Of a stretch of 64,000 nucleotides of DNA, positions 1 through 64,000 are shown one piece after another. The translations under genes and the position numbers were made by a program. The DNA is taken from assembly GCF_001704295.1 (NCBI RefSeq), contig NZ_CP012334.1, positions 5,344,084 to 5,408,083 of the forward strand. The letters are read 5' to 3'. The stretch is from Bordetella sp. H567. GTDB taxonomy: Bacteria; Pseudomonadota; Gammaproteobacteria; Burkholderiales; Burkholderiaceae_B. The notes below the pieces were generated by a model that made no database searches, was not told the origin of the DNA, and saw only the letters and a program-made list of their open reading frames with translations. The stretch's first letter is position 1. Each line of letters starts with the position of its first letter.

Positions 1-93
1 ATGGAAGGCGCGAGCAGCATCCAGGAAGCCGTCCAGGCCTATGTCCGCGCGGTGAAGGACGGCAGTTTCCCGGCGCAGGAACATTCCTATTGA
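1..93 (+). CDS. panB: 3-methyl-2-oxobutanoate hydroxymethyltransferase, C-terminal end (partial)
   Basis: Frame 1 is open from the window edge to a TGA at 91-93 and gives 30 residues ending PAQEHSY. The ending (a helix with an AV..YV..VK pattern, then FP..EHS) matches the extreme C-terminus of PanB, which makes ketopantoate from 2-oxoisovalerate and methylene-tetrahydrofolate in pantothenate synthesis. The ATG at position 1 is an internal Met, because the true start lies outside the window. Identification rests on this short tail only, so it is good but not certain. Confidence 0.7.
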
Positions 94-310
94 GCGACGG
101 CGGCCCTGATCCGGGAGCCCGCGTGATGGCACGTTGCGAAAGCGCCGCGCCGGATGACCGGGTGGCGGATGGCTTCGCGTCTAAGGGCATCATGGCGCAA
201 GGCCGCGTGCCGGAAGGCGCCGGCGTATCGCCCCGCGCCGGATCGCCCTGGGTTTCATCGCGCCACCGGCGCATATCGTCCGCAGGCCGGCGTGAGGGCG
301 CGAAGACTTG

Positions 311-394
311 ACATCACACGGTGTAATTTCGCGCCAGCCGGCCGCCATCGATACATCACACCGTGTAGTTCAGCGCCAGCCGCCCGCCATCGAT
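311..394. repeat. 42-bp imperfect tandem duplication of the 3' end of the SDR gene
   Basis: Bases 311-352 and 353-394 are adjacent copies of one 42-bp unit differing at five positions (88 percent identical). The right copy holds the last codons and the stop (356-358) of the SDR gene on the minus strand; the left copy lies just past that stop. The rest of 94-355 shows no gene. Confidence 0.9.
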
Positions 395-1135
395 ATACAG
401 CGTTTCGCCCGTGATATAGCTGGACGCGTCGCTCAGCAGATAAGCGACGGCATCGGCGACTTCGGCGGGTTCGCCCAGGCGGCGCATCGGCGTGCGGCTC
501 ATCAAGCGGGCACGCGTGGTTTCGTCGGCCAGCACGGCCTTGCGCGCCAGTTCGGTGGCGATGGTACCTGGGCCCACCGCGTTGACGCGGATGCCGTGGT
601 CGACCAGCGCCAGCGCCATGACGCGCGTCAATTGCGCCAGCCCACCCTTGCTGACGTTGTACGAAGCGATCGTGGGGATGGCCATGACGGCATTCACCGA
701 GCTCATGTGCACGATGGCGCCGCCGCCCTGCTCCACCATGACGCGCGCTACCGCCTGGCCCACCAGGAAGGCGCCCTTCAGGTTGACGTTGAGCACCGCA
801 TCCCAATCGTCTTCCGTGATGTCCAGGAAGTTGGATGTACGAACGATGCCCGCGTTGCTGACGAGCTGGTCGATGCGTCCGTAGGCTTGCCGGGTCGCCG
901 CCACGGCGGCTTGCACCGATGCCTTGCTGGCGACATCGCAATGGATATAAGTAACGCGTGCGCCGTCGCGTGACAGCGCGTCGGCCAGGGCCTGGCCCGG
1001 CGCGTCGGCAACGTCCCAGATGGCCACGGCGGCGCCGGATTGCGCCAGGCGGCGCACGCAGGCCTCGCCTATACCCTGCGAGCCGCCGGTCACCACCGCG
1101 ACCTTGCCCTGGAAATCGAATACGGTATTGCTCAT
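356..1135 (-). CDS. SDR-family NAD(P)-dependent oxidoreductase
   Basis: A 259-residue classical short-chain dehydrogenase/reductase. The N-terminal cofactor motif is TGGSQGIG (about residues 16-23), followed by the NAG motif (SNAGIV, about 93) and a catalytic YNVSK (about 158-162). The length is typical of the FabG-like family. The substrate cannot be read from sequence. It lies downstream, on the same strand, of the amine-dehydrogenase/transporter operon but is separated from it by about 240 bp of low-complexity DNA, so co-transcription is uncertain. The 3' end carries a tandem duplication (311-394). An AGGAG-type ribosome site (revcomp of tctcct at 1140-1145) precedes the start. Confidence 0.85.
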
Positions 1136-1212
1136 CGAGAGTCTCCTGTAGCGGCGCGCGGGCGCCGTTTCACTATCCTGCCATCATCGCGGTCGTGGCG
1201 GATCCGCGGCGT

Positions 1213-1367
1213 GCTGGCGTCCTGGTATCCCGCTATCCCGGTATCCCGGCGCCCCGGCACCCCGGCACCCCCGGCACCCCGACACCCCGACACCGCAGCA
1301 CCGAGACATCCCGGCATCCCAGCAACCCAGCAACCCGGAGTCACGGCATCCCGGCGTCACCGCTTCA
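1213..1367. repeat. Low-complexity C/G/A-rich decamer-like repeat tract
   Basis: Between the SDR start and the solute-binding-protein stop lies a run of about 15 degenerate 7-10 bp units built on CCCGGCAYCC (for example cccggcaccc, cccggtatcc, cccagcaacc). Several frames are open through it with Pro/Arg- or Gly/Cys-rich products, but codon use and repetitiveness mark these as spurious. It may be a slippage-prone spacer or hold a transcript-end structure. No gene is called in 1136-1377. Confidence 0.75.
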
Positions 1368-1377
1368 TGGCCATGGG

Positions 1378-2451
1378 TCAACGCTCCACCGTGCGATTCC
1401 AGCGCGCGTTGAAGGCGGCGCGCGTGGCGTTGATGGCGTCCCAGTCCAGCACCTTGGCGGTTTCCATATAGGTCTGGAACTGCTTCAGCATATCCTGGTT
1501 CGCGGGATCGGCCTGCACCTTGCGGTTGGACGGGAAGTGTCCGCCGTATTTCAGCGCATTGGCCTGCGCCTGCGGCGACAGCAGGTACAGCGCCAGCTTC
1601 TGCGCCAGGTCCGGCTCGCTATTGTTCGCGATGACGCATTCGCCCACCATCAGGATGACGGAACCTTCCTTGGGCTGGACGTATTCCACCGGGATATCGC
1701 GCTTCTGCAGGCGCGCGATGGCGGTGGGCGTCAGCGGGAAAATCGCCGCCTCGTCGGATTGGATCATTTCCGCGAGCTTGGCGGAATTCGGGATGTACTC
1801 CAGCACGTTGGGGCCTATCGTGCTGCTCCATTTGGCGAAGCCGGGATCCGTGTGCTGGTCGTCGCCGCCTTCGATGCGGTTGAACATCAGGAAGGCATGC
1901 AGGCCGAACGTACTGTTCGAGGCGGACTGGAAAACCACCTTGCCCTTGTATTTGGGATCGGCCAGATCCATCCACGACGTGGGCGCGGCCCAGCCGTTCT
2001 TCTTGAACAGGCGCGTGTTGTAGCCCAGGCCCGTCATGCCCATGTCGATGCCGGCGGCCATGCCGTCCTTCATGACGGCCGTCGGATACAGGTCCTTCAG
2101 CACGGGATCGTCGCGCAGCTTTTCGCACAAGCCCATGGACGCCGCGCGCGCCATCACGCCGTCGTCCAGGAACATGACGTGCATCTGCGGGGAACCCTTG
2201 TAGGCCTGGGCCTTGGCCAGCACTTCGGTGGAGGTGCCGGGCACCACCACGATCTTGGCGTTGTTGGCCTTTTCGAAATCATGGAAGACGTACTGCGTGA
2301 ACGCGCGTTCCATATCGCCGCCATTCATGCCCACGTACAGCGTTTTCTGCTGCGCCCAGGCGCTGGCGGGCAGGACCGACAAGGCGGCCAGCAGGGCGGC
2401 GCCGGCCAGCCACGGGGCGCGGGATTTGCGATCGGGATTCCGTTTGCTCAT
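1378..2451 (-). CDS. ABC transporter periplasmic solute-binding protein (PotD/spermidine-putrescine type)
   Basis: A 357-residue extracytoplasmic binding protein. Residues 1-34 form a signal peptide (basic N-terminus, hydrophobic core, cleavage near ASAWAQQ). The mature part has the features of family 1 iron/polyamine-type binding proteins (TLYVGMNGGDMERAF opening, later VVFQSASNSTFG and LSPQAQA segments). Its start overlaps the stop of the FAD oxidoreductase upstream (ATGA at 2448-2451), so it is translationally coupled as the last gene of the operon that begins with the ATPase at 8283. It should deliver the substrate of the adjacent importer and dehydrogenase. The ligand (polyamine, opine or another amino compound) is inferred from context only. 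Confidence 0.88.
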   Translation of the reverse strand: MSKRNPDRKSRAPWLAGAALLAALSVLPASAWAQQKTLYVGMNGGDMERAFTQYVFHDFEKANNAKIVVVPGTSTEVLAKAQAYKGSPQMHVMFLDDGVMARAASMGLCEKLRDDPVLKDLYPTAVMKDGMAAGIDMGMTGLGYNTRLFKKNGWAAPTSWMDLADPKYKGKVVFQSASNSTFGLHAFLMFNRIEGGDDQHTDPGFAKWSSTIGPNVLEYIPNSAKLAEMIQSDEAAIFPLTPTAIARLQKRDIPVEYVQPKEGSVILMVGECVIANNSEPDLAQKLALYLLSPQAQANALKYGGHFPSNRKVQADPANQDMLKQFQTYMETAKVLDWDAINATRAAFNARWNRTVER

Positions 2452-3617
2452 GTCGACTCCAGCGGGTGCCCATGGCCATGTTCCGTGTGGTCCGCGGCCG
2501 CATGAGCGTCGGCTGCGTAACGGTCGATGCGGAATGCATCAATGGGGATAGCGGTGCGGCCGGTGGCGGCCAGGTCGGCCAGGACCTCGCCCGCGGCGGG
2601 GCCGATCTGGAACCCCGCGCCGGAAAAACCGAAGGCATGGAACAGCCCGGGCGTGGTGCGGCTGGGGCCGAGCACCGGGTTGTGGTCCGGCATGCTGCCT
2701 TCCACGCCGGACCAGAAGCGGATGATGTGCGCGCCGCGCAGCGCGGGCAGCAGATCGGCCGCCTTCGCGACCAGCGTACCGATCTGCGCGCGGCCCGGCC
2801 GGGCGAAATCCGGGTGGACCGATACGCCGCGGCCGCCGCCGATGACGCAATTGCCGCGGTCCACCTGGCGCGCATAGACGCCGCCGCCCTGCACACCCAG
2901 ACTGACGGTCATGAAGCGCGGCAGCGGTTCGGTCACCATCATGAGTGGATGGATGGAGGCTTCCGGCACGGGTTCGCCGAACGCGGCGGCGAAGCGGCCG
3001 GCCCAGGCGCCGGCGCAATTGAGCAGGATGCGGGATCGGACTTCCAGCATATCGGCGGCCCGCAGCACGAAGCGTTGGCCATCATGCGCGGCGCTGTCGA
3101 TGCGGGTGTGCTCGTGCACGGCGGCGCCCGCGCGGCGCGCGGCCTGCGCGAATGCGGGCGACACCAGCCGCGGATTGGCGTGGCCGTCCTCTGGGCAGAA
3201 GGAGCCGCCGACCACGCTGCTGCCCAGCCAGCCGAAGCGGCGATCCAGCGCGGCGCGATCCAGCATCTGCAGCTGCATGCCGAAGCCGCGCGTGCCGGCG
3301 CGATAGCGTTCGAGTTCGGCCAGGTCGGCATCGGTATAGGCCAGCTTCAGGTGGCCGGAGCGCTGGTATTCACCGTCGATGCCGATCAGGCCGCGCAGAT
3401 CGCCCCACAGGGCGTGCGCACGCTGCGTCAGCGGCATCTGGGCCAGGGGCCGGCCCTGGCGCCGCACGCCGCCATAGTTCACGCCGCTGGCCTTGGCGCC
3501 GCAGGCGGCGGCGTCCAGCAGCACCACCGGCACGCCGCGCCGCCGCAGGAACAGGGCGGCGCTGGCGCCGACGATGCCGCCGCCGATGATGGCGACCTCG
3601 GTTTCCAGGCGTTCCAT
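2448..3617 (-). CDS. FAD-dependent amine/amino-acid oxidoreductase (DadA/HcnC-like, beta-type subunit)
   Basis: A 389-residue DAO-family flavoprotein starting MERLETEVAIIGGG, with the FAD-binding GGGIVG motif at residues 12-17 and an acidic residue (VVLLD) closing the first beta-alpha-beta unit. The family includes D-amino-acid dehydrogenase, sarcosine oxidase beta and the HcnC/OoxB subunits of cyanide synthase and opine oxidases. The chosen ATG at 3617 overlaps the upstream TGA (ATGA), as do other junctions here; longer in-frame extensions run into the upstream gene. Together with the two genes upstream it should form a heteromeric membrane-associated dehydrogenase that oxidises the C-N bond of an imported amino compound. 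Confidence 0.88.
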   Translation of the reverse strand: MERLETEVAIIGGGIVGASAALFLRRRGVPVVLLDAAACGAKASGVNYGGVRRQGRPLAQMPLTQRAHALWGDLRGLIGIDGEYQRSGHLKLAYTDADLAELERYRAGTRGFGMQLQMLDRAALDRRFGWLGSSVVGGSFCPEDGHANPRLVSPAFAQAARRAGAAVHEHTRIDSAAHDGQRFVLRAADMLEVRSRILLNCAGAWAGRFAAAFGEPVPEASIHPLMMVTEPLPRFMTVSLGVQGGGVYARQVDRGNCVIGGGRGVSVHPDFARPGRAQIGTLVAKAADLLPALRGAHIIRFWSGVEGSMPDHNPVLGPSRTTPGLFHAFGFSGAGFQIGPAAGEVLADLAATGRTAIPIDAFRIDRYAADAHAAADHTEHGHGHPLEST

Positions 3618-5068
3618 CAGCGCCTGCCCGGCCCGGACATCCCCATCGCGCCCGCCACGCCGGCGGCTGGCAGCGCAGGCACGTCCGGGGCGTCCATGGA
3701 GAACAGCGAGATGGGTATGGGCTTGATGGGGGGCTGGGCACGCAGCCAACCCACCTGCGGCAGCGCCACGCCGCTGGCGCGCGCCAGCACTTCGGCGGCC
3801 GCCGCGCCGCACATGCGGCCCTGGCAGCGCCCCATGCCAACGCGGGTCAGCGACTTGCCACGGTTCAGTTCGCGCGCGCCGTCGATCTGCGCCGACGCGC
3901 GCAAGGCCCCCACCGTGATTTCCTCGCAGCGGCACAGGATGACGTCGTCGCCCAGCGACGCGGCCCAGTCCACCGGGAAGGGAAACGCCCGTTCCAGCGC
4001 ATCGCGCACGCGCTCCTGCCGCGCCAGCTTGCGCTGCAGCGCCGCGGCGCGCGCGGTGTCGGTGCGCACGCCGGCGTCTTCCAGCAAGGCCAGCGCGGCG
4101 CGCTCGCCGGCCAGTTCCGCCGCGTCCGCGCCCGCGATGCCGGCACCGTCGCCGGCCAGGTACACGCCGGGTACCGATGCGCGGCCGGCGGCGTCGCGAC
4201 GGGGCAGCCAAGCCCTATCACGTTCGTGATAATCGAAACGGCAACCGGCGACCGCGGCCAGCTGCGTTTCCGCGCGCAGCCCCAGGCCATAGGCGACGGC
4301 ATCGCACGCAATGCGCAGGGACTTGCCGCCGCCGTCGCCGTGGGCCTGGCGGCACACGACGCCGGACACCTCTTCGTAGCCGATGACGTGATCGGGCCGC
4401 ACATCGCTGTAGAGGGGAACGCCGTGCAGGCGCAGCCAGCCCAGGGTGTAGAGGCCCTTGGCCACGAGTCCCGGCGTGCGCATCATGCCGGGCAAGGCGG
4501 CCAGGCGGTCGGTGCTTGCCGACGTATCGAGCACCGCGGCCACCTCGGCACCAGCCTTGGCGTACTGGTAGGCCACCAGGTACAGCAGCGGGCCGGTGCC
4601 CATGAAGGCCACGCGCCGGCCGATGCCGCAGCCCTGGAACTTCAGGGCGACCTGCGCGCCGCCCAGCGTATAGACGCCCGGCAAGGTCCACCCGGGAAAG
4701 GGCAGCACGCGGTCCGTGGCGCCGGTGGCCAGGATCAGGTGCGTATAGTCCACCGTCTCGTTCCTGCCGTCGCGCAGCACGTCCAGCACGCCATCCTCGC
4801 AATTCCATACCAGCGCGCCGGGCCGGTAGTCGATCGCGGGTATCAGCGCCTGCATGGCGCCGTGCAGCCGCGCCGCCTTGCGGTGTTCGAAGCCGTAGAG
4901 CTCGCGTCCGGAACGCTGGAAGCCCGCCGGCGGCTGGCGGTAGATCTGGCCTCCCGCGCGCGGCGCTTCGTCCAGGACGATGGGCCGCAGGCCGGCGGCC
5001 ACCAGGGCCTGCGCGGCGCGGATGCCGGCCGGCCCGGCGCCGACGATGACGGGGCGCGTGTCACGCAT
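3617..5068 (-). CDS. FAD/NAD(P)-binding oxidoreductase with C-terminal BFD-like [2Fe-2S] domain (HcnB/opine-oxidase alpha-like)
   Basis: A 483-residue protein. The FAD motif GAGPAG is at residues 10-15, a second nucleotide-binding segment GTGP is near 157-160, and GVYLAGDGAG is at 301-310. The C-terminal Cys set C379, C381, C415 and C420 matches the BFD-like [2Fe-2S] domain of HcnB, opine-oxidase A and sarcosine-oxidase alpha subunits. It pairs with the DAO-type subunit downstream (4-bp overlap) and the small ferredoxin-like subunit upstream. The start at 5068 is chosen because the family begins at this glycine-rich fold; a duplicated copy of the start region lies 46 bp upstream out of frame (see repeat). 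The substrate is inferred to be an opine-like or N-alkyl amino acid. Confidence 0.87.
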   Translation of the reverse strand: MRDTRPVIVGAGPAGIRAAQALVAAGLRPIVLDEAPRAGGQIYRQPPAGFQRSGRELYGFEHRKAARLHGAMQALIPAIDYRPGALVWNCEDGVLDVLRDGRNETVDYTHLILATGATDRVLPFPGWTLPGVYTLGGAQVALKFQGCGIGRRVAFMGTGPLLYLVAYQYAKAGAEVAAVLDTSASTDRLAALPGMMRTPGLVAKGLYTLGWLRLHGVPLYSDVRPDHVIGYEEVSGVVCRQAHGDGGGKSLRIACDAVAYGLGLRAETQLAAVAGCRFDYHERDRAWLPRRDAAGRASVPGVYLAGDGAGIAGADAAELAGERAALALLEDAGVRTDTARAAALQRKLARQERVRDALERAFPFPVDWAASLGDDVILCRCEEITVGALRASAQIDGARELNRGKSLTRVGMGRCQGRMCGAAAAEVLARASGVALPQVGWLRAQPPIKPIPISLFSMDAPDVPALPAAGVAGAMGMSGPGRR

Positions 5069-5120
5069 GGCGGACCTCCCGGGGGGCGAACGACAACGGG
5101 CGCGTGTCACGCATGGCGGT
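5051..5120. repeat. 46-bp-spaced duplication of the start-codon region of the alpha subunit
   Basis: The motif GGGCGCGTGTCACGCATGGC occurs at about 5053-5071 and again about 5099-5117, exactly 46 bp apart. The first copy is the start of the alpha-subunit gene. The second is the 3' end of the 2Fe-2S gene, whose stop would otherwise overlap an ATG as ATGCGTGA. The insertion is not a multiple of three, so it separates two genes that were probably translationally coupled and leaves a 17-codon mini-ORF between them. Confidence 0.8.
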
Positions 5121-5424
5121 CCTCCTGGTGCGCGCCGGACACCAGGCGCATGCCGGGCTCGATGAAGGTGGAACAGGCGCGCAGGCGGGTGCCGTCTTCC
5201 AGCTGCATCCAGCAATCCTGGCAGGCGCCCATGAGGCAGAAGCCGGCGCGCGGTGCGCCACTGAATTCGGTTTCGCGCAGGCGGCCGGCCTGTGTCAGCA
5301 CGGCGGTCAGCACCGTGTCGCCCGCCAGCGCGCACGCGGGCCGGCCGTCCAACACGAAATGCACGGGCGCCCGGTCTCGTTCGGAGAGCCGGGTCAGCAG
5401 CGATGGCGTCGCGGGCGCGTTCAT
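5107..5424 (-). CDS. (2Fe-2S)-binding protein, small ferredoxin-like subunit (HcnA/SoxD-like)
   Basis: A 105-residue plant-ferredoxin-fold protein with cluster ligands C63, C68, C71 and C84 (C-x4-C-x2-C-x12-C). This matches the small subunit of HcnABC-type and opine-oxidase complexes, which carries electrons between the flavin subunits and the acceptor. Its ATG overlaps the stop of the upstream permease (ATGA at 5421-5424). Downstream is the alpha subunit, after a 38-bp gap created by the local duplication. Length and motif agree with the family. Confidence 0.88.
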   Translation of the reverse strand: MNAPATPSLLTRLSERDRAPVHFVLDGRPACALAGDTVLTAVLTQAGRLRETEFSGAPRAGFCLMGACQDCWMQLEDGTRLRACSTFIEPGMRLVSGAHQEDRHA

Positions 5425-6242
5425 CGCTGCCCCACCAGGACGCGGTCCAGGCCATACACGCGGTCCAGCAGCAGCATGGCGACGGTGGTCAGCGCGATCA
5501 CGGTTGCCGAGACCGCAGCCATCATGGGGTCGATGGACTCGGTGGCGTACATGTACATGCGCACGGGCAGCGTCACCGTGGCAGGCGCGGTGATGAACAC
5601 GGACATGGTGAGTTCGTCGAAGCTGTTGATGAAGGCCAGCAGCCAGCCGCCGAAGACGCCCGGCACGATCAACGGCAGCGTGACGCGGAAGAAAACCGTG
5701 GCGCGGTTGGCGCTGAGCGACAGCGCCGCGTGTTCGATGGACCGGTCGAAGCCCGTGAGCGAGCCCACCAGCAGGCGCAGCACGTAGGGCGTGACGATGA
5801 CGACGTGGCTGGCCACCAGCCAGGCGAAGCTGCCGCTGCTGCCGATCAGCGCGAAAAAGCGCATTAGCGCCACGCCCAGCACCAGGTGCGGAATCATCAG
5901 CGGCGACAGCAGCAGGCCATTCAGCACGTCACGCCCGGGAAAGCGATAGCGCGTGATGGCACTGGCGGCCGGCACCGCCAGGCCCACCGCCAGCGTGGCC
6001 GACAGCGTGGCCAGTAGCAGGCTGTTGCGGAAGGACTGCATGAAGTCAGCGTGCGCGAAAAGCGCGCGGAACCAGCGCAGGGAAAAATCATGCGTGGGGA
6101 TGCTCAGCGTGGACGCCGGCGTGAACGCGACCAGGCAGACGACGACGAGCGGCGCCAGCACGAACGCCACCACCAGGGCATTGAAGGCGAGCGCGATGGG
6201 GCCGTTCCTAAGCATGCCCGACTCCGGCCGGCGCGCAATCAC
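5421..6242 (-). CDS. ABC transporter permease (PotC type)
   Basis: A 273-residue inner-membrane permease of the polyamine/iron class with six predicted membrane spans. The first (ALAFNALVVAFVLAPLVVV) is near residues 17-36, and the conserved EAA-like loop before the last spans reads AALSLSANRATVFFRVTLP. It pairs with the PotB-type permease upstream (71-bp gap). An internal Met about ten residues in (MLRNG) is an alternative start. It is translationally coupled to the 2Fe-2S subunit downstream. Confidence 0.9.
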   Translation of the reverse strand: MIARRPESGMLRNGPIALAFNALVVAFVLAPLVVVCLVAFTPASTLSIPTHDFSLRWFRALFAHADFMQSFRNSLLLATLSATLAVGLAVPAASAITRYRFPGRDVLNGLLLSPLMIPHLVLGVALMRFFALIGSSGSFAWLVASHVVIVTPYVLRLLVGSLTGFDRSIEHAALSLSANRATVFFRVTLPLIVPGVFGGWLLAFINSFDELTMSVFITAPATVTLPVRMYMYATESIDPMMAAVSATVIALTTVAMLLLDRVYGLDRVLVGQR

Positions 6243-6313
6243 GGCGCATTTGCACCGCGTCCGGCGTTGAGGTCCATTCTTTCGCGCACATGCTCATTCC
6301 CCTGTCGATCGCC

Positions 6314-7222
6314 TCAGCCCAGGCTGCGGCGATACGATCGCTCGATGACGCGGTTGTAGGCCATCATGATGATGACGTTGGCGGCCAGCAGCAGGATCGC
6401 CAGCGTGGCGCCCAGCGGCCAATTCAGCTCGGTCAGGAATTCGTCGTACACGATCGTGGCGACCATCTTCAGGCGGCGTCCGCCCAGCAGCGCCGGGATG
6501 GCGAAGGAGCTGGCGCTCAGGCCGAAGACGATCAGGCTGCCCGACAGCACGCCCGGCATGCATTGCGGCAGCACGACGCGCAGCAGGGTCTGCAGGCGCG
6601 ATGCGTTCAGCGAATAGGCGGCGTGTTCGACGGACGGATCCAGTTTCTGCAGCGAGGTCCACACCGGGATGATCATGAAGGGCAGCATGATGTGCACCAG
6701 GCCGATCACGATGGCGGTGGGCGTGTACAGCAGGGATCCCCAGCCCAGTGCCTGGGCGGCCTGTCCCAGCAGCCCGGTGGGCCCCAGCAGCATGCTCCAG
6801 CCGAAGGCCCGCACCACCAGCGATATCAGCAGCGGCGACAGCACCGCCAGCAGGAACACCGACCGCCAGGGCGCGCGCATGCGGCTCAGGATATAGGCCT
6901 CGGGCACGCCCACGGCCACGCAGATCGCCGTCGTCAGCACGGATATCCATAGCGTGCGCCAGAAGATCCCCAGGAAATACGGGTCGCTCAGCACCGTGGC
7001 GTAGTGGTGCAGCGTCAGGCCGGACTGGATGCCGGTGTTGTAGTCGAAAGGCCGGAAGGTCAGGACGAAAGTCAGGCCCAGCGGCGTCAGCACCAGCGCC
7101 AGGAACAGCACGCCGATGGGGATGGCGCCCAGCATGGCTGGCAGGCCGTCCAGCCTGCGCCGCGGTGCCGGTGCAACGGCGCCGATCGCGCGCCCTCCGG
7201 GCGGCCGGGGAGCGGCGCTCAT
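6314..7222 (-). CDS. ABC transporter permease (PotB type)
   Basis: A 302-residue permease starting MSAAPRPPGG at 7222. A cytoplasmic Arg/Pro-rich head of about 30 residues precedes the first span (GVLFLALVLTPLGLTFVLTF). The EAA-like segment AAYSLNASRLQTLLRVVLPQ is present. The ATG at 7222 overlaps the ATPase stop (ATGA at 7219-7222), which decides against the longer in-frame extension to 7510. It should form the channel with the PotC-type protein. Confidence 0.9.
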   Translation of the reverse strand: MSAAPRPPGGRAIGAVAPAPRRRLDGLPAMLGAIPIGVLFLALVLTPLGLTFVLTFRPFDYNTGIQSGLTLHHYATVLSDPYFLGIFWRTLWISVLTTAICVAVGVPEAYILSRMRAPWRSVFLLAVLSPLLISLVVRAFGWSMLLGPTGLLGQAAQALGWGSLLYTPTAIVIGLVHIMLPFMIIPVWTSLQKLDPSVEHAAYSLNASRLQTLLRVVLPQCMPGVLSGSLIVFGLSASSFAIPALLGGRRLKMVATIVYDEFLTELNWPLGATLAILLLAANVIIMMAYNRVIERSYRRSLG

Positions 7223-8283
7223 ACCGAAGCCTCCACTCCCGGCAACACCCGCACGACGTCGGGCTGCCAGTCCACGCCGATGCGGTCGCCGTCGCCGTGC
7301 GGGGCGCGGCCGTCGTTGGGCGTGAGGACCGTCAGCACGCCCAGCGGCGTATCCAGTTCGTACATCCACTGGCTGCCCAGGAAGTAGCGCACGGTCACCG
7401 TGCCGGTCAGCCTGCCCTGCCCGGCGGCGACGGGGCGCAGCTTTTCGGGACGCAGGCAGAGGCGCACGGCTTCGCCCTGGCGCAGCCCCTGGCCGTCCAC
7501 GTCCATACACAGTTCGCCGCTGCGCACCTCGGCGCGCGCGCCGGCGCGCGTCACGGTGCCGGCCAGGAAGTTGGTCTTGCCGACGAAGCGGGAGATGAAT
7601 TCGCTGCCGGGATGCTCGTACATCCGGTAGGGCGGATCGACCTGCGTGGCGCGACCTTCCTGCATGACGACGACACGGTCGCTGATCGACAGCGCTTCGG
7701 CCTGGTCGTGCGTCACCATCAGCGTGGTGGTGCCGGTCTTGCGCTGGATGGCGCGCAGTTCGAACTGCATGTCCTCGCGCAGCTTGGCATCCAGATTGGA
7801 GAGCGGCTCGTCCAGCAGCAGCACCGGCGGGCGTATGACCAGTGCGCGCGCCAGCGCCACCCGCTGCCGCTGGCCGCCGGACAATTCGCGCGGATAGCGG
7901 TCGCCATGCTGGTCCAGTTTCACCAGGGCCAGCGCCTCGCGGGTACGTTCGCGGCGTTCCGACCGGCCCACTTTGCGCATCGCCAGGCCGAAGGCGACGT
8001 TGTCTTCCACCGTCAGGTGGGGAAAGAGCGCATAGGTCTGGAACACGATGCCCAGCCCGCGCGTGTTCGGGGCCACATGGGTGATGTCGCGGCCGTCCAG
8101 CACGACGCGGCCGCGCGTGACGTCGGCGAAGCCGGCGATCATCTGCAGCGTGGTGGTCTTGCCGCAGCCCGAGGGGCCCAGCAGGGAAACGAATTCGCCC
8201 TGCTCGACGGACAGGTCGAGATCCCGCACCACGTGCAGATCGCCGTAGTCCTTGGACAGTTTTTCCAGGCGAAGAAATGACAT
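7219..8283 (-). CDS. ABC transporter ATP-binding protein (PotA type)
   Basis: A 354-residue ATPase: Walker A GPSGCGKTT at 36-44, Q-loop near 82, signature LSGGQRQ at 134-140, Walker B LLLDEP at 155-160, and a C-terminal TOBE-type domain (CLRPEKLRPV). The chosen start MSFLRLEKL at 8283 is the family start; the in-frame extension to 8343 is Pro/Gly-rich and runs into the promoter region. It heads the operon ATPase-permease-permease-2Fe2S-FAD-FAD-binding protein, an unusual order in which catabolic enzyme genes sit inside the transporter operon. Confidence 0.92.
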   Translation of the reverse strand: MSFLRLEKLSKDYGDLHVVRDLDLSVEQGEFVSLLGPSGCGKTTTLQMIAGFADVTRGRVVLDGRDITHVAPNTRGLGIVFQTYALFPHLTVEDNVAFGLAMRKVGRSERRERTREALALVKLDQHGDRYPRELSGGQRQRVALARALVIRPPVLLLDEPLSNLDAKLREDMQFELRAIQRKTGTTTLMVTHDQAEALSISDRVVVMQEGRATQVDPPYRMYEHPGSEFISRFVGKTNFLAGTVTRAGARAEVRSGELCMDVDGQGLRQGEAVRLCLRPEKLRPVAAGQGRLTGTVTVRYFLGSQWMYELDTPLGVLTVLTPNDGRAPHGDGDRIGVDWQPDVVRVLPGVEASV

Positions 8284-8484
8284 GACCAACCCTGCCGTCT
8301 CCATGGTGGGCGGCCGTCCGGCCTGGTCGACCCGCCCATTCAACGCAAGGGCAGTCTAGGAGGCCAATGGAATGCCGGTCAATGGGGTTTTTCCGTACAG
8401 CCGATTATTTCTTTATTTCTTTCCATAGAATAGAATTACAACGGGTTCACATGGCTAGATTTATCCGATCCAACGGAATCCAGA
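8284..8484. promoter_or_regulatory. Divergent promoter region between importer/dehydrogenase operon and iclR-type gene
   Basis: This 200-bp spacer contains the most AT-rich stretch in the neighbourhood (about 8400-8445, gattatttctttatttc...). It includes TTTCCATAGAAT, and ATGGAAT at 8367, resembling half sites of IclR-family operators. Promoter elements were not resolved. It should hold both start sites and the binding site for the divergent regulator. Confidence 0.5.
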
Positions 8485-9330
8485 ATGGCTACTTCCGAAC
8501 CGCGGGAAAACGATTCGAACGCGCAGGGCGTGCTGCAGCGCGCCTTCACCGTGCTGCGGGCGCTGGCCGACGCCAAGGGCGAACCGCTGCGCCTGACCGA
8601 AATCGCCAAGCGCACCGGCCTGGCTCCGGCCACGGCGCACCGGGTGCTGCAGGCGCTGGTCCAGGAAGACGCGGTGGAACAGCCGCCCGGCAGCAAGGCC
8701 TATCAGCTCAGCGTGGCGCTTTACGCCCTGGGGTCGGCGGCCGGCAGCCACCGGTCCAATCTGCGGGAGATCTACCGGCCGTCCATGCTGCGGCTGTGCG
8801 GCATGCTCAGCGACACGATCTTCATCCTGGTGCGCCAGGGCTTCGACGCCATCTGCCTGGATCGCATCGACGGCCCCTTCCCGGTGCGCTCCCACACCGG
8901 CGACATCGGCGGCCGGGTACCCCTGGGCCTGGGCCAGGCGGGGCTGGTCCTGCTGGCAAGCCTGCCGCCCGCCGAGCGCGAGGAAGTCATCCGCTTCAAC
9001 ATCCCGCGTCTGCATCACCTGGGCTTCATCGACGAGATCTCGATGCGGGTAAGGATCAAGCAGTGCCTGGAATCCCGCTACGCCTATAGCGACGGGCCCG
9101 GTCTGTATCCCGGCATCGCGGGGTTGTCCGTTCCCATCGAGGATCGCAACGGCGACACGGTGGCGGCACTCAGCGTCGCGGCCCCCCAAGAACGCCTCAG
9201 TGGCGAACGGCTGCCGCTGATCGTGGAAATGCTGCACAAGGAGGCGCGCGCGATCGGCGCGCAGATCAATCCCTTCGATCCCGCCCTGCGCCGGCCCAGC
9301 CAGTTCCTGGGACGGGGCAATCGGGAATAG
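8485..9330 (+). CDS. IclR-family transcriptional regulator
   Basis: A 281-residue regulator. The winged-helix N-domain (about 14-75: VLQRAFTVLRALADAKG ... LTEIAKRTGLAPATAHRVLQAL) is followed by an IclR effector domain (DAICLDRIDG, GQAGLVLLASLPP, GLSVPIEDRNGDTVAALSVAAP). It is divergent from the transporter/dehydrogenase operon, which it most probably controls in response to the substrate or a breakdown product. Start at 8485 (ATGGCTACTTCC). No strong ribosome site is visible, and there is no better in-frame Met. Confidence 0.9.
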   Translation: MATSEPRENDSNAQGVLQRAFTVLRALADAKGEPLRLTEIAKRTGLAPATAHRVLQALVQEDAVEQPPGSKAYQLSVALYALGSAAGSHRSNLREIYRPSMLRLCGMLSDTIFILVRQGFDAICLDRIDGPFPVRSHTGDIGGRVPLGLGQAGLVLLASLPPAEREEVIRFNIPRLHHLGFIDEISMRVRIKQCLESRYAYSDGPGLYPGIAGLSVPIEDRNGDTVAALSVAAPQERLSGERLPLIVEMLHKEARAIGAQINPFDPALRRPSQFLGRGNRE

Positions 9331-9333
9331 CGT

Positions 9334-9359
9334 CCATAACAACTTCAAGGTTGTTATGG
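9334..9359 (+). terminator. Hairpin downstream of the IclR gene (possible terminator)
   Basis: CCATAACAAC (9334-9343) and GTTGTTATGG (9350-9359) form a perfect 10-bp stem with a 6-base loop, starting four bases past the stop codon. No T-run follows, so this is either a weak terminator or an mRNA-end stabiliser. Confidence 0.5.
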
Positions 9360-9439
9360 GGAAATACAACCTTCGGGTAGTAGACGTCAAAAAGCTTGTG
9401 CAGCAGGCGAATGAGGCGGGTTGACGGCGGGTCTGCTGC

Positions 9440-9661
9440 TGCGTGATCGGGGCGGTTTGCTGGCGGTCGTTGGATTTCTATTGCCGTCCGTCGGGGGTGA
9501 GGCCTGTCAGGGCCGGCCCGATCGGGCGGTCCGGCCCGCGGGGGCCGGACACCGCTGCGCTCACCTCGTTCGGCGGCCGCTCCCTGTTTGGGTTCTTCTT
9601 GATGACGTCCGCGGCACGCCTGCCTTCGGTATCCGCTTGCTCGCCCTCAACGGGCCGGCCC
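9440..9661 (-). repeat. Dispersed palindromic repeat copy 1, left part (split by the IS)
   Basis: Holds the left 34-bp arm (9486-9519), the inner 9-bp hairpin (9529-9550) and the beginning of the right arm (9652-9661) of the B module found also at 11753-11952, 23912-24112 and 30469-30668. The right arm is cut by the IS and continues at 11044-11075. A 31-bp stretch (9470-9500) is repeated exactly in inverted orientation at 11938-11968. Reverse orientation relative to copies 2-4. No gene is seen between the IclR gene and the IS. Confidence 0.9.
9654..9661. repeat. Target-site duplication of the IS, left copy
   Basis: GCCGGCCC at 9654-9661 is repeated at 11044-11051 directly outside the two IS ends. 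Removing one copy and the IS rebuilds an uninterrupted repeat arm like that at 30635-30668. Confidence 0.9.
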
Positions 9662-11043
9662 GGGACTGTCAGGATTTTTGTGTTTGAGGCATTTGAACGT
9701 CGTCGTGTTTCTGACTCTCCAGGTTCATGCTACTTCAGTGATATGGGTCGGTGAAGCGTTCTGCATAGATGATGGCAAACTGGTTCATGGCCAACCTCCA
9801 GTCGTGCGTGGCGCAGCCCCAGGTGCCCGTGATATTGCGCAGGACTAACCACAATAACTTGGTTGCGGCGTCGTCACTGGGGAAGTGTCCACGGGTCTTT
9901 ACCGATCGGCGCAATTGCGCATTCAAGCTCTCGATGGCATTGGTGGTGTAGATGATCTTTCGGATCGCCGGGGGAAACGTAAAGAACGGGATCACGCGGT
10001 CCCAGGCGCGATGCCAGGTCTGGGCGATGGTCGGATATCTTTGGCCCCAACTGCCTTGCTCGAACACTGCCAGCGCCGCTTGCGCAGCCTCCACGGTCGG
10101 TGCGGTGTAGATCGGCCTGAGAGCCGCAGCCACTATCCGGCGCTCCTTCCAGCTCGCATATTCGACGCTACTGCGCATCAGATGCACGATGCACGTTTGC
10201 AGTGTGGTGCTTGGAAATACCGCGTTCAGCGCCTGCTCCATCCCCTTTAAGCCGTCGGTGACCGCGATCAGGATATCCAGCGTGCCCCGAGTCTTGAGTT
10301 CGTTGAACACCTTCATCCAGAACTTCGATCCCTCGGTCTGCTCGATCCACAGGCCCAGGATGTCACGAGTGCCGTCCGGCAGGATCGCCAGCGCCAGGTA
10401 CACCGCCTTGTTGCGTACCACGCCATCTTCGCGGATCTTCACCCGCAACGCGTCGAAGAACACCACCGGATACATGGTCTCCAAAGGGCGGTTCTGCCAG
10501 GCGATCACCTCTTCCATAACCGCGTCGGTCACCGAACTGATGAACTCGGGCGAGACTTCCGTGCCGTACTGCTCAAGCAGAAAACCTTGGATCTCGCGCA
10601 CCGTCATCCCCCGGGCGTACATGGCGATGATCTTGTCATCAAATCCCGTAAATCGACGCTTGTGCTTGGGAATCAGGATCGGCGCAAAACTGCCTTGCCG
10701 GTCCCGGGGAATGTCCACGCGTAGCGGCCCATCGTCGGTTATCACCGTCTTGCCACTGGTGCCGTTGCGATGGTTAGTGCTGCCTTCGGGCGGGTCCGTG
10801 CCGGCGCCATAGCCCAGGTGCTGGCCCATTTCCGCGCCCAGCGCCCGTTCGATCAGGGCCTTCTTGAACGCCATCGAAAGGTCCTGCACCGACTCCGGCG
10901 TCATCGGACCTTTGACGAACTCATCCATCAGATTTGCAGGAATCGATGGCAATTCCCTCGGAGGTGCCTTTTGCTTGGTAGCCATAATGTGCTCCTCTGG
11001 AGCAGCTATGTTAGGCCTCAAACACAAAATTTATGACACTCCC
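9662..11043 (-). mobile_element. IS256-family insertion sequence, 1382 bp, apparently complete
   Basis: Terminal inverted repeats of 29 bp lie at 9662-9690 and 11015-11043 and match at 25 of 29 positions (outer GGGA.TGTCA, inner TTTTGTGTTTGAGGC). An 8-bp direct duplication GCCGGCCC flanks it, and it has a single intact transposase reading leftwards. The 8-bp duplication, size and DDE protein fit the IS256 family. It is inserted inside an arm of a dispersed repeat. Confidence 0.95.
9735..10985 (-). CDS. IS256-family (mutator-type) transposase
   Basis: A 416-residue transposase, full length for the family. Catalytic residues: D178 (VVFFDALRVKIRE), D244 (AVTDGLKGME) and E352 (TTNAIESLNAQLRR), with the family C-x2-H element CIVH (265-268). 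The start MATKQK at 10985 is preceded by AGGAGCACATT, a good ribosome site; the extension to 11027 would use bases of the inverted repeat. No frameshift or missing catalytic residue is seen, so it could be active. Confidence 0.95.
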   Translation of the reverse strand: MATKQKAPPRELPSIPANLMDEFVKGPMTPESVQDLSMAFKKALIERALGAEMGQHLGYGAGTDPPEGSTNHRNGTSGKTVITDDGPLRVDIPRDRQGSFAPILIPKHKRRFTGFDDKIIAMYARGMTVREIQGFLLEQYGTEVSPEFISSVTDAVMEEVIAWQNRPLETMYPVVFFDALRVKIREDGVVRNKAVYLALAILPDGTRDILGLWIEQTEGSKFWMKVFNELKTRGTLDILIAVTDGLKGMEQALNAVFPSTTLQTCIVHLMRSSVEYASWKERRIVAAALRPIYTAPTVEAAQAALAVFEQGSWGQRYPTIAQTWHRAWDRVIPFFTFPPAIRKIIYTTNAIESLNAQLRRSVKTRGHFPSDDAATKLLWLVLRNITGTWGCATHDWRLAMNQFAIIYAERFTDPYH

Positions 11044-11225
11044 GCCGGCCCCGACAGGCCTCACCCCCGACGGACTCCGGCGTCTATTAATCACGTCCGC
11101 TGGGACGGGCTGTGTTCTTGCGCTTCGTGGATCCTGGGTTTCGCCGATGGAAGGCTTCGCGGCGCCCGTCGTTCGCGGCCGCCCAGCGCGGCCACGAAGC
11201 GACCTACGTGGTGGCGTCATGCTGC
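11044..11225 (-). repeat. Dispersed palindromic repeat copy 1, right part
   Basis: Continues copy 1 after the IS: the remainder of the right B arm (11044-11075), then on the minus strand the conserved linker (revcomp of attaatcacg and gggacgggctgtgttcttgcg), CTTCCATCGGC and the A hairpin (about 11168-11203; both halves of a stem with one bulge around a GCTGG-type loop) preceded by CGTAGG. The unit reads right to left. Confidence 0.85.
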
Positions 11226-11447
11226 GGTGGCTGGCATGCGGGCATCGCCGCGAATAAGTAGATGTCCGTGCGCATGCGTCGGCCGCGAAATTCGAGGGGA
11301 AATTCCAAGCCGCCAACAATCGGGCGGTGTACTAATTGGCGGCGCTACAGCCAGTGGAAATCCCTGGAGTTCGCATGCACCCAATGCATGCAGAAACCGC
11401 CAGCGTATTCGCGACCCGTCGCCGTATAGCAACCGTTGCATGCTTAA
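11226..11447. other. Spacer between head-to-head repeat copies, no gene recognised
   Basis: This 220-bp stretch between two opposed repeat copies has several open frames (70-220 residues), but they are Arg/Ala/Pro-rich, mutually overlapping and run into the repeats. No start context or recognisable domain is seen. Confidence 0.5.
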
Positions 11448-11968
11448 ACCGCGTAGGCGCTTCGTGGCCGCGCTGGGCGGCTGCGAAGCGACGGGCATGG
11501 CGAGATCTTCCATCGGCAGCAGCGCCACGCATTAGCAAATCACGCGATCTGCGCAGGCATGAAGTTCCACTCATTCGAGCCGATCCCCGCACGCCAGCAA
11601 CCGCCGCAAACCACTACCGCGTAGGTGATGCACGGCCGCGCAGGGCGGCCGTGCATCACGGGCAAGACCAAATCTTCCAACGGCGGAAGCATGACCCCAC
11701 GAAGCGCAAGAACGCAGCCCGTGCCAGCGGACAGTGATTAAGGCACAACGGAGTCCGTCGGGGGTGATGCCTGTCGGGGCCGGCCCGTTGAGGGCGAGCA
11801 AGCGGATACCGAAGGAAGCCGAGGCGCGGACCCCATCAAGAAAAACACAACACCCCAACGCCCGGCGGACGAGGTGAGCGCAGCGGTGTCCGGCCCCCGC
11901 GGGCCGGACCGCCCGATCGGGCCGGCTCCGACAGGCATCACCCCCGACGGACGGCAATAGAAATCCAA
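11448..11968 (+). repeat. Dispersed palindromic repeat copy 2 (two A hairpins plus B module)
   Basis: Two A hairpins lie in tandem: 11458-11490 (14-bp stem, two mismatches) and 11625-11659 (15-bp perfect stem gtgatgcac...). Each follows GCGTAGG and closes with a GCCGC-loop-GCGGC core. The linker CCCACGAAGCGC...AGTGATTAAGGCACAACGGA leads to the B module: 34-bp arms 11753-11786 and 11919-11952 (33 of 34 paired) with inner hairpin 11888-11909 (9-bp perfect). The end (11938-11968) is the exact inverse of 9470-9500. Confidence 0.9.
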
Positions 11969-12052
11969 CCACCGCCAGCCACCGACCCAATCAGCACGAG
12001 CAAACTGACCACCCCCAGCCCCCCCCCCAACCCACCAGCAACCCAAAGGCAT

Positions 12053-12922
12053 TCACGCCACCCCCCGCACCCACGCCGCGAACTCCCCGCAAGGCCGTAT
12101 ATCCAGCGTGCCCGGCGCGCTGACCAGGTAGTAGGACTCCCCACTGCGCAAAACCGCCTCCAGCGGATGCACCAGCACCTCACGCGCAACTTCCTCCCGC
12201 ATATAAGCCTGCTGCGTCAACGCGATACCCGCCCCCTGCACCGCCGCCTGCAGGCACAGCGCCGCGTTCGCCAACGGCACCAGGCGCGCGCCCGCCGGCG
12301 ACAAGCCCGCCTGCGCCAGCCAAGCCTCCCAACTGACGGGCGCAATCATCGAATGCAGCAGCTTGTGTTCAAGCACATCCCGCGGATGATGGATCGTCGC
12401 CGCCATCGACGGCACGCAGGCCAGCGCCAGCACATCGTCGAACAGCGGATCCGCGTGCAGCCCCGGCCACCGACCATGCCCACGCCGCACCACGAAATCC
12501 GCATCGCCCAGGCTCACGTCGTCCGCCCGCGTGACCGTGGCCACCTCCAGATCGATATCGCCATGCGCGGCGTAGAAACCGGCCAGGCGCGGCATCAGCC
12601 ATTTGATCGCGAAGCTGGGAATCACCTTCAACCGCACCCGCCGCGTCCGTCCCAGCGACGTCGCCTCGTGCACCGCCTCCTCCACGCGATCGAACAATTC
12701 CGCCACGCGCGTTGCCAATTGCAGCCCGCTGGGCGTCAGTACCGCTTCGCGCCCTTCCTTGCGGCACAGCCGCGTATCGAGCGCCACCTCCAGCGCGCGG
12801 ATCTGGTGGCTCACCGCGCCGGGCGTAACGTGCAGGCTGTGGGCCGCGCGCGCCACGCCGCCGGCGCGGTTGACCGCGTCCAGTACGCGCAGGGGCCCCA
12901 GGATATTGCGCAGCTTATGCAT
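12053..12922 (-). CDS. LysR-family transcriptional regulator (GcvA-like)
   Basis: A 289-residue LTTR. The winged helix-turn-helix at residues 5-63 contains GGVARAAHSLHVTPGAVSHQIRALE, with the GAVSHQI recognition helix typical of the GcvA/AmpR group. The effector domain covers about 90-289. The start MHKLRNILGPL at 12922 is preferred over upstream in-frame Met codons because LTTRs begin just before the HTH. It is divergent from the Bug/MmgE gene set at 13066, the likely target. Confidence 0.9.
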   Translation of the reverse strand: MHKLRNILGPLRVLDAVNRAGGVARAAHSLHVTPGAVSHQIRALEVALDTRLCRKEGREAVLTPSGLQLATRVAELFDRVEEAVHEATSLGRTRRVRLKVIPSFAIKWLMPRLAGFYAAHGDIDLEVATVTRADDVSLGDADFVVRRGHGRWPGLHADPLFDDVLALACVPSMAATIHHPRDVLEHKLLHSMIAPVSWEAWLAQAGLSPAGARLVPLANAALCLQAAVQGAGIALTQQAYMREEVAREVLVHPLEAVLRSGESYYLVSAPGTLDIRPCGEFAAWVRGVA

Positions 12923-13065
12923 GATGCTTGAATGGTCCTCAACGGTCGCCAAAGAAATTCGCATGACGCCCGCGGGACCGCCTCCTATAGTCGTGGGCAG
13001 GAACAACAAGAATTCTCAACATACCGCGCCCGGCGGGGTATCGGGAACATCCAGGAGGAGACATC
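12923..13065. promoter_or_regulatory. Divergent LysR/Bug promoter region
   Basis: This 143-bp spacer between the LysR gene and the Bug receptor gene is where an LTTR normally binds its own and its target promoter. AGGAGGA at about 13051-13058 is a strong ribosome site for the receptor. No clear T-N11-A palindrome could be fixed by eye. Confidence 0.5.
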
Positions 13066-14067
13066 ATGCGGATCGCCATCCTTCGCCGTGCCGCGGCGGC
13101 CATAGCGACAGCAGCGGCGCTGTCGCTGGCCGGCGCGCCGGCCCACGCGCGCGACGACTACCCGTCGCGGCCGCTGAAGATGATCGTGCCCTTTGCCGCG
13201 GGCAGCGCCGCCGACACGCTCTCGCGCGTCGTGGCCACGCAGCTCGCGGCGCAGCTCGGACAGGCCATCGTCGTGGAAAACAAGGCGGGCGCGGGCGGCA
13301 CCATAGGAACCATGGACATCGCGCGCGCCGCCCCCGACGGCTACACCATCGGGCTGGCCGCGCAAGGCACCCTGATCACCAACCAGGCCCTGTACGACAA
13401 GCCCGGCTATGACTCCGTGAAGGATTTCACGCCGATCGCCGTCCTGGCCGATGTGGCCAATGTGCTCGTGGTCGCGCCCGATTCCCCCTACGCCTCCGTC
13501 GCGGCGCTGATGCAGGCCATCAAGGCACATCCCGCCAACAAGCTCAGCTTCTCGTCCAGCGGCGTGGGCACCAGCCACCATATCGCCGGCGTGGTGCTGG
13601 GCCAGTCCCTGGGCAAGCCCCTCATGCATGTGGCCTACACCGGCGCGCCGCAAGGCCTGGTCGCCGTCATGAGCAAGGAGGTCGACCTGGGCCTGTACAA
13701 CATCCCCGCGGCCATCGGCCTGATCCGCGGCGGCAAGCTCAAGCCGCTGGCGGTCACCAGCCTGGGACGATCTCCGCTGATGCCCGACGTGCCCTCGCTG
13801 AGCGAGAGCGGGCTGAAGGACTACGAAGTCACGTTGTGGTTCGGCATCATCGCGCCCGCCGGCGTGGCGCCGGATCGCGTCGCGCGATTGCACAAGGAAC
13901 TGGATGCCGTCATGCGGCAGCCGGCGCTGCGTGCCAAGCTGACCGAGCAGGGTTATGACGTGGCGGCAACGCCCCTGGCCCCGCCCGGCGACTTCTCGGC
14001 GCTGATCCGCCGCGACCTGGCGAAATGGCTGCCCGTCATGAAAACCCTGCGCGGGGGTGCGCAATGA
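13066..14067 (+). CDS. Bug-family (TctC) periplasmic solute-binding receptor
   Basis: A 333-residue receptor. Signal peptide about 1-28 (RRAAAAIATAAALSLAGAPAHA), mature start DDYPSRPLKMIVPFAAGSAAD. It carries the family hallmarks YPSRP, VPF.AGS..D and VVVENK.GAGG.IG (here IVVENKAGAGGTIG) and the C-terminal AP.GVAPD segment. Bug proteins bind small carboxylates or similar solutes, but no TctA/TctB permease genes occur in the window. Its stop overlaps the ATG of the MmgE/PrpD gene (ATGA), so the two are coupled and probably act on the same acid. A strong AGGAGGAG site precedes the start. Confidence 0.93.
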   Translation: MRIAILRRAAAAIATAAALSLAGAPAHARDDYPSRPLKMIVPFAAGSAADTLSRVVATQLAAQLGQAIVVENKAGAGGTIGTMDIARAAPDGYTIGLAAQGTLITNQALYDKPGYDSVKDFTPIAVLADVANVLVVAPDSPYASVAALMQAIKAHPANKLSFSSSGVGTSHHIAGVVLGQSLGKPLMHVAYTGAPQGLVAVMSKEVDLGLYNIPAAIGLIRGGKLKPLAVTSLGRSPLMPDVPSLSESGLKDYEVTLWFGIIAPAGVAPDRVARLHKELDAVMRQPALRAKLTEQGYDVAATPLAPPGDFSALIRRDLAKWLPVMKTLRGGAQ

Positions 14068-15530
14068 CGGCCCAGGCGCACAATGGCAACGCCCGCGCGG
14101 CCGGCCCGGATACCCCGCGGAACGACGTGGCGAACAAGGACGGCACCGGCCACCCTCCGGACAGCGACACACCGACCATCGCGAGCGTCCTTGCCGCGCA
14201 CGCGGTACGGACACCGGTCTCCGATATCCCGCCCTTGGCGCTGGAACACGCCAAGATGAGCCTGGCCAGCACCATCGCCAGCGCGTCCATGGGCTATCGC
14301 ATTCCCTCCGCGGAAATCGTGCGCCGGCTGGCACTCGAGGACGGCGGTGCGCCGCAGGCCACGCTGTGGTTCCATGGCGCGCCGCTGCCCGTCGCGCAAG
14401 CCGCGCGCGTCAATGCCGTCGCCAGCGATGCGGCCGCCTCCGACGACAGCGACCTGCGCAGCATCGCCCATATCGGGACCATCGTCGGCACGACGGCGCT
14501 CGCCGTCGCCGAATGGTTGAACCGCCCGGGCAGGGACCTGCTCGCCGCCATGGCGCTGGGCTATGAAGTCGCCGGACGCATCGACGAATCGCTCACGCCG
14601 GGCCGCATGCAGCGCGGCTTCCACGGCTCCGTCTCCACCGTGTTTGGCGCGGCGGTCGCGGGCGGCCGCCTGCTCGGCCTGGACGTCGCCGCGATGACCC
14701 ACGCGATCGCGCTGGCCGCGACGTCCATCGGCGGGATGGCGGTGGCGGCCGATACCAGCTGCGCGCGGGAATACCACGCCGGCATGGCCGCGATGGCGGG
14801 CATCCAGGCCGCGCTGGCGGCGCGCGCCGGTTTCCAGGGCGACCCCGCCATCCTGGAAGCGCCGCGCGGCTTCCTGCATGCCATGGGCGGGCAGGCCATC
14901 GGCGATATCGTGCGCGGCCTGGGGGATTCCTGGGACATCGTGACCGACATGGCGATCAAGCTGATGCCGGGCGCCCATCCCTTTCACGCGGTGGCGGAGG
15001 CCGCCGCCACCGCGGCGCGCCAGCACGACGTCGATCCGGCGCGCATCGCACGCATCGTCGTATCGGCCGGCGTGCAGCACACCAGCTTCGGCGGGGCGCC
15101 GCATCCCCGCAATCTGGTGGAAGCGGCCCACAGCGTGGCGTACTTCGTGGCCGCCTCCGTCGTCGATCGCGGCTTCGGCTGGGACAACCTGCATCCGGAC
15201 AAGATGCGCGATCCGCGCATCGCGGCGCTGCAGGACAAGGTGCGATACGCGAGCGAGCCGCCGCCCCTGCCGGACCGCTTCCCGCATCGCCACGGCGGCA
15301 GCGTGGCCATCCACATGGACGATGGCCGCATCCATGAAGCGAGCTGCCGCGCGCCCCGCGGCGCGGGATCGCGCGGCATCGCGTGGGCCGACGTGCAAGC
15401 CAAGTACCGCGAGCTGGCCCCGCGCGCCGGCCTGGATGCAGGCCAGGTCGCCGATACGTGGTCACTGATCCGCGATCTGGACCATCTGGACGATGTCGCG
15501 CAACTGGCGCGCGGCCTCATGCTGCGCTGA
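14064..15530 (+). CDS. MmgE/PrpD-family protein
   Basis: A 488-residue member of the MmgE/PrpD family (2-methylcitrate dehydratase, iminodisuccinate epimerase and relatives). After a disordered Gly/Asp-rich head of about 35 residues come the all-helical domain (ALEHAKMSLASTIASASMGY, DDSDLRSIAHIGT, GYEVAGRIDESL, RGFHGSVSTVFGAA) and the alpha/beta domain (MPGAHPFHAVAEAA). The start at 14064 overlaps the Bug stop by ATGA. The reaction is unknown; context suggests dehydration or isomerisation of an acid imported by the Bug system. Confidence 0.88.
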   Translation: MTAQAHNGNARAAGPDTPRNDVANKDGTGHPPDSDTPTIASVLAAHAVRTPVSDIPPLALEHAKMSLASTIASASMGYRIPSAEIVRRLALEDGGAPQATLWFHGAPLPVAQAARVNAVASDAAASDDSDLRSIAHIGTIVGTTALAVAEWLNRPGRDLLAAMALGYEVAGRIDESLTPGRMQRGFHGSVSTVFGAAVAGGRLLGLDVAAMTHAIALAATSIGGMAVAADTSCAREYHAGMAAMAGIQAALAARAGFQGDPAILEAPRGFLHAMGGQAIGDIVRGLGDSWDIVTDMAIKLMPGAHPFHAVAEAAATAARQHDVDPARIARIVVSAGVQHTSFGGAPHPRNLVEAAHSVAYFVAASVVDRGFGWDNLHPDKMRDPRIAALQDKVRYASEPPPLPDRFPHRHGGSVAIHMDDGRIHEASCRAPRGAGSRGIAWADVQAKYRELAPRAGLDAGQVADTWSLIRDLDHLDDVAQLARGLMLR

Positions 15531-15759
15531 TCGCGGCGTTATGCCGAAAACGCGCAGTCTGCTATGCCGGGGGCGTGGCGTGTCGCGCCCCGCGCCGTGA
15601 CTAGTATGGCCTCACACGTGCACGGGTCCGCGACCGCGGCGAGAGGCGCGAAACGGTGGGCAGGTCTCGCTCGGCAAGGCGGGACAAGTCCAACGATAAG
15701 GGTGTGGGTCCCTGCCGGGGCTAGGGCAGGCACGCACCGATAACATCCAGGAGACAGAC
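15531..15759. promoter_or_regulatory. Intergenic region before the second Bug gene
   Basis: 229 bp without a supported gene. It holds short GC-rich inverted segments just after the MmgE/PrpD stop (gggcgtgg...cgcgccccgcgcc around 15570-15596) and AGGAG about 10 bases before the next ATG. A promoter or terminator is likely but not resolved. Confidence 0.35.
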
Positions 15760-16734
15760 ATGTTGCGATTCCTCATCGGCTGTGTCGCCGCCCTGATGCT
15801 GGCCGGCCCGGCCGCAGCCGCCGACACCTTTCCTTCCCGTCCCATCGTCATGCTGGTCGCGGTGGCGCCCGGCGGCACGCTGGATACGCTGGCGCGCCAG
15901 ATCGCCAGCTCGCTGACCACCGAACTGGGCCAATCGGTGGTGGTGGAAAACACCACCGGCGCGGGCGGCCTGATCGGCTACCAGCGCCTGATGAAATCCG
16001 ATGCCGACGGCTACACCCTGATGTTCAGCAATATGTCGCTGGCCATCATTCCCCTGCTCTATCCGACCGCCCACGTCGATCCGGTGCGCGACCTTTCGCC
16101 CATCGGCACGGTGGCGACGGTGCCCATGGTGCTGTCGGTCAGCAACAAGAGCGGTATCACCAGCCTGCCCGACATGCTCAAGCGCATGCGCGCCGAAGGC
16201 CCCAAGCTGAACTTCGGTTCCGGCGGTCCCGGCACCACGGCGCACCTGGCCGAGGGCCTGTTCCTGCACATCTCCAAAACGCAGGGCGAGCTGATCCAGT
16301 ATCGCGGCTCGGGCCCGGCGATCGCCGACCTCATGGCGGGCACCATCGATGCCGTCATCGACCAGACCGTCACCATGATGCCGTTGCACAAGGACAAGCG
16401 CATACGGGCCATCGCGGTGTCCGCGCCGCAGCGCCTGCCGCAGATGCCGGACGTTCCCACCTTCGCGGAAGGCGGCCTGCCGGCGTTCAACCTGGCCATC
16501 TGGAATGGCGTGGTGGCGCCGCGCAACACCCCCAAGCCGGTCGTCGACAAGCTGGCCGCGGCGCTGTCCAAGGCCATCGACAGCCCGGAATTCAAGAACC
16601 GCATCGACCAGCTCGCGGCCGCCGTGCCCAGCCAGGCCGAACGCGGCCCCGCGCCGTTTTCCGCGCTGCTGGCCAAGGACACCCGGGAAGTGGCCTCGTT
16701 GGCCAAGCAGATCGGCCTGACGCCGCAGCAGTAG
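15760..16734 (+). CDS. Bug-family (TctC) periplasmic solute-binding receptor
   Basis: A 324-residue Bug receptor with a 20-residue signal peptide (MLRFLIGCVAALMLAGPAAAADTFPSRP in two parts: hydrophobic core then AAA cleavage) and hallmarks FPSRPIVMLVAVAPGGTLDT and VVVENTTGAGGLIGY. It lies same-strand after the MmgE/PrpD gene (229 bp) and 53 bp before the dehydrogenase. Its sequence differs clearly from the receptor at 13066, so it is not a local duplication. The ligand is probably a carboxylate (family knowledge). Confidence 0.92.
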   Translation: MLRFLIGCVAALMLAGPAAAADTFPSRPIVMLVAVAPGGTLDTLARQIASSLTTELGQSVVVENTTGAGGLIGYQRLMKSDADGYTLMFSNMSLAIIPLLYPTAHVDPVRDLSPIGTVATVPMVLSVSNKSGITSLPDMLKRMRAEGPKLNFGSGGPGTTAHLAEGLFLHISKTQGELIQYRGSGPAIADLMAGTIDAVIDQTVTMMPLHKDKRIRAIAVSAPQRLPQMPDVPTFAEGGLPAFNLAIWNGVVAPRNTPKPVVDKLAAALSKAIDSPEFKNRIDQLAAAVPSQAERGPAPFSALLAKDTREVASLAKQIGLTPQQ

Positions 16735-16787
16735 GCGCGCCGGCCGGCGCCCCGGATTTCCTACACGACGCCTTACGAGGAGAGAAC

Positions 16788-17699
16788 ATGCAATCGCAGA
16801 CTTATGGATTCATCGGCCTGGGCAATATGGGCGGCCCCATGGCCGGACGGCTGCTGGACGCCGGCTACGGGCTGGCGGTGTACGACACCAGCGCGGCGGC
16901 GGTCCAGGCGCTGGCCGCCAAGGGCGCGGCCGCCTGCGACGGCGCGCGCCAGGTCGCGGACCAGGCCGAGACGATCTTCCTGAGCCTGCCGACGCCGGAG
17001 ATCGTGCAGCGCGTGGCCACCGATCCCGATGGACTGATGGCGGGCGGCCGCGTCAAGCGCGTGGTGGACCTGTCCACCATCGGCCCGCGCGCCGCGCGCG
17101 ACGTCAGCCGCGCGCTGGCGGCGCGCAACATCCTGTATGTCGATGCCCCCGTCAGCGGGGGCGTGGGCGGCGCGCGCGCCGGCACGCTGGCGGTCATGGC
17201 CGCCTGCCCGCAAGCGGACTATGACGCGCTGCTGCCGGTGCTCAAGCACTTCGGCCCGGTGTTCTACCTGGGCGGCGAAGCCGGCATGGGCCAGAGCATG
17301 AAGCTGGCCAACAACCTGATGTCCGCCGCCGCGGTGGCCATCACGTCCGAGGCCATGGCGATGGGCGTGAAGGCCGGGCTGGACCCCAAGACCATGCTGG
17401 ACGTCATCAATTCCGGTTCCGGACGGAATACCGCCAGCCAGGACAAGTTCCCGCGCGCGGTACTGACCGGCACCTTCGACATCGGCTTCGCCGCGCGGCT
17501 GGCCTACAAGGACGTGCGGCTGTGCGTGGACGAGGCCGAAGCCATCGGCGTGCCCATGGTGGTGGGCGCGGCAGTGCGCGAGATGCTGGTCATGACGCAC
17601 GCCATGTGCGGCGAGGACGCCGACTTCACCCACATCGCCAAGGTGGTGGAAACCTTTGCCGGCGTCGCCATCCGCCAGCGCGGCGGCGGCAAGGCTTGA
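16788..17699 (+). CDS. NAD(P)-dependent beta-hydroxyacid dehydrogenase (3-hydroxyisobutyrate dehydrogenase-like)
   Basis: A 303-residue enzyme. Rossmann motif GFIGLGNMGGPMA at 8-20 (GxGxMG); substrate-binding VDAPVSGGVGGARAGTL at about 118-134; catalytic-Lys segment GMGQSMKLANNLM at about 166-178. The family oxidises 3-hydroxyisobutyrate, tartronate-semialdehyde or related beta-hydroxyacids to semialdehydes. AGGAGAG precedes the ATG. Likely co-transcribed with the Bug receptor upstream, forming a small uptake-and-oxidation module. Confidence 0.9.
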   Translation: MQSQTYGFIGLGNMGGPMAGRLLDAGYGLAVYDTSAAAVQALAAKGAAACDGARQVADQAETIFLSLPTPEIVQRVATDPDGLMAGGRVKRVVDLSTIGPRAARDVSRALAARNILYVDAPVSGGVGGARAGTLAVMAACPQADYDALLPVLKHFGPVFYLGGEAGMGQSMKLANNLMSAAAVAITSEAMAMGVKAGLDPKTMLDVINSGSGRNTASQDKFPRAVLTGTFDIGFAARLAYKDVRLCVDEAEAIGVPMVVGAAVREMLVMTHAMCGEDADFTHIAKVVETFAGVAIRQRGGGKA

Positions 17700-17822
17700 A
17701 CCGACGCGACGGCAGCGCCCGCGCCGCGGCATCGCGGGCGGACGGCGCCGTGGCGACGCCAGGTCCGGCAAGCGGACGTCGAGCGAACCGCACCGGGCAA
17801 TGCCCATCGCGCGACAGCGACG

Positions 17823-17864
17823 TTGCCATCGCGCGGCGGCGATATCGCCGTCGGGTGATGGCAA
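17823..17864. terminator. 42-bp inverted repeat between convergent genes
   Basis: Two 21-base arms (17823-17843 and 17844-17864) pair at 18 of 21 positions around a perfect core GGCGATATCGCC. It sits between a plus-strand gene ending at 17699 and a minus-strand gene ending at 17886. The position suits a bidirectional transcription stop, though there is no T-run. A partial third copy follows (GCAATATCGCCGCCGG). Confidence 0.55.
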
Positions 17865-17885
17865 TATCGCCGCCGGGAACGCGGC

Positions 17886-18827
17886 TCAGGAAAACACCGC
17901 GGGATCGGGCGTCCAGTCGCCGCGGGCGATCATGTCCTGGATCTGCCGCCGCAATATCGTGCGCAGGATGCGCACGGCCTTGGTCGACGGCCGCTGCGTC
18001 GACGCCGCGATCAGCAGCGAGCGCCTGATGCCCGGCGGGCCGATGCGCCAGATGCGCATGCGCCCCTGCGCGATCCGCGGCGCCACGCAGGAATAGGACA
18101 ACACCGCATAGCCCAACCCGCTCTCCACCAACTGCAGCATGGCGTGCATGGCGTCGACTTCCATTTCGACATTGGGCGCCAACCCCAGCGCCGCCAGCGC
18201 CTCGTCGACCAGCACGCGCACGCCGTGCGGACGGCCGGGCAGGATCATGGGCAGGCAGCTCAGGCGCGCCGCCTGCACCGGCCCCGCGCCGACGCCGGCC
18301 GGATCGCCGCGCGGCCCGAGCAGGAACAGTTCGTCGGTCAGCAGCGACTCCGCGCGCAAGGACGGGATGTTCAATCGCGGCGCGTCGTACAGGATGGAGA
18401 TGTCGGTCAAGCCGTTGCTCAGCCACTCCAGGACGTGGCCGCTATAGCCTTCCATGAACTTCAGCGATACGCCCGGAACGGCGCGGCGGAAGGCCTGGAT
18501 CAAGGGCACCGACAGCACGGCCGAAATCGAAGCCGGCATGCCGATCACCACCGGGCCGCCCGGCACGGCGCCGGAGGCGCGCACCGCGCTGACGGCGCTG
18601 TGCGTGCTTTCCACGATGCCGCGCGCATACTGCGCCAGCAGGGTGCCGGCCTCCGTCAGCAACACGCCGCGCCCCGTGCGATGAAACAGCGCCACGCCCA
18701 GTTCCTGTTCCAGCGCCTTGACGCGCCGGCTCAGGATGGGCTGGCTGATCGACAGGCGCATGGCCGCCCGCGAGTACGCGCCGGCATCGGCGATGCCGAT
18801 GAACATTTCCAGCTGTCGAAGTTCCAT
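17886..18827 (-). CDS. LysR-family transcriptional regulator
   Basis: A 313-residue LTTR starting MELRQLEMFIGIADAGAYSRAAMRLSISQPILSRRVKALEQELG in two runs. The HTH is at residues 18-37, with FHRTGRGVLLTEAG at about 50-64. The effector domain (GMPASISAVLSVPLIQAFRRAVPGV) spans 90-300. It lies downstream of, and on the same strand as, the cupin and carboxymuconolactone-decarboxylase-like genes, so it may be the last gene of that operon rather than divergent from a target. Confidence 0.9.
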   Translation of the reverse strand: MELRQLEMFIGIADAGAYSRAAMRLSISQPILSRRVKALEQELGVALFHRTGRGVLLTEAGTLLAQYARGIVESTHSAVSAVRASGAVPGGPVVIGMPASISAVLSVPLIQAFRRAVPGVSLKFMEGYSGHVLEWLSNGLTDISILYDAPRLNIPSLRAESLLTDELFLLGPRGDPAGVGAGPVQAARLSCLPMILPGRPHGVRVLVDEALAALGLAPNVEMEVDAMHAMLQLVESGLGYAVLSYSCVAPRIAQGRMRIWRIGPPGIRRSLLIAASTQRPSTKAVRILRTILRRQIQDMIARGDWTPDPAVFS

Positions 18828-18872
18828 CGCGCCGTCCGCCTTGATGAAGAAATGCCGGCAGCGACGGCGGCG

Positions 18873-19268
18873 TCAGGCCGCGGCGCGCTGCGTCGGATAC
18901 TGCGCGTCGGTGACGGCCTCCTGCCAAGTGGCCTTGCCCATCGACGTCGCCATGTGGACCATGTACGTGTCCGAGGCCGCGCCGTGCCAGTGCCGCTCGT
19001 TCGGGCCTATCCACACGACATCGCCCTGGCGGATCAGCTGGGGCTCCTGGCCGTCCAGGCAGATCCAGCCCTGTCCCGACGTCACGTGCAGCACCTGCCC
19101 GTATTCGTGGGTATGCCAGTGGGTACGCGCGCCCGGAGAGAAGAACACATTGTTGATGCCGACGTTGTCCATCGTGGGCATGACGGGGTCCGCCCATACG
19201 ACGCCGGTAAATGTCGCGCCGCGCTGTTCCGAAGGAACGCCGGACACCCTGCCGTGAAATACCTTCAT
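18873..19268 (-). CDS. Small single-domain cupin protein
   Basis: A 131-residue cupin. Probable metal ligands are H50/H52/H54, Q58 and H93/H95 (HWHTHEYGQ and ERHWHG). The start MKVFHG at 19268 has AGGAGGCAGGC upstream, which decides it over an in-frame extension to 19322. It lies 83 bp after the carboxymuconolactone-decarboxylase-like gene on the same strand. In many genomes such a cupin neighbours that family. Its role, perhaps an isomerase or decarboxylase helper for aromatic or dicarboxylic acid breakdown, is inferred. Confidence 0.85.
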   Translation of the reverse strand: MKVFHGRVSGVPSEQRGATFTGVVWADPVMPTMDNVGINNVFFSPGARTHWHTHEYGQVLHVTSGQGWICLDGQEPQLIRQGDVVWIGPNERHWHGAASDTYMVHMATSMGKATWQEAVTDAQYPTQRAAA

Positions 19269-19351
19269 TGCCTGCCTCCTGTGCATGGCCTGGTGAAACC
19301 GGGTGCCGCCGCGCGAAATCATCGCCGCGCGATGCGCCCGATGTGATGGTT

Positions 19352-19747
19352 CTAGCCTTTCGCGGCTTCGGCCTCATAGGCCGCGATGGCTTCGCTGGCC
19401 ACTCGGAACGCGGCCAGCGCCAGCGGCACGCCGCAGTAGATGGCGGCCTGCAGCAGCACGGCGCGTATCTCCTCGCGGCTGCAGCCGTTGCGCAGCGCGC
19501 CCTTCACGTGCGAGGCCAGTTCGTGGTGCTGGCTCATCGCGGTCAGCATGCCCAGGTTGAGCAGGCTGCGGGTCTTGAAAGGCAGGGTCTCGTCACCCCA
19601 GATCTCGCCCCAGCAGTATTCCGTCACCAGCCTCTGCATCGGCCGGTTGAAATCGTCGGCGGCGTTCCAGGATTTTTCGACATGGGCCGCGCCCAGTACG
19701 TCCTTGCGGTTCTGGAATCCTTTCTGGAAGAGCTCGTCGTTTGCCAT
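19352..19747 (-). CDS. Carboxymuconolactone decarboxylase (AhpD-like) family protein
   Basis: A 131-residue all-helical protein of the gamma-carboxymuconolactone decarboxylase family. Conserved segments are EYCWGEIWGDETLPFKTRSLLNLGML in two runs, HHELASHVKGALRNGCSREEI and LLQAAIYCGVPLALAAF. PcaC itself acts in the protocatechuate branch of the beta-ketoadipate pathway, but no other pca gene is present here, so a different substrate is likely. The start MANDELF at 19747 has AGGAACC upstream; the longer frame to 19822 is Arg/Pro-rich. First gene of an operon with the cupin and LysR genes. Confidence 0.85.
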   Translation of the reverse strand: MANDELFQKGFQNRKDVLGAAHVEKSWNAADDFNRPMQRLVTEYCWGEIWGDETLPFKTRSLLNLGMLTAMSQHHELASHVKGALRNGCSREEIRAVLLQAAIYCGVPLALAAFRVASEAIAAYEAEAAKG

Positions 19748-20125
19748 CGCTGGTTCCTTTTTCGGTCGGCGCGGCGCGCGCCCGCGGCAGCCGCATGCCT
19801 GGCGCGGCGGCGTGATGGCCACACGCGACAGGCACGATCATACAATCGTGCAATCATATAGTAAATGTCGAAATGCACGCCAGGCGGCACGCGCTGCCGC
19901 GATTCCGCGCTAGGGGTAATTACTAGCCGAGCGCTATCCATTCGATGATACAGTCATACAATCATAATAAGCTTCATGACACGCCGTCGCGCTGGCGAGT
20001 GGGGTATGACGCCAGACGATGCGGCCAATATTTCGAACCAGGAGGAGGAGCCCGAGGCCCGCCTGGCCATGGCCCGCAGCAGGCCATCGGCTGCAAGGCG
20101 CGCGCCCGCCGGCTGCGCGATCGTC
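19748..20125. promoter_or_regulatory. Divergent control region with two copies of an 18-bp motif
   Basis: This 378-bp region separates the CMD/cupin/LysR operon from the Bug/ALDH/GntR genes. It contains ATACAATCGTGCAATCAT (19840-19857) and ATACAGTCATACAATCAT (19948-19965). The same motif recurs at 24311-24328. The surroundings are markedly AT-richer than the genes. An open frame from 19976 leads into the Bug gene but is Arg/Glu-rich, with no signal peptide, and is taken as untranslated leader. Confidence 0.7.
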
Positions 20126-21088
20126 ATGAAAAAATCCGTCTCGATATTCGCCGCGCTGCTGTGCGGCCCGCTGTGCGCCACGCTGGCCATGGCCGACTAT
20201 CCGGAACGTCCGGTGCGCATGGTCGTGCCCTTCGGCGCCGGCGGCGGCGTCGATGCGCTGGCGCGCCCGCTGGCCCGCGAACTCACCCAGATCCTGGGCC
20301 AGAGCGTGATCGTCGAAAACAAGCCCAGCACCAACGGCCAGATCGGCATGGCGGAAGTCGCCCGCGCCGCACCGGACGGCTATACCGTCGTCATGAGTTC
20401 CGCGGCCTATGCCATCACGCCGGCCTTCTACCATGACCTGCCGTACGACATCCGCAAGGACTACGCGCCGGTCACCATACTCGCCTCCAATCCGCTGGTG
20501 CTGGTGGCCTCCACCCACTTCAAGGCGTCCTCCGTGCAGGAAATGATCGCCATGGCGCGCGCCAAGGCCGGCGCTGTCAATTTCGCGGCACCCGGCAACA
20601 GCGGCATTCATTTCCTGGCGGGCGAGCTCATGGGAAGCGTGGCCGGCGTCAAATGGACCAGCGTGCCTTACAAGGGCGCCGGGCCGGCCTTCCCGGACCT
20701 GATCAGCGGCCAAGTCGATGTGATGTTTGACAATCCCGCGTCCTCGCTGCCCTTCGTGCAGTCCGGCCGGCTCAAGCTCATCGCCACCACGGGCCAGCAG
20801 CGGCTGGCCGCGGCGGGCAACGCCCCCACGGTCGCCGAATCGCTGCCCGGCTTCGACGCGGCCAACTGGTTCGTGCTGGCCGCGCCGGCGGGCACGCCAC
20901 CGGACCGCATCCGGACCTTGTACGAAGCGAGCCAGCGGGCCATGCGGCAGCCGGCGCTTGTCGAATTCATGGACCGCAACGGCATCGCCGCCATCCTCAG
21001 CCCACCCGCCGAAGCCGCCCGCTATATCGAGGCCGAAGCCGGCAAATGGGGTGGCGTGGTGCGCGAGAACCGCCTGGCCGTCCAGTAA
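20126..21088 (+). CDS. Bug-family (TctC) periplasmic solute-binding receptor
   Basis: A 320-residue receptor starting MKKSVSIFAALLCGPLCATLAMADYPERPV in two parts; the signal peptide is cut after ALAMA (about residue 23). Hallmarks: YPERPVRMVVPFGAGGGVD, VIVENKPSTNGQIG and APAGTPPDRI. The internal ATG at 20126 is chosen because it gives a clean signal peptide, unlike the 50-residue upstream extension. It is followed 75 bp later by the aldehyde dehydrogenase. Likely substrate delivery for that catabolic set. Confidence 0.92.
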   Translation: MKKSVSIFAALLCGPLCATLAMADYPERPVRMVVPFGAGGGVDALARPLARELTQILGQSVIVENKPSTNGQIGMAEVARAAPDGYTVVMSSAAYAITPAFYHDLPYDIRKDYAPVTILASNPLVLVASTHFKASSVQEMIAMARAKAGAVNFAAPGNSGIHFLAGELMGSVAGVKWTSVPYKGAGPAFPDLISGQVDVMFDNPASSLPFVQSGRLKLIATTGQQRLAAAGNAPTVAESLPGFDAANWFVLAAPAGTPPDRIRTLYEASQRAMRQPALVEFMDRNGIAAILSPPAEAARYIEAEAGKWGGVVRENRLAVQ

Positions 21089-21163
21089 CGCCGCGGCCCC
21101 GCGGCCCGCCGCGCAGCGCGCGGTTTTCCCAACTTTCCAGACATGACGCGACACGGAGCAACC

Positions 21164-22642
21164 ATGCAGGATTTCCAGATGCTATGCGACGGCCGGTGGG
21201 TGAACGCGCACGACGGCCGATGGATCGACTCCTTCAATCCCTATACCGGCCTGGCCTGGGCCCGCGTGCCGCGCGCCAACGCCGAAGACGTGGACCGCGC
21301 CGTGCAGGCCGCCCGCCGCGCCTTCCTCGACCCAACCTGGCGTGATCTCACGCCGACGGCGCGCGGCGCCCTGCTGCGCCGCCTGGGCGACCTGGTCGCG
21401 CGCGACGCCGACGAACTGGCCGCCATCGAGACGCGCGACAACGGCAAGCTCATCTCCGAAATGCGCGGCCAGCTGCGCTACATGCCGCAGTGGTACTACT
21501 ACTTCGGCGGCCTGGCCGACAAGATCGAGGGCCGCGTCATCCCCATCGACAAGCCGGACTGCTTCAACTTCACGCGCGACGAACCGCTGGGCGTCGTCGC
21601 CGCCATCACGCCCTGGAACTCGCCGCTCCTGCTGGCCACCTGGAAGCTCGCCCCCGCGCTGGCCGCGGGCAACACGGTGGTCTGGAAGCCTTCCGAACAT
21701 TCCACCGTATCCGCGCTGGCCTTCGGCCGGCTTTTCGAGGAAGCCGGCTTTCCGCCCGGCGTCGTCAACATCGTCAGCGGCCTGGGCAGCGAAATCGGCG
21801 AGGCCCTGGTCACCCATCCCCACGTCGCCAAGGTCGCGTTCACCGGCGGCGACCAGACCGGCCAGCACGTCTACGAAATGGCCGCGCGCGGCATCAAGCC
21901 CGTCACACTGGAACTGGGCGGCAAGTCGGCCAACATCGTCTGCGCCGACGCCGACCTGGACAACGCCGTCAAGGGCACCGTATCCGGCATCTTCGCCGCC
22001 ACCGGGCAGACCTGCATCGCCGGTTCCCGCGCCCTGGTTCATCGCGACGTCCACGATGCCTTCGTCGACAAGCTGGTGGCGTACGCGCGCACCGCGCGCA
22101 TGGGCGACCCGGCCCAACCCGACACCCAGGTCGGCCCGGTTACCACCCAACAGCAATTGGCAAAAATCCTGGACTACATCGAAATCGCCCGGGCCGGCGG
22201 CGCCCGCTGCGTGCTGGGCGGCACCCCGGGCAGCCGCCCCGAATGCGGGCGCGGCTGGTTCGTCGAACCCACCATCTTCTGCGACGTCACGCCCGACATG
22301 CGCATCGCCCAGGAGGAAGTCTTCGGCCCGGTGCTGTGCGTCATTCCCTTCGACACCGACGATGAAGCGGTAAGCATCGCCAACGACACCCGCTACGGCC
22401 TGGCCGCCGGCCTGTGGACGCGCGACATGGGCCGGGCGTTGAATCTGTCGCGGCGGCTGGAGGCGGGCACCGTCTGGGTCAACACCTACCGCGCCACCAG
22501 CTACCTGTCGCCCTTCGGCGGCTACAAGCGCTCCGGCATCGGCCGCGAAAGCGGCCTGTCGGCCATCCGCGAATACCTGCAGGAGAAAAGCATTTGGATC
22601 AGCACGGGCGGCGACGTCCCCAATCCCTTCGTGATGCGTTAG
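21164..22642 (+). CDS. Aldehyde dehydrogenase family protein
   Basis: A 492-residue NAD(P)-dependent aldehyde dehydrogenase. It shows the [10 protein letters not shown] cofactor segment, FTGGDQTGQ, the general-base Glu in [13 protein letters not shown] (about 250) and the catalytic Cys in GQTCIAGSR (about 284), plus [13 protein letters not shown]. The start MQDFQM (21164) has GGAGCA upstream; an ATG 21 bp earlier is possible. It sits between a Bug receptor and a GntR regulator. Oxidation of a semialdehyde derived from the imported compound is the likely role. Confidence 0.9.
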
Positions 22643-22756
22643 GCATTCACGCAACACCATGCATAACGATATTGCGATCCGGCACCCAACGGCGTGGGAG
22701 CAGTTAAAATCCCCCCCATCGCCGGCATCCGGCCAGCCACTTTCCAGACCACACGC

Positions 22757-23479
22757 ATGAACGCCGCTGCCGCGCCTCAAAGCGATTTCAAAGTACCGCG
22801 CGCCGCTTCCGTACTGCGGCACAGCGTGACCGAAAGCATACGCAACGCCATCCTGGTCGGCCGCTTCCGGCCGGGCGAACGGCTGCCCGAACGCGAACTC
22901 TGCGAAATGACCGGGGTCAGCCGCACCCTGGTGCGCGAAGCACTGCGCCAGCTGGAATCCGAAGGCCTCATCCACGTCATCCCGCATCGCGGCCCGGTGG
23001 TCGACCGCGTGTCCCCGGAGCAGGCCGAAGGCATCTACCAGGTGCGGGAAGAACTCGAAGGCCTGGCGTGCCAGCTCTTCGCCGAGCACGCCAGCGACGC
23101 CCAGCGCAAGGCGCTGCAGGACGCCTTCCAGGCCCTGAAGCGCGCGATGACGCACGGCACCGCGCTCGAACGCCTGACCGCCAAGAACTTCTTCTACCAA
23201 CAACTCCTCGACGGCGCCGGCAACGAAGCCCTGACCACCACCCTGCGCCTGCTGAACTCGCGCGTCATGCTGCTGCGATCCACGTCCATGCAGGCGCCGG
23301 GCCGCTCCCGCAAGAGCGTCGCCGAGCTCGCCGACGTCATGGAAGCCGTGGCCGCCCGCGACGGCAAGGCCGCCCGCCGCGCCGGCAGCCTGCACGTACG
23401 CAACGCCGCCAAGGTAGCGATCGAAATCCTGCGCCAAAGCAACGAAGCCGCCGAAGAAGAATCCGCCGCCACCTCCTGA
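22757..23479 (+). CDS. GntR-family regulator, FadR/FCD subfamily
   Basis: A 240-residue regulator. The winged HTH (about 12-80) reads LRHSVTESIRNAILVGRFRPGERLPERELCEMTGVSRTLVREALRQLESEGL in successive segments. The helical FCD effector domain runs about 90-225, with metal/ligand positions in the all-alpha bundle. The start MNAAAA at 22757 gives the normal family length. Likely autoregulates and controls the surrounding catabolic genes through the 18-bp motif found at 19840, 19948 and 24311 (inference). Confidence 0.9.
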   Translation: MNAAAAPQSDFKVPRAASVLRHSVTESIRNAILVGRFRPGERLPERELCEMTGVSRTLVREALRQLESEGLIHVIPHRGPVVDRVSPEQAEGIYQVREELEGLACQLFAEHASDAQRKALQDAFQALKRAMTHGTALERLTAKNFFYQQLLDGAGNEALTTTLRLLNSRVMLLRSTSMQAPGRSRKSVAELADVMEAVAARDGKAARRAGSLHVRNAAKVAIEILRQSNEAAEEESAATS

Positions 23480-23768
23480 CGGCCCCACCCGCATCCACGG
23501 CAAGGCACCGCCCGCCCCTGCCGGTCCGATCACGCACGCGACCGCGAATCGCGACACCTACGGCGACGGCGACAAGACAACGACCGTCACCGCGACCACG
23601 TAGGCGACTGCGACTGCGACCACGACCGTAAACGGCAACAGAACCACCAACGCAAGCAGCAAGCCCTAAACGCAAGCTGGGAGCCGAAAGCCTCAGCCGC
23701 AAATCGCAGCCGCAAGTCACACCCCCCAGCCCCAAACGCAAGCCCAAACGCCAGCCACAACCGCAAGC
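23480..23768. other. Low-complexity CGCAAGCC-rich spacer, no gene
   Basis: The region holds degenerate repeats of CGACCGCGA and CCGCAAGCCACAAACG-like units (23540-23770), giving repetitive shadow frames on the minus strand (Gly/Leu/Arg-rich). No start context or domain is seen. It leads directly into repeat copy 3. Confidence 0.6.
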
Positions 23769-24125
23769 CACAAACACGTAGGCGCAGAGGGGCCGCGCTG
23801 GGCGGCCTCTCTGCGACGTGCACCGCAACATCTTCCATCGGCAAAACACCTCCGCCCACGAAGCGCCAAGCACCCCACCCGCCCCAGCGCCGGTGATTCA
23901 GGCACATCGCAGTCCGGCGGGGGCGATGCCTGCCGAGGCCGGCCCGTAGGAGCCGCGCGACGGAATCCGAAGGCAGGACGGCCGGGCAAAAAAGCCGCAA
24001 GAACCCCACCGATGTTCGGCCGCCGAACGAGGATGAGGACGCGGCAGTCCGCCGCGAAGGCGGCGGACCGGCTCCTCCGGGCCGGCCTCGGCAGGCATCG
24101 CCCCCGCCGGACGGCCATAGCACTC
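23769..24125 (+). repeat. Dispersed palindromic repeat copy 3
   Basis: A hairpin 23783-23815 (14-bp stem cgcagagg..., one mismatch that would be a G-U pair in RNA) follows ACGTAGG. Linker: CTTCCATCGGC, CCCACGAAGCGCCAAGCAC and GGTGATTCAGGCACATCGCA. B arms 23912-23945 and 24079-24112 are perfect 34-bp inverse copies; inner hairpin 24047-24068 (9-bp, GAAG loop). Four bases differ from the arm of copy 2, and each change is mirrored in the opposite arm. Confidence 0.9.
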
Positions 24126-24310
24126 CATCGCCACGCCGCACAACACCCCCGCCAGACCGCGACAGCACCAAGCCGCAAGACATGACCCCGCCACACGGCA
24201 ACACCACCCCATCGCGACGCCCTACGACCTCCCCCGCCAGACGACAACCGCCACCGAATCGCCGCCAACTCCAGACAAACCCCACCCCCCAATCCGTTGT
24301 GAATCCGAGA

Positions 24311-24328
24311 ATGCAATAATACAATCAT
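24311..24328. promoter_or_regulatory. 18-bp motif upstream of the SDR (candidate GntR/FCD operator)
   Basis: ATGCAATAATACAATCAT matches the two motifs in the 19748-20125 control region (consensus ATRCARTMRTRCAATCAT). It lies 54 bp before the SDR start, where an operator would be expected. Confidence 0.6.
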
Positions 24329-24381
24329 CCTCTAATACGATAACCATCCAACACCCACCCCAAAGAGACACGGAGCAGACA

Positions 24382-25125
24382 ATGGCCAGACTTCAGGGCA
24401 AGGTTGCGATCGTCACAGGCGCCGCAGGGGGAATCGGAAGAGCCATCGCGCAAGCCTATGCGCGCGAAGGCGCCCGCGTCGGCATGCTGGACAACAACGC
24501 CGAGCTCCTCACCCGCGCCGCCGCCGAAACACCGGGCGCCGAAGCCCTGGTCTGCAACGTCGCCCACCGCGCCGCCGTCCTGGCTGCCATCGGGGGATAC
24601 GCGGAACGCATGAAAGGCCTGGACATCCTCGTCAACAACGCGGCCTACTTCCACTACGCCCCCCTGACCGACATGCCCGAAGACATCGTCGACAGGATGA
24701 TAGACGTCGGCCTGAAAGGCGCCCTCTGGAGCCTGCAGGCCGCCACCCCACATCTCATCGCCCGCGGCGGCGGCGCCGTCATCAACCTCTCTTCCGTCGC
24801 CGTCTCCTTCGCCATCAAGCACGCCGCGGTCTACAGCGCCATCAAGGGCGCCCTGGACACCCTCACGCGCCAGCAGGCGGTCGAACTGGGCGGCCACGGC
24901 ATACGCGTCAACGCCCTCGCTCCCGGCCCTGTCATCACCCCGGGGGCCAGCTCGGTCATCGACGCGCAAGGCTGGGAAACGCGGCGCCAGAAAACGCCGC
25001 TCAAACGCCTGCCCACCGGCGAGGACATTGCCGCCGCCGCCGTCTTCCTGGCCTCCGACGAAAGCGCCACCGTCGCGGGCATCACCCTCAAAGTCGACGG
25101 CGCGCTCACCATAGGCGGGTATTGA
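24382..25125 (+). CDS. SDR-family oxidoreductase
   Basis: A 247-residue classical SDR: TGAAGGIG at about 12-19, NNAAYF at about 88, catalytic S (INLSSVAV) and YSAIK (about 152-156), C-terminal VDGALTIGGY. The substrate is unknown. The promoter region carries the 18-bp motif shared with the Bug/CMD divergent region, suggesting it belongs to the same regulon. An ABC importer operon follows after 117 bp on the same strand and may be co-expressed. Confidence 0.88.
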   Translation: MARLQGKVAIVTGAAGGIGRAIAQAYAREGARVGMLDNNAELLTRAAAETPGAEALVCNVAHRAAVLAAIGGYAERMKGLDILVNNAAYFHYAPLTDMPEDIVDRMIDVGLKGALWSLQAATPHLIARGGGAVINLSSVAVSFAIKHAAVYSAIKGALDTLTRQQAVELGGHGIRVNALAPGPVITPGASSVIDAQGWETRRQKTPLKRLPTGEDIAAAAVFLASDESATVAGITLKVDGALTIGGY

Positions 25126-25242
25126 CGGCCAGGCGGCGTCCATCGCGCCGCGACCACCGGCCAGGGCACGACGAGGTTGCGGGACTTCGGCGCCACGGCA
25201 AGGAACGTGAAGACATAACAACGCGTTGCTCCAGGAGACGCG

Positions 25243-26205
25243 ATGACGGAATTGCAGATACAGCTGGAGGCCTTCCTCCAGGCGCTCGCGGCCGGCGTGC
25301 TGGTGGGTGCCCTGTATGGCCTGATGTGCGTCGGCCTGGCCATGATCTTCGGGATCATGCGCGTCATCAACTTCGCCCAGGGCGACTTCATGATGCTGGG
25401 CATGTACGTCGCCTACTTCTTCTTCATCGCACTCGGCTCGCATGTGCTGGCCGGCTCCCCGCTGGGCGCCTATCTCTCCATCCTGCTCACCGTTCCCGTC
25501 ATGTTCGCCGTCGGCTACCTGGCGCACCGGCTGCTGATCTCGCGCGTCACCGGCGGCAGGACTGCGGCACTGGAAGGCGAAGGGCACTACGCGCAGTTGA
25601 TCCTCACGCTGGGCATCGCGCTGATCCTGCAGAACGGCGGCATGATGGTCTTCGGACCGCAGCTCGTCTCCATACGCACGTCGGTATCCAGCACCGCCTG
25701 GGAGATCGGCCCGCTGTGGGGCGACGTCGTCAGCATCTTCGTCAACAAGGGCCGCGGCATCGCCGCCCTCATTTCCGTGGCGACCATCCTGCTGCTGGTC
25801 GCCCTGGTCAATCGCACCCGCCTGGGCAAATCGCTGCGCGCCGCCGCCGACAACCCCGTTGCCGCTTCCTACATGGGCATCGACGTCAATCGCGCCTACC
25901 GCATCGCCTTCGCGCTGGGCACTTGCGTCACCGCCTTGTCCGGCGGCCTGCTGGCCACCAATTTTCCCTTCCATCCCTTCGTCGGCCTGGAGTTCGTCAT
26001 CATCATGTATGCCGGCGTCGTGCTGGGCGGCATGGGCAGCATCTCCGGCGCCTTCTGGGGCGGCATGGTCATCGGCCTGGTCCAGCAACTGTCCGCGCTG
26101 GTCCTGCCCACGCAGCTGCAGAACGCCGCCATCTTCGTATTCTTCCTGCTGATCGTGACCCTGCGCCCGCAGGGCCTCTTCGGCCGCGTGGCGGAGCGGA
26201 CATGA
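25243..26205 (+). CDS. livH: Branched-chain-type ABC transporter permease (LivH)
   Basis: A 320-residue inner-membrane permease of the LivH class. Multiple spans begin at GVLVGALYGLMCVGLAMIFGIMRVINFAQGD in segments. The family signature NFAQGD.MMLGMY is at about 44-57 and the late GGMGSISGAFWGG loop is present. AGGAGACGCG precedes the ATG. Its TGA overlaps the ATG of the fused LivM-LivG gene (ATGA at 26202-26205). Such systems import branched-chain amino acids, but also amides, urea or aromatic acids, so the substrate is open. Confidence 0.9.
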   Translation: MTELQIQLEAFLQALAAGVLVGALYGLMCVGLAMIFGIMRVINFAQGDFMMLGMYVAYFFFIALGSHVLAGSPLGAYLSILLTVPVMFAVGYLAHRLLISRVTGGRTAALEGEGHYAQLILTLGIALILQNGGMMVFGPQLVSIRTSVSSTAWEIGPLWGDVVSIFVNKGRGIAALISVATILLLVALVNRTRLGKSLRAAADNPVAASYMGIDVNRAYRIAFALGTCVTALSGGLLATNFPFHPFVGLEFVIIMYAGVVLGGMGSISGAFWGGMVIGLVQQLSALVLPTQLQNAAIFVFFLLIVTLRPQGLFGRVAERT

Positions 26206-28253
26206 ACCGGCGCCGCCATACGTGGATCTTGTGCGCCCTGGCCATCGCCTATCCCGCGATCGCCTTGATGGTCGACAACACCTACCACCAGCTGATCTTC
26301 ACGCTGGTCCTGGTGTGGGCCTGCTTCGGCCTGTCGTGGAACATGCTCAGCGGCTATACCGGGCTGGTGTCCTTCGGCCACGCGGCATTCTTCGGGCTGG
26401 GCGCGTACGCGGCGGTACTGGGACAGATTTATCTGAACCTGACGCCATGGCTGATGATTCCCGTCTCGGCCATCATCGGGGCCGCCGCGGGCCTGCTTGT
26501 CGGGTTGCCCACCTTCCGCCTGCGCGGGCACTACTTCGCCCTGGCCATGCTCGCCTATCCGCTCGCCTTGCTCTACGTCTTCGAATGGCTGGGCTACCAG
26601 GAAGTCACCTTCCCGATGAAGCGCGAGAACGCCGCCGCCTACATGCAGTTTTCCAACCCCGGCATCTATACCGTGGTCGCGATGATCATGCTGGTGCTCT
26701 TCGTCGTCCTGACGCGGTATGTGGAACGCACCCGCTTCGGCATGGCGCTGATCGCCATCAAGCAGAACGAGGCGGCGGCCGAGGCGGCGGGCATCGACAC
26801 GCTGCGCTGGAAGCTCAAGGCCATCGCGCTGAGCGGCGCCATCGCCGGGGCCACGGGCGCGTTCTACGCCGTCGTGCTGCTGGTCGTCACGCCCGGCTCG
26901 GTGTTCGGCATGCTGGTATCGGCGCAGGCGCTGACGGTCGCGATGTTTGGCGGCGTGGGCACCGTGTGGGGCCCCATCATCGGCGCCGCCATCCTGGTGC
27001 CGCTGGGCGAGATCCTGCACGCCGAACTGGGCGCCCGCTATCCGGGCATACAGGGCGTGATCCTGGGCATCGCCATCATCGCGGTCATCCTGGCGGCGCC
27101 GGAGGGCGTGTTCTGGAAAGTGCGAGACCGCCTGCGCCGCGCGGGAGCGCGGGCCATGCCCGCCACGCTTTCCACGTATCCCGGGGGCAATGCGGCGCGC
27201 CGCGTCAACGAGGGCAACGCAAACGCGCGCGGCATCCAGGGAAACGCCATCGGCGACGGGCCAGGCATGGAGGGCGATGGCAATCACGGCCGGCGCGCCG
27301 GCAACGCCGTGGCCGATCGCCCGGTGTCGTCCACCGAAGCTGCCGCCGGCCACGCCATGTCCGCCGCCCTGCGCGGCATGGCCGACGGCGCGGCCGCCTT
27401 CGTGCCCATGGCCTTCGACACGCTTCCGGCCTCCGAAGCCGCCGCCCTTCAAGCGGCTGCCCATTCCACCGCAAGCGGCACCGAAGCACTTGCCGGCGCG
27501 CCTTCCACGGCCGGCAGCGCCATCCCCATCCTGGAAGTCCGCAACGTCTCGCGCCGCTTCGGCGGCCTGCAGGCCGTGCGCGACGTCAGCTTCAGCGTGC
27601 GGCGCGGCATGATCCTGGGCATCATCGGCCCCAACGGCGCGGGCAAGACCACGCTGTTCAACCTGCTCAACGGCTTCCTGCGGCCGGATACGGGCCAGGT
27701 GCGGGTCAACGGCGTGGATATGGCCGGGCGCAAGCCGCACGTGCTGTGCGCGGCCGGCATGGGCCGCACCTTCCAGGTCATGCGCCCTTTCATGCGGCTC
27801 ACGGTCCTGCAGAACGTGCAGGTGGGTGCCTACGTCAAGGCGCGCAACGAAGCCCATGCCCGCGAACTCGCACACCAGGCCGTCGCCCGCGTCGGCCTGG
27901 GCGACTGCGCCGACCAGGTGGCGTGCACCCTGACCACCCGGCAGCTGCGGCTGATGGAGCTGGCGCGTGCCCTGGCCGGGCAGCCCGAACTCCTGCTGCT
28001 GGACGAAACCCTGGCCGGCCTGGGCCATGGCGAAGTCGACGACGTCCTGGCCGTCATCCGCGCGCTCTCGCAGGAGGGCGTCACCATCGTCATCATCGAA
28101 CACACCATGCAGGCCATGGTGCGGCTGGTCGACCAGTTCGTGGTGCTGGACCACGGCGAAGTCCTGGTGGTGGGCGATCCCGCATCCATCACGCGCGACA
28201 GCCGCGTCGTCCAGGCCTACCTGGGCAAGAAGTGGAGCGCCAAGGATGCTTGA
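26202..28253 (+). CDS. Fused branched-chain-type ABC permease and ATPase (LivM-LivG)
   Basis: A 683-residue fusion. Residues 1-313 are a LivM permease (GLSWNMLSGYTGLVSFGHAAFFGLGAYAA segment, later GGVGTVWGPIIGA). About 314-442 are a long Ala/Gly/Asn-rich hydrophilic linker with no recognised fold. About 443-683 are a LivG ATPase: Walker A GPNGAGKT at 476-483 and Walker B LLLLDE near 600. The signature is atypical: LTTRQLRLMELARALA where LSxGxxR would be expected. The frame is uninterrupted, so this is a true fusion rather than an error. It overlaps LivH (4 bp) and LivF (8 bp). Confidence 0.9.
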   Translation: MNRRRHTWILCALAIAYPAIALMVDNTYHQLIFTLVLVWACFGLSWNMLSGYTGLVSFGHAAFFGLGAYAAVLGQIYLNLTPWLMIPVSAIIGAAAGLLVGLPTFRLRGHYFALAMLAYPLALLYVFEWLGYQEVTFPMKRENAAAYMQFSNPGIYTVVAMIMLVLFVVLTRYVERTRFGMALIAIKQNEAAAEAAGIDTLRWKLKAIALSGAIAGATGAFYAVVLLVVTPGSVFGMLVSAQALTVAMFGGVGTVWGPIIGAAILVPLGEILHAELGARYPGIQGVILGIAIIAVILAAPEGVFWKVRDRLRRAGARAMPATLSTYPGGNAARRVNEGNANARGIQGNAIGDGPGMEGDGNHGRRAGNAVADRPVSSTEAAAGHAMSAALRGMADGAAAFVPMAFDTLPASEAAALQAAAHSTASGTEALAGAPSTAGSAIPILEVRNVSRRFGGLQAVRDVSFSVRRGMILGIIGPNGAGKTTLFNLLNGFLRPDTGQVRVNGVDMAGRKPHVLCAAGMGRTFQVMRPFMRLTVLQNVQVGAYVKARNEAHARELAHQAVARVGLGDCADQVACTLTTRQLRLMELARALAGQPELLLLDETLAGLGHGEVDDVLAVIRALSQEGVTIVIIEHTMQAMVRLVDQFVVLDHGEVLVVGDPASITRDSRVVQAYLGKKWSAKDA

Positions 28254-28953
28254 AATCCGCAACCTCGTCGCCGGCTATGCCGCCCTGCCCGTTTTGCACG
28301 ACGTCTCCATCCAGGTCGAGGCCGGCGAGTTCGTTTCCATCGTCGGCCCCAACGGCGCGGGCAAAAGCACGCTCTTCAAAACCATCTCCGGCACCGTGGC
28401 CGCCATGGCCGGCACCATCCGCTTCGACGGGCACGACCTGCTCGGCGTGGCCCCTGCGCAGCGGCCGCACCTGGGCATCGCCCACGTCCCGGAAGGCCGC
28501 CAGGTCTTCGCCTCCATGACCGTCGAGGAGAACCTGGAGATGGGCGCCTATACCGCCGCCGGCCGCCGCGACTGGCAGCGCAACCTGGCACGCATCTACG
28601 ACTGGTTCCCCGTCCTGCCGCAGCGCGCGCGCCAACTCGCGGGCACCCTGTCCGGCGGCGAACAGCAGATGCTGGCCATCGGCCGCGGCCTGGCATCCTC
28701 GCCGCGTTTGCTGATGCTGGACGAACCCTCCATGGGCCTCTCGCCCGCCATCGCCGACTTCATCTTCGAACGCCTCATCGACATCCGCCGCGATGCCGGC
28801 CTGACCATCCTGCTGGTGGAACAACGCGTGGCCGAAGCCCTGCAATTCGCCGACCACGCCTACGTACTCGAAACCGGTCGCGTCGCCCTGGCCGGCACCC
28901 ACGAAACCCTGCAGGCCGACGACCGCGTCCGCCGTGCATACCTGGGAATGTGA
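28246..28953 (+). CDS. livF: Branched-chain-type ABC transporter ATPase (LivF)
   Basis: A 235-residue ATPase: Walker A GPNGAGKS at 34-41, signature LSGGEQQMLAIGRGL at about 133-147, Walker B LLMLDEPSMGLSP and the late H-loop region LLVEQRV. The start overlaps the fused LivM-LivG stop by eight bases (ATGCTTGA). It partners with the LivG half to power the importer; the binding protein follows 95 bp downstream. Confidence 0.92.
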   Translation: MLEIRNLVAGYAALPVLHDVSIQVEAGEFVSIVGPNGAGKSTLFKTISGTVAAMAGTIRFDGHDLLGVAPAQRPHLGIAHVPEGRQVFASMTVEENLEMGAYTAAGRRDWQRNLARIYDWFPVLPQRARQLAGTLSGGEQQMLAIGRGLASSPRLLMLDEPSMGLSPAIADFIFERLIDIRRDAGLTILLVEQRVAEALQFADHAYVLETGRVALAGTHETLQADDRVRRAYLGM

Positions 28954-29048
28954 ACGGACATCCGCGCGCCGCAAGGCGCGGGGACATCCGCCTGGAGCTT
29001 GAACCACACCTTGAACAGACCCGCCGACAGGGCTGACAGGAGGAGACC

Positions 29049-30287
29049 ATGAAGACCTTGACCATCACGCGCGCCCTGGGCGCGGCGACGTTGTCCGGCC
29101 TGCTGCTCTCGGCCGCCACCCCGGCCCCCGCCCGGGCCGCCGACCCCACGCCCATCAGCGTGGGCCTCATCGCGCCGATGTCCGGCCTCTATGCCCGTCC
29201 CGGCCAGGTCATGCGCATGGGCGCCGAAATGGCGGTGAAGGACATCAACGCCCAGGGCGGCATCAAGGCCCTGGGCGGCGCGCCCCTGAAACTGGTGGTG
29301 GTCGATTCCGGCGACTCCACCGAAAAATCCAAGAGCGCCGCGCAACGCATGGTGGCCGACTACCCGGACCTGGTCGCCGCCACCGGCGCCTACCTGAGCT
29401 CCTTCACGCTGGCCGTCACCGAAGTCACCGAACGCGCCAAGCTTCCCATGCTGACGCTCTCCTACTCCGACCAGATCACGGGACGCGGCTTCAAATACAT
29501 CTTCCAGACCTCGGCCACCGCCGGCCGCCAAGCCGAAATCGCCCTGCCCATCATCCTGGACCTGGCCGAGAAAGCCTCGGGCAAACGCCCGCGCACCGTC
29601 GCCATCCTGACCGACAACACGGCGGCCTCGCTGTCGTCGGTCAAGGCCATGAAGGACGGGCTGCTGCAGAAAAACAATCTGGAACTGGTCGTCGACGAAA
29701 CCTTCACGCCGCCGCTGTCCGATGCCTCATCACTGATCCAGCGCGTCCGCTCGCGCCGCCCGGACCTGGTCTTCTTCCTGCCCACGGTGATTTCCGACGC
29801 GAAGCTGATCCTGGAGAAGATGAACGAAACGAATGTGCGTATCCCCGTCATCTCCTTCGGCATCGCCATCGCGGAGCCGGACGTCCTGAACACCGTCAGC
29901 CCGCAACTGCTGAACGGCGTGATGTCGGCGGTCGCGAACTGGGGCGCCAAGGGCCAGGAAGCGCTGATCCAGCGGATGAAGACCGACTACAAGGAACCGT
30001 GGATGACGCAGAACGCCATATCGACCTATGGCGATATGTGGATCATCAAGGCCGCCCTGGAAAAAGCCGGCAAGGCCGACCGCGAAGCCGTCGCCCAGGC
30101 CATGCGCACCCTGAACGAAGGCCCCACGCCCTACTTCCCGGGCGGCGAACTGAAGTTCGACGACGCCGGCCACCGCATAGGCGCATCGCTCACCATCATC
30201 CAATGGCAAAACGGCATACCCGTCACCGTCTTCCCCGAGAACCTCGCCATCGCCCAGCCCATCTGGCCCGGCAAAAGCAGCAAGTGA
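29049..30287 (+). CDS. ABC transporter substrate-binding protein (LivJ-type, Peripla_BP_6)
   Basis: A 412-residue periplasmic binding protein with a 29-residue signal peptide (ATLSGLLLSAATPAPARAADP). Mature features: PISVGLIAPMSGLYARPGQVMRMGAEMAVKDINAQGG in segments, VVDSGDSTEKS and an AVTEVTERAKLPMLTLS hinge. It ends the livH-livMG-livF operon, with AGGAGGAGACC as a strong ribosome site that may allow higher expression. The ligand is not predictable from the sequence. Confidence 0.92.
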   Translation: MKTLTITRALGAATLSGLLLSAATPAPARAADPTPISVGLIAPMSGLYARPGQVMRMGAEMAVKDINAQGGIKALGGAPLKLVVVDSGDSTEKSKSAAQRMVADYPDLVAATGAYLSSFTLAVTEVTERAKLPMLTLSYSDQITGRGFKYIFQTSATAGRQAEIALPIILDLAEKASGKRPRTVAILTDNTAASLSSVKAMKDGLLQKNNLELVVDETFTPPLSDASSLIQRVRSRRPDLVFFLPTVISDAKLILEKMNETNVRIPVISFGIAIAEPDVLNTVSPQLLNGVMSAVANWGAKGQEALIQRMKTDYKEPWMTQNAISTYGDMWIIKAALEKAGKADREAVAQAMRTLNEGPTPYFPGGELKFDDAGHRIGASLTIIQWQNGIPVTVFPENLAIAQPIWPGKSSK

Positions 30288-30324
30288 ATCCCACCCCACC
30301 ACGGCACCAACACCACCGGCACAA

Positions 30325-30682
30325 CCACACCGCGTAGGCGCTTCGGGGCCGCGCTGGGCGGCCCCGAAGCGACGGGCAATCCAAGACCTTCCATCACCGA
30401 AACGCACAACCCCACGAAGCGCCAAGCACACAGCCCGTCCCAACGGCCAGTGATTAAGGCACAACGGAGTCCGTCGGGGGTGAGGCCTGTCGGGGCCGGC
30501 CCGTTGAGTCCGAGCGAGCGGGCGCCGAAGGGAGCCGAGGCGCGGACACCATCAAGAAAAATCCCACCCCTCAACGCCCGGCGGACGAGGACAGCGACGC
30601 GGTGTCCGGCCCCCGCGGGCCGGACCGGACGATCGGGCCGGCCCCGACAGGCCTCACCCCCGACGGACGGCCCCAGCACGCC
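30325..30682 (+). repeat. Dispersed palindromic repeat copy 4
   Basis: A hairpin 30339-30371 (14-bp perfect stem cgcttcgggg..., loop GCTGG) after CGCGTAGG; linker CTTCCATCACC, CCCACGAAGCGCCAAGCACACAG and AGTGATTAAGGCACAACGGA. B arms 30469-30502 and 30635-30668 (34 of 34 paired); inner hairpin 30604-30625 (GTCCGGCCC-CCGC-GGGCCGGAC). Same orientation as copies 2 and 3. It occupies most of the 516-bp gap before the GtrII-like gene. Confidence 0.9.
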
Positions 30683-30803
30683 ATCCACCGCCAGCAAAAC
30701 CATCCCCACGCCAAATCTCACAGCGCCCAAACGCCCGAACTGCTCTAATGCTGCGGATCCATGACAAGTCGCAGACCGCCGCGTCCCCGCTTTCGACATC
30801 CCT

Positions 30804-32297
30804 ATGCTCTCCAACGCCTCACCCACCCCATCCCGCAAGCACGTCTTCATTGCCGCATTGCTCCTGTACGCCCTGGTGATGTGGCCCATCCTTCACGCCG
30901 ACCGCTTCTACATCGACGACCTGGGACGCGCGCTCCACGGCTACCTGGGATGGACCTCGGACGGCAGGCCGCTGGCGAACCTCGTCGTCGAAACCATGAA
31001 CCTGGGCGCGCCCATCTCCGACCTCTCGCCCCTGCCCCAGCTCCTGGCCTTGCTCCTGCTCGCCTACCTGGCCGTCACCGTCAGCAGCAAGTTCAACATC
31101 CCCGGCACCTGGCGCGCCCCGCTCATCGTCGCCCCCCTCGTCGCCAACCCCTTCTTCCTCGAAAACCTCTCGTACAAATTCGACGTCCTCCCCATGACCC
31201 TGGCCACCGCCCTATCCTGCATGGCTGTCACCGCCATCCCCAGGACCGGATGGCGCGCCCTGCTGGGGTCCCTCGCGCTGCTGGCCACCCTCTGCCTCTA
31301 CCAACCCGCGCTCAACGTCTTCCTGGTGTTCGTCATCGCGGAATTCGTCCTCGGCCAGCGCGACCTGCTGCCCATGCGGCAACTGCTCGTTACCCTCGCC
31401 GTGCGCGCCGGGCAGCTGGTGCTCGCGCTCCTGGCCTACAAGCTCGTCATCGCCGGCACCGTCAAGGGCCGCTACGCCATCGCGCACGGCGCCATCGCCT
31501 CCGCCAACACCTGCGTGGCGGTCTTCCAACGCAACCTGGCCGCCTTCTGGCGCTATGTGCTGGACCAGCTTCCCGGCCTGTGGGCCAAGCCCCTGCTGGT
31601 ATTCATCGCGGCCGGCGCGCTGGCCGGCGCCTACTGGGGCGTGCGCTACCTGGCGCGAGGCTGGCATGGCGCATCGGCGCCCGGCCGCCTGGTCGCCATC
31701 GCCGCCATCGTCCTGATTCCCCTGGCCTTGGTGATCGCGCCCTGGGGCCCCATGCTGCTGCTCGAAGCCCCCGTGTATGCGCCGCGCGTGGCCATCGGCT
31801 TCGGCGCGCTGGGCGCCGTCGGCGTGCTGTTCGCCTGGACTGCCCTGGAACGCACCCGCCTGACGGCCGCGTGGCAGACCGCCGTCCTGACCGTGCCCAT
31901 TTATGGGCTGCTCACCTTCTGCTTCGTCTACGGCGCGTCGCTCAAACAGCAGAAGGAGTTTGAAAACCGGGTCGCCGCGCAGCTCTCCGCCGATCTCGGC
32001 CGGATCGGCGCGCAGCGCCCGATCTCCGAATATGTCCTCGTCGGCAGCCTGGGCCATGACGTGCTGGTCCGGCACACCATCCACAAGTACCCGCTCATCG
32101 CCACGCTGGTGCCCGTGCACCTCACGCAAGGATGGGGCTGGGCCTACGAAGAAATGCGGCACTTCGGGGTGGATATGAAGGCGGATGTCACCGCGCACCC
32201 CCAAGTGCCGCACACGCCTGCCGTGGCCGTATCGCGCGACTACGCCTTATACCTGGACCACGACAAGGCCATCGTGTCGTTCACGCCCGCCTCGTAA
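30804..32297 (+). CDS. GtrII-type glucosyltransferase-domain membrane protein
   Basis: A 497-residue polytopic membrane protein with about ten hydrophobic spans. The N-terminal DRFYIDDLGRALHGYLGW and GRPLANLVVE segments (about 31-65) match the GtrII family, which transfers lipid-linked glucose to O-antigen in the periplasm. The Asp pair in YIDDLGR is the usual family motif. No gtrA flippase or gtrB neighbour exists here, so either the partners lie elsewhere or this orphan acts on a different donor. A C-terminal soluble portion (about 370-497) carries mixed alpha/beta sequence. Confidence 0.75.
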   Translation: MLSNASPTPSRKHVFIAALLLYALVMWPILHADRFYIDDLGRALHGYLGWTSDGRPLANLVVETMNLGAPISDLSPLPQLLALLLLAYLAVTVSSKFNIPGTWRAPLIVAPLVANPFFLENLSYKFDVLPMTLATALSCMAVTAIPRTGWRALLGSLALLATLCLYQPALNVFLVFVIAEFVLGQRDLLPMRQLLVTLAVRAGQLVLALLAYKLVIAGTVKGRYAIAHGAIASANTCVAVFQRNLAAFWRYVLDQLPGLWAKPLLVFIAAGALAGAYWGVRYLARGWHGASAPGRLVAIAAIVLIPLALVIAPWGPMLLLEAPVYAPRVAIGFGALGAVGVLFAWTALERTRLTAAWQTAVLTVPIYGLLTFCFVYGASLKQQKEFENRVAAQLSADLGRIGAQRPISEYVLVGSLGHDVLVRHTIHKYPLIATLVPVHLTQGWGWAYEEMRHFGVDMKADVTAHPQVPHTPAVAVSRDYALYLDHDKAIVSFTPAS

Positions 32298-32335
32298 GGC
32301 GCGGCGACACGGCCACCGCGCAGCGCGCCGGCCGG

Positions 32336-33121
32336 TCAGAACACCGGCACGATGCTGCCCTTGAAGCGCTCGCGCATGAACTGCGCGGCCTGCGGCGAAC
32401 GCAGCGCCGCCACCAGCTTCTTCATGGCCGGCGTATCCTTGTCGTCCGGCCGGGCGGCCAGCAGATTCGCATAGGACGACTGTCCGCCTTCCAGGAACAG
32501 CGCATCCTTGGTCGGATCCAGCTTCGCTTCCAGCGCGAACGTCGTATTGATCACCGCCAGGTCCACCTCCGGCAGCACGCGCGGCAGCATCGGCGCCTCC
32601 AGCTGCTTGATCGAGATATGCCGCGGATTCGCCTTGATGTCCTTCACCGTCGACTTGGTGTTGCGGGGATCGGCCAGCTGAACCACCCCAGCCTGGTCCA
32701 GCAGCTGCAGCGCGCGGCCGCCGTTCACCGCATCATTGGGAATGGCCACCACCGCGCCGTCCTTCAGCTGCTTGATGTCCTTGATTTTGCTGGAATAGGC
32801 CCCGAACGGCGCCACGAAGATATCGCTCACCGCCACGATGTCCGTGCCGCGGCTGCGGTTGAACTCGTCCATGAAGGGCTTGTGCTGGAAGAAGTTCGCG
32901 TCGATGCGCTTTTGCGCGAGCTGCATGTTCGGCTGGATATAGTCGGTGAAGACCACCACCTGCAGGTCCACGCCCTCCTTCGCCAGCATCGGCTTGATGT
33001 TCTCCAGTATCTCCGCGTGCGGCGTGGGGCTGGCCCCCACCACGATCTTGTCGGCGGCGCGGGCGGCCGGCTGTAGGGTCATGGCGCATGCCACGGCCAA
33101 CACTGCAATCAGTTTGTTCAC
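32336..33121 (-). CDS. metQ: Methionine-type ABC transporter binding protein (MetQ/NlpA family)
   Basis: A 261-residue NlpA-family protein. The proposed GTG start at 33121 gives a compact signal peptide (NKLIAVLAVACAMTLQPAARAADKIVVG, in parts) and has GGAG nine bases upstream. The ATG at 33208 would add 29 residues with no signal character. Mature hallmarks: GASPTPHAEILENIKPMLAKEGVDL, QPNMQLAQKRIDANFFQHKPFM, NDAVNGGRAL and AVINTTFAL. It lacks an obvious lipobox Cys at the cleavage site, unlike E. coli MetQ. It follows metI by 120 bp. Confidence 0.88.
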   Translation of the reverse strand: MNKLIAVLAVACAMTLQPAARAADKIVVGASPTPHAEILENIKPMLAKEGVDLQVVVFTDYIQPNMQLAQKRIDANFFQHKPFMDEFNRSRGTDIVAVSDIFVAPFGAYSSKIKDIKQLKDGAVVAIPNDAVNGGRALQLLDQAGVVQLADPRNTKSTVKDIKANPRHISIKQLEAPMLPRVLPEVDLAVINTTFALEAKLDPTKDALFLEGGQSSYANLLAARPDDKDTPAMKKLVAALRSPQAAQFMRERFKGSIVPVF

Positions 33122-33241
33122 CTTCGTGATCTCCGTCGTTCGTTGGGACAATGCAATGCAGGGGTACAACATTGCCCGGCGCGACAACGCCGGGGTGCGG
33201 CGAAACACGGCATGGGCCGGCGCGCGGCCGGCCCATGAAAT

Positions 33242-33916
33242 CTAACGGGTGAAATGCAGCACCAGCCGGTTGCCGATGGTCTGCAGCAACTGGACCAGCA
33301 GCAACAGCAGCACGATAGTGATGAACATCACGTCCAGCTGGAAGCGCTGGTAGCCGTAGCGGATCGCCAGGTCGCCCAGGCCGCCGCCGCCCACCACGCC
33401 GGCCAGCGCGGAATACGACACCAGCGCGATCGCCGTCACCGTGGCCGCGGCCAGGATGCCCGGCATCGCTTCCGGCAGCAAGGCGCCGAAGACGATTTGC
33501 CGGGTATTGGCGCCCATGGCCAGCGAGGCCTCGATGATGCCGCGATCCACTTCGCGCAGCGCCGATTCCACCAGGCGGCCAAAGAAGGGAATGCCTGCCA
33601 CCACCAGCGCGGGCACCGACCCGGCCACGCCCAGCGACGTCCCGGTCAGTATCTGCGTCAGCGGAATCATCGCGATCAGCAGGATGACAAAGGGCAGCGA
33701 ACGCAGGATGTTCACGCCCAGCGACACGCCGCCGTAGATACGCGGCGCATCGAGCAGCTGCGTCGGGCTGGTCAGGAACAGCAGCACACCCAGAGGCAGG
33801 CCCAGCAGCAGTGTCAGGCTCAGCGACCAGCCCAGCATCGACAGCGTATCGACCGACGCCCAGCCGATGTCGGTCCAATCCACATTGCTGAACCACGTGG
33901 CCAGCAATTCGCTCAT
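33242..33916 (-). CDS. metI: Methionine-type ABC transporter permease
   Basis: A 224-residue permease starting MSELLATWFSNVDW. Five spans; the EAA-type loop reads GIIEASLAMGANTRQIVFGALLPEAMPGI, typical of MetI. The ATG at 33916 overlaps the ATPase stop (ATGA). D-Met/L-Met or another amino acid is the probable cargo with MetN and MetQ. Confidence 0.92.
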   Translation of the reverse strand: MSELLATWFSNVDWTDIGWASVDTLSMLGWSLSLTLLLGLPLGVLLFLTSPTQLLDAPRIYGGVSLGVNILRSLPFVILLIAMIPLTQILTGTSLGVAGSVPALVVAGIPFFGRLVESALREVDRGIIEASLAMGANTRQIVFGALLPEAMPGILAAATVTAIALVSYSALAGVVGGGGLGDLAIRYGYQRFQLDVMFITIVLLLLLVQLLQTIGNRLVLHFTR

Positions 33917-34932
33917 GCCCGCAGCTCCTCGACCGTGACGCCCGTCGCCGCCAGGCGCAGCAGCGCATTCTTGACCTGCTCGTCCGGCCCTTCCAGCGCC
34001 ACCGTCATCTGGCCGCAGGTCAGCGACTTGATGCGCTCGATGCGTCCGCCCAGGATCGAAAAATCGACACCGAAGGCGCGCGCGGTCTGGCTCAGGATAG
34101 GCTGGTGCACCGTGTCTTCCATAAAGGTCAATCGGCACAGCGTCCGTGCGCCGCTCTGGGCCAGGGCGACGTCGACGTCCTCCTCCTGGATATGTTCGGC
34201 CTCCTGCACGAAGCGCCGCGTGGTCTCATGCTGTGGGTGCAGGAACACCGTGCTCACCGGCCCGCTTTCCACGATGGTCCCCGAATCGATCACCGCGACG
34301 CGATCGCAGACGGTGCGGATCACGTCCATTTCGTGGGTGATCAGCACGATGGTCAGGCCCAGCTTTTCGTTGATCTGCCGCAGCAGCTGCAGGATGGAGC
34401 GGGTGGTCTGCGGGTCCAGGGCGCTGGTGGCCTCGTCGCACAACAGCACCCGGGGATGGTTGGCCAGGGCGCGCGCGATGCCGACACGCTGCTTTTCCCC
34501 GCCGGACAGCTGGCGCGGATACTTGTCCTTGTGGCGGCGCAGGCCCACCAGGTCCAGCAGTTCGTCCACGCGCGCGCCGATTTGACGGGCATCGGCCTGC
34601 CCCGCGATCCTCAGCGGAAAGGCGACGTTATCGCCGACCGTCTTGGACCCCACCAGGTTGAAGTGCTGGAAGATCATGCCCACGCCCTGGCGGAAGCGCC
34701 GCAGCGCCGTGTCGTCCAGCCCCTGCAGGTCCACACCGTCCACATGGACGGTCCCGCCCGTGGGCCGTTCCAGGAAGTTGATCATGCGCAGCAGCGTGGA
34801 CTTGCCCGCGCCCGAATGGCCGATGATGCCGAATATCTCGCCCGACGCGACGGTCAGGTCGATGTCCTTCAGCGCCACCACGGCCGCTCCCTGCACCGGG
34901 TAGCTTTTGTGTATCGATCGCAACTCGATCAT
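33913..34932 (-). CDS. metN: Methionine-type ABC transporter ATPase
   Basis: A 339-residue ATPase: Walker A GHSGAGKST at 38-46, signature LSGGEKQRVGIARAL, Walker B VLLCDEATSALDP. The C-terminal NIL regulatory domain (about 260-339: RLTFMEDTVHQPILSQTARAFGVDFSIL in parts) is diagnostic for MetN and binds the substrate to inhibit transport. The start MIELRS at 34932 has GGGGA upstream; an ATG seven codons earlier lacks one. First gene of metN-metI-metQ. Confidence 0.94.
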   Translation of the reverse strand: MIELRSIHKSYPVQGAAVVALKDIDLTVASGEIFGIIGHSGAGKSTLLRMINFLERPTGGTVHVDGVDLQGLDDTALRRFRQGVGMIFQHFNLVGSKTVGDNVAFPLRIAGQADARQIGARVDELLDLVGLRRHKDKYPRQLSGGEKQRVGIARALANHPRVLLCDEATSALDPQTTRSILQLLRQINEKLGLTIVLITHEMDVIRTVCDRVAVIDSGTIVESGPVSTVFLHPQHETTRRFVQEAEHIQEEDVDVALAQSGARTLCRLTFMEDTVHQPILSQTARAFGVDFSILGGRIERIKSLTCGQMTVALEGPDEQVKNALLRLAATGVTVEELRA

Positions 34933-35002
34933 GCTCGCGTGTTCCCCTTGCATTGCTGATATCGCTGTTATGTCGGCGCGCGCCTTGTCCCGGGCCGCCG
35001 CG

Positions 35003-36472
35003 TCAAGACGTCAGATGCGAAACGCTTTTTGCGTGTGTATAACACTCCAGGCCCTCGGTGCCACCCTCGCGGCCGTAGCCGCTGTCCTTCACGCCGCCAA
35101 ACGGCGTTTCCGACACCGCGGAGACGAAGTGGTTGATCGCCAGGTTGCCGACCTCGAGTTCGTCGCTCAGCAGGCGCGCGTTGCGCGCGGATTCGGTGAA
35201 GGCGTAGCCGGCCAGGCCGTACGGCAGGCTGTTGGCCAGCGCGATGGCGTCTTCGATGCTGTCGGCCCGCGTGATCAGCGACAAGGGGCCGAAGGGCTCT
35301 TCGCGCATCGCCAGGGCGTCGGTGGGAACATCCGCCAATGCCGTGAACGGAAAATGAAAACCGGCGTCCGCGCGCGGCACGCCGCCGCACAGCACCCTGG
35401 CGCCGCGCCGTACCGCATCGTCCGTCAGGCGCTGCAGGCTTTGCAACCGGCGCGCATTGGCGACCGGGCCGATATCGCTGTGCGGATCCAGGCCGCTGCC
35501 CTGACGCACCGTGCGGCCTATCTGCGCATAGGCCTGGACGAAGGCCTCGTACACCGCCTTGTGGACGATGAAGCGCGTGGGCGCCACGCACACCTGGCCG
35601 CCGTTGTTCAGTTTGGCCTGCACGCCGGCGGCCGCGGCCACCTGCGGATCGGCGTCGTCGCACACGATCACGGGTGCGTGGCCGCCCAGTTCCATGATGA
35701 CGGGCTTCATATGCGTGCCCGCCAGGCCGGCCAATTGCTTGCCCACCACGGTCGATCCCGTGAAGGTGACCAGGCGCACCACGGGATGTGGAATCAGGAA
35801 ACCGGAAATCGCCGCGGGATCGCCGAAGACCAGGTTCAGCGCGCCCGCCGGCAGGCCCGCGTCGCAAAAGGCCCGCGCCAGGTGCATGGCGCCGGCGGGG
35901 GTTTCCTCCGAGGCCTTCAGGATGATCGCGCAGCCCGCGGCCAGTGCGCCGCCGATCTTGCGGGCCGGCGAACTCATCGGGAAGTTCCAGGGCGTGAAGG
36001 CGGCCACCACGCCCACCGGCTCGCGCAGCACCGTATGCCGCATGCCCGGCTCCGCGGGGATGACGCGGCCATAGACGCGGCGCGCTTCCGTCGCGTCCCA
36101 TTCGATCAGGTCGCAGCCGCGCAGCACCTCGGCGCGCGATTGCGCCACCGGCTTGCCCTGTTCCAGGGTGATGTCCATGGCGATGGTCTCGACGCGTTCG
36201 CGCACCAGCTGGACGGCGCGCAGCATGATGCGCGCGCGCTCGGCCGGCGCGGTACGGCGCCACACGGCGAAGCCCCGTGCCGCGGCAGCCGCGGCGCTTT
36301 CAAGATGGCCGGGCGTCGCGTGCGGCACGGTGCCGATGGCGTCGCCCGTGGCGGGATCGAGGATGGGCGCGCCGGGCGCCTTGATCCATTCGCCGCCTAT
36401 CAACATGCGAATGACGGGATAGCCGCCCGTCCGGGGTGCTGCGGTGGCCTGCTCTTCGAGTGTCGCGCTCAT
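35003..36472 (-). CDS. NAD(P)-dependent succinate-semialdehyde-type dehydrogenase (GabD-like ALDH)
   Basis: A 489-residue aldehyde dehydrogenase. Segments: FTPWNFPMSSPARKIGGALAAGC in parts, FTGSTVVGK, general base in VIMELGGHAPVIV, catalytic Cys in GGQVCVAPTRF, and the C-terminal SAVSETPFGGVKDSGYGREGG run (in parts), which is typical of the GabD/SSADH group. Note GGQVCV where GQxC is usual. The start MSATLEEQ at 36472 is supported by the family length; the same frame runs on to 37702 through the MFS gene and is ignored. It lies 65 bp after the MFS gene. Confidence 0.9.
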   Translation of the reverse strand: MSATLEEQATAAPRTGGYPVIRMLIGGEWIKAPGAPILDPATGDAIGTVPHATPGHLESAAAAAARGFAVWRRTAPAERARIMLRAVQLVRERVETIAMDITLEQGKPVAQSRAEVLRGCDLIEWDATEARRVYGRVIPAEPGMRHTVLREPVGVVAAFTPWNFPMSSPARKIGGALAAGCAIILKASEETPAGAMHLARAFCDAGLPAGALNLVFGDPAAISGFLIPHPVVRLVTFTGSTVVGKQLAGLAGTHMKPVIMELGGHAPVIVCDDADPQVAAAAGVQAKLNNGGQVCVAPTRFIVHKAVYEAFVQAYAQIGRTVRQGSGLDPHSDIGPVANARRLQSLQRLTDDAVRRGARVLCGGVPRADAGFHFPFTALADVPTDALAMREEPFGPLSLITRADSIEDAIALANSLPYGLAGYAFTESARNARLLSDELEVGNLAINHFVSAVSETPFGGVKDSGYGREGGTEGLECYTHAKSVSHLTS

Positions 36473-36537
36473 GGTGTTTCCCCTGTCGTTGGTTAACGCC
36501 TGTGATGCCGTGATGCCTCTGCCCCGTCCGCCTCCTG

Positions 36538-37773
36538 TTACCGCTTGCCGTTCGCCAGCCGGCGCGATGCCGGGTCCCCCCGCAGCCGCAGCATCATCAC
36601 GCAGCCGAACAGCGGCCCCAAGGCCAGCATGCCGAACGCGCCCGGCCAGCCCCATGCATGCTGCACGGGCGGCACCAGGTGGATGCTGACCAGCGTCAGC
36701 AGGAAGCCCGCGCAGGTCTGCGCCGTCAGCAAGGTACCGATGGAATCCGGCGCGCCGAGTTCGGCAATGCTGGCCGAGAACTGCGCGGAATCCGCGATCA
36801 CCGTGATTCCCCAGGCCACCGCCACCGCGCCCACGATCAGCGGCGGCGCATCGGCCAGCCAGCCCATGGCCAGCGCGCAGGCGCCGCTGGCCGCCATCGC
36901 GGCCACGGTCACGGCGGTGCGACCGTAGCGGTCGGCGAACCAGCCGCCCGCCCACGCGCCGACCGCACCCGCGCCCAGCGCGGCGAACGCCACGCTTTCC
37001 GCGGCGCGGCCCGGCGCGGCCACGCCGCGCAAGGTAAAGCTTTCGTGCAGGAACACCGCCAGCCACGCCCACATGGCATACAGCTCCCACATATGCCCCA
37101 GGTATCCCAGGTTGGCCAGCCGCAGCGGGCGATGACGCCAGGCCTGCGCCACAGCCGCCGGATTCAGACGCGCTGCCCGCCGCATGGCCGGGCCGACGCC
37201 GCACAGGTTGATCGCCAGCCCGGCGGCGGCGGCCAACGCCGCGGCGGCCAGGTAGATCTGCGGCCACTGCATCCCGCCGAAGGCCGCCAGCAGATGCGGG
37301 CTGGCGGAGCCCAGCGTCAAGGCCCCCACCAGCAGGCCGATCAACAGGCCCAGGTCGCGGTCCGCCCAGGTGGCGGCCAGGCGCATCCCAACCGGATAGA
37401 CGCCGGCCATGCACATACCCGTAATGAAGCGCAGCCCATACACCGCCGGTCCGGCGGGCGCGCAGGCCAGCAGCGCCAGCGTCGCCAGCGCGGCGGTCAG
37501 CGCCGAGGCCATGAAGAGCCGGCGCGGGTCGAAGCGGTCCGCCAGCCCCAGCACGGCGCTGGCGATGGTGCCGGCCACGAAGCCCGCCTGCACCGAACTG
37601 GTCAGCAGCGATTCCTGCCAGGAAGTTAGCGCGACCGCCTGCTTGATGCTGGCCACCGCCGCCGACGAGGCGAACCACACGGACATCGCGCAGACCTGGC
37701 ACAGCAGCAGGATGCCCAGCGATACCGCCTTGCCGGTCCGCGGCGCCGTTGCGCCCAGCGCGGGTTCGGCCAT
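36538..37773 (-). CDS. Major facilitator superfamily transporter
   Basis: A 411-residue, about 12-span MFS protein. The motif-A-like loop reads LGLADRFDPRRLFM after span 2 and WFADRYGRTAVTV after span 8, as in 12-TM members. It is flanked by a semialdehyde dehydrogenase and a flavin reductase/monooxygenase pair, so it probably imports or exports the compound they act on. The substrate cannot be assigned. Start ATG at 37773, four bases past the flavin-reductase stop. Confidence 0.88.
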   Translation of the reverse strand: MAEPALGATAPRTGKAVSLGILLLCQVCAMSVWFASSAAVASIKQAVALTSWQESLLTSSVQAGFVAGTIASAVLGLADRFDPRRLFMASALTAALATLALLACAPAGPAVYGLRFITGMCMAGVYPVGMRLAATWADRDLGLLIGLLVGALTLGSASPHLLAAFGGMQWPQIYLAAAALAAAAGLAINLCGVGPAMRRAARLNPAAVAQAWRHRPLRLANLGYLGHMWELYAMWAWLAVFLHESFTLRGVAAPGRAAESVAFAALGAGAVGAWAGGWFADRYGRTAVTVAAMAASGACALAMGWLADAPPLIVGAVAVAWGITVIADSAQFSASIAELGAPDSIGTLLTAQTCAGFLLTLVSIHLVPPVQHAWGWPGAFGMLALGPLFGCVMMLRLRGDPASRRLANGKR

Positions 37774-37777
37774 GGTC

Positions 37778-38281
37778 TCAGGCGCCCAAGGTCTGCGACA
37801 GGCGGCCGACGCGATGGAAGCCCCGGCCGAAATAGATCAAGGCTTCGCTGTCGTGCTGCGTCGCCGCCGCGCGCACCGCACAATAGAACACCGTATGGGT
37901 GCCCACCTCTGCGGTGAAGGTGATGTCGCAGTCCAGCGACACCACCGCGCCGCGCAGCACCGGCGATCCGGTTTCCAGCACGTGCCACTCGCCGGCGCTG
38001 AAGCGGTCCTCCACGGCCAGGTCCTTGGAGGAGAAGCGCATCGCCAGGGCCTGCTGGCCCGCGTCCAGCACGTTCACGCACAGGCGCGCGTTTTCCTTGA
38101 AGGCCGCGTTGTTGCGGCTGCTGCGGTTGATGCACACCAGCAGCATGGGCGGCTGGTCGGTCACCCCGCACACCGCGGACGCCGTGCAGCCGCAGCGCCC
38201 GGCCGGGCCGTCGCTGGTCACCACATTCACCGCCGCGCCCAGGTGGGCCATCGCATCGCGGTACGCCGCCTTGTCGATCAT
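37778..38281 (-). CDS. Flavin reductase (RutF/NtaB-like, FMN-binding split barrel)
   Basis: A 167-residue flavin reductase-like protein. Segments AAVNVVTSDGPAGRCGCTASAVCGVTDQPPMLLVCINRSSRNN (in parts) and FSSKDLAVEDRFSAGEW belong to the family that supplies FMNH2 to two-component monooxygenases. The start MIDKAAYRDAM at 38281 has GAGGCGGAA upstream; the longer frame to 38575 is basic and unlikely. The NtaA-type monooxygenase lies just upstream on the same strand, a natural partner. Confidence 0.88.
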   Translation of the reverse strand: MIDKAAYRDAMAHLGAAVNVVTSDGPAGRCGCTASAVCGVTDQPPMLLVCINRSSRNNAAFKENARLCVNVLDAGQQALAMRFSSKDLAVEDRFSAGEWHVLETGSPVLRGAVVSLDCDITFTAEVGTHTVFYCAVRAAATQHDSEALIYFGRGFHRVGRLSQTLGA

Positions 38282-38378
38282 TTCCGCCTCGCTCGCATCC
38301 TTGGATTCCGCTGCCTGTTCGCCGTGCGCTGTACGTTGGCGGTCATGGGATAGGTATCCCGGAACCGCGGGTGCCCGC

Positions 38379-39746
38379 CTATCTTCCCGAGCCCACACGG
38401 TGAGTCGCCGCGGTATGGGTGGCAGGCAGACGCGCGCGCCCGAACAGCTTTTCCCGATAGACGCCGTCGCTATACGCCGTCTTGTACGCGCCGCGCTCCT
38501 GCAGCACCGGCACCACCAGCTCGATGAAGTCCTCGAAGCATTCCGGCGTGACCGTGCGCGACAGATTGAAGCCATCCACGCCGGCCTGCTCGCTCCACGC
38601 GATCAGTTGGTCGGCGATCTGCTCGGCCGATCCCACCATGGGCTGCTGGCGGCTGCCCAGCACCATCTGGTCGATGAGCTTGCGCTTGGTCCAGGTCGGC
38701 CCGGCGCTGCGCGTCATCGCCTCCACGTTCGAGACGATGGCCTGGGTCTTCTCCGTCTGCACCGGTTCGTCCATGTCGTACTTCGCGAAATCGATGCCCA
38801 TGGAGGCGGACGCATGGGCCAGCGCGGCCTCCACGTCGACGTGCTGCTTGTAGTCCTCGAACTTCTCGCGCGCCTCGGCTTCCGTGCGGCCGGTGACGAC
38901 CGTCGCGCCCATGAAGATCTTCACATCCTCCGCCTGCCGGCCGTATTTGACGGCCAGCGCGCGAATGTCGTCAACGATGGCCTTGACGCCGTTCATGCTC
39001 TGCCCGTTCACGAACACGCATTCCGCGTGCGTCGCGGCGAACTGGCGGCCGCGCGTGGAGGCACCGGCCTGGTACAGCACCGGCGTACGCTGCGGCGAAG
39101 GCTCGCACAAGTGCAGGGCATCCACCTTGTACTGGCGGCCGTCATGCACCACGCGATGCACCTTCGCGGGATCCGCGTACACGCGGGCGGCGCGGTCTTC
39201 CCGCACGGCGCCGTCTTCCCAGCTGCCTTCCCAGAACTTGTAGACCAGCGACATGTATTCGTCCGCCAGGTCGTAGCGGTCGTCGTGCGCCATCTGTCCC
39301 GACAGGCCGGTGGCCCGCGCGGCGCTGTCCAGGTAGCCCGTGACGATGTTCCAGCCGATGCGGCCACGGGTCAGGTGGTCCAGCGTCGACATGCGGCGCG
39401 CGAAGGAAAACGGGGGCTCGTAGGTCAGGTTGCAGGTCACGCCGAAGCCCAGGTGCCGGGTGGCGGCCGCCATGGCGGGAATGATCAGGCTGGGATCGTT
39501 CACCGGCAGCTGCACGGCGCCGCGCAGCGTCGCATCGACGCCGCCGCCGTACACGTCGTAGGCGCCCAGCACGTCGGCGAAGAACACGCCGTCGAACAGC
39601 CCGGCCTCCAGCGTCTGCGCCAGCCCGGTCCAGTAATGGATATCCGTATAGCGCGTCGACTGGTCGCGCGGATGCGTCCACAGGCCCTGCTGGATGTGCC
39701 CCACACAGTTCATGTCGAAGGCGTTGAGACGGATTTCGCGCGGCAT
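38379..39746 (-). CDS. NtaA/SnaA/DszA-family FMN-dependent monooxygenase
   Basis: A 455-residue luciferase-like monooxygenase of the nitrilotriacetate/dibenzothiophene-sulfone class. Segments: NAFDMNCVGHIQQGLW, TLDHLTRGRIGWNIVTGYLDSAARATG (in parts), YQAGASTRGRQFAATHAECVFV (in parts) and VGSAEQIADQLI. It uses FMNH2 from the adjacent reductase to cleave C-N or C-S bonds. The start MPREIRLNAFD at 39746 is the family start. With the MFS and semialdehyde dehydrogenase it may form a four-gene set degrading an aminocarboxylate or organosulfur compound. Confidence 0.9.
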   Translation of the reverse strand: MPREIRLNAFDMNCVGHIQQGLWTHPRDQSTRYTDIHYWTGLAQTLEAGLFDGVFFADVLGAYDVYGGGVDATLRGAVQLPVNDPSLIIPAMAAATRHLGFGVTCNLTYEPPFSFARRMSTLDHLTRGRIGWNIVTGYLDSAARATGLSGQMAHDDRYDLADEYMSLVYKFWEGSWEDGAVREDRAARVYADPAKVHRVVHDGRQYKVDALHLCEPSPQRTPVLYQAGASTRGRQFAATHAECVFVNGQSMNGVKAIVDDIRALAVKYGRQAEDVKIFMGATVVTGRTEAEAREKFEDYKQHVDVEAALAHASASMGIDFAKYDMDEPVQTEKTQAIVSNVEAMTRSAGPTWTKRKLIDQMVLGSRQQPMVGSAEQIADQLIAWSEQAGVDGFNLSRTVTPECFEDFIELVVPVLQERGAYKTAYSDGVYREKLFGRARLPATHTAATHRVGSGR

Positions 39747-39979
39747 GGGTGGGTCGTCCTTGTGCGGGATAGCTGCCTGGAATAGCCTGCGGCGCGCTGG
39801 AACGGCGCCGCGGGCTGTAGCCGTTTCGTCCACTATAGTGGACATGCAAGCCCCGAACAATGCGGCAAACACGTACTTCCGGGTTTGTCCCTATGCCGCC
39901 CGGCCGGCGCGCCCGCGCCGGAATGGGGGCCATGGCGTGGATACGCCGCCGTGGGTCCCCGAAATCCGGCGCGGCCGCG

Positions 39980-42775
39980 CTAGAACCGCATGGCGACCCG
40001 GAGCAGCCCGGAATGCTGCCGGTTGCCGCCGCCGAACTGCCCGTCGTAGCTGATGCCGGCGGTCGTGTTGCGGGCAATGGTCATCTCGGCGCCCAGCCCA
40101 AGCACGGCGGCGTCGCGCGCGATCGGGACGCCCGTCACCGAGAACGCGGCGCCGCCGTCGAAGGCCAGGTCCTGGCTGGGCCGCACATCGCCCATCGCGT
40201 GGCGCCAGCCCAGCGATGCGGTCAGGCGGTTGGGGGCGCGATCGGAGCCGAACTGCCATGCGCCGCGCAGTCCCAGTGTGGTGGTGGTTACGTCGTCGGA
40301 ACGCCCCGTGCCGTGCAGCGCGGCGGTGCCGCCGGATTCCGCGAAGTCCCGCGTGCGCAGCTGGTTCCACGCCACACCGGCGAAGGGTTCGATGGTGTAG
40401 CTGTCGCCCAGCGGCAGGTTGTAGCCCAGTTCGGAGAACACTTGCGTCGACGAGGCGTGATAGGAAGATTCCAGCTGCTGGTTCAGGCTGCCCACCGCCA
40501 CGCTGCGCTTCGTGTCGATATCGTGCCAGGTGTAGGCCGCGCCGGCCGTGAAACGGAAATGCCCCGGCCCGGCGTAGAAATTCCGTCCGCCGAACAACGT
40601 GGCCGTATAGCTATCGACGTCCGTGCGCGACGAGGTATCGGCGATCGAGCTGTGGCTGTCGGTGTAGCCGAACGCGCCGCCCAAGCGCCAGCCGCCGCCC
40701 ACCGCGCCGTCGCCGCCGATGAAGATGCCGCCGTCGGATTGACTCACGCGCGACGCGTTACCGTCGCTGGCGAACGTGCGCCAGTTGCCGAAGACCTGCG
40801 CCCAGACCGGATGCGCGCCACTTTGCGGCAGCGCGTCGGCGGACGGCGGGCCCCATTGGGCCGTGGGGCGTCCGGCAAGCGCGGGGCCGTCCAGGTTGCG
40901 GCGCAGGGGCGCCATCGGCAGCGTCCGCACGGTATCCGCCTGGCTCTGCAGCACACTGGCGGTGCTGGCATACGCTTCGCCGGAAAGCATGTTCAACGCC
41001 GCGCGCGCCTCGCCCGGCGTCATGGAAAGCAGCGCCTCGGTCACCTGACTGGCGGCAGTGCCACTGATGGGCGCGATAGCAGCTGCGGCTGCGGCCGAGG
41101 CCGGGGCCGCGGCCGGCGGCGATCCGCTTCCCGTGGCGGACTGCGATCCGCTTCCGGTCACGGGCGGCGCTTCGTTGTCCAAGGCGCCGCCGACGCTGCT
41201 CTGGTTGCCTGTGCCGCCGACGCTGCCGATGGGCACATCGTTGCGCGTGAGCGTCATGAACGCATTCTTCGTGTCGTAGCTAAGCGTGGGCGTCAGGAAT
41301 GCATAGGCGCTGGAGGCCCCGGTGAATCGCCCCTGTATGCCGCCGTCGGCCGTCAGGATGGTATAGGTGGCGCGCGGCGCATAGTTGCCGTCGGGTCCGA
41401 CATGCGCAACCGTGCCGTCCAGGTAGGCAACGCCGGTGACATGGATGCGGTCGCTCGCGGTGCTGGCGGGATCGGCATGCACGCGATAAATGGTGTCCTG
41501 GCCGAAGGTAAGGTTGCCATTGATCGTAAGCGTGCCAATGGGCGAACCGTCATTGCCTGGCGAGATCACCGCGGTCGGGTAAAGCGTGGTGGTGCCCACC
41601 TGCCCGACCCCGGCCAGCACGACTTCGCGGCCGATATCGATGGGGCCGTTCAACTTCCCGTCGATTTCCAGCGCGCCGTCGGCGATCAGGATGGGGCCCG
41701 TCAGGCCGCTGCTGTCGGCGGTCAGGATCACCGATCCCGGGCCGGTCTTGACGAAGCCGTTCGTGCCCTGCAGGGGATTGTCGATAGTGTCGACGAATTG
41801 GCCAGAGGCATAGGTGCCATCACCGACAACGATGGCCGGCGGATTGCCGCCATTGGGAAGCAGCGTGATGGGCGCGCCTTGCAGGCGATATCGGTCCGTG
41901 GCGAACTGGATGCCCGACACGCGCACCGGCCCGGCGCTGCCATCGACGTTCACCACGCCGGCCGCGCCGGTGAAAATGGCGTACGCGCCATCGGGCAGCG
42001 CGCCCGTGGCATTGCTCGGGCTATTCCAGTTCGTGCTGGCGGCGGTCCAGGTGCCGCCGCCACCGCCCGCGCGAGTGGCGGACGCCAGGCCGTTGCCGTT
42101 CCACAAATTGGTCGTGCTCGGGCCAAGGATCAGGTTGATCTGCTTGTCGCCCGTCAGCGACTGAATGGTGGCCGCGGGCAGGGAGTCGCCGGTGATCGTA
42201 CCCAACGACAGGCCGTTGCCGCTCAGCGTGCCGCCGTATGACAGGATCCGGTAGTAGCCGGCGTTGACGCCCAGCGTATTCACCGAGACGTTCAGTGTCG
42301 TGTTGTTGAGCGCGACGTTGCCCCCGACGGTGATGTTGTCGCCGGTACCGGGCTGCGTAATCGGCAGCCCTGCATAGCCGGTCTCGAAGTCGAACACGGC
42401 ATTGCTCATCGACAGGTTGCCGTTGACGACGAGGTTGCCGTTGGAGACACCGGTCGGCGTGCCGACGGCGTATCCCGGCGCGACGCGTGAGTTGCTCGTC
42501 ACGCTGAGATCGCCATTGATGGCGCCGAAGCCCGCTATGGTGGCGTTCGAAGTGGCATTGACGTTTCCATCGATGGTGACGCCCGCGCCACCACCGTTGC
42601 CGCCGATCACCAGCGTGCCGCCGTTGACGTCGACTCCACCCGGGAAGCCGGCCGAACTGTCGAACACGCGGGTATCGCCCGACGAAACGCTCAAGTCCGC
42701 GGCAGCAACGCTACCGCAGTAGGACGCGCTCAACGCGAGCGCCGCCTTCAGCAACTTCTTCGTCCGATGCATCAA
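39980..42775 (-). CDS. Autotransporter outer-membrane beta-barrel protein (type V secretion)
   Basis: A 931-residue classical autotransporter. Signal peptide about 1-26 (LLKAALALSASYCGSVAAADL). The passenger about 27-640 is rich in Gly/Asn/Thr/Val with repeated NGTLVIGGN- and INGNLTFGQDTIYRVHADPA-type beta-helix rungs. A Pro/Ala/Ser/Gly linker lies at about 555-600. The C-terminal autotransporter barrel covers about 655-931 (WAQVFGNWRTFASDGNASRV, then alternating strands) and ends in the aromatic R-V-A-M-R-F. No protease or lipase catalytic motif was recognised, so the function (adhesion or other) is open. AGGGGAGATCC lies upstream of the Met pair. Confidence 0.9.
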   Translation of the reverse strand: MMHRTKKLLKAALALSASYCGSVAAADLSVSSGDTRVFDSSAGFPGGVDVNGGTLVIGGNGGGAGVTIDGNVNATSNATIAGFGAINGDLSVTSNSRVAPGYAVGTPTGVSNGNLVVNGNLSMSNAVFDFETGYAGLPITQPGTGDNITVGGNVALNNTTLNVSVNTLGVNAGYYRILSYGGTLSGNGLSLGTITGDSLPAATIQSLTGDKQINLILGPSTTNLWNGNGLASATRAGGGGGTWTAASTNWNSPSNATGALPDGAYAIFTGAAGVVNVDGSAGPVRVSGIQFATDRYRLQGAPITLLPNGGNPPAIVVGDGTYASGQFVDTIDNPLQGTNGFVKTGPGSVILTADSSGLTGPILIADGALEIDGKLNGPIDIGREVVLAGVGQVGTTTLYPTAVISPGNDGSPIGTLTINGNLTFGQDTIYRVHADPASTASDRIHVTGVAYLDGTVAHVGPDGNYAPRATYTILTADGGIQGRFTGASSAYAFLTPTLSYDTKNAFMTLTRNDVPIGSVGGTGNQSSVGGALDNEAPPVTGSGSQSATGSGSPPAAAPASAAAAAAIAPISGTAASQVTEALLSMTPGEARAALNMLSGEAYASTASVLQSQADTVRTLPMAPLRRNLDGPALAGRPTAQWGPPSADALPQSGAHPVWAQVFGNWRTFASDGNASRVSQSDGGIFIGGDGAVGGGWRLGGAFGYTDSHSSIADTSSRTDVDSYTATLFGGRNFYAGPGHFRFTAGAAYTWHDIDTKRSVAVGSLNQQLESSYHASSTQVFSELGYNLPLGDSYTIEPFAGVAWNQLRTRDFAESGGTAALHGTGRSDDVTTTTLGLRGAWQFGSDRAPNRLTASLGWRHAMGDVRPSQDLAFDGGAAFSVTGVPIARDAAVLGLGAEMTIARNTTAGISYDGQFGGGNRQHSGLLRVAMRF

Positions 42776-43330
42776 TGTGGATCTCCCCTATATCGGTCAG
42801 CGGTTGGATATCCGGGCATTGCTGGACTGCTGCCTTAGCATTGCTCGCGGAAGCTCATGCCCCACGAAGGGATGAGCTGGCGAAAAAAAACGCACTGTAT
42901 ATCGCTTGTTTTGCTAGTACCAAGCACTATGTAGCTGGATACCATCCATACCGCTGCGTTTCACTATTTAGTCGCATACAAAGGTATTAAAAGCGCGCAT
43001 GCGGATACCATCCAACACCGCGACGCATGCGTCGGGAAGAAAATTGCACACGTGCGAACAACGAAGACCATGCTCGACATACGCGAAGGCGCGCACCCTC
43101 GGATAGCCTGTCCTTCGTGTATCCCCGAACGGGTATGCCTTCGTGAGGTCACGGCCGCCAACCGGAATTCGCCTGCGCGATAAGCTGCGGCTCGGTGGGC
43201 GTCCGTGATGAATGCCGAGGTCGCCACCATCGCTACAGTGGCCGTATGGCTTTCTGAAGGCTCGCAAGCAAGGAGGAGCCATATAGACAAAAATCGCCCG
43301 GTTTACGGGGTTTTATCCAAATAATGATAA
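42776..43330. other. Lower-GC intergenic region before the AAA ATPase
   Basis: A 555-bp stretch visibly poorer in GC than neighbouring genes. It holds a 12-bp direct repeat GGATACCATCCA (42937-42948 and 43003-43014) and a 14-bp palindrome CGACGCATGCGTCG (43021-43034). Open frames on the minus strand of about 105 residues (42960-43290) have no recognisable domain or good start site and are not called. It may be the edge of a horizontally acquired segment. Confidence 0.5.
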
Positions 43331-43350
43331 ATTATCGCAATTGCGATAAT
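43331..43350. promoter_or_regulatory. Perfect 20-bp palindrome (candidate operator) before the AAA ATPase
   Basis: ATTATCGCAATTGCGATAAT is a perfect inverted repeat ending 13 bp before the ATPase ATG, in an AT-rich stretch. Its position over the ribosome-site/promoter suggests an operator, for an unknown HTH protein or the ATPase itself. As RNA it could also form a hairpin hiding the start. Confidence 0.65.
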
Positions 43351-43363
43351 TTTCGATAGTTCC

Positions 43364-44521
43364 ATGTTCCACTACCCTCGCCCCGGGCTCGCGTCAGAGC
43401 TGGTGCAGTCGCTACGCGGCCAAACCCTATTCGGGGATGCGCCCAACGGTGTCTTCCTGGCCGCGCCGAGGCGAACCGGTAAATCCACCTTTCTCCAGGT
43501 CGACCTTACCCCCGCACTACAGGCGGCTGGCGTGGTAGTGACCTATGTAGACCTGTGGTCCGACCCACAGCGCGATCCGGCGCTGCTGATCGCCCGGGCC
43601 ATCGGCAAGACGCTCGCCGCCCAAGGCAATATCGTCGGCCGGGCCGCCAAAAAAGCCGGCCTGGCCAGCATCACACTGGCGGGCGTCAAATTCGATCTGG
43701 AAAAACTGGGCACGCTGGAGGGAGCGCCGCTGCCGGATGCGCTGCGAGCGCTGCATGAAGCCACGCAGGCGCCCGTGGCGCTGATCGTCGACGAAGCCCA
43801 GCATGCCCTGACAAGCGAGGCAGGCGAAGCCGTCATGGCCGCGCTGAAATCGGCCCGCGACCAGCTGAACCGGCCTTGGGAGGTCAACCTCATGCTGGTC
43901 ATGTCGGGCTCCGACCGGGACAAGCTGCTGCGGCTGGTCAATACCAACGGCGCTCCTTTTTACGGCTCGCAGATCACCCGCATGCCGCTGTTGGACAGCG
44001 GTTTCACCGACTTTATCGCCGAGCGCATCGAGGCGCAGCGCGCCGACCTGGGTCCAGTCGATCGCCGCGTGTTGTTCGAAGCGTTCCAGGTCTTCGGCCA
44101 TCGGCCGCAATTTTTCCTGCGCGCGCTGGAGCAGGCGCTCAGCCCCGTGGCGATGTTCGCGGGGCGCTTCGAGGACGCGGTATCGGCGGCGGCTAACCAG
44201 CAGCGCTTGGACGATGTCGCGCAGATGGAATCCGAATTCCTGGCGCTGAAGCCCTTGGAACAGGCGGTGCTATGGCGCATGCTGGAGCAAGGCGAACATT
44301 TCCGGCCGTATGACAGCGCCGCCTTGAAGTTCTACCGCGAGCAAAGCCACGACAAAGTCACGGCTGCCGCCGCACAGCGCGCGCTGGAATCCCTGCGGGC
44401 GCGTACGCCCGCGCTGGTATGGAAATCGGCGCGAGGGGAATATGCGGTCGATGATGCGGCAATGCATGCGTGGTATCGGCAACGCATCCAGGACGGCGCC
44501 TGGCCGCCGACGCTTCCTTAG
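43364..44521 (+). CDS. AAA-family ATP-binding protein (P-loop ATPase, unknown role)
   Basis: A 385-residue ATPase. The P-loop APRRTGKST is at about 33-41, Walker B VALIVDEAQ at about 137-145, and a sensor-like VMSGSDRDK at about 176-184. A helical and winged-helix-like C-terminus follows (LEQAVLWRMLEQGEHFRPYD ... YAVDDAAMHAWYRQRI). It resembles archaeal-type/STAND-like ATPases found singly in many proteobacteria. No partner nuclease, toxin or transposition gene is adjacent. It is preceded by a palindrome and low-GC DNA, suggesting acquisition. The function is unknown; a regulatory or defence ATPase is possible. Confidence 0.8.
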   Translation: MFHYPRPGLASELVQSLRGQTLFGDAPNGVFLAAPRRTGKSTFLQVDLTPALQAAGVVVTYVDLWSDPQRDPALLIARAIGKTLAAQGNIVGRAAKKAGLASITLAGVKFDLEKLGTLEGAPLPDALRALHEATQAPVALIVDEAQHALTSEAGEAVMAALKSARDQLNRPWEVNLMLVMSGSDRDKLLRLVNTNGAPFYGSQITRMPLLDSGFTDFIAERIEAQRADLGPVDRRVLFEAFQVFGHRPQFFLRALEQALSPVAMFAGRFEDAVSAAANQQRLDDVAQMESEFLALKPLEQAVLWRMLEQGEHFRPYDSAALKFYREQSHDKVTAAAAQRALESLRARTPALVWKSARGEYAVDDAAMHAWYRQRIQDGAWPPTLP

Positions 44522-44642
44522 ATGTGCCGGCACCACTCGCCGGCAACACCGCCGCCCTGCATCAAGCCACGGCACGCGCGGCGAATCCTATAATTGCCCG
44601 CTCGCATCGCACTCACGGACGGGCTCGCGGCCCGCGCCTGCC

Positions 44643-45209
44643 ATGACTTCCAGCTTCTACGACCCTTCCGCCGCCATTGCCCAGCGCATCAAGCAGGAGC
44701 GCGATACGCGCGGCTGGTCGCTCGCGGAACTGGCTGAAAGGTCCGGGGTTTCCAAGGCGATGATCAGCAAGATCGAGCGTGGCGAGGCCAGTCCCACGGC
44801 GACCATCCTGGGACGGCTATCGGGCGCGTTCGGCCAGCAGTTGTCGACGCTGTTGACGCTGGCCGAGCAATCCAGCGACCGCCTGCTGCGTGCGGAAGAC
44901 CAGCCGGTCTGGACCGACCCCGAAACGGGGTATGTGCGCCGCCGGCTGTCGCCGCCGAACGGCGGCGTGCTGGAGCTCCTTCGCATCGATCTGCCGCCCA
45001 ACGCCCGCGTTTCCTATCCGCCGGATGCGTTCACCTTCCAGCATCAGCAGATGTGGGTGCTGGAAGGCGTGCTGGTCTTCCAGGAAGGCGACGAAACGCA
45101 CACACTGAAAGCGGGCGATTGCCTGCAGCTGGGGCGGCCGTCGGCGTGCACCTTTTCCAATCCGGGCAAGAACCCTTGCGCTTACCTGATCGCACTGGCG
45201 AAGCGGTAG
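44643..45209 (+). CDS. XRE-family regulator with C-terminal cupin domain
   Basis: A 188-residue protein: HTH_XRE at about 11-66 (IKQERDTRGWSLAELAERSGVSKAMISKIERGEASPTATIL in parts), then a cupin at about 115-185 (HQQMWVLEGVLVFQEGDETHTLKAGDCLQLG in parts). This architecture senses small metabolites or metals through the cupin. The start MTSSFYD at 44643 is preferred; the frame to 44442 overlaps the ATPase gene. No obvious target is adjacent apart from itself and the RpiR gene. Confidence 0.88.
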   Translation: MTSSFYDPSAAIAQRIKQERDTRGWSLAELAERSGVSKAMISKIERGEASPTATILGRLSGAFGQQLSTLLTLAEQSSDRLLRAEDQPVWTDPETGYVRRRLSPPNGGVLELLRIDLPPNARVSYPPDAFTFQHQQMWVLEGVLVFQEGDETHTLKAGDCLQLGRPSACTFSNPGKNPCAYLIALAKR

Positions 45210-45304
45210 GCGATCGGCAGCACGCGCGCGCGAGATGATCGCGCCGCTACAATTTGCCCCACGCCCTTCGCCCCGCCTACGGATTTTCCACCGAACATCG
45301 CTCC

Positions 45305-46216
45305 ATGCCCCGCACTCGCAAAGCTACTCGGCCTGCCGCTCACGACGCCGTTTCCGCGCCGGCCACGGTATCAGTGCCGACCACACGGGCACGCATCCAG
45401 AACCTGCTGCCCGCGATGGGCCCCGCGGCGCAGCGCATCGCCGAATTCGTCATCGACCATCCCGACGAAGTCGTGCATATGTCGGTCAGCGAAGTCGCCG
45501 AACGCACGGAGTCCAGCGAAGGCAGCGTGGTGGGCTTCTGCAAGGCGGTGGGGGCCAAGGGCTTCCAGCAGCTGAAGATACTGCTGGCGCAGGAAATCGT
45601 GCAGCCGGTGCAGTACATCCACGAAGACCTGTCGCCGCGCGACGATGCGCCGGCGGTCATCGCGAAGATCTTCAACAGCAATATCCAGACGCTGCAGGCA
45701 ACGGCTTCCGTGCTCGACGCGGATGCCCTGGCGCGCGCGGTCAAGCTGATCAAGCGCGCCAAGCGCATCGAGATCTACGGCATCGGCAGCTCGGCCACCA
45801 TCGCCGAAGACGTCTACTACCGTATGCTGCGCATCGGCCTGAATGCCGTGGCGGTGACCGACTCGCATATCCAGGCGATCAGTGCCTCGCGCACCGGTCC
45901 GGACGTCGCCACGCTGACGATCTCCCATTCCGGCAGCACCTACGAAACCGTCCTGGCCACGCGCCTGGCCAAGGAGGCCGGCGCCCACACGATCTGCGTG
46001 ACCAACTTCGGCAAGTCGCCGATCCAGGCCTTCGCCGACGTGCTGCTGTACACCATGGCGCAGGAAACACGCTTCCGCACCGAAGCCATGACGAGCCGGC
46101 TGGCACAGTTGGCCATCATCGATACGCTGATCGCCTGCCTGGCGCTGGCGGACTACGACACGTCGGTGGACGTGCTCAAGAGCACCTGCGACGTGCTTTC
46201 GCTGAAGCGGTATTGA
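45305..46216 (+). CDS. MurR/RpiR-family transcriptional regulator
   Basis: A 303-residue regulator. N-terminal RpiR HTH about 35-105 (MGPAAQRIAEFVIDHPDEVVHMSVSEVAERTESSEGSVVGFCKAVG in parts) and a C-terminal SIS sugar-phosphate isomerase-like domain (RIEIYGIGSSATIAEDVYYRMLRIG in parts; LTISHSGSTYETV). Family members respond to phosphosugars. Start MPRTRK at 45305; an ATG 51 bp upstream is possible. Its target is unknown; the convergent HAD phosphatase next door is a possible functional partner. Confidence 0.88.
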   Translation: MPRTRKATRPAAHDAVSAPATVSVPTTRARIQNLLPAMGPAAQRIAEFVIDHPDEVVHMSVSEVAERTESSEGSVVGFCKAVGAKGFQQLKILLAQEIVQPVQYIHEDLSPRDDAPAVIAKIFNSNIQTLQATASVLDADALARAVKLIKRAKRIEIYGIGSSATIAEDVYYRMLRIGLNAVAVTDSHIQAISASRTGPDVATLTISHSGSTYETVLATRLAKEAGAHTICVTNFGKSPIQAFADVLLYTMAQETRFRTEAMTSRLAQLAIIDTLIACLALADYDTSVDVLKSTCDVLSLKRY

Positions 46217-46248
46217 AGCCCCTCGACGCTTGCTTGGGATAACACCCG

Positions 46249-47103
46249 CTATCCGACGCTAGCCAGCCTGCTCATCTCCGGCAAGGCCGCATGCGCGGGC
46301 ACCGCGCACGCCATCAAGTCCGCCAGCGTCGCCGCATCCGCATGCTGCCCGTCGCCCACCAGCAGATAGCGCAGCCCGGCGCGCACCGCGCCCAGTGCAT
46401 CGGTGTCCGGGTTATCGCCGATCACCAGCACGTCCTCGCGCCGCCGCCCCAGGCGGCGCAGTCCCTCTTCGAACATGGCCGGGCCCGGCTTGCCCACCAC
46501 ATGCGAGGGCTGGCAGCCGGAACTGATCATCACGGCCTGCATGAGCGCGCCCGTTTCCGGCACCACCCAGCCGTCCGGGCCAGGATGGCTGGCGTCCGCG
46601 TTGCTGACCAGCAGCCGCGCGCCGCGCTTGAGTTGCCGCGTGACCCTTTCCAGCGCGGCATAGTTGAAGCGCTTGTCCAGCATCAGCACGACGATGTCGG
46701 CCGCGTCGTTCACGAGATGGCATCCGCTTTGGACGGCGTAGCGCCTGAGCCCCACCGAGGCGCACAACAGCACGCGCGCGTCGGGATGCCGCGCGCGCAG
46801 GTAGCGGATCGTCATTTCCCCCGCCAGCACCAGCCTGTCGGCATCGATGGACAGGCCGACTGAACGCAATCGCCGCGCCATCTGCCCCGCGGTATGCGTG
46901 GAATTGTTGGACACCACGACATAGCGGTCATGGTAGGCGCGCAGCAGGTCGGCCGCGCCTGCCACGGGTTCGCGCTCGCGCATCAAGGTGCCGTCCAGGT
47001 CCAGGATCAGGGCGGGACGCCCCGCTGTCCATGGCGGGTCGACCGGTATTGCCGGACTGGCCGGCCGGCCATCGAGCCGGGGGCGGAAAGCGGAAATCGT
47101 CAT
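46249..47103 (-). CDS. HAD-superfamily (NagD-like, class IIA) sugar phosphatase
   Basis: A 284-residue HAD-IIA protein: motif I LILDLDGTLMRE (DxD, about 33-44), motif II VVSNNSTHTAGQMARRL, cap domain, then the motif III/IV region GKPGPAMFEEGLRRL and VIGDNPDTDALGA. It should dephosphorylate small sugar or nucleoside phosphates. Convergent with the RpiR regulator (32-bp gap) and divergent from the phospholipase. Confidence 0.88.
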   Translation of the reverse strand: MTISAFRPRLDGRPASPAIPVDPPWTAGRPALILDLDGTLMREREPVAGAADLLRAYHDRYVVVSNNSTHTAGQMARRLRSVGLSIDADRLVLAGEMTIRYLRARHPDARVLLCASVGLRRYAVQSGCHLVNDAADIVVLMLDKRFNYAALERVTRQLKRGARLLVSNADASHPGPDGWVVPETGALMQAVMISSGCQPSHVVGKPGPAMFEEGLRRLGRRREDVLVIGDNPDTDALGAVRAGLRYLLVGDGQHADAATLADLMACAVPAHAALPEMSRLASVG

Positions 47104-47331
47104 GGCGAATGCATCGCTCGCAGGTAATCGTCAAGGAACAGGAAGGCGCGCCCCGCAGCGCGCATCCGATGCGGCATTCTATTTGAGAAATGTTCAGTGT
47201 CACAAACATTTTGTCTGAAATATGTTCATTAGCTTGTCACGTTGGCGCACCACACTTGCCCACGACTCCCATCCCGTCGAGCGAGGCAGGCGGGCAGCGG
47301 GCTTCCCCCCACCAACAACTCTCTGAAGGCC
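47104..47331. promoter_or_regulatory. Divergent HAD/phospholipase promoter region with inverted repeat and Pho-box-like site
   Basis: AAATGTT (47188-47194) and AACATTT (47205-47211) are inverted arms around a 10-base spacer. Overlapping them, 47211-47228 (TTGTCTGAAATATGTTCA) matches the E. coli Pho-box consensus CTGTCATAAATCTGTCAT at about 11 of 18 positions, including the central AAAT. The stretch is AT-rich, unlike its surroundings. Confidence 0.45.
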
Positions 47332-49497
47332 ATGAACAAGCTCAATCGACGCACATTCCTGACGGGCACGGCGAAGTCGGCCGGTGCCGCCCTGGCGCTG
47401 AACATGCTGCCCCCCAGCATTGCCCGCGCCCTTTCCATCGACGCCAAGGTAGAAACCGGCACCATCCAGGACATCAAGCACATCGTCATCCTGATGCTGG
47501 AAAACCGCGGCTTCGACCACTACTTCGGCACGCTGCGCGGCGTGCGCGGCTACGGCGACCGCTTCCCGACGCCGCTGCCCAGCGGCAAGGACGTCTGGTT
47601 CCAGCAGGACGCCACGGGCCTGGAAATCCCGCCGTACCACATGGACAGCACGAAGGTGAAGGCGCTGCAATCGCCCGGCACGCCGCACAGCTTCTCGGAC
47701 ATGCAGGCCGCCTGGGGCCAGGGCCGCTCGGGCTACTGGCCGCAGTTCAAGACCAAGTACACGATGGGCTATCTGGGCCGCAGCGACATCCCCTTCCACT
47801 TCGCGCTGGCCGAAGCCTTCACGATCTGCGACGGCTATCACTGCTCGGTCACCAGCGGCACCGACCCCAACCGCGTGGTGTTCTTCTCGGGCTCGGGCTT
47901 CGACCCCAGCCTGGCGAAGATGGGCATCAACAGCGACGACCGCACCTCCGAACCCAACAACAACCGCTGCTGGATCACGGGCACGATGCCCTCGCCGGGA
48001 TACAAGTACCCCGACAACGCGCTGACCTGGCACAGCCTGCCCAAGGTGCTGGAAGACGCCGGCGTGGACTGGAAGATCTACCAGGACCCCAACGACAACT
48101 GGACCGGCGCCATGCACGGCGGCCTGGCCTTCGCCGACTTCCGCAATGCCAAGCCCGGCGACCCGCTGTACGAAAAGGGCCTGAAGCTGTACACCATCGC
48201 GGACCTGAAGCAGGACGTGGAGGCAGATCGCTTGCCCCAGGTGTCCTGGCTGCTGTGCACCGCCGCCAATTCGGAGCATTCCGGCAACAGCGACCCCGCC
48301 ATCGGCGCCAACTACACGGCCCAGGTGCTGGACGCCCTGACCGCCAATCCCGAAGTCTGGGCCAAGACCGCGTTCTTCCTGACCTACGACGAGAACGACG
48401 GCCTCTTCGATCACGTGCCCCCGCCCGCGCCGCCTTCGTACAACGCCGATGGCACCCTGGCCGGCAAGGCGACCTTCCCGCTGGACGGCGAGTATTTCTC
48501 TGACCCGACCAGCAAGTACCGCAACAAGCTGGACACCATCGGCGGCAGCCTGCGCCCCTGGGGCCTGAGCGCGCGCGTACCGATGTATGTGATTTCGCCG
48601 TGGAGCAAGGGCGGATGGGTGAATTCGCAGGTGTTCGACCACACCTCGATCAGCCTCTTCCTGGAAAAGCGCTTCAACCTCACGGTCGATGCCGTCAGCC
48701 CGTGGCATCGCGCGGTGTGCGGCGACCTGACCACCTGCTTCGATTTCCAATCGCCCAACGATCCGACGTTCCCGGCGCTGCCCGACACCAGCAACTACAA
48801 GGCCGTGCTGGCCGCGCAGAACAAGCTGCCCACGGCCAATCCGCCCGCCACGCCCGAGGCGCTATACCAGGAAAAGGGCGTGCGTCCCTCGCGCGCGCTG
48901 CCGTATGAGCTGAACACGTACGCCCAGGTGCAGGATGACGGTCGCACCGTGACCCTGACGTTCGAGAACACCGGCACGCAGGCCGCCGTGTTCCATGTCT
49001 ATGATCGCAACCACCTGGACCGCATCCCGCGCCGCTACACGGTCGAAGCGGGCAAGTCGCTGCAGGACGCGTGGGACACAAGCGCGGACGCCGGCAAGTA
49101 CAACCTGTGGGTCTACAGCACCAACGGTTTCGTGCGCACCTTCGCGGGCAACGCCAGCGCCTACCAGGATGCCGGCTTCCAGCCGGAAGTCATCCGCATC
49201 CATTACCAGGCGAAGGCCGGCCGCATGAACATAAAGCTGAGGAACATGGGCAAGCCCGGCGGCAAGGGCAACAAGGAAAACGACACGTTGACCGTGACGG
49301 CCAATGCCTACCGCACCGACGGCCCCTGGGTTGTCAAGGTCACCGAGGAAGGTACGCTGGAGTGGGACCTGAGCGACACCGGCAACTGGTACGACTTCAC
49401 CGTCACGGGCGCGGACGGCTTCGAGCGGCGCTTCGCGGGCCGCATGGAAACGGGCCGCGATAGCGTCTCCGATCCGGCGATGGCGGTGCACCTGTAG
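47332..49497 (+). CDS. Phosphocholine-specific phospholipase C, Tat-exported
   Basis: A 721-residue member of the bacterial phospholipase C/acid phosphatase family. The twin-arginine signal LNRRTFLTGTAKSAGAALALN covers about residues 4-24. The catalytic domain opens with HIVILMLENRGFDHYFGTL (metal/nucleophile region: E-N-R-G-F-D-H), with PHSFSDMQAAWGQG, DYHCS-like CDGYHCSVTSGTDPNR and LTYDENDGLFDHVPPP. Two C-terminal beta-domains (about 525-721) are as in PlcH/PlcN. It cleaves phosphatidylcholine-type lipids to diacylglycerol and phosphocholine. In Pseudomonas these enzymes fold in the cytoplasm, use Tat and then cross the outer membrane by type II secretion. The gsp operon starts 230 bp downstream, supporting that route here. 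Confidence 0.92.
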   Translation: MNKLNRRTFLTGTAKSAGAALALNMLPPSIARALSIDAKVETGTIQDIKHIVILMLENRGFDHYFGTLRGVRGYGDRFPTPLPSGKDVWFQQDATGLEIPPYHMDSTKVKALQSPGTPHSFSDMQAAWGQGRSGYWPQFKTKYTMGYLGRSDIPFHFALAEAFTICDGYHCSVTSGTDPNRVVFFSGSGFDPSLAKMGINSDDRTSEPNNNRCWITGTMPSPGYKYPDNALTWHSLPKVLEDAGVDWKIYQDPNDNWTGAMHGGLAFADFRNAKPGDPLYEKGLKLYTIADLKQDVEADRLPQVSWLLCTAANSEHSGNSDPAIGANYTAQVLDALTANPEVWAKTAFFLTYDENDGLFDHVPPPAPPSYNADGTLAGKATFPLDGEYFSDPTSKYRNKLDTIGGSLRPWGLSARVPMYVISPWSKGGWVNSQVFDHTSISLFLEKRFNLTVDAVSPWHRAVCGDLTTCFDFQSPNDPTFPALPDTSNYKAVLAAQNKLPTANPPATPEALYQEKGVRPSRALPYELNTYAQVQDDGRTVTLTFENTGTQAAVFHVYDRNHLDRIPRRYTVEAGKSLQDAWDTSADAGKYNLWVYSTNGFVRTFAGNASAYQDAGFQPEVIRIHYQAKAGRMNIKLRNMGKPGGKGNKENDTLTVTANAYRTDGPWVVKVTEEGTLEWDLSDTGNWYDFTVTGADGFERRFAGRMETGRDSVSDPAMAVHL

Positions 49498-49650
49498 GAC
49501 GGTAGAGGGGCGAGCGCGCAAGCGCTCGCATGCACCGCGGCGTATTGGCATCTTGCCGATACGCCGCGGCCTGTATCCAGCCTTCGTATCGACGAACCGG
49601 CGAGCGAGGCGGTCGATAAGCGCGGTGGCCGCGTCTGCTAAGCCAGCCCT

Positions 49651-49720
49651 TGTTGCTGTCGATGATCCAGCCGGTGTTGCTGTCGATGATCCAGCGGTGT
49701 TGCGGCCGACGATCCGCCCG
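49651..49720. repeat. 24-bp tandem repeat downstream of gspC
   Basis: TGTTGCTGTCGATGATCCAG occurs at 49651-49670 and 49675-49694 (24-bp period), followed by a degraded third unit (TGTTGCGGCCGACGATCCG from 49698). It lies between the convergent ends of the phospholipase gene and gspC, in a 229-bp gap with no gene. Confidence 0.8.
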
Positions 49721-49726
49721 CTATTC

Positions 49727-50191
49727 CTACCGGTGAACCGGCACGAAGCCCGGCGAGACCAACGGCGGTTCGGCGGGCGCCGCCACGCGGATGCTTTGTC
49801 CGCCCTGGTCCAGTACCACGCCGGCGCGTTCGACGCGGGCCAGCGTGACGCCATCGACGATGGCCTGGCCCACGCGATAAGCACGCGGCTCGCCGCCGTC
49901 TATCGCCAGGATGGCCGCGCCATGCGCGCCGGCCGCGATCAACCCCAGCACGCTGACTTTTACCGGCGCGGCCGACGTGCCGAACCAGCCCGCCACGGCG
50001 GCCGTGTCGCCCGTGGCCACGCGTGGCGCGTCCAGCATGGGCGGCAGGGTGTCGGCGCGCGGCGCCAGCAGGATCGCGCCCCAGATGCCTGCGCCGGCGG
50101 CCAGGGCGAGCACCGCCACCCCGCGCGCCAACCGGGCGGGGTCTATACGTTGCGGCATGTAACGATGGGCGGAGCCGAGGATCATGGACAT
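49727..50191 (-). CDS. gspC: Type II secretion system protein GspC (short form)
   Basis: A 154-residue inner-membrane protein: short cytoplasmic head, one span (VAVLALAAGAGIWGAILLAP, about 25-44), then a periplasmic homology region (WFGTSAAPVKVSVLGLIAAGAHGAAILAIDGGEPRAYRVGQAI in parts), which binds the secretin N0 domain. The C-terminal PDZ or coiled-coil domain of longer GspC proteins is absent. Unusually it is divergent from the rest of the gsp operon. Start at 50191 (MSMILGS), or two codons later at 50185. Confidence 0.82.
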   Translation of the reverse strand: MSMILGSAHRYMPQRIDPARLARGVAVLALAAGAGIWGAILLAPRADTLPPMLDAPRVATGDTAAVAGWFGTSAAPVKVSVLGLIAAGAHGAAILAIDGGEPRAYRVGQAIVDGVTLARVERAGVVLDQGGQSIRVAAPAEPPLVSPGFVPVHR

Positions 50192-50313
50192 ATCACTGTC
50201 ATTCGAACCCACGATGATAGGGCCCGCATATGACAGAACTCCGAACTTGTTGTGACAGCGAAACGCAAGGCGCCCCGCGTCCCGGCCGGCCCGCAACAGG
50301 ACTGGAAACGAGG
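50192..50313. promoter_or_regulatory. gspC/gspG divergent promoter with TGTCA-type repeats
   Basis: CTGTCAT occurs at 50196-50202 (plus). On the minus strand CTGTCAC (50258-50252) and CTGTCAT (50236-50230) are exactly 22 bp apart, twice the 11-bp period of Pho-box units; the middle unit is poorly conserved. This would place a Pho-like array about 40-70 bp upstream of gspC. AGG before the gspG ATG at 50314 acts as its ribosome site. Confidence 0.45.
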
Positions 50314-50778
50314 ATGAATCACATGAAACCATGCGGCGCGAAATACATGGGCCGGCGCACCGGCCGGCACGCCCAGCGCGGCTTTTCCCTGATCGAGATC
50401 ATGGTCGTGGTCGTGATCATGGGCATTCTGGCCGGGCTGGTCGTTCCCAACCTGCTGCGGCGCCCCGACCAGGCCCGCGCCGTGGCGGCACGCCAGGACA
50501 TCTCCAGCCTCCTGCAGGCGCTCAAGCTCTATCGCCTGGATAACGGCCACTATCCCAACGCCACGCAGGGATTGCAGGCGCTGGTGCAGCAGCCCGCCGA
50601 CGAAAAGCTGCCGGGTTGGCACAGCTATCTGGACCGCCTGCCGAACGACCCCTGGGGCCACCCCTACCAGTATCTGAATCCCGGCGTGAAAGGCGAAATC
50701 GATGTGTTTTCCCTGGGCGCGGACAACAAACCCGGCGGAGAAGACAGTGACGCGGACATCGGCTCCTGGAACGTGTAG
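50314..50778 (+). CDS. gspG: Type II secretion major pseudopilin
   Basis: A 154-residue pseudopilin. The prepilin-peptidase site is RG/FSLIEIMVVVVIMGILAGLVVPNLL (in parts) with Glu5 present. The globular part carries the GspG signature YRLDNGHYPNATQGLQALVQQP, PNDPWGHPYQY and DVFSLGADNKPGGEDSDADIGSWN (calcium-binding loop, in parts). The leader before the cleavage is long and basic (about 24 residues). First gene of gspGHIJKLMNDEF. The start at 50314 is preferred because GAGG precedes it. Confidence 0.95.
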   Translation: MNHMKPCGAKYMGRRTGRHAQRGFSLIEIMVVVVIMGILAGLVVPNLLRRPDQARAVAARQDISSLLQALKLYRLDNGHYPNATQGLQALVQQPADEKLPGWHSYLDRLPNDPWGHPYQYLNPGVKGEIDVFSLGADNKPGGEDSDADIGSWNV

Positions 50779-51283
50779 GGCGGCCGCGTCTTGCGGCAGC
50801 AGTGGACGGCAAGCCGGCTTCACCCTCATCGAGATGATGGTGGTGGTCGCGATCATCGCCATCGTCACCACCGCCGTGGGCCTGTCCTTCCCCAAGCGGG
50901 ACGACCAGCCGCTGGCGCGCGACGCGCAGCGCCTGTCGCGCCTGTTTGCGCTGGCGCAGACCGAGGCGCGCGCGGGCGGACGCGCCATTACCTGGCGGGC
51001 CGACGGCCAGGGCTACCGCTTCACGCGCCGTCCGGTGTGGACTCCCGGCAACGCCGCGGCCACCGTCAGGCAGGCCCCGCCGCCCGACGACTTTCGCGAC
51101 GACGAGAGCCTGCGGCCGCGCCGCTGGGAAGCGGCCAATGTCCGCGTGCAGGCGGACTCCGACCAGGCCGGTGTTTTCCCGCCGGAATGGATCGCCCCGC
51201 CCATGCGGGTGGAACTGAGCGATGACTTCCAACGCATCGCGATCGTGCGGGACGCCGCCGGACGCTATGCGCTGCAACCATGA
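50747..51283 (+). CDS. gspH: Type II secretion minor pseudopilin
   Basis: A 178-residue pseudopilin with cleavage motif AG/FTLIEMMVVVAIIAIVTTAVGLSFP (in parts) and Glu5 present; the GspH/FimT-type globular domain continues to VELSDDFQRIAIVRD. The proposed GTG start at 50747 lies inside the gspG 3' end and has GGCGGAG at good spacing; an in-frame ATG at 50702 is a weaker choice. The overlap implies coupled translation with gspG. It overlaps gspI by four bases. Confidence 0.88.
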   Translation: MTRTSAPGTCRAAASCGSSGRQAGFTLIEMMVVVAIIAIVTTAVGLSFPKRDDQPLARDAQRLSRLFALAQTEARAGGRAITWRADGQGYRFTRRPVWTPGNAAATVRQAPPPDDFRDDESLRPRRWEAANVRVQADSDQAGVFPPEWIAPPMRVELSDDFQRIAIVRDAAGRYALQP

Positions 51284-51654
51284 ATCCGCACGGCAACCAG
51301 AAGGGCTTTTCGCTGCTGGAGGTGCTGGTGGCGCTGGCCATCATCGCCATCGCGCTCGCCGCCTGCGTGCGCGCGGCGGGGCAGATCGCGACCGGCCAGG
51401 CGCAACTGCGCGACCGCGCGCTGGCGCTGGTGGCGGCGGAAAATACGCTGGCCGAGCTGCGCGCGCAGCGGGCATTCCCGCCGCCGGGCGATCTGCGCAC
51501 GCCCTGCCCGCAGGGTCCCCTGGCGCTTGTCTGTACCAGCCATGTCGAGAACACGTCGTACAAGGACATGCGCCAGGTGACGGTGCGTGTCACGGCCGGC
51601 GGCCAGGGACCCCAACTGGCGCAGCTGCGCGGCCTATTGAGCGCGCGTCCATGA
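51280..51654 (+). CDS. gspI: Type II secretion minor pseudopilin
   Basis: A 124-residue pseudopilin: short leader MNPHGNQKG, then FSLLEVLVALAIIAIALAACVRA with Glu5, and the GspI globular region ALVAAENTLAELRAQRAFPPPG. It forms the tip complex with GspJ and GspK. Its ATG overlaps the gspH stop (ATGA). Confidence 0.93.
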   Translation: MNPHGNQKGFSLLEVLVALAIIAIALAACVRAAGQIATGQAQLRDRALALVAAENTLAELRAQRAFPPPGDLRTPCPQGPLALVCTSHVENTSYKDMRQVTVRVTAGGQGPQLAQLRGLLSARP

Positions 51655-51679
51655 GCGCCGGCGACAGGTGGGTACACCA

Positions 51680-52348
51680 GTGACCGCGAATACGCCCGTC
51701 CCGCCGCGATGCACCGGCCGGCACCATGGACCGTCCGCGTGCCAGGCCGGCCAGCGCGGGTTCACGCTGATCGAAGTGCTGGTCGCGGTGGCGCTGCTGG
51801 CCATCGTCAGCGTGCTGTCTTGGCGGGGACTGGATAGCGTGGTGCGCACGCGCGATCACGTGCAACGCGATGCGGATCGCGACGACGCGCTGCTGCGCGT
51901 GCTGGGCCAGCTGCAGCTGGACATGCAGATGCGCGCGCCCGACACCGTGCTGGACGGCGGTGCCGCGGAATCGGTGGTGAAGCGAACGCTGCCCGCGGCG
52001 CTGCGTATCGATCCCACGCCCGGCGGCCCGGCGCTGGACATCGTGCGCGGCCCCGCGCCAGGCGGCCGCTGGCAGCGCGTGCGGTGGTGGCGCGACGGAC
52101 ATGCCTTGCGGCGCGCCGCGGCAGCCGGCGGCGATGCCTTCCCCCTGCCGCAACCCGGCGCCGGCGCGGACCTGCTGGACGGCGTCGTCGGCTTCGGCAT
52201 TCAAGCCTGGATACCCGAGCGCGGCTGGACTGCGCTGCCCGAGGACGACGCCGGATCCGCGGCGACCGGCCTGGCCATCGTGCTGAGCATGGCCAGCCCG
52301 GCGGCAGGGCCGCCGCAGGTCTACCGACGCGTGGTGGCCCTGCCATGA
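51680..52348 (+). CDS. gspJ: Type II secretion minor pseudopilin
   Basis: A 222-residue pseudopilin: cleavage RG/FTLIEVLVAVALLAIVSVLSWRGLD (in parts) with Glu5, GspJ pattern WRGLDSVVRTRD then the beta-rich domain. There is no ATG; the GTG at 51680 is chosen because AGGTGGG precedes it by seven bases, and the GTG at 51668 is the alternative. It overlaps gspK by four bases. Confidence 0.92.
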   Translation: MTANTPVPPRCTGRHHGPSACQAGQRGFTLIEVLVAVALLAIVSVLSWRGLDSVVRTRDHVQRDADRDDALLRVLGQLQLDMQMRAPDTVLDGGAAESVVKRTLPAALRIDPTPGGPALDIVRGPAPGGRWQRVRWWRDGHALRRAAAAGGDAFPLPQPGAGADLLDGVVGFGIQAWIPERGWTALPEDDAGSAATGLAIVLSMASPAAGPPQVYRRVVALP

Positions 52349-53319
52349 GGCAAGCCCCGCAACGCCGGTATCAGCGTGCCCGTCAGCGCCAACGCGGCAT
52401 GGCCGTGATCGCCGCCCTGCTGGTGGTTGCCGCCGCGGCCATCATCGCCAGCAGCATGCTGGGCGGCCAGAGCGAACGCGCGCAACTCGTGCAAAGCGAG
52501 CGATTCCGCATACAGGCGCGCTGGCTGCTGGTGGGCGGCGTGGACTGGGCCAGGCAGATCCTGCGCGACGATGCGCGCCACAGCCCGATCACGCGCGCCG
52601 ACCAGCCCTGGGCCCTTCCTATCGTCGACCTTCGCCTGGACGAGCCGGGAGAGCCGGAACCGGCCCTGTTGTCGGGCCGCATCGAAGACGAGCAAGGCAA
52701 GTTCAACCTGCAGAACCTGGCCTTCGAAGGCCAGGTCGATCCGCGCCAGCTGATCGCCTTCGAGCGCCTGCTCCAGGCCTTGAACCTGCGCCCTTCGGCC
52801 GCGCCCGACATCGCGCGGCGCATCGCCGCCGGCCAGCCCCTGGCTGTCGGCGGCGCCGGGAATGCGGGAGACAACGGCCCCGCCAGCAAGGCGATGCGGC
52901 CGCCGCGCGCGCCGGGCCTGCAAGCGCTGGCGGAACTGCGCGGCATTGCCGGCCTGGACGACCAGGCGATAGAGCGCCTGGACTGCTGCGTGACCATCCT
53001 GCCCGACCACACCGCGGTCAACGTCAACACGGCGCCCCCCGAAGTGCTATATGCGGTCGTGACGCAACTGCCCTTGGGCCAGGCCGGGGCCCTGGTGGCG
53101 GAGCGCGAGCGCGGGCGCTACTTCAACGACACCGCCGATTTCGCCAATCGCCTGGCGAATCCACAAATCAAGCTGGACAAGGACAGCGTCTCCACCGACA
53201 GCCAGTGGTTCAGCCTGGCGGGCGTCGTACGCCTGGGCCATGCCACGGCGGCCATGCGTGCGCTGCTGGAGCGGGAAGACCAGTCCACGAGCATCGCCTG
53301 GATGAAGGAAATGAATTGA
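52345..53319 (+). CDS. gspK: Type II secretion tip pseudopilin
   Basis: A 324-residue protein, far longer than the other pseudopilins, as GspK should be. The N-terminus RG/MAVIAALLVVAAAAIIASSML lacks Glu5, a normal GspK trait. The large alpha domain includes GRIEDEQGKFNLQNLA, then the helix-hairpin ELRGIAGLDDQ and TAVNVNTAPPEVLYAV. It caps the pseudopilus. Overlaps gspJ (ATGA) and gspL. Confidence 0.93.
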   Translation: MRQAPQRRYQRARQRQRGMAVIAALLVVAAAAIIASSMLGGQSERAQLVQSERFRIQARWLLVGGVDWARQILRDDARHSPITRADQPWALPIVDLRLDEPGEPEPALLSGRIEDEQGKFNLQNLAFEGQVDPRQLIAFERLLQALNLRPSAAPDIARRIAAGQPLAVGGAGNAGDNGPASKAMRPPRAPGLQALAELRGIAGLDDQAIERLDCCVTILPDHTAVNVNTAPPEVLYAVVTQLPLGQAGALVAERERGRYFNDTADFANRLANPQIKLDKDSVSTDSQWFSLAGVVRLGHATAAMRALLEREDQSTSIAWMKEMN

Positions 53320-54365
53320 AGACCGTCCTGCGCCTGGCCTTGCCGCCCTTGCGCGCGCTGACCCCCGACCTGGAAATCCCTTTCGTCCTGCTGGATCGCG
53401 ATCGGCGCATCCTGCGCAGTGGCCAGCTTGCGCTGTGCGAGATGGCGGCGGTACCGGCCGCGCGCGTCGAAGCCATCCTGCATCCGCAAGACACCGTCGA
53501 TACGCGCATCGCCTTGCCGCCTTTGCGCGGCGATCGCCTGCACAGCGCCGCGGTCGCGCTGGTCGAACCCCTGACCCTGTCGCCCACCGACGACCTCGCC
53601 ATTGCCTTCGGACCGCGCGACGCCGACGGCCTGGCGCCGGTCGCATGGTGTTCCCGTGCCGAGCTGGCGCGCGGATGGACGATGCTCGCGCAGGCGGGAC
53701 TGGCCATCGCGGCGCTTTACCCCACCCATGCGGTACTGCCCCGGCAGGCAGGCGGCGCCGGCGAACCGCTGTCGCTGCCCGCCGATGCACGGTGGCAGCA
53801 TCCCAGCCCGGCGTGGTCGCTCGCGCTGGCCGACCTGCGTCCGGTCGCGCAGGGCCGGTCGCGTTGGCGCGCGCCCTTGGCCTGGTCGGCGGCCGCCCTG
53901 GCCGTCTGGGTGGCAGGGCTGAACATCCACGCCGCGCAGCTGGCCGCCGAGGGCCAGGCGTTGCAGCAGTCGCTGCACGACCGCGTGGCCGCCGCCTTTC
54001 CGGAGTTGCCGCTGATCATGGATCCGCAAAAGCAGGCGCAACAGCGCGTCGACGCGTTGCGCGCCGCCCGCAGCGTCGCGAGCGACAGCGACTTCATGCC
54101 GCTGGCGCAGGCGGCCGCGAAGATGCTGCCCCCCGGCAGTTTCGAGCTTTCCGCCCTGGCCTACCAGGACGGCGTGCTGGCCATCGACCGGGCCGACCGC
54201 GCGCCGAGCGGCGTGCCGCGCGCGGAACCCGCGCCCCGACAGGGAGGCACGGCGGGATTGGTCCTGGCGCCCAGCGACACGGGCTGGAAGATCGCGCCGG
54301 CGCGGCTGGCCGATCGCGTCAATGCGGCCGATCGCGCGCGTATCGCGGCGGGACCGACACCATGA
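53316..54365 (+). CDS. gspL: Type II secretion inner-membrane platform protein GspL
   Basis: A 349-residue protein: cytoplasmic actin-like domain (about 1-170, FVLLDRDRRILRSGQLAL), one span (APLAWSAAALAVWVAGLNIHAAQ, about 188-210) and a periplasmic ferredoxin-like part. It anchors the ATPase GspE at the membrane. No ATG or GTG is available; the TTG at 53316 overlaps the gspK TGA and has AAGGAAATGAA upstream. Confidence 0.88.
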   Translation: MKTVLRLALPPLRALTPDLEIPFVLLDRDRRILRSGQLALCEMAAVPAARVEAILHPQDTVDTRIALPPLRGDRLHSAAVALVEPLTLSPTDDLAIAFGPRDADGLAPVAWCSRAELARGWTMLAQAGLAIAALYPTHAVLPRQAGGAGEPLSLPADARWQHPSPAWSLALADLRPVAQGRSRWRAPLAWSAAALAVWVAGLNIHAAQLAAEGQALQQSLHDRVAAAFPELPLIMDPQKQAQQRVDALRAARSVASDSDFMPLAQAAAKMLPPGSFELSALAYQDGVLAIDRADRAPSGVPRAEPAPRQGGTAGLVLAPSDTGWKIAPARLADRVNAADRARIAAGPTP

Positions 54366-54964
54366 GGCCGTCCACGCATCGCGCCCCGCGCCCGCTCTTG
54401 CCGCCCGCCTGGATCGCCGGCTGGCACAAGGCTCGCGAACAGGCATCGCAGTACTGGAAGCAGCGCGCGCCGCGCGAACGGCGCCTGCTGCGCGCGATGG
54501 GCGCCGTCCTGATCGCCGCCGCGCTTTTCACGATCGGGCTGCGTCCGGCCTGGCGCACGATCGAACGATGGCAGGATGAATTGCCGCGTCTGCGGGCCCA
54601 GGCTGCCACGGTCGATGCCCTGATCCAGGAAGCCCAGGCCTTGAAGCGCGAACAGGGACACCGCATCCCCGCGAGCGACATGGAAGAGGCCTTGCGCGCC
54701 AGCCTGGCCCGCGCCGCGCTGGGTGGCACCCAGCATGTCGAAAAGACGGAAGACGGCAAGGGCTGGCGCGTGACCTTCGACGATGCATCGCCGGCCGCCT
54801 TGTTCGACTGGCTGGCGCATGCGCCGGCGCCGCTGCACCTGCGCATCGCCCAGGCGCGCATCGCGCGTCCGAGCGACTCGTTGGGACGCCTCATCCCCGC
54901 GCGCGCTTCCGGCACGCTGCAGCTGCGCAACGCCGACGACGCCGCCGACGGGAACCGTCCATGA
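54362..54964 (+). CDS. gspM: Type II secretion inner-membrane platform protein GspM
   Basis: A 200-residue bitopic protein: span LLRAMGAVLIAAALFTIGLRPAW (about 43-65), coiled-coil-like stretch (WQDELPRLRAQAATVDALIQEAQALKRE in parts), then the periplasmic ferredoxin-like fold with GWRVTFDDASPAALFDWLAHA. It partners with GspL. Overlaps gspL (ATGA) and gspN. Confidence 0.9.
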   Translation: MRPSTHRAPRPLLPPAWIAGWHKAREQASQYWKQRAPRERRLLRAMGAVLIAAALFTIGLRPAWRTIERWQDELPRLRAQAATVDALIQEAQALKREQGHRIPASDMEEALRASLARAALGGTQHVEKTEDGKGWRVTFDDASPAALFDWLAHAPAPLHLRIAQARIARPSDSLGRLIPARASGTLQLRNADDAADGNRP

Positions 54965-55710
54965 AAGCGCGTCGCTGGCTGCTGCCCCTGGCGGCCCTGC
55001 TGCTTGCCATGGCCACGGCCGTGGCCACCCTGCCCGCCCGCTGGCTGCTGCTCGCCGTGCCCGCCGATGCCCCGGTGGTGCCGGTGGATGCATCAGGCAC
55101 GCTCTGGAACGGCCAGGCCCGCTTGGCCATCGGCCCGCCCGGCATGCGCCGCACCGTGCCGCAACCCGTGGCCTGGCGCTGGCATTGGCTGGCGGGCGTC
55201 GGCCCGGCCGCCCGCGTGGTTCATCCCTGGCTGGCGGCGCCGCTGGAGATCGCACCGGGCCTGGGCGGCACGCGTCTGGGCCAGGGCACCTTGACCTTGC
55301 CCGCCGAGGCGCTGGCCGCCGCCGGGGCGCCGCTGAACACGATAGGACCGGGCGGCCAACTGGCGCTGGCCTGGTCCGCGCTCAACCTCGCGGACCCGCC
55401 ATCCAAGGGGACGCTGCTGCAGCTGACGTGGTCGAACGCCTCGTCGGCGCGGGTGCGCGTGCAGCCGCTGGGCGATTACCAGGCGGTCCTGGCCGCGGAC
55501 GGCCCGGACGGCCTGGACCTGAACGTGCACACCTTGCGTGGCGCCCTGCGCGTCGAAGGCCACGGCCAAGGCCGCAACGGCCGCTGGCGATTCGATGGCC
55601 AGGCGCTGCCCGCACCCGATACCGACGCCGCCACCCGTGACGCGCTGGAGCCGCTGCTAAGCACGCTGGGCACGTACCGGAACGGCATTTCACAACTGCG
55701 ATTTCCGTGA
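54961..55710 (+). CDS. gspN: Type II secretion system protein N
   Basis: A 249-residue protein with one N-terminal span (WLLPLAALLLAMATAVATLPARWLLL) and a periplasmic beta-rich part (VDASGTLWNGQARLAIG), matching GspN/PulN. This accessory component is found in some type II systems. It overlaps gspM (ATGA) and precedes the secretin by 18 bp. Confidence 0.88.
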   Translation: MKARRWLLPLAALLLAMATAVATLPARWLLLAVPADAPVVPVDASGTLWNGQARLAIGPPGMRRTVPQPVAWRWHWLAGVGPAARVVHPWLAAPLEIAPGLGGTRLGQGTLTLPAEALAAAGAPLNTIGPGGQLALAWSALNLADPPSKGTLLQLTWSNASSARVRVQPLGDYQAVLAADGPDGLDLNVHTLRGALRVEGHGQGRNGRWRFDGQALPAPDTDAATRDALEPLLSTLGTYRNGISQLRFP

Positions 55711-55728
55711 TCACCGAGTAAAGCTTCA

Positions 55729-58551
55729 ATGAATGCAGCACGCGCTTCGCGCATCCCTACCGCCGTCCAGCCTGGACGGCGCACTGTTCCCGGGGTCCAA
55801 GGGGCAGCGGTCCACCGCCTCATCCCGACCACGCTCGCCGCCCTGCTGTTCCTCGGCGGATGCGTGGCGCCCGACCCGCATCCCGCGCGCGCGCCCGTGC
55901 CGGACAACCCCTTGATCAGCGCGGGCGCCAGCCTATCCGATCCCTCTGTCGCACGGGCCCAGCACACCGACACGCAGCCCGCCGCCGCGCCGCGCGATCT
56001 CGGTCCGCTGCACGTACGCGTCAAGGTCAACAACCGCGACGTGGACCCGGCCGACGCCAACCGCGCGGCCGCCGTCGACGCCACGGGCGGCGCGGCGAAC
56101 GCGACCGACAACGTGAACCTGAATTTCGTCGACGCGGACCTGCCCTCCGTCGTGCGCGCGCTGGCCCGCTACACCGGCCGCAACTTCGTCGTGGATCCGC
56201 GCGTCAAGGGCAAGCTCACCCTGGTGTCAGAAAAGCCCGTGGCGCCGGACACCGCCTATGACATGCTGCTGGGCGCGCTGCGCATGCAGGGCGTGGCGGT
56301 GGTCGACGTCAATGGCGTCAGCCGCGTCGTACCGGAAGCGGACGCGAAACTGCAGGGTTCCCCGGTCAGCGACGGCGGCGGCAGCACCACGGCGGGCGGC
56401 CTGGTCACGCGTGTCTTCCACTTGCAGTACGAGAACGCCACCAACCTGCTGCCGGTGCTGCGCCCGATGATCGCGCCGAACAACCCGATCAACGCCTATT
56501 CAAACAACAACACGCTGGTCGTCACCGACTATGCCGACAACATGGCGCGCATCGCCAAGGTGATCGCCGAAATCGACACCCCGGATTCGCTGTCGGCCGA
56601 CGTCATCCCCATCCGCTACGGCATCGCCAGCGACATCGCGCCCGTGGTCGGCGGCATGATGGACACGCGCGGCGCCAACGATCCCAGCCAGCAGGTCACC
56701 GTCGCGGCCGATCCGCGCAGCAACAGCGTGCTGGTGCGCGCCTCCAACCCGGCGCGCGCGCAGCTGGCGCGCGAACTGATCATGCGCCTGGACAATCCGC
56801 AGACATCCGCCGGCAATCTGCATGTGGTCTATCTGCGCAACGCCCAGGCCGTCAAGCTGGCGGGCGTGCTGCGCGGCGCGCTCACCGGGCAACCCGACAA
56901 TCGCGGCGGCTCCAGCGGCACTGGCAGCGGCGGCAATGGCGCGACGGGCGGCGACTACAGCGGCAATCCCTTCCGCGGCGGCACGTCCACCCAGAACACC
57001 TCGCAATCGGCGCCCACGCAGAACGCGATGGGCGGCGGCATGACGGGCGCGGCTGCCTCGCAGCGCTTCGGCCAGGGCGGCGAGAACACCGAGCGCGACG
57101 GGCAGGGCAACGCCTTTTCCGCCAACGGCGCCACCGTCACGGCCGATCCCACCACCAACACGCTGATCATCTCGGCACCCGAACCGCTGTACCGCAGCCT
57201 GCGCGAGGTCATCGACGAGCTGGACCAGCGGCGGGCGCAGGTGCTCGTCGAAAGCCTGATCGTCGAAGTCTCCAGCGACGACGCCGCCCAGTTCGGCATC
57301 CAGTGGATGTTCGGCGGCAATGGCTTGAACGGCAACGGCACCACGGTCTTCGGCGGCACCAACCTGAACGGCAGCGGCCTGAACCTGAACAGCAGCACCA
57401 CCACTTCGCTGGACGCGCTGGGCACCGGGTTCAACCTGGGTATCGTCAAGGGCACGGTCGATGCGCTGGGCCACCAGATCATCAACCTGGGCGCGCTGGC
57501 GCGCGCGATGCAGGGCGTACAGGGCACCAACATCCTGTCCACGCCCAACCTGCTGACGCTGGACAACGAACAGGCCAGCATCATCGTGGGCCAGACCGTG
57601 CCTTTCGTCACGGGCTCGTATGTGACCAACTCCGGCGACGGCTCCAGCAATCCCTTCCAGACGATCGAACGCGAGGACGTCGGCCTGACGCTGAAGCTGC
57701 GGCCGCAGATATCCGAGGGCGGCACGGTCAAGCTGGACCTGTACCAGGAAGTCAGCAGCATCGACGATACGGCCACCAGCACGGCCGGCATCATCACACG
57801 CAAGCGCGCGCTGGATACCAGCGTGCTGGTCGACGACGGGCAGATCATCGTGCTGGGCGGCCTGCTGGAGGATTCCGGCACCAACGGCACGCAGTCGGTG
57901 CCCATACTGGGCGACCTTCCCCTCATCGGCTCGCTGTTCCGCTATACCAGCCGCCATCGCACGAAGACCAACCTGATGATCTTCCTGCGTCCGCACATCG
58001 TGCGCACCAACCAGGACAGCCGGCGCCTGACCCTGGACCGCTACGACTACATGCGGCGCGTGCAGGACAACGCGCGGCCGCCGCACAGCTGGCCGCTGCC
58101 GGACGTCGATTCGCCTCATCTGCCACCGCTGGGCACGGACGCCCAGCCCCTGTCGTCGCGGCCCGTGGACCTGCGCCCCAGCAGCGCGGACCAGACGCTG
58201 CGCCAGGACCCGCCGCCGACGGTCACCGATACGCGCATCTACCCGGCGGCGCCGCGCCTGCCGGAGCCCGCCGCATCCCGGGAAGGGGTGCCCGCGGCCG
58301 CCAGCCAGGCCGGCAAGGGCGACGGCGGCGGTCAGGCCCTGGTGCTGCAGATCGCCCGGGCGGACTCCCAGGCGCAGGCCCAGCAGATCGTGCAGCGCGT
58401 CGCCGGCTCCGGCCTGCGGGCCTACACGCAAGTCGCGCCGGGCGGCGCAGGCGTGCTGGTGCGCGCGCGCGTCGCCCGGGATCCAGCCACGGCCGGCGCC
58501 GCGGCCGAGCTCCTGACCAAGCTGGGCTACCAGCCGGAGACGGTGCGGTAA
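55729..58551 (+). CDS. gspD: Type II secretion outer-membrane secretin
   Basis: A 940-residue secretin. A basic N-region of about 30 residues is followed by a lipoprotein signal with lipobox LFLGGC (Cys about 45). N0 domain NVNLNFVDADLPSVVRALARYTGRNFVVDPRVKG (in parts); N1-N3 with a Gly/Ser-rich insertion at about 390-460; secretin core with VESLIVEVSSDDAAQFGIQW, VPFVTGSY, LKLRPQISEGG and ILGDLPLIGSLFRY; a C-terminal extension after about 760 (Pro-rich, then a sporulation-related-like repeat QALVLQIARADSQAQAQQIVQRV in parts). Being a lipoprotein, it may not need a separate pilotin, and no gspS is seen. Confidence 0.94.
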   Translation: MNAARASRIPTAVQPGRRTVPGVQGAAVHRLIPTTLAALLFLGGCVAPDPHPARAPVPDNPLISAGASLSDPSVARAQHTDTQPAAAPRDLGPLHVRVKVNNRDVDPADANRAAAVDATGGAANATDNVNLNFVDADLPSVVRALARYTGRNFVVDPRVKGKLTLVSEKPVAPDTAYDMLLGALRMQGVAVVDVNGVSRVVPEADAKLQGSPVSDGGGSTTAGGLVTRVFHLQYENATNLLPVLRPMIAPNNPINAYSNNNTLVVTDYADNMARIAKVIAEIDTPDSLSADVIPIRYGIASDIAPVVGGMMDTRGANDPSQQVTVAADPRSNSVLVRASNPARAQLARELIMRLDNPQTSAGNLHVVYLRNAQAVKLAGVLRGALTGQPDNRGGSSGTGSGGNGATGGDYSGNPFRGGTSTQNTSQSAPTQNAMGGGMTGAAASQRFGQGGENTERDGQGNAFSANGATVTADPTTNTLIISAPEPLYRSLREVIDELDQRRAQVLVESLIVEVSSDDAAQFGIQWMFGGNGLNGNGTTVFGGTNLNGSGLNLNSSTTTSLDALGTGFNLGIVKGTVDALGHQIINLGALARAMQGVQGTNILSTPNLLTLDNEQASIIVGQTVPFVTGSYVTNSGDGSSNPFQTIEREDVGLTLKLRPQISEGGTVKLDLYQEVSSIDDTATSTAGIITRKRALDTSVLVDDGQIIVLGGLLEDSGTNGTQSVPILGDLPLIGSLFRYTSRHRTKTNLMIFLRPHIVRTNQDSRRLTLDRYDYMRRVQDNARPPHSWPLPDVDSPHLPPLGTDAQPLSSRPVDLRPSSADQTLRQDPPPTVTDTRIYPAAPRLPEPAASREGVPAAASQAGKGDGGGQALVLQIARADSQAQAQQIVQRVAGSGLRAYTQVAPGGAGVLVRARVARDPATAGAAAELLTKLGYQPETVR

Positions 58552-58570
58552 CCGGCATGGGAGACACGCC

Positions 58571-59995
58571 ATGACACCCCTGCCCTACGCCTGGGCGCGC
58601 GCGCAGCGCGCCCTGCTGACGATCCGCCCGGAAGGCCCGCAGCTGACCTTCAGCCCGCGCACGCCGGACTGGGCGCGCGCCGAGGCACGACGCCATCATC
58701 CGCAGGCGCAGGAGCGCGAGATTCCGGATGACGAACTCGAAACCCTGCTGGCCGCCGCGTACGCCCAGGCGGGCGATGCCGCCAGCGTCGTCGCCGCCTC
58801 GGAAAACGAAATCGACCTGGATCGCCTGATGCAGGACATCCCGGAGATCGAGGACCTGCTCGATACCCAGGACGATGCGCCCGTGATCCGCATGATCAAC
58901 GCCTTGTTCACCCAGGCCGCGCGCGACGGGGCCAGCGATATCCATATCGAAGCCTTCGAAACGCATTCCATGGTGCGCTACCGCGTCGACGGCACGCTGC
59001 GCGATGTGGTCAGCCCGCGGCGCGCCCTGCACCATGCCTTGATCTCGCGCATCAAGATCATGGCCCAGCTGGACATCGCCGAAAAACGCCTGCCCCAGGA
59101 CGGACGCATCGCCTTGCGCGTCGGAGGCCGGCCCATCGACGTGCGCGTGTCCACCCTGCCCACCGGCCACGGCGAGCGCGCCGTGCTGCGCCTGCTGGAC
59201 AAGGAGGCCGGACGCCTGCGCCTGGAAGGCCTGGGCATGGCGCCCGGGGTGCTGGCGCGCCTGGACCGCCTGATACACCAGCCGCACGGCATCGTCCTGG
59301 TCACCGGCCCGACCGGCAGCGGCAAGACCACCACGCTGTACGCCTCGCTGGCACGCCTGGATGCGGCCACCACCAACATCCTGACGGTGGAAGACCCCAT
59401 CGAATACGACCTGCCCGGCATCGGCCAGACGCAGGTGAATTCACGCATCGACCTGAGCTTCGCCACCGCCCTGCGCGCCATCCTGCGCCAGGACCCGGAC
59501 GTCGTCATGATCGGCGAGATCCGCGACCTGGAGACCGCGCAGATCGCCGTGCAGGCGTCGCTCACCGGCCACCTGGTGCTGGCCACGCTGCACACCAACG
59601 ATTCCGTATCGGCAATCACGCGCCTGACCGACATGGGCGTCGAACCCTTCCTGCTTTCATCGTCCCTGCTGGGCGTATTGGCGCAACGGCTGGTGCGCCG
59701 CCTGTGCGCGCATTGCAGGCAGCCGGCGCCGTCCGCGGAGGGGCAGCCCGCCTGGCGCGCCGTCGGCTGCCCGGCGTGCAGCCACACCGGCTACAGCGGT
59801 CGCACCGGCATTCACGAACTGTTCGTCATCGACGACGAGATACGCGGATTGATGCACAGCGGCGCCGGCGAACAGGCGATGCGCCGCGCGGCCGAGGCCG
59901 CGGGCATGCGCAATATGCGCCATGACGGCCAGCGCTGGATCGCAACGGGGGCAACCTCGCCGGAAGAGATCCTGCGCGTCACGCGCGACGATTGA
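58571..59995 (+). CDS. gspE: Type II secretion cytoplasmic ATPase
   Basis: A 474-residue ATPase: N1E-type N-terminus, Walker [11 protein letters not shown] from about 246, Asp box [17 protein letters not shown], Walker [23 protein letters not shown], and the C-terminal zinc motif with Cys 379, Cys 382 and the later CPAC pair, typical of GspE. It drives pseudopilus assembly. Follows gspD by 19 bp. Confidence 0.95.
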
Positions 59996-60082
59996 GCGCT
60001 CACGACCGCCGGTGCCACGCCGGACGATCGACGCCGATACCCGCAACCGTAAATCCAACGCCAGCCGCGAGCACGAAACGCC

Positions 60083-61294
60083 ATGCCTTCCTATACCTTC
60101 GAAGCCGCCGATGCCAAGGGCCGCCTGGAGCGCGGCATGATCGATGCCGACTCCCCGCGCGGCGCGCGCAATGCCCTGCGCGCGCGCGGCCTCACGCCGT
60201 TGAACCTGCGCGACGCCGGCGGCGGCCACCGCGCAGGATCGGCGCGCTGGCTGGGCAAGCACCTGAGCGACGTCGAACTGGCGTGGCTGACGCGCCAGAT
60301 CGCCAGCCTGCTGGCGGCGCGCCTGCCCCTGGAGGCGGCATTGACCGCGACGCTGGAGCAGGCCGAAAAACGCCACGTCGCGCAGGCCTTGTCGGCGGTA
60401 CGCGCCGACGTGCGTGCGGGCCACCGCCTGGCCGACGCGCTGGCCTCGCGTCCCAGGGACTTCCCGGACATCTACCGGGCACTGGTCGCCGCGGGCGAGG
60501 AATCGGGCGACCTTTCCCTGGTGATGGAGCGCCTGGCCACCTACGTGGAACAGCGCAATGCGCTGCGCGGCAAGGTAATGACGGCCTTCATCTACCCGGC
60601 CATCGTCGGCATCGTGTCGGTGGGCATCATATTTTTCCTGCTCGGCTTCGTGGTGCCCCAGGTCATCGGCGCCTTCAATCAGACGCACCAGCAGCTGCCC
60701 CTGATCACCCGCATCATGGTGGCGCTGAGCGACCTTGTCCGCGACTGGGGCGCGATCGGCGTGGCCGCCGGCATCGCCGCCTTTGCCGCCTGGCGCTGGC
60801 GCCTGCGCGCACCGCCCGCGCGGCTGCGCTGGCATGCGCGCGCGCTGCGACTGCCCATGGCCGGCCGCTTCATCCTTGAAATGAACGCTGCCCGCTTCGC
60901 CTCCACGCTGGCCATCCTGTCGGGCAGCGGCGTGTCGCTGCTGCGGGCCTTGCAAGCCGCCGCGCAGACCCTGACCAACGAACGCCTGCGCGCCGCGGTC
61001 GCCGACGCCACCGACCGCGTGCGCCAGGGCGCGGCCCTGGCGGCTTCGCTGCAGACCCAGAAAGCCTTCCCGCCGCTGTTGATACACCTGATCGCCAGCG
61101 GCGAACGCACGGGCGAACTGGCCCCCATGCTGGACCGCGCGGCCACCACCCTGTCCGCCGACCTCGAACGCCGCGCCATGGCCATGACCGCCTTGCTGGA
61201 ACCGCTGATGATCCTGGTCATGGGCGGCGTGGTGCTGGTCATCGTCCTGGCGGTGATGATGCCGATCATCGAGATCAACCAGATGGTGCAGTAG
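60083..61294 (+). CDS. gspF: Type II secretion inner-membrane platform protein GspF
   Basis: A 403-residue protein: N-terminal SYTFEAADAKGRLERGMIDADSPRGARNALRARGL (in parts), duplicated T2SSF domains (LTRQIASLLAARLPLEAALTA and FASTLAILSGSGVSLLRALQA) each followed by spans. It ends VLVIVLAVMMPIIEINQMVQ, a typical GspF tail. No gspO prepilin peptidase follows, so processing must use one encoded elsewhere. Confidence 0.94.
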   Translation: MPSYTFEAADAKGRLERGMIDADSPRGARNALRARGLTPLNLRDAGGGHRAGSARWLGKHLSDVELAWLTRQIASLLAARLPLEAALTATLEQAEKRHVAQALSAVRADVRAGHRLADALASRPRDFPDIYRALVAAGEESGDLSLVMERLATYVEQRNALRGKVMTAFIYPAIVGIVSVGIIFFLLGFVVPQVIGAFNQTHQQLPLITRIMVALSDLVRDWGAIGVAAGIAAFAAWRWRLRAPPARLRWHARALRLPMAGRFILEMNAARFASTLAILSGSGVSLLRALQAAAQTLTNERLRAAVADATDRVRQGAALAASLQTQKAFPPLLIHLIASGERTGELAPMLDRAATTLSADLERRAMAMTALLEPLMILVMGGVVLVIVLAVMMPIIEINQMVQ

Positions 61295-61340
61295 CAAGAC
61301 AGACCTCGGGCCGATCCCGCGGGTGCCGCGTCGCGCGCCG

Positions 61341-61392
61341 GCGATATCGCGGCACAGGAGTTGCGTTCCTGCGCACCAGCTCGCGATATCGC
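61341..61392. promoter_or_regulatory. Two copies of GCGATATCGC 42 bp apart before the copper-binding gene
   Basis: The perfect 10-bp palindrome GCGATATCGC lies at 61341-61350 and 61383-61392, 24 bp before the ATG of the Cys-rich protein. The 42-bp spacing is about four helical turns, compatible with one dimer per site on the same DNA face. The same core occurs in the inverted repeat at 17839-17848, so it may also be a common GC-skewed word here. Confidence 0.4.
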
Positions 61393-61415
61393 AATCGTCT
61401 GAAGGAGTCCCGGCC

Positions 61416-61748
61416 ATGAAACCCATCCCCCCCGAAATGCAGCTGTGCATCGACGAATGCCTGCGCTGCTACCAGAGCTGCACCGCGATGGCCATGAATC
61501 ACTGCCTGGAAGAGGGCGGCCCGCACGTGGAGCCCAACCACTTCCGCCTGATGATGGCTTGCGCGGAAATGTGCCGCACCGCCGCGCATTTCATGCTGAT
61601 CGGCGTGCCGCATCACCGGCATACCTGCGCGGACTGCGCCTCGATCTGCCGGCAATGCGCCGACAGTTGCGACGAACTGGACGGCATGGACGAGTGCGCC
61701 ACGATGTGCCGCCGCTGCGCCGACGCCTGCGAGCGGATCGCCGGCTAG
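61416..61748 (+). CDS. Four-helix-bundle copper-binding protein (DUF326/Csp-like)
   Basis: A 110-residue protein with 16 Cys, many in helix-compatible C-x3-C or C-x2-C spacing (C11, C15, C18, C22, C30; then ACAEMC; TCADCASICRQCADSC; ECATMCRRCADAC). This matches the cytosolic copper-storage protein Csp3-like/DUF326 family, which packs Cu(I) inside a four-helix bundle. No export signal. GAAGGAG precedes the start MKPIPPEM at 61416; the frame extends upstream but lacks a site. It converges on the AraC gene with a 4-bp overlap of coding ends. Confidence 0.9.
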   Translation: MKPIPPEMQLCIDECLRCYQSCTAMAMNHCLEEGGPHVEPNHFRLMMACAEMCRTAAHFMLIGVPHHRHTCADCASICRQCADSCDELDGMDECATMCRRCADACERIAG

Positions 61749-62518
61749 CGGGAGCGTTTCAGATATGCCCTGGGCGTTTCACCCAGCATCTTCCGAAAGA
61801 ATGCAATGAACACGCTGTCGCTAGAAAACCGCAGCTCGGCCGCCACATACGAGATGCCGTGGCCCACGGCCAGCAGTTCGATCGCCCGCATCAGGCGCCA
61901 CTGCTGGCGCCACTGCTGGTAGCTCATGCCGGTCTGCTGGCGAAAGATGCGCGTGATGGTTCTACCGCTGGCGCCCACGTCGGCCTCCAGGCCCTTCAGT
62001 TCCGGCGGCAGGCGATCGAGCCTCGCGAGCAGCCGGGACAGCCGGCGGTCATGCGGTAGCGGCAGCAGCATCGGTTCGCAGGGCGCGCTGCGAATCTCGT
62101 CCAGGCACAGGCCCAGCAGGTGCGCGTGCCTGCCCTCCTGCCAGCCTTGATCGAAGCTGGCCAGCGCGATGGGTTCGAGCACGGCCTGCAAGAGCGGGCT
62201 GACATCGATCACCCGCACTTCCGCCGGCAGCAGCGCGGCCACGTCCTGGCGAAAGTACAGGGATCGATAGTCGACGATATTGCGCATCACCGCCCGGTGC
62301 ACCGTCCCGCCGGGAATCCAGGCCGCGCGGGACGGCGGCAGCATGCACAGGCGGTCCGCCAGCGTAATGCGGATGCATCCCTGGCGCGCATACAGCAGCT
62401 GCCCCCGTTCGTGGGCGTGCCGGCCGGAATCATGGTTGCCCAGGCTGGCGGCCAGCCCCAGCACTTCCGCCGGATAGGGATCGGGATCGAAGGAAACGGT
62501 CTGCGCCAGCCATGCCAT
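61745..62518 (-). CDS. AraC-family transcriptional regulator
   Basis: About 257 residues from MAWLAQTVS (62518); an upstream Met at 62572 would add 18 residues, and neither start has a clear ribosome site. N-terminal cupin-like sensing domain (SGRHAHERGQLLYARQGCIRITL), C-terminal double HTH (GASGRTITRIFRQQTGMSYQQWRQQWRLMRAIELLA and SSDSVFIAFFRKMLGETPRAYLK in parts). Divergent from the MFS gene, which it likely controls. Confidence 0.9.
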   Translation of the reverse strand: MAWLAQTVSFDPDPYPAEVLGLAASLGNHDSGRHAHERGQLLYARQGCIRITLADRLCMLPPSRAAWIPGGTVHRAVMRNIVDYRSLYFRQDVAALLPAEVRVIDVSPLLQAVLEPIALASFDQGWQEGRHAHLLGLCLDEIRSAPCEPMLLPLPHDRRLSRLLARLDRLPPELKGLEADVGASGRTITRIFRQQTGMSYQQWRQQWRLMRAIELLAVGHGISYVAAELRFSSDSVFIAFFRKMLGETPRAYLKRSR

Positions 62519-62610
62519 GCGTGGATTGTCCGATTTTGCACATACTCTGTCCAATTGCCTGTAGTCGGACATCGGGGGATCCGGACAATGACCGTTTTGC
62601 CGGAGACCCC
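62519..62610. promoter_or_regulatory. Divergent AraC/MFS promoter with repeated GTCCGA/GTCCAA motifs
   Basis: Within about 65 bp occur ATTGTCCGA (about 62525-62533), CTGTCCAATT, AGTCGGACA and ATCCGGACAATG. These are two sites in each orientation of a GTCCRA-type word, forming an inverted pair (gtccga...tcggac) around an AT-rich centre. Plausible binding array for the adjacent AraC protein, or for a second regulator. Confidence 0.5.
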
Positions 62611-63792
62611 ATGCAGCGCCGCCTACGCTTGCCGCTGGCCATCAGCCTGCTGATGTTCCCCCAGTTCGCTCAGACCCTGTACAGCCCCGCGCTGGCCGAT
62701 TTCGCGCGGGTATTCGCGGTGCCGCCCGAGGCCGCGTCGCAAGCCGTCACGGTGTACTTCCTGGCCTTCGCCTTCGGGGTGGTCGGCTGGGGACGCGCCT
62801 GCGACCAGATCGGCAGGCGTGCCGCCATGCTCTGCGGGCTGGCGCTGTATGCCGTGGCGTCCGCGCTGGCGCTGGCGGTCACCACGTTCGAAGGCTTGCT
62901 GGCTACCCAGGCTCTCGCGGCGGTGGGCGCCGCGGCCGGTTCCGTCGTCACGCAGACCCTCTTGCGGGACCGGTTTGCGGGGGCCGAGCTGGCCAAGGTC
63001 TTCTCCATCGTTGGCATGATGCTGGCGGCCAGCCCCGCCGTGGGCTTGTTCGCCGGCGCGGGCGTGGTCCAGGCCTACGGCTATCACGGTGCGGTGCTTT
63101 GCCTGTTGCTGCTGGCGCTCGGCCTGCTCGGCTGGACCGCCGCCAGCCTGCCGGAAACGCGGCCGGCCAAGCTGGCCCCCGCGCCGCTGCGCCAGGTCTG
63201 CGCGGCCATGGTCCGTGACACGGCGATCTGGCGCGACGCCTTGCTGGTGGCGGTCTTCAACATCGCGCTGTACAGCTATTACGCGCTGGGCCCATTCCTG
63301 TTCGAACGGCTGCACGCGGGTCCGCAGCTGTACGGCTACAGCGGCGTGGTGCTCGCGGCCGGTTCGTCGGCCGGGGCATGGCTGAACAAGCGCCTGCTCA
63401 AGCGAGGCGTGGCGGCGGACCGCCTGACGGCCTTCGCCGCCCTGCTCATGCTGGCCGCCGGCATCGCGCTGCAATTCCTCCAGCACACCCTGTGGCTGCT
63501 CGCGCCCATGCTGCTGGTGGTGCTCGGTTTCGGCATCGCCATTCCCAATGTGCTGGGACGCGCCCTGGCGTCATACCGGGCGCAGCTGGGCACCGCGGGC
63601 GCGCTGTTCGGGCTGGCTTACTATCTGATGATCGGCACGGGAATGTTGCTGGTGGGCTGGTCGCAGGCGCCGGGCGCGACCGTCATCGTGTGCGGAGGGC
63701 TGGCGACGGCGGCCTGCGCGGCACCATACAATTTCATGAAAATTCGACGACAGACGGCCGACACTGCGGCGCACCCACCTACCCACGCATAA
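62611..63792 (+). CDS. MFS transporter (Bcr/CflA drug-efflux type)
   Basis: A 393-residue, 12-span MFS protein. Early segment FPQFAQTLYSPALADFARVFAVPPEAASQAVTVYFLAFAFGVVGWGRACDQIGRRAAMLCG (in parts), with motif A GRACDQIGRR at about 59-68, as in Bcr/CflA proteins. The start MQRRLRLPL at 62611 has CGGAGA upstream; the 33-residue extension to 62512 is rejected as it covers the operator region. Probably exports a drug or metabolite sensed by the divergent AraC regulator. Confidence 0.9.
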   Translation: MQRRLRLPLAISLLMFPQFAQTLYSPALADFARVFAVPPEAASQAVTVYFLAFAFGVVGWGRACDQIGRRAAMLCGLALYAVASALALAVTTFEGLLATQALAAVGAAAGSVVTQTLLRDRFAGAELAKVFSIVGMMLAASPAVGLFAGAGVVQAYGYHGAVLCLLLLALGLLGWTAASLPETRPAKLAPAPLRQVCAAMVRDTAIWRDALLVAVFNIALYSYYALGPFLFERLHAGPQLYGYSGVVLAAGSSAGAWLNKRLLKRGVAADRLTAFAALLMLAAGIALQFLQHTLWLLAPMLLVVLGFGIAIPNVLGRALASYRAQLGTAGALFGLAYYLMIGTGMLLVGWSQAPGATVIVCGGLATAACAAPYNFMKIRRQTADTAAHPPTHA

Positions 63793-63797
63793 CCGAC

Positions 63798-64000
63798 ATG
63801 CCTCGTACGCCCGCCGCGCCCGCTTCGGCGCCTGTTCAAGGGCGACACCCGATGGATACACCTGCCCGTCCGCATTCGCCCGATTGCGCTCAAGCCTTGG
63901 GCGCTTTCATCGAATTGGGCCGGACCGGCCGCATCCCCTGCGTCATGCTGCGGCCCCGCGACATCCACGGCGATGGGATATTCCAGGGCGATTTCGATTT
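63798..64000 (+). CDS. Unidentified protein, N-terminal part (cut by window end)
   Basis: An open frame from ATG 63798 runs 67 codons to the window end without a stop: MPRTPAAPASAP, then MDTPARPHSPDCAQALGAFIELGRTGRIPCVML, then RPRDIHGDGIFQGDFD. The second Met at about residue 19 may be the true start, since the first part is Ala/Pro-rich. It begins 5 bp after the MFS stop, so it may be co-transcribed. No domain is recognisable in the visible part. Confidence 0.6.
   Translation, partial: MPRTPAAPASAPVQGRHPMDTPARPHSPDCAQALGAFIELGRTGRIPCVMLRPRDIHGDGIFQGDFD

Follow-up and report, generated by a model that had tools for sequence, protein, structure and literature searches.

Half-elements in the Bordetella sp. 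H567 window

The window, the whole stretch of 64,000 nt of Bordetella sp. H567 DNA that we analysed, contains four half-elements of about 340 bp, each consisting of a hairpin (A), an A/C-rich spacer and a long palindrome (B). An earlier note on this DNA had claimed four copies, and all four were found where it placed them; the common words that it listed (CGTAGG, CTTCCATC, CCACGAAGCGC and GTGATTAAGGCACAACGGA) are present in the copies, as variants too. Copy 2, on the plus strand, comprises hairpin A at 11620–11662 (arms gtgatgcac), a spacer at 11663–11752, A/C-rich by the composition of its group and holding CTTCCA, CCACGAAGCGC and GTGATTAAGGCACAACGGA, and a B module at 11753–11952, in which 35-bp arms flank a 130-nt core and the left arm (11753–11787) has a single G-T against its right arm. 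Copies 3 and 4 are also on the plus strand, with hairpin A and spacer at 23777–23911 and 30333–30468, respectively, and B modules, placed by arm positions, at 23912–24112 and 30469–30668. The B arm of copy 3 (23912–23946) has its exact reverse complement at 24078–24112, and that of copy 4 (30469–30503) pairs with 30634–30668. Reading of the sequence confirmed four differences between the B arms of copy 2 and those of copy 3, at arm positions 6, 13, 22 and 25, each mirrored in the opposite arm, and a change of the inner hairpin from GTCCGGCCC to GTCCGCCGC, both as the note had described.

Copy 1, on the minus strand, is inverted relative to copy 2, and the two stand head to head as a pair. Its split had already been noticed; the inverted pairing and the IS256-family element had been missed. 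The outer part of its B module, cut by this insertion sequence (IS) and recognized by homology to the other halves, occupies 9486–9661 (arm 9486–9520), the leftover inner arm 11044–11075 (genome self-match 5355127–5355296), and the spacer with hairpin A 11076–11208, with the head CGTAGG at 11203–11208. A hairpin search placed an additional hairpin A on the plus strand at about 11452–11490, in the centre of the inverted pair between the halves.

The IS itself spans 1382 bp (9662–11043, minus strand), ends in GGGACTGTCAGG and TATGACACTCCC, and is flanked by an 8-bp target duplication, GCCGGCCC, at 9654–9661 and 11044–11051. Its transposase open reading frame (9735–11027) is listed from TTG, with an ATG start lying inside it. 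The features that define the IS256 family, a Mutator-type transposase, terminal inverted repeats and an 8–9-bp duplication, are all present, with a match of the IS copy at locus L031 to Transposase_mut in Pfam (1.8e-123) and a match to the IS256 entry NF033543. All ten full IS copies in this genome lie in elements or directly abut them, as do all three of the close homologues found in Achromobacter; the insertion points are scattered, each with its own 8-bp duplication. One clade of IS256-family elements would take the element as its landing site, and the presence of the same clade in the element in two genera offers a system for studying transposase choice of structured targets. A 63-amino-acid IS remnant in a congener (G003) gave no Pfam match.

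Covariation and strand asymmetry

Hairpin A has a stem of about 15 bp closed by a GC[TA]GG- or CCGG-type loop and is flanked by a CGTA or CGAA head (variants CGTAAG, CGTATG, CGTAGG and CGAATG) and a GGGC or GGCC tail. Its arms vary freely yet stay complementary, with 95 distinct outer arms in 106 arm pairs. In a first set of 40 unique arm pairs, 270 of 280 cells were paired, against a shuffled mean of 171 and maximum of 195, so the pairing is not due to chance; of the 47 hairpins behind this set, this genome supplied 30, a congener 16 and Achromobacter insuavis one, four of 51 candidates having been dropped and one re-registered. The 106-arm-pair set had left aside 25 hairpins, out of 164 anchored, that formed fewer than five of eight pairs; with these restored and no pairing filter, the 122 unique arm pairs had 760 of 854 cells paired, where shuffling gave 440 on average and 483 at most. 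In a selection of 37 rows picked for diversity, and describing that selection, 99.5% of 555 cells were paired and the covariation score was 0.696, compared with 0.133 for shuffled and at most 0.146 for slid controls. Weaker measures were the both-sides-changed pair count, which 192 of 500 shuffles reached, and the pair types, which 33 of 500 reached.

In module B, a long and variable outer stem encloses a branched core. Within the core, a 4-bp helix, ATCY/RGAT, covaries between conserved flanks (GGA/GA and GAAGG/GACGA), as does one lone pair (G-C in 23, C-G in 9). Across 32 of 53 B cores, chosen for similar length, 97.9% of 855 cells were paired, with a score of 0.157 against 0.037 for shuffled and at most 0.038 for slid controls; on the weak measure, 22 of 500 shuffles reached the observed pair types. 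The search for B modules set aside 14 of 124 and kept 110, among them a few spurious array hairpins. A regular expression for the core found the full Watson–Crick triplet in 54 of 72 unique modules (counted from the table) and no match in 20 of the 110; the expression is lazy and some copies, mostly from this genome, were misregistered, and one of 2,000 shuffles reached the observed total. Two of the five measures of covariation are weak overall. Stem covariation, the absence of which the earlier note had named as refuting, nonetheless holds in the 122 unfiltered A arm pairs and in the short B helices, and stands above both shuffled and slid controls, as is required of a structured RNA. The element is a clear case of a genome-wide repeat whose fold is kept and whose sequence is not. 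Folded single-stranded DNA would yield much the same covariation as RNA.

The two strands are not equivalent. Read on one strand, the A stems contain 20 G-T and 5 A-C mismatches, and 8 and 5 outside this genome (12/0 in this genome, 6/4 in Achromobacter and 2/1 in the petrii-like genus, with the copies being related; the underlying scan skipped one of 96 arms). In B, there are 65 G-T and 14 A-C cells (23 and 10 columns), the helices having been chosen via forward-strand folding, which favours G-U. RNAalifold gave −183.3 forward versus −174.1 reverse for B, and −34.0 versus −33.0 for A. The linkers are A/C-rich on the plus strand, which runs from A to B. In Achromobacter their C and G fractions are 0.42 and 0.20, compared with 0.345 and 0.335 in the 3′ flanks, outside elements, of 25 genes of the window, and across four groups they range over 0.34–0.44 and 0.20–0.24. 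Rho-dependent terminators require an unpaired C-rich, G-poor stretch on the transcribed strand, a composition that the linkers have if this strand is transcribed. From these sequence patterns, selection appears to act on the plus strand in folded, single-stranded form, most probably as RNA.

Distribution and gene context

Across the whole genome, 23 matches longer than 300 bp fall at 14 loci, comprising 11 inverted pairs and three singles. Of 268 genomes of the bacterial family, 51 carry hairpin A; among these are 39 of the 43 Achromobacter genomes and nine of a Bordetella petrii-like genus. A search at the level of the order, with strict filters and 13 candidates scored per genome, so that weak copies were missed, was positive in four of 399 genomes, each of them from this family. 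Scanning named genomes with an exact pattern gave two matches: a true copy in Achromobacter insuavis and one in Kineobactrum sediminis that looks, by eye, like chance. A plasmid search with two queries gave no match, and none was found in viral contigs searched with the A pattern.

Near-identical copies occur at different loci (L033 and L042, 96.9% over 671 bp), and L031 and L039 share a stretch from the half into the pair centre (95% over 532 bp). Achromobacter genomes differ in whether they carry the element at one orthologous locus, and comparison of L126 with L127 shows that one genome has lost B precisely, between short repeats. That the element is gained and lost from species to species suggests that it is dispensable. 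Orthology of loci with congener G003 was rejected, as tblastn matches lay nearly all inside elements, the few others reflecting shared gene families. A gene that we read as exonuclease III-like lies near elements in both genomes, at differing positions.

Copies in this genus lie mostly downstream of a gene, either singly or as head-to-head pairs between convergent genes. The upstream gene is in the sense orientation for 16 of 16 hairpins in G003 and 22 of the 25 called in this genome, and the downstream gene antisense for 14 of 16 and 20 of 25. For 48 hairpins in Achromobacter the upstream gene is sense in 15, antisense in 12 and uncalled in 21. Terminator-like sites in three regions numbered 1, 0 and 4, against shuffle means of 0.8, 1.0 and 1.7, and we therefore see no clear intrinsic terminator there. 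A promoter scan of three regions returned no sites; shuffles also gave 0–0.1, so the scan is powerless here.

Relation to known repeats and interpretation

The earlier note knew of no named family that fits, and this stands: Rfam 15 gave no matches in the window above the gathering cut-off, and five sub-threshold matches at eight related loci, the best at 33 bits against a cut-off of 137. Rfam thus has no family for an element present in most Achromobacter genomes searched. The REP transposase (RAYT) that the note suggested was not found in this genome (PF01797, E ≤ 10) or in five congeners (E ≤ 0.001), and PF01797 matches are present in some element-bearing Achromobacter and petrii-like genomes. 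At 12 RAYT-type loci from related genomes, six of them read as the gene with 350 bp on either side, hairpin A was found in none; repeats of the GGTGTC[AT]GACACC type occur at eight, and a variant, GGTGTCCGGCACC, at L203. REP hairpins are conserved in sequence, with GTAG or GGAG on the 5′ side. We rejected membership among the REPs of a RAYT on the basis of the genome without RAYT, the RAYT loci without A, the variable head and the 95 distinct outer arms.

Like the REP, BIME and REPIN repeats that go with RAYTs, the element is a palindromic repeat of extragenic DNA that lies where genes end, occurs as inverted pairs and as arrays, and is a target of insertion sequences. It differs in being about ten times larger and bipartite, with free stem sequence, a CGTA[AGT]G or CGAATG head instead of a fixed GTAG and no RAYT found in the genome. 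MITEs with subterminal palindromes are likewise non-coding and dispersed, with inverted-repeat units (here about 0.7–1.1 kb); neither a conserved terminal repeat nor a target duplication of the element, as would be expected of a MITE, was seen in boundary comparisons or at one orthologous occupied/near-empty locus, where flanks have diverged. Insertion sequences that target REPs, including the IS256-family ISRm5 (5 of 7), have been described (Tobes and Pareja 2006, PMC1525189); the IS copies here similarly sit within a palindromic repeat, but the target is different and much larger, with scattered insertions and their own 8-bp duplications. Intergenic repeats of the same bacterial family include BRE (about 90 bp, often tandem, also in Comamonadaceae and suggested to be mobile; Hot 2011, PMC3110155), Bor (26–30 bp, predicted stem-loop; Petrillo 2006, PMC1590033) and Bor-1 (93–117 bp, predicted stem-loop, described with Bor-2; 2008, PMC2267715). 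By these published descriptions, BRE, Bor and Bor-1 would differ from the element with its ~340-bp halves.

The alternatives posed by the earlier note, a structured RNA family or a mobile palindrome, were the right pair, although its cruciform form is disfavoured and its RAYT was not found. Our best reading, held tentatively, is that the element, dispersed through the genome, functions as a structured RNA at the 3′ ends of transcripts. Transcribed by read-through as a 3′ untranslated region, it would load Rho through its C-rich, G-poor linkers, while the A and B folds would block 3′-to-5′ exonucleases and fix a stable end of the transcript, which would insulate the genes nearby; copies would spread through intergenic DNA and be lost there. 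In an inverted pair a gene meets the other half antisense first, which is awkward for the terminator reading. We slightly lowered our estimate for the 3′-end element, and slightly raised that for a small RNA, because the promoter scan was powerless and, in other genomes, the G-T excess of the A stems is weak. The element also provides a system for asking what repeated 3′-end palindromes do.

The main rival, possible but less probable, is a non-autonomous mobile DNA element recognized as a folded single strand by a putative transposase or recombinase, with REP- or attC-like logic, whose stems would vary because shape alone is read. The near-identical copies, the presence and absence at the orthologous Achromobacter locus, the stretches shared from half to centre and the structure-specific covariation all fit this; the failure to find a RAYT in this genome or its congeners, the other repeats at RAYT loci in relatives and the absence from our comparisons of a target duplication or fixed terminal sequence of the element do not, and the covariation of internal helices of 1–4 bp and the G-T excess suit RNA somewhat better. 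We consider it unlikely that the element is a new mobile-element class copied through, or recognized as, a folded single strand (RNA-templated and SINE-like, or structure-only DNA), in which host or transposase proteins would read shape and not sequence and the IS256 clade would also read the element as its target.

Below the main rival we place a stand-alone small RNA family, its inverted pairs being two divergently transcribed RNA genes that read out from the centre: the head-to-head arrangement and strand-specific fold are as expected, but T is scarce in the 60 nt upstream of A (9–18%), and the neighbouring genes seen were of no particular kind. Least probable among these are selfish palindromes without function, kept perfect by template-switch (quasi-palindrome) correction, which would explain the mirrored changes in the long arms, and replication slippage would fit the precise B loss, but which leave unexplained the covarying lone pair and 4-bp helix, the conserved unpaired motifs and the excess of G-T over A-C. 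A symmetric DNA cruciform is disfavoured, since G-T exceeds A-C on one strand and that same strand is A/C-rich.

Architecture and distribution of the element

The window contains four half-elements, each roughly 340 bp long. Read on its own strand, each runs from a head, CGTAGG, through hairpin A and a spacer containing CTTCCATC, CCACGAAGCGC and GTGATTAAGGCACAACGGA, or variants of them, to palindrome B (about 200 bp); reading all four copies bore out the earlier note's claim that they share this order and their flanking words. Copies 1 (minus strand) and 2 (plus strand) form a head-to-head pair with one extra A hairpin between them, and an IS256-family insertion sequence (IS; 9662-11043) interrupts copy 1 with the duplication GCCGGCCC. 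Since the bordering genes are of the IclR type (plus strand) and LysR type (minus strand), this pair lies between convergent genes. Copy 3 lies in sense 3′ of a GntR-type gene (plus strand) and is followed by an SDR gene (plus strand); copy 4 lies in sense 3′ of a periplasmic binding protein gene (plus strand).

With copy 4 as query, its own genome gave 23 matches longer than 300 bp and several partial ones. The 23 fall into 14 loci, comprising 11 inverted pairs and 3 single halves. The minus half is on the left and the plus half on the right in 11 of 11 pairs, some of which hold additional A hairpins spaced about 165–170 bp apart. Two of six genomes of the source genus carry the element, the second (G003) likewise with pairs and singles. 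Searching relatives with a covariance model, as the earlier note had proposed, recovered the element: within the bacterial family, a hairpin A model built from 47 sequences matched at least 51 of 268 genomes. The carriers include at least 2 of 6 genomes in the source genus, at least 39 of 43 in Achromobacter (among them A. insuavis LMG 26845), at least nine in a Bordetella petrii-like genus and at least one in a further genus, these counts being lower bounds because 19 candidates were scored per genome. When the order was sampled evenly, matches came from 4 of 399 genomes, each a member of the same family. The element is a family absent from Rfam. The Bordetella repeats BRE (PMC3110155), Bor (PMC1590033) and Bor-1/Bor-2 (PMC2267715) were known to us by description rather than by sequence, and our literature search, judged mostly from listings, gave nothing recognisable as the element.

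Covariation in hairpin A and module B

The element is real and strongly structured. That the A stems differ in sequence yet remain paired, as the earlier note had it, is confirmed by 164 A hairpins gathered with sequence anchors and no pairing filter: across their 122 unique arm pairs, 760 of 854 cells were paired, compared with a mean of 440 and a maximum of 483 in shuffles. Requiring pairing at five or more of eight variable positions left 139 hairpins; these comprise 106 unique pairs with 95 different outer arms, and 714 of their 742 cells are paired. For 40 unique arm pairs from the source genome, G003 and A. insuavis, 270 of 280 variable cells were paired (shuffled mean 171, maximum 195), and all 16 G003 hairpins pair at 14 of 14 positions. 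A 37-row selection was 99.5% paired and scored 0.696, against 0.133 when shuffled and at most 0.146 when slid; double changes occurred at nine pairs, a count equalled or passed in 192 of 500 shuffles. At three loci of one genome (G103, L163–L165), the arms of the A hairpin are identical and enclose an 8-nt loop (GCCCGTAG), the usual loop being 4–5 nt.

The outer stem of B differs between loci. In the Achromobacter B core, the conserved strands GGAATC[TCG]GAAGG and GACGA[AGC]GATGA flank a variable hairpin, with the GTCCGGAGC hairpin next. Core columns 36-72 hold C-G 19 times, U-A nine times and G-C four times, columns 29-78 hold G-C 23 times and C-G nine times, and the structure score was 0.157 (0.037 shuffled, at most 0.038 slid). 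Seven Watson–Crick triplets, read off a pattern-match table, occur across lineages beside GAAGG/GACGA. Template-switch correction does not readily account for B helices of such short length. The core is missing from some B modules, including several in the petrii-like genus, and at one orthologous locus B has been precisely lost between short GCG repeats (G026, L126/L268, compared with G014, L127/L265). The B outer tail is tandemly repeated at the right end of L033 (about 44 bp), the left end of L099 and the right end of L041, as if by replication slippage.

Probable selected strand and gene context

A cruciform, or purely mutational upkeep of the arms, should give equal numbers of G-T and A-C mismatches on a given strand. 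A stems have 20 G-T and 5 A-C mismatches overall (source genome 12 and 0, Achromobacter 6 and 4, petrii-like genus 2 and 1, G003 none), an excess that is weak beyond the source genome because related copies are non-independent. B helices have 65 versus 14 cells, or 23 versus 10 columns, a comparison qualified by the derivation of these helices from forward-strand folding. RNAalifold favoured the forward strand, giving −183.3 forward and −174.1 reverse for B, and −34.0 and −33.0 for A. Linkers and flanks of the element are A/C-rich on the forward strand; 3′ flanks outside the element, taken from 25 window genes, have a balanced composition. These data point to selection on one single strand, which we judge to be RNA in preference to ssDNA.

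With neighbouring genes called by codon composition, the upstream gene is in sense for 16 of 16 hairpins in G003 and 22 of 25 called in the source genome, and the corresponding figures for an antisense downstream gene are 14 of 16 and 20 of 25 called. Such convergent flanks enclose 32 of 42 hairpins in the source genus, 5 of 18 in the petrii-like genus and 14 of 48 in Achromobacter (many flanks uncalled), where the upstream gene is sense in 15, antisense in 12 and uncalled in 21, and the downstream gene antisense in 38 of 47 called. Three regions had 1, 0 and 4 terminator-like sites, where shuffles averaged 0.8, 1.0 and 1.7; promoter-like sites numbered 0 in all three, which is uninformative because shuffles likewise gave 0 to 0.1. 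Our best inference, as distinct from a result, is that the element would act through a 3′-end RNA mechanism.

IS insertions and possible mobility

The source genome holds 10 full IS copies (identity above 99.8%), which occupy 10 of 11 pair loci and none of 3 single loci. Element loci minus IS amount to roughly 12 kb of 5.53 Mb. Nine lie directly within pair loci, in the A loop, A head, B or centre; the remaining one sits inside an eleventh, interrupted IS copy, itself within a pair. All 10 have perfect and mutually different 8-bp duplications. At L036 (G000:C1:210200-216100) one IS256 copy is nested in another of the same IS, showing that the IS can insert into itself. In G003, a 63-aa remnant of the IS persists in the middle of one pair. 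A search of 151 family genomes gave three closest homologues (86–87% amino-acid identity, two Achromobacter genomes), all of which lie in or directly against elements: L305 abuts a B-type palindrome (duplication CCGTAGGT), L326 has a minus B on one side and a plus A on the other (duplication CGGCGCCG) and L306, at the end of a contig, lies within a B arm. Around more distant homologues (at most 73%, among loci listed), neither A hairpins nor B-type inner hairpins turned up in an automatic scan, a weak negative because the scan also overlooked the L306 element and the L326 A hairpin. One genome of the further genus (G117) has related IS256 elements (63–64% identity) in 12 or more copies; the scan found no A hairpins in its three loci listed (L315, L329, L333). 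IS targeting of extragenic palindromic repeats (REPs) has been described, including one IS256-family case (PMC1525189). Passages of a paper on Mutator-type transposases (PMC3942029) did not contain words starting in palindrom-, hairpin- or terminator-.

Near-identical copies of the element occur at unrelated loci (L033/L042, 96.9% over 671 bp). At one Achromobacter locus, adjoining a glycerophosphodiesterase-like gene (named by sequence reading), both flanks were found in 21 of 30 loci listed; seven carry an A-bearing element (L265–L270, L272), L271 carries a remnant, and five have only 14–22 bp at the site. A arms vary among these orthologues, with changes mostly mirrored. Comparison of copy boundaries and of one orthologous locus, where flanks had diverged, revealed no target duplication of the element's own. 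In L274, L275 and L279 the same intergenic site holds a different, GGGGGGCAGCAAGC-type repeat, so the site collects repeats. Loci of REP-associated Y1 transposases within the family carry repeats of their own; those at L193–L195, L199–L202 and L204 (Achromobacter and petrii-like) lie amid GGTGTC[AT]GACACC-type REP repeats, with 6 to 19 matches per locus.
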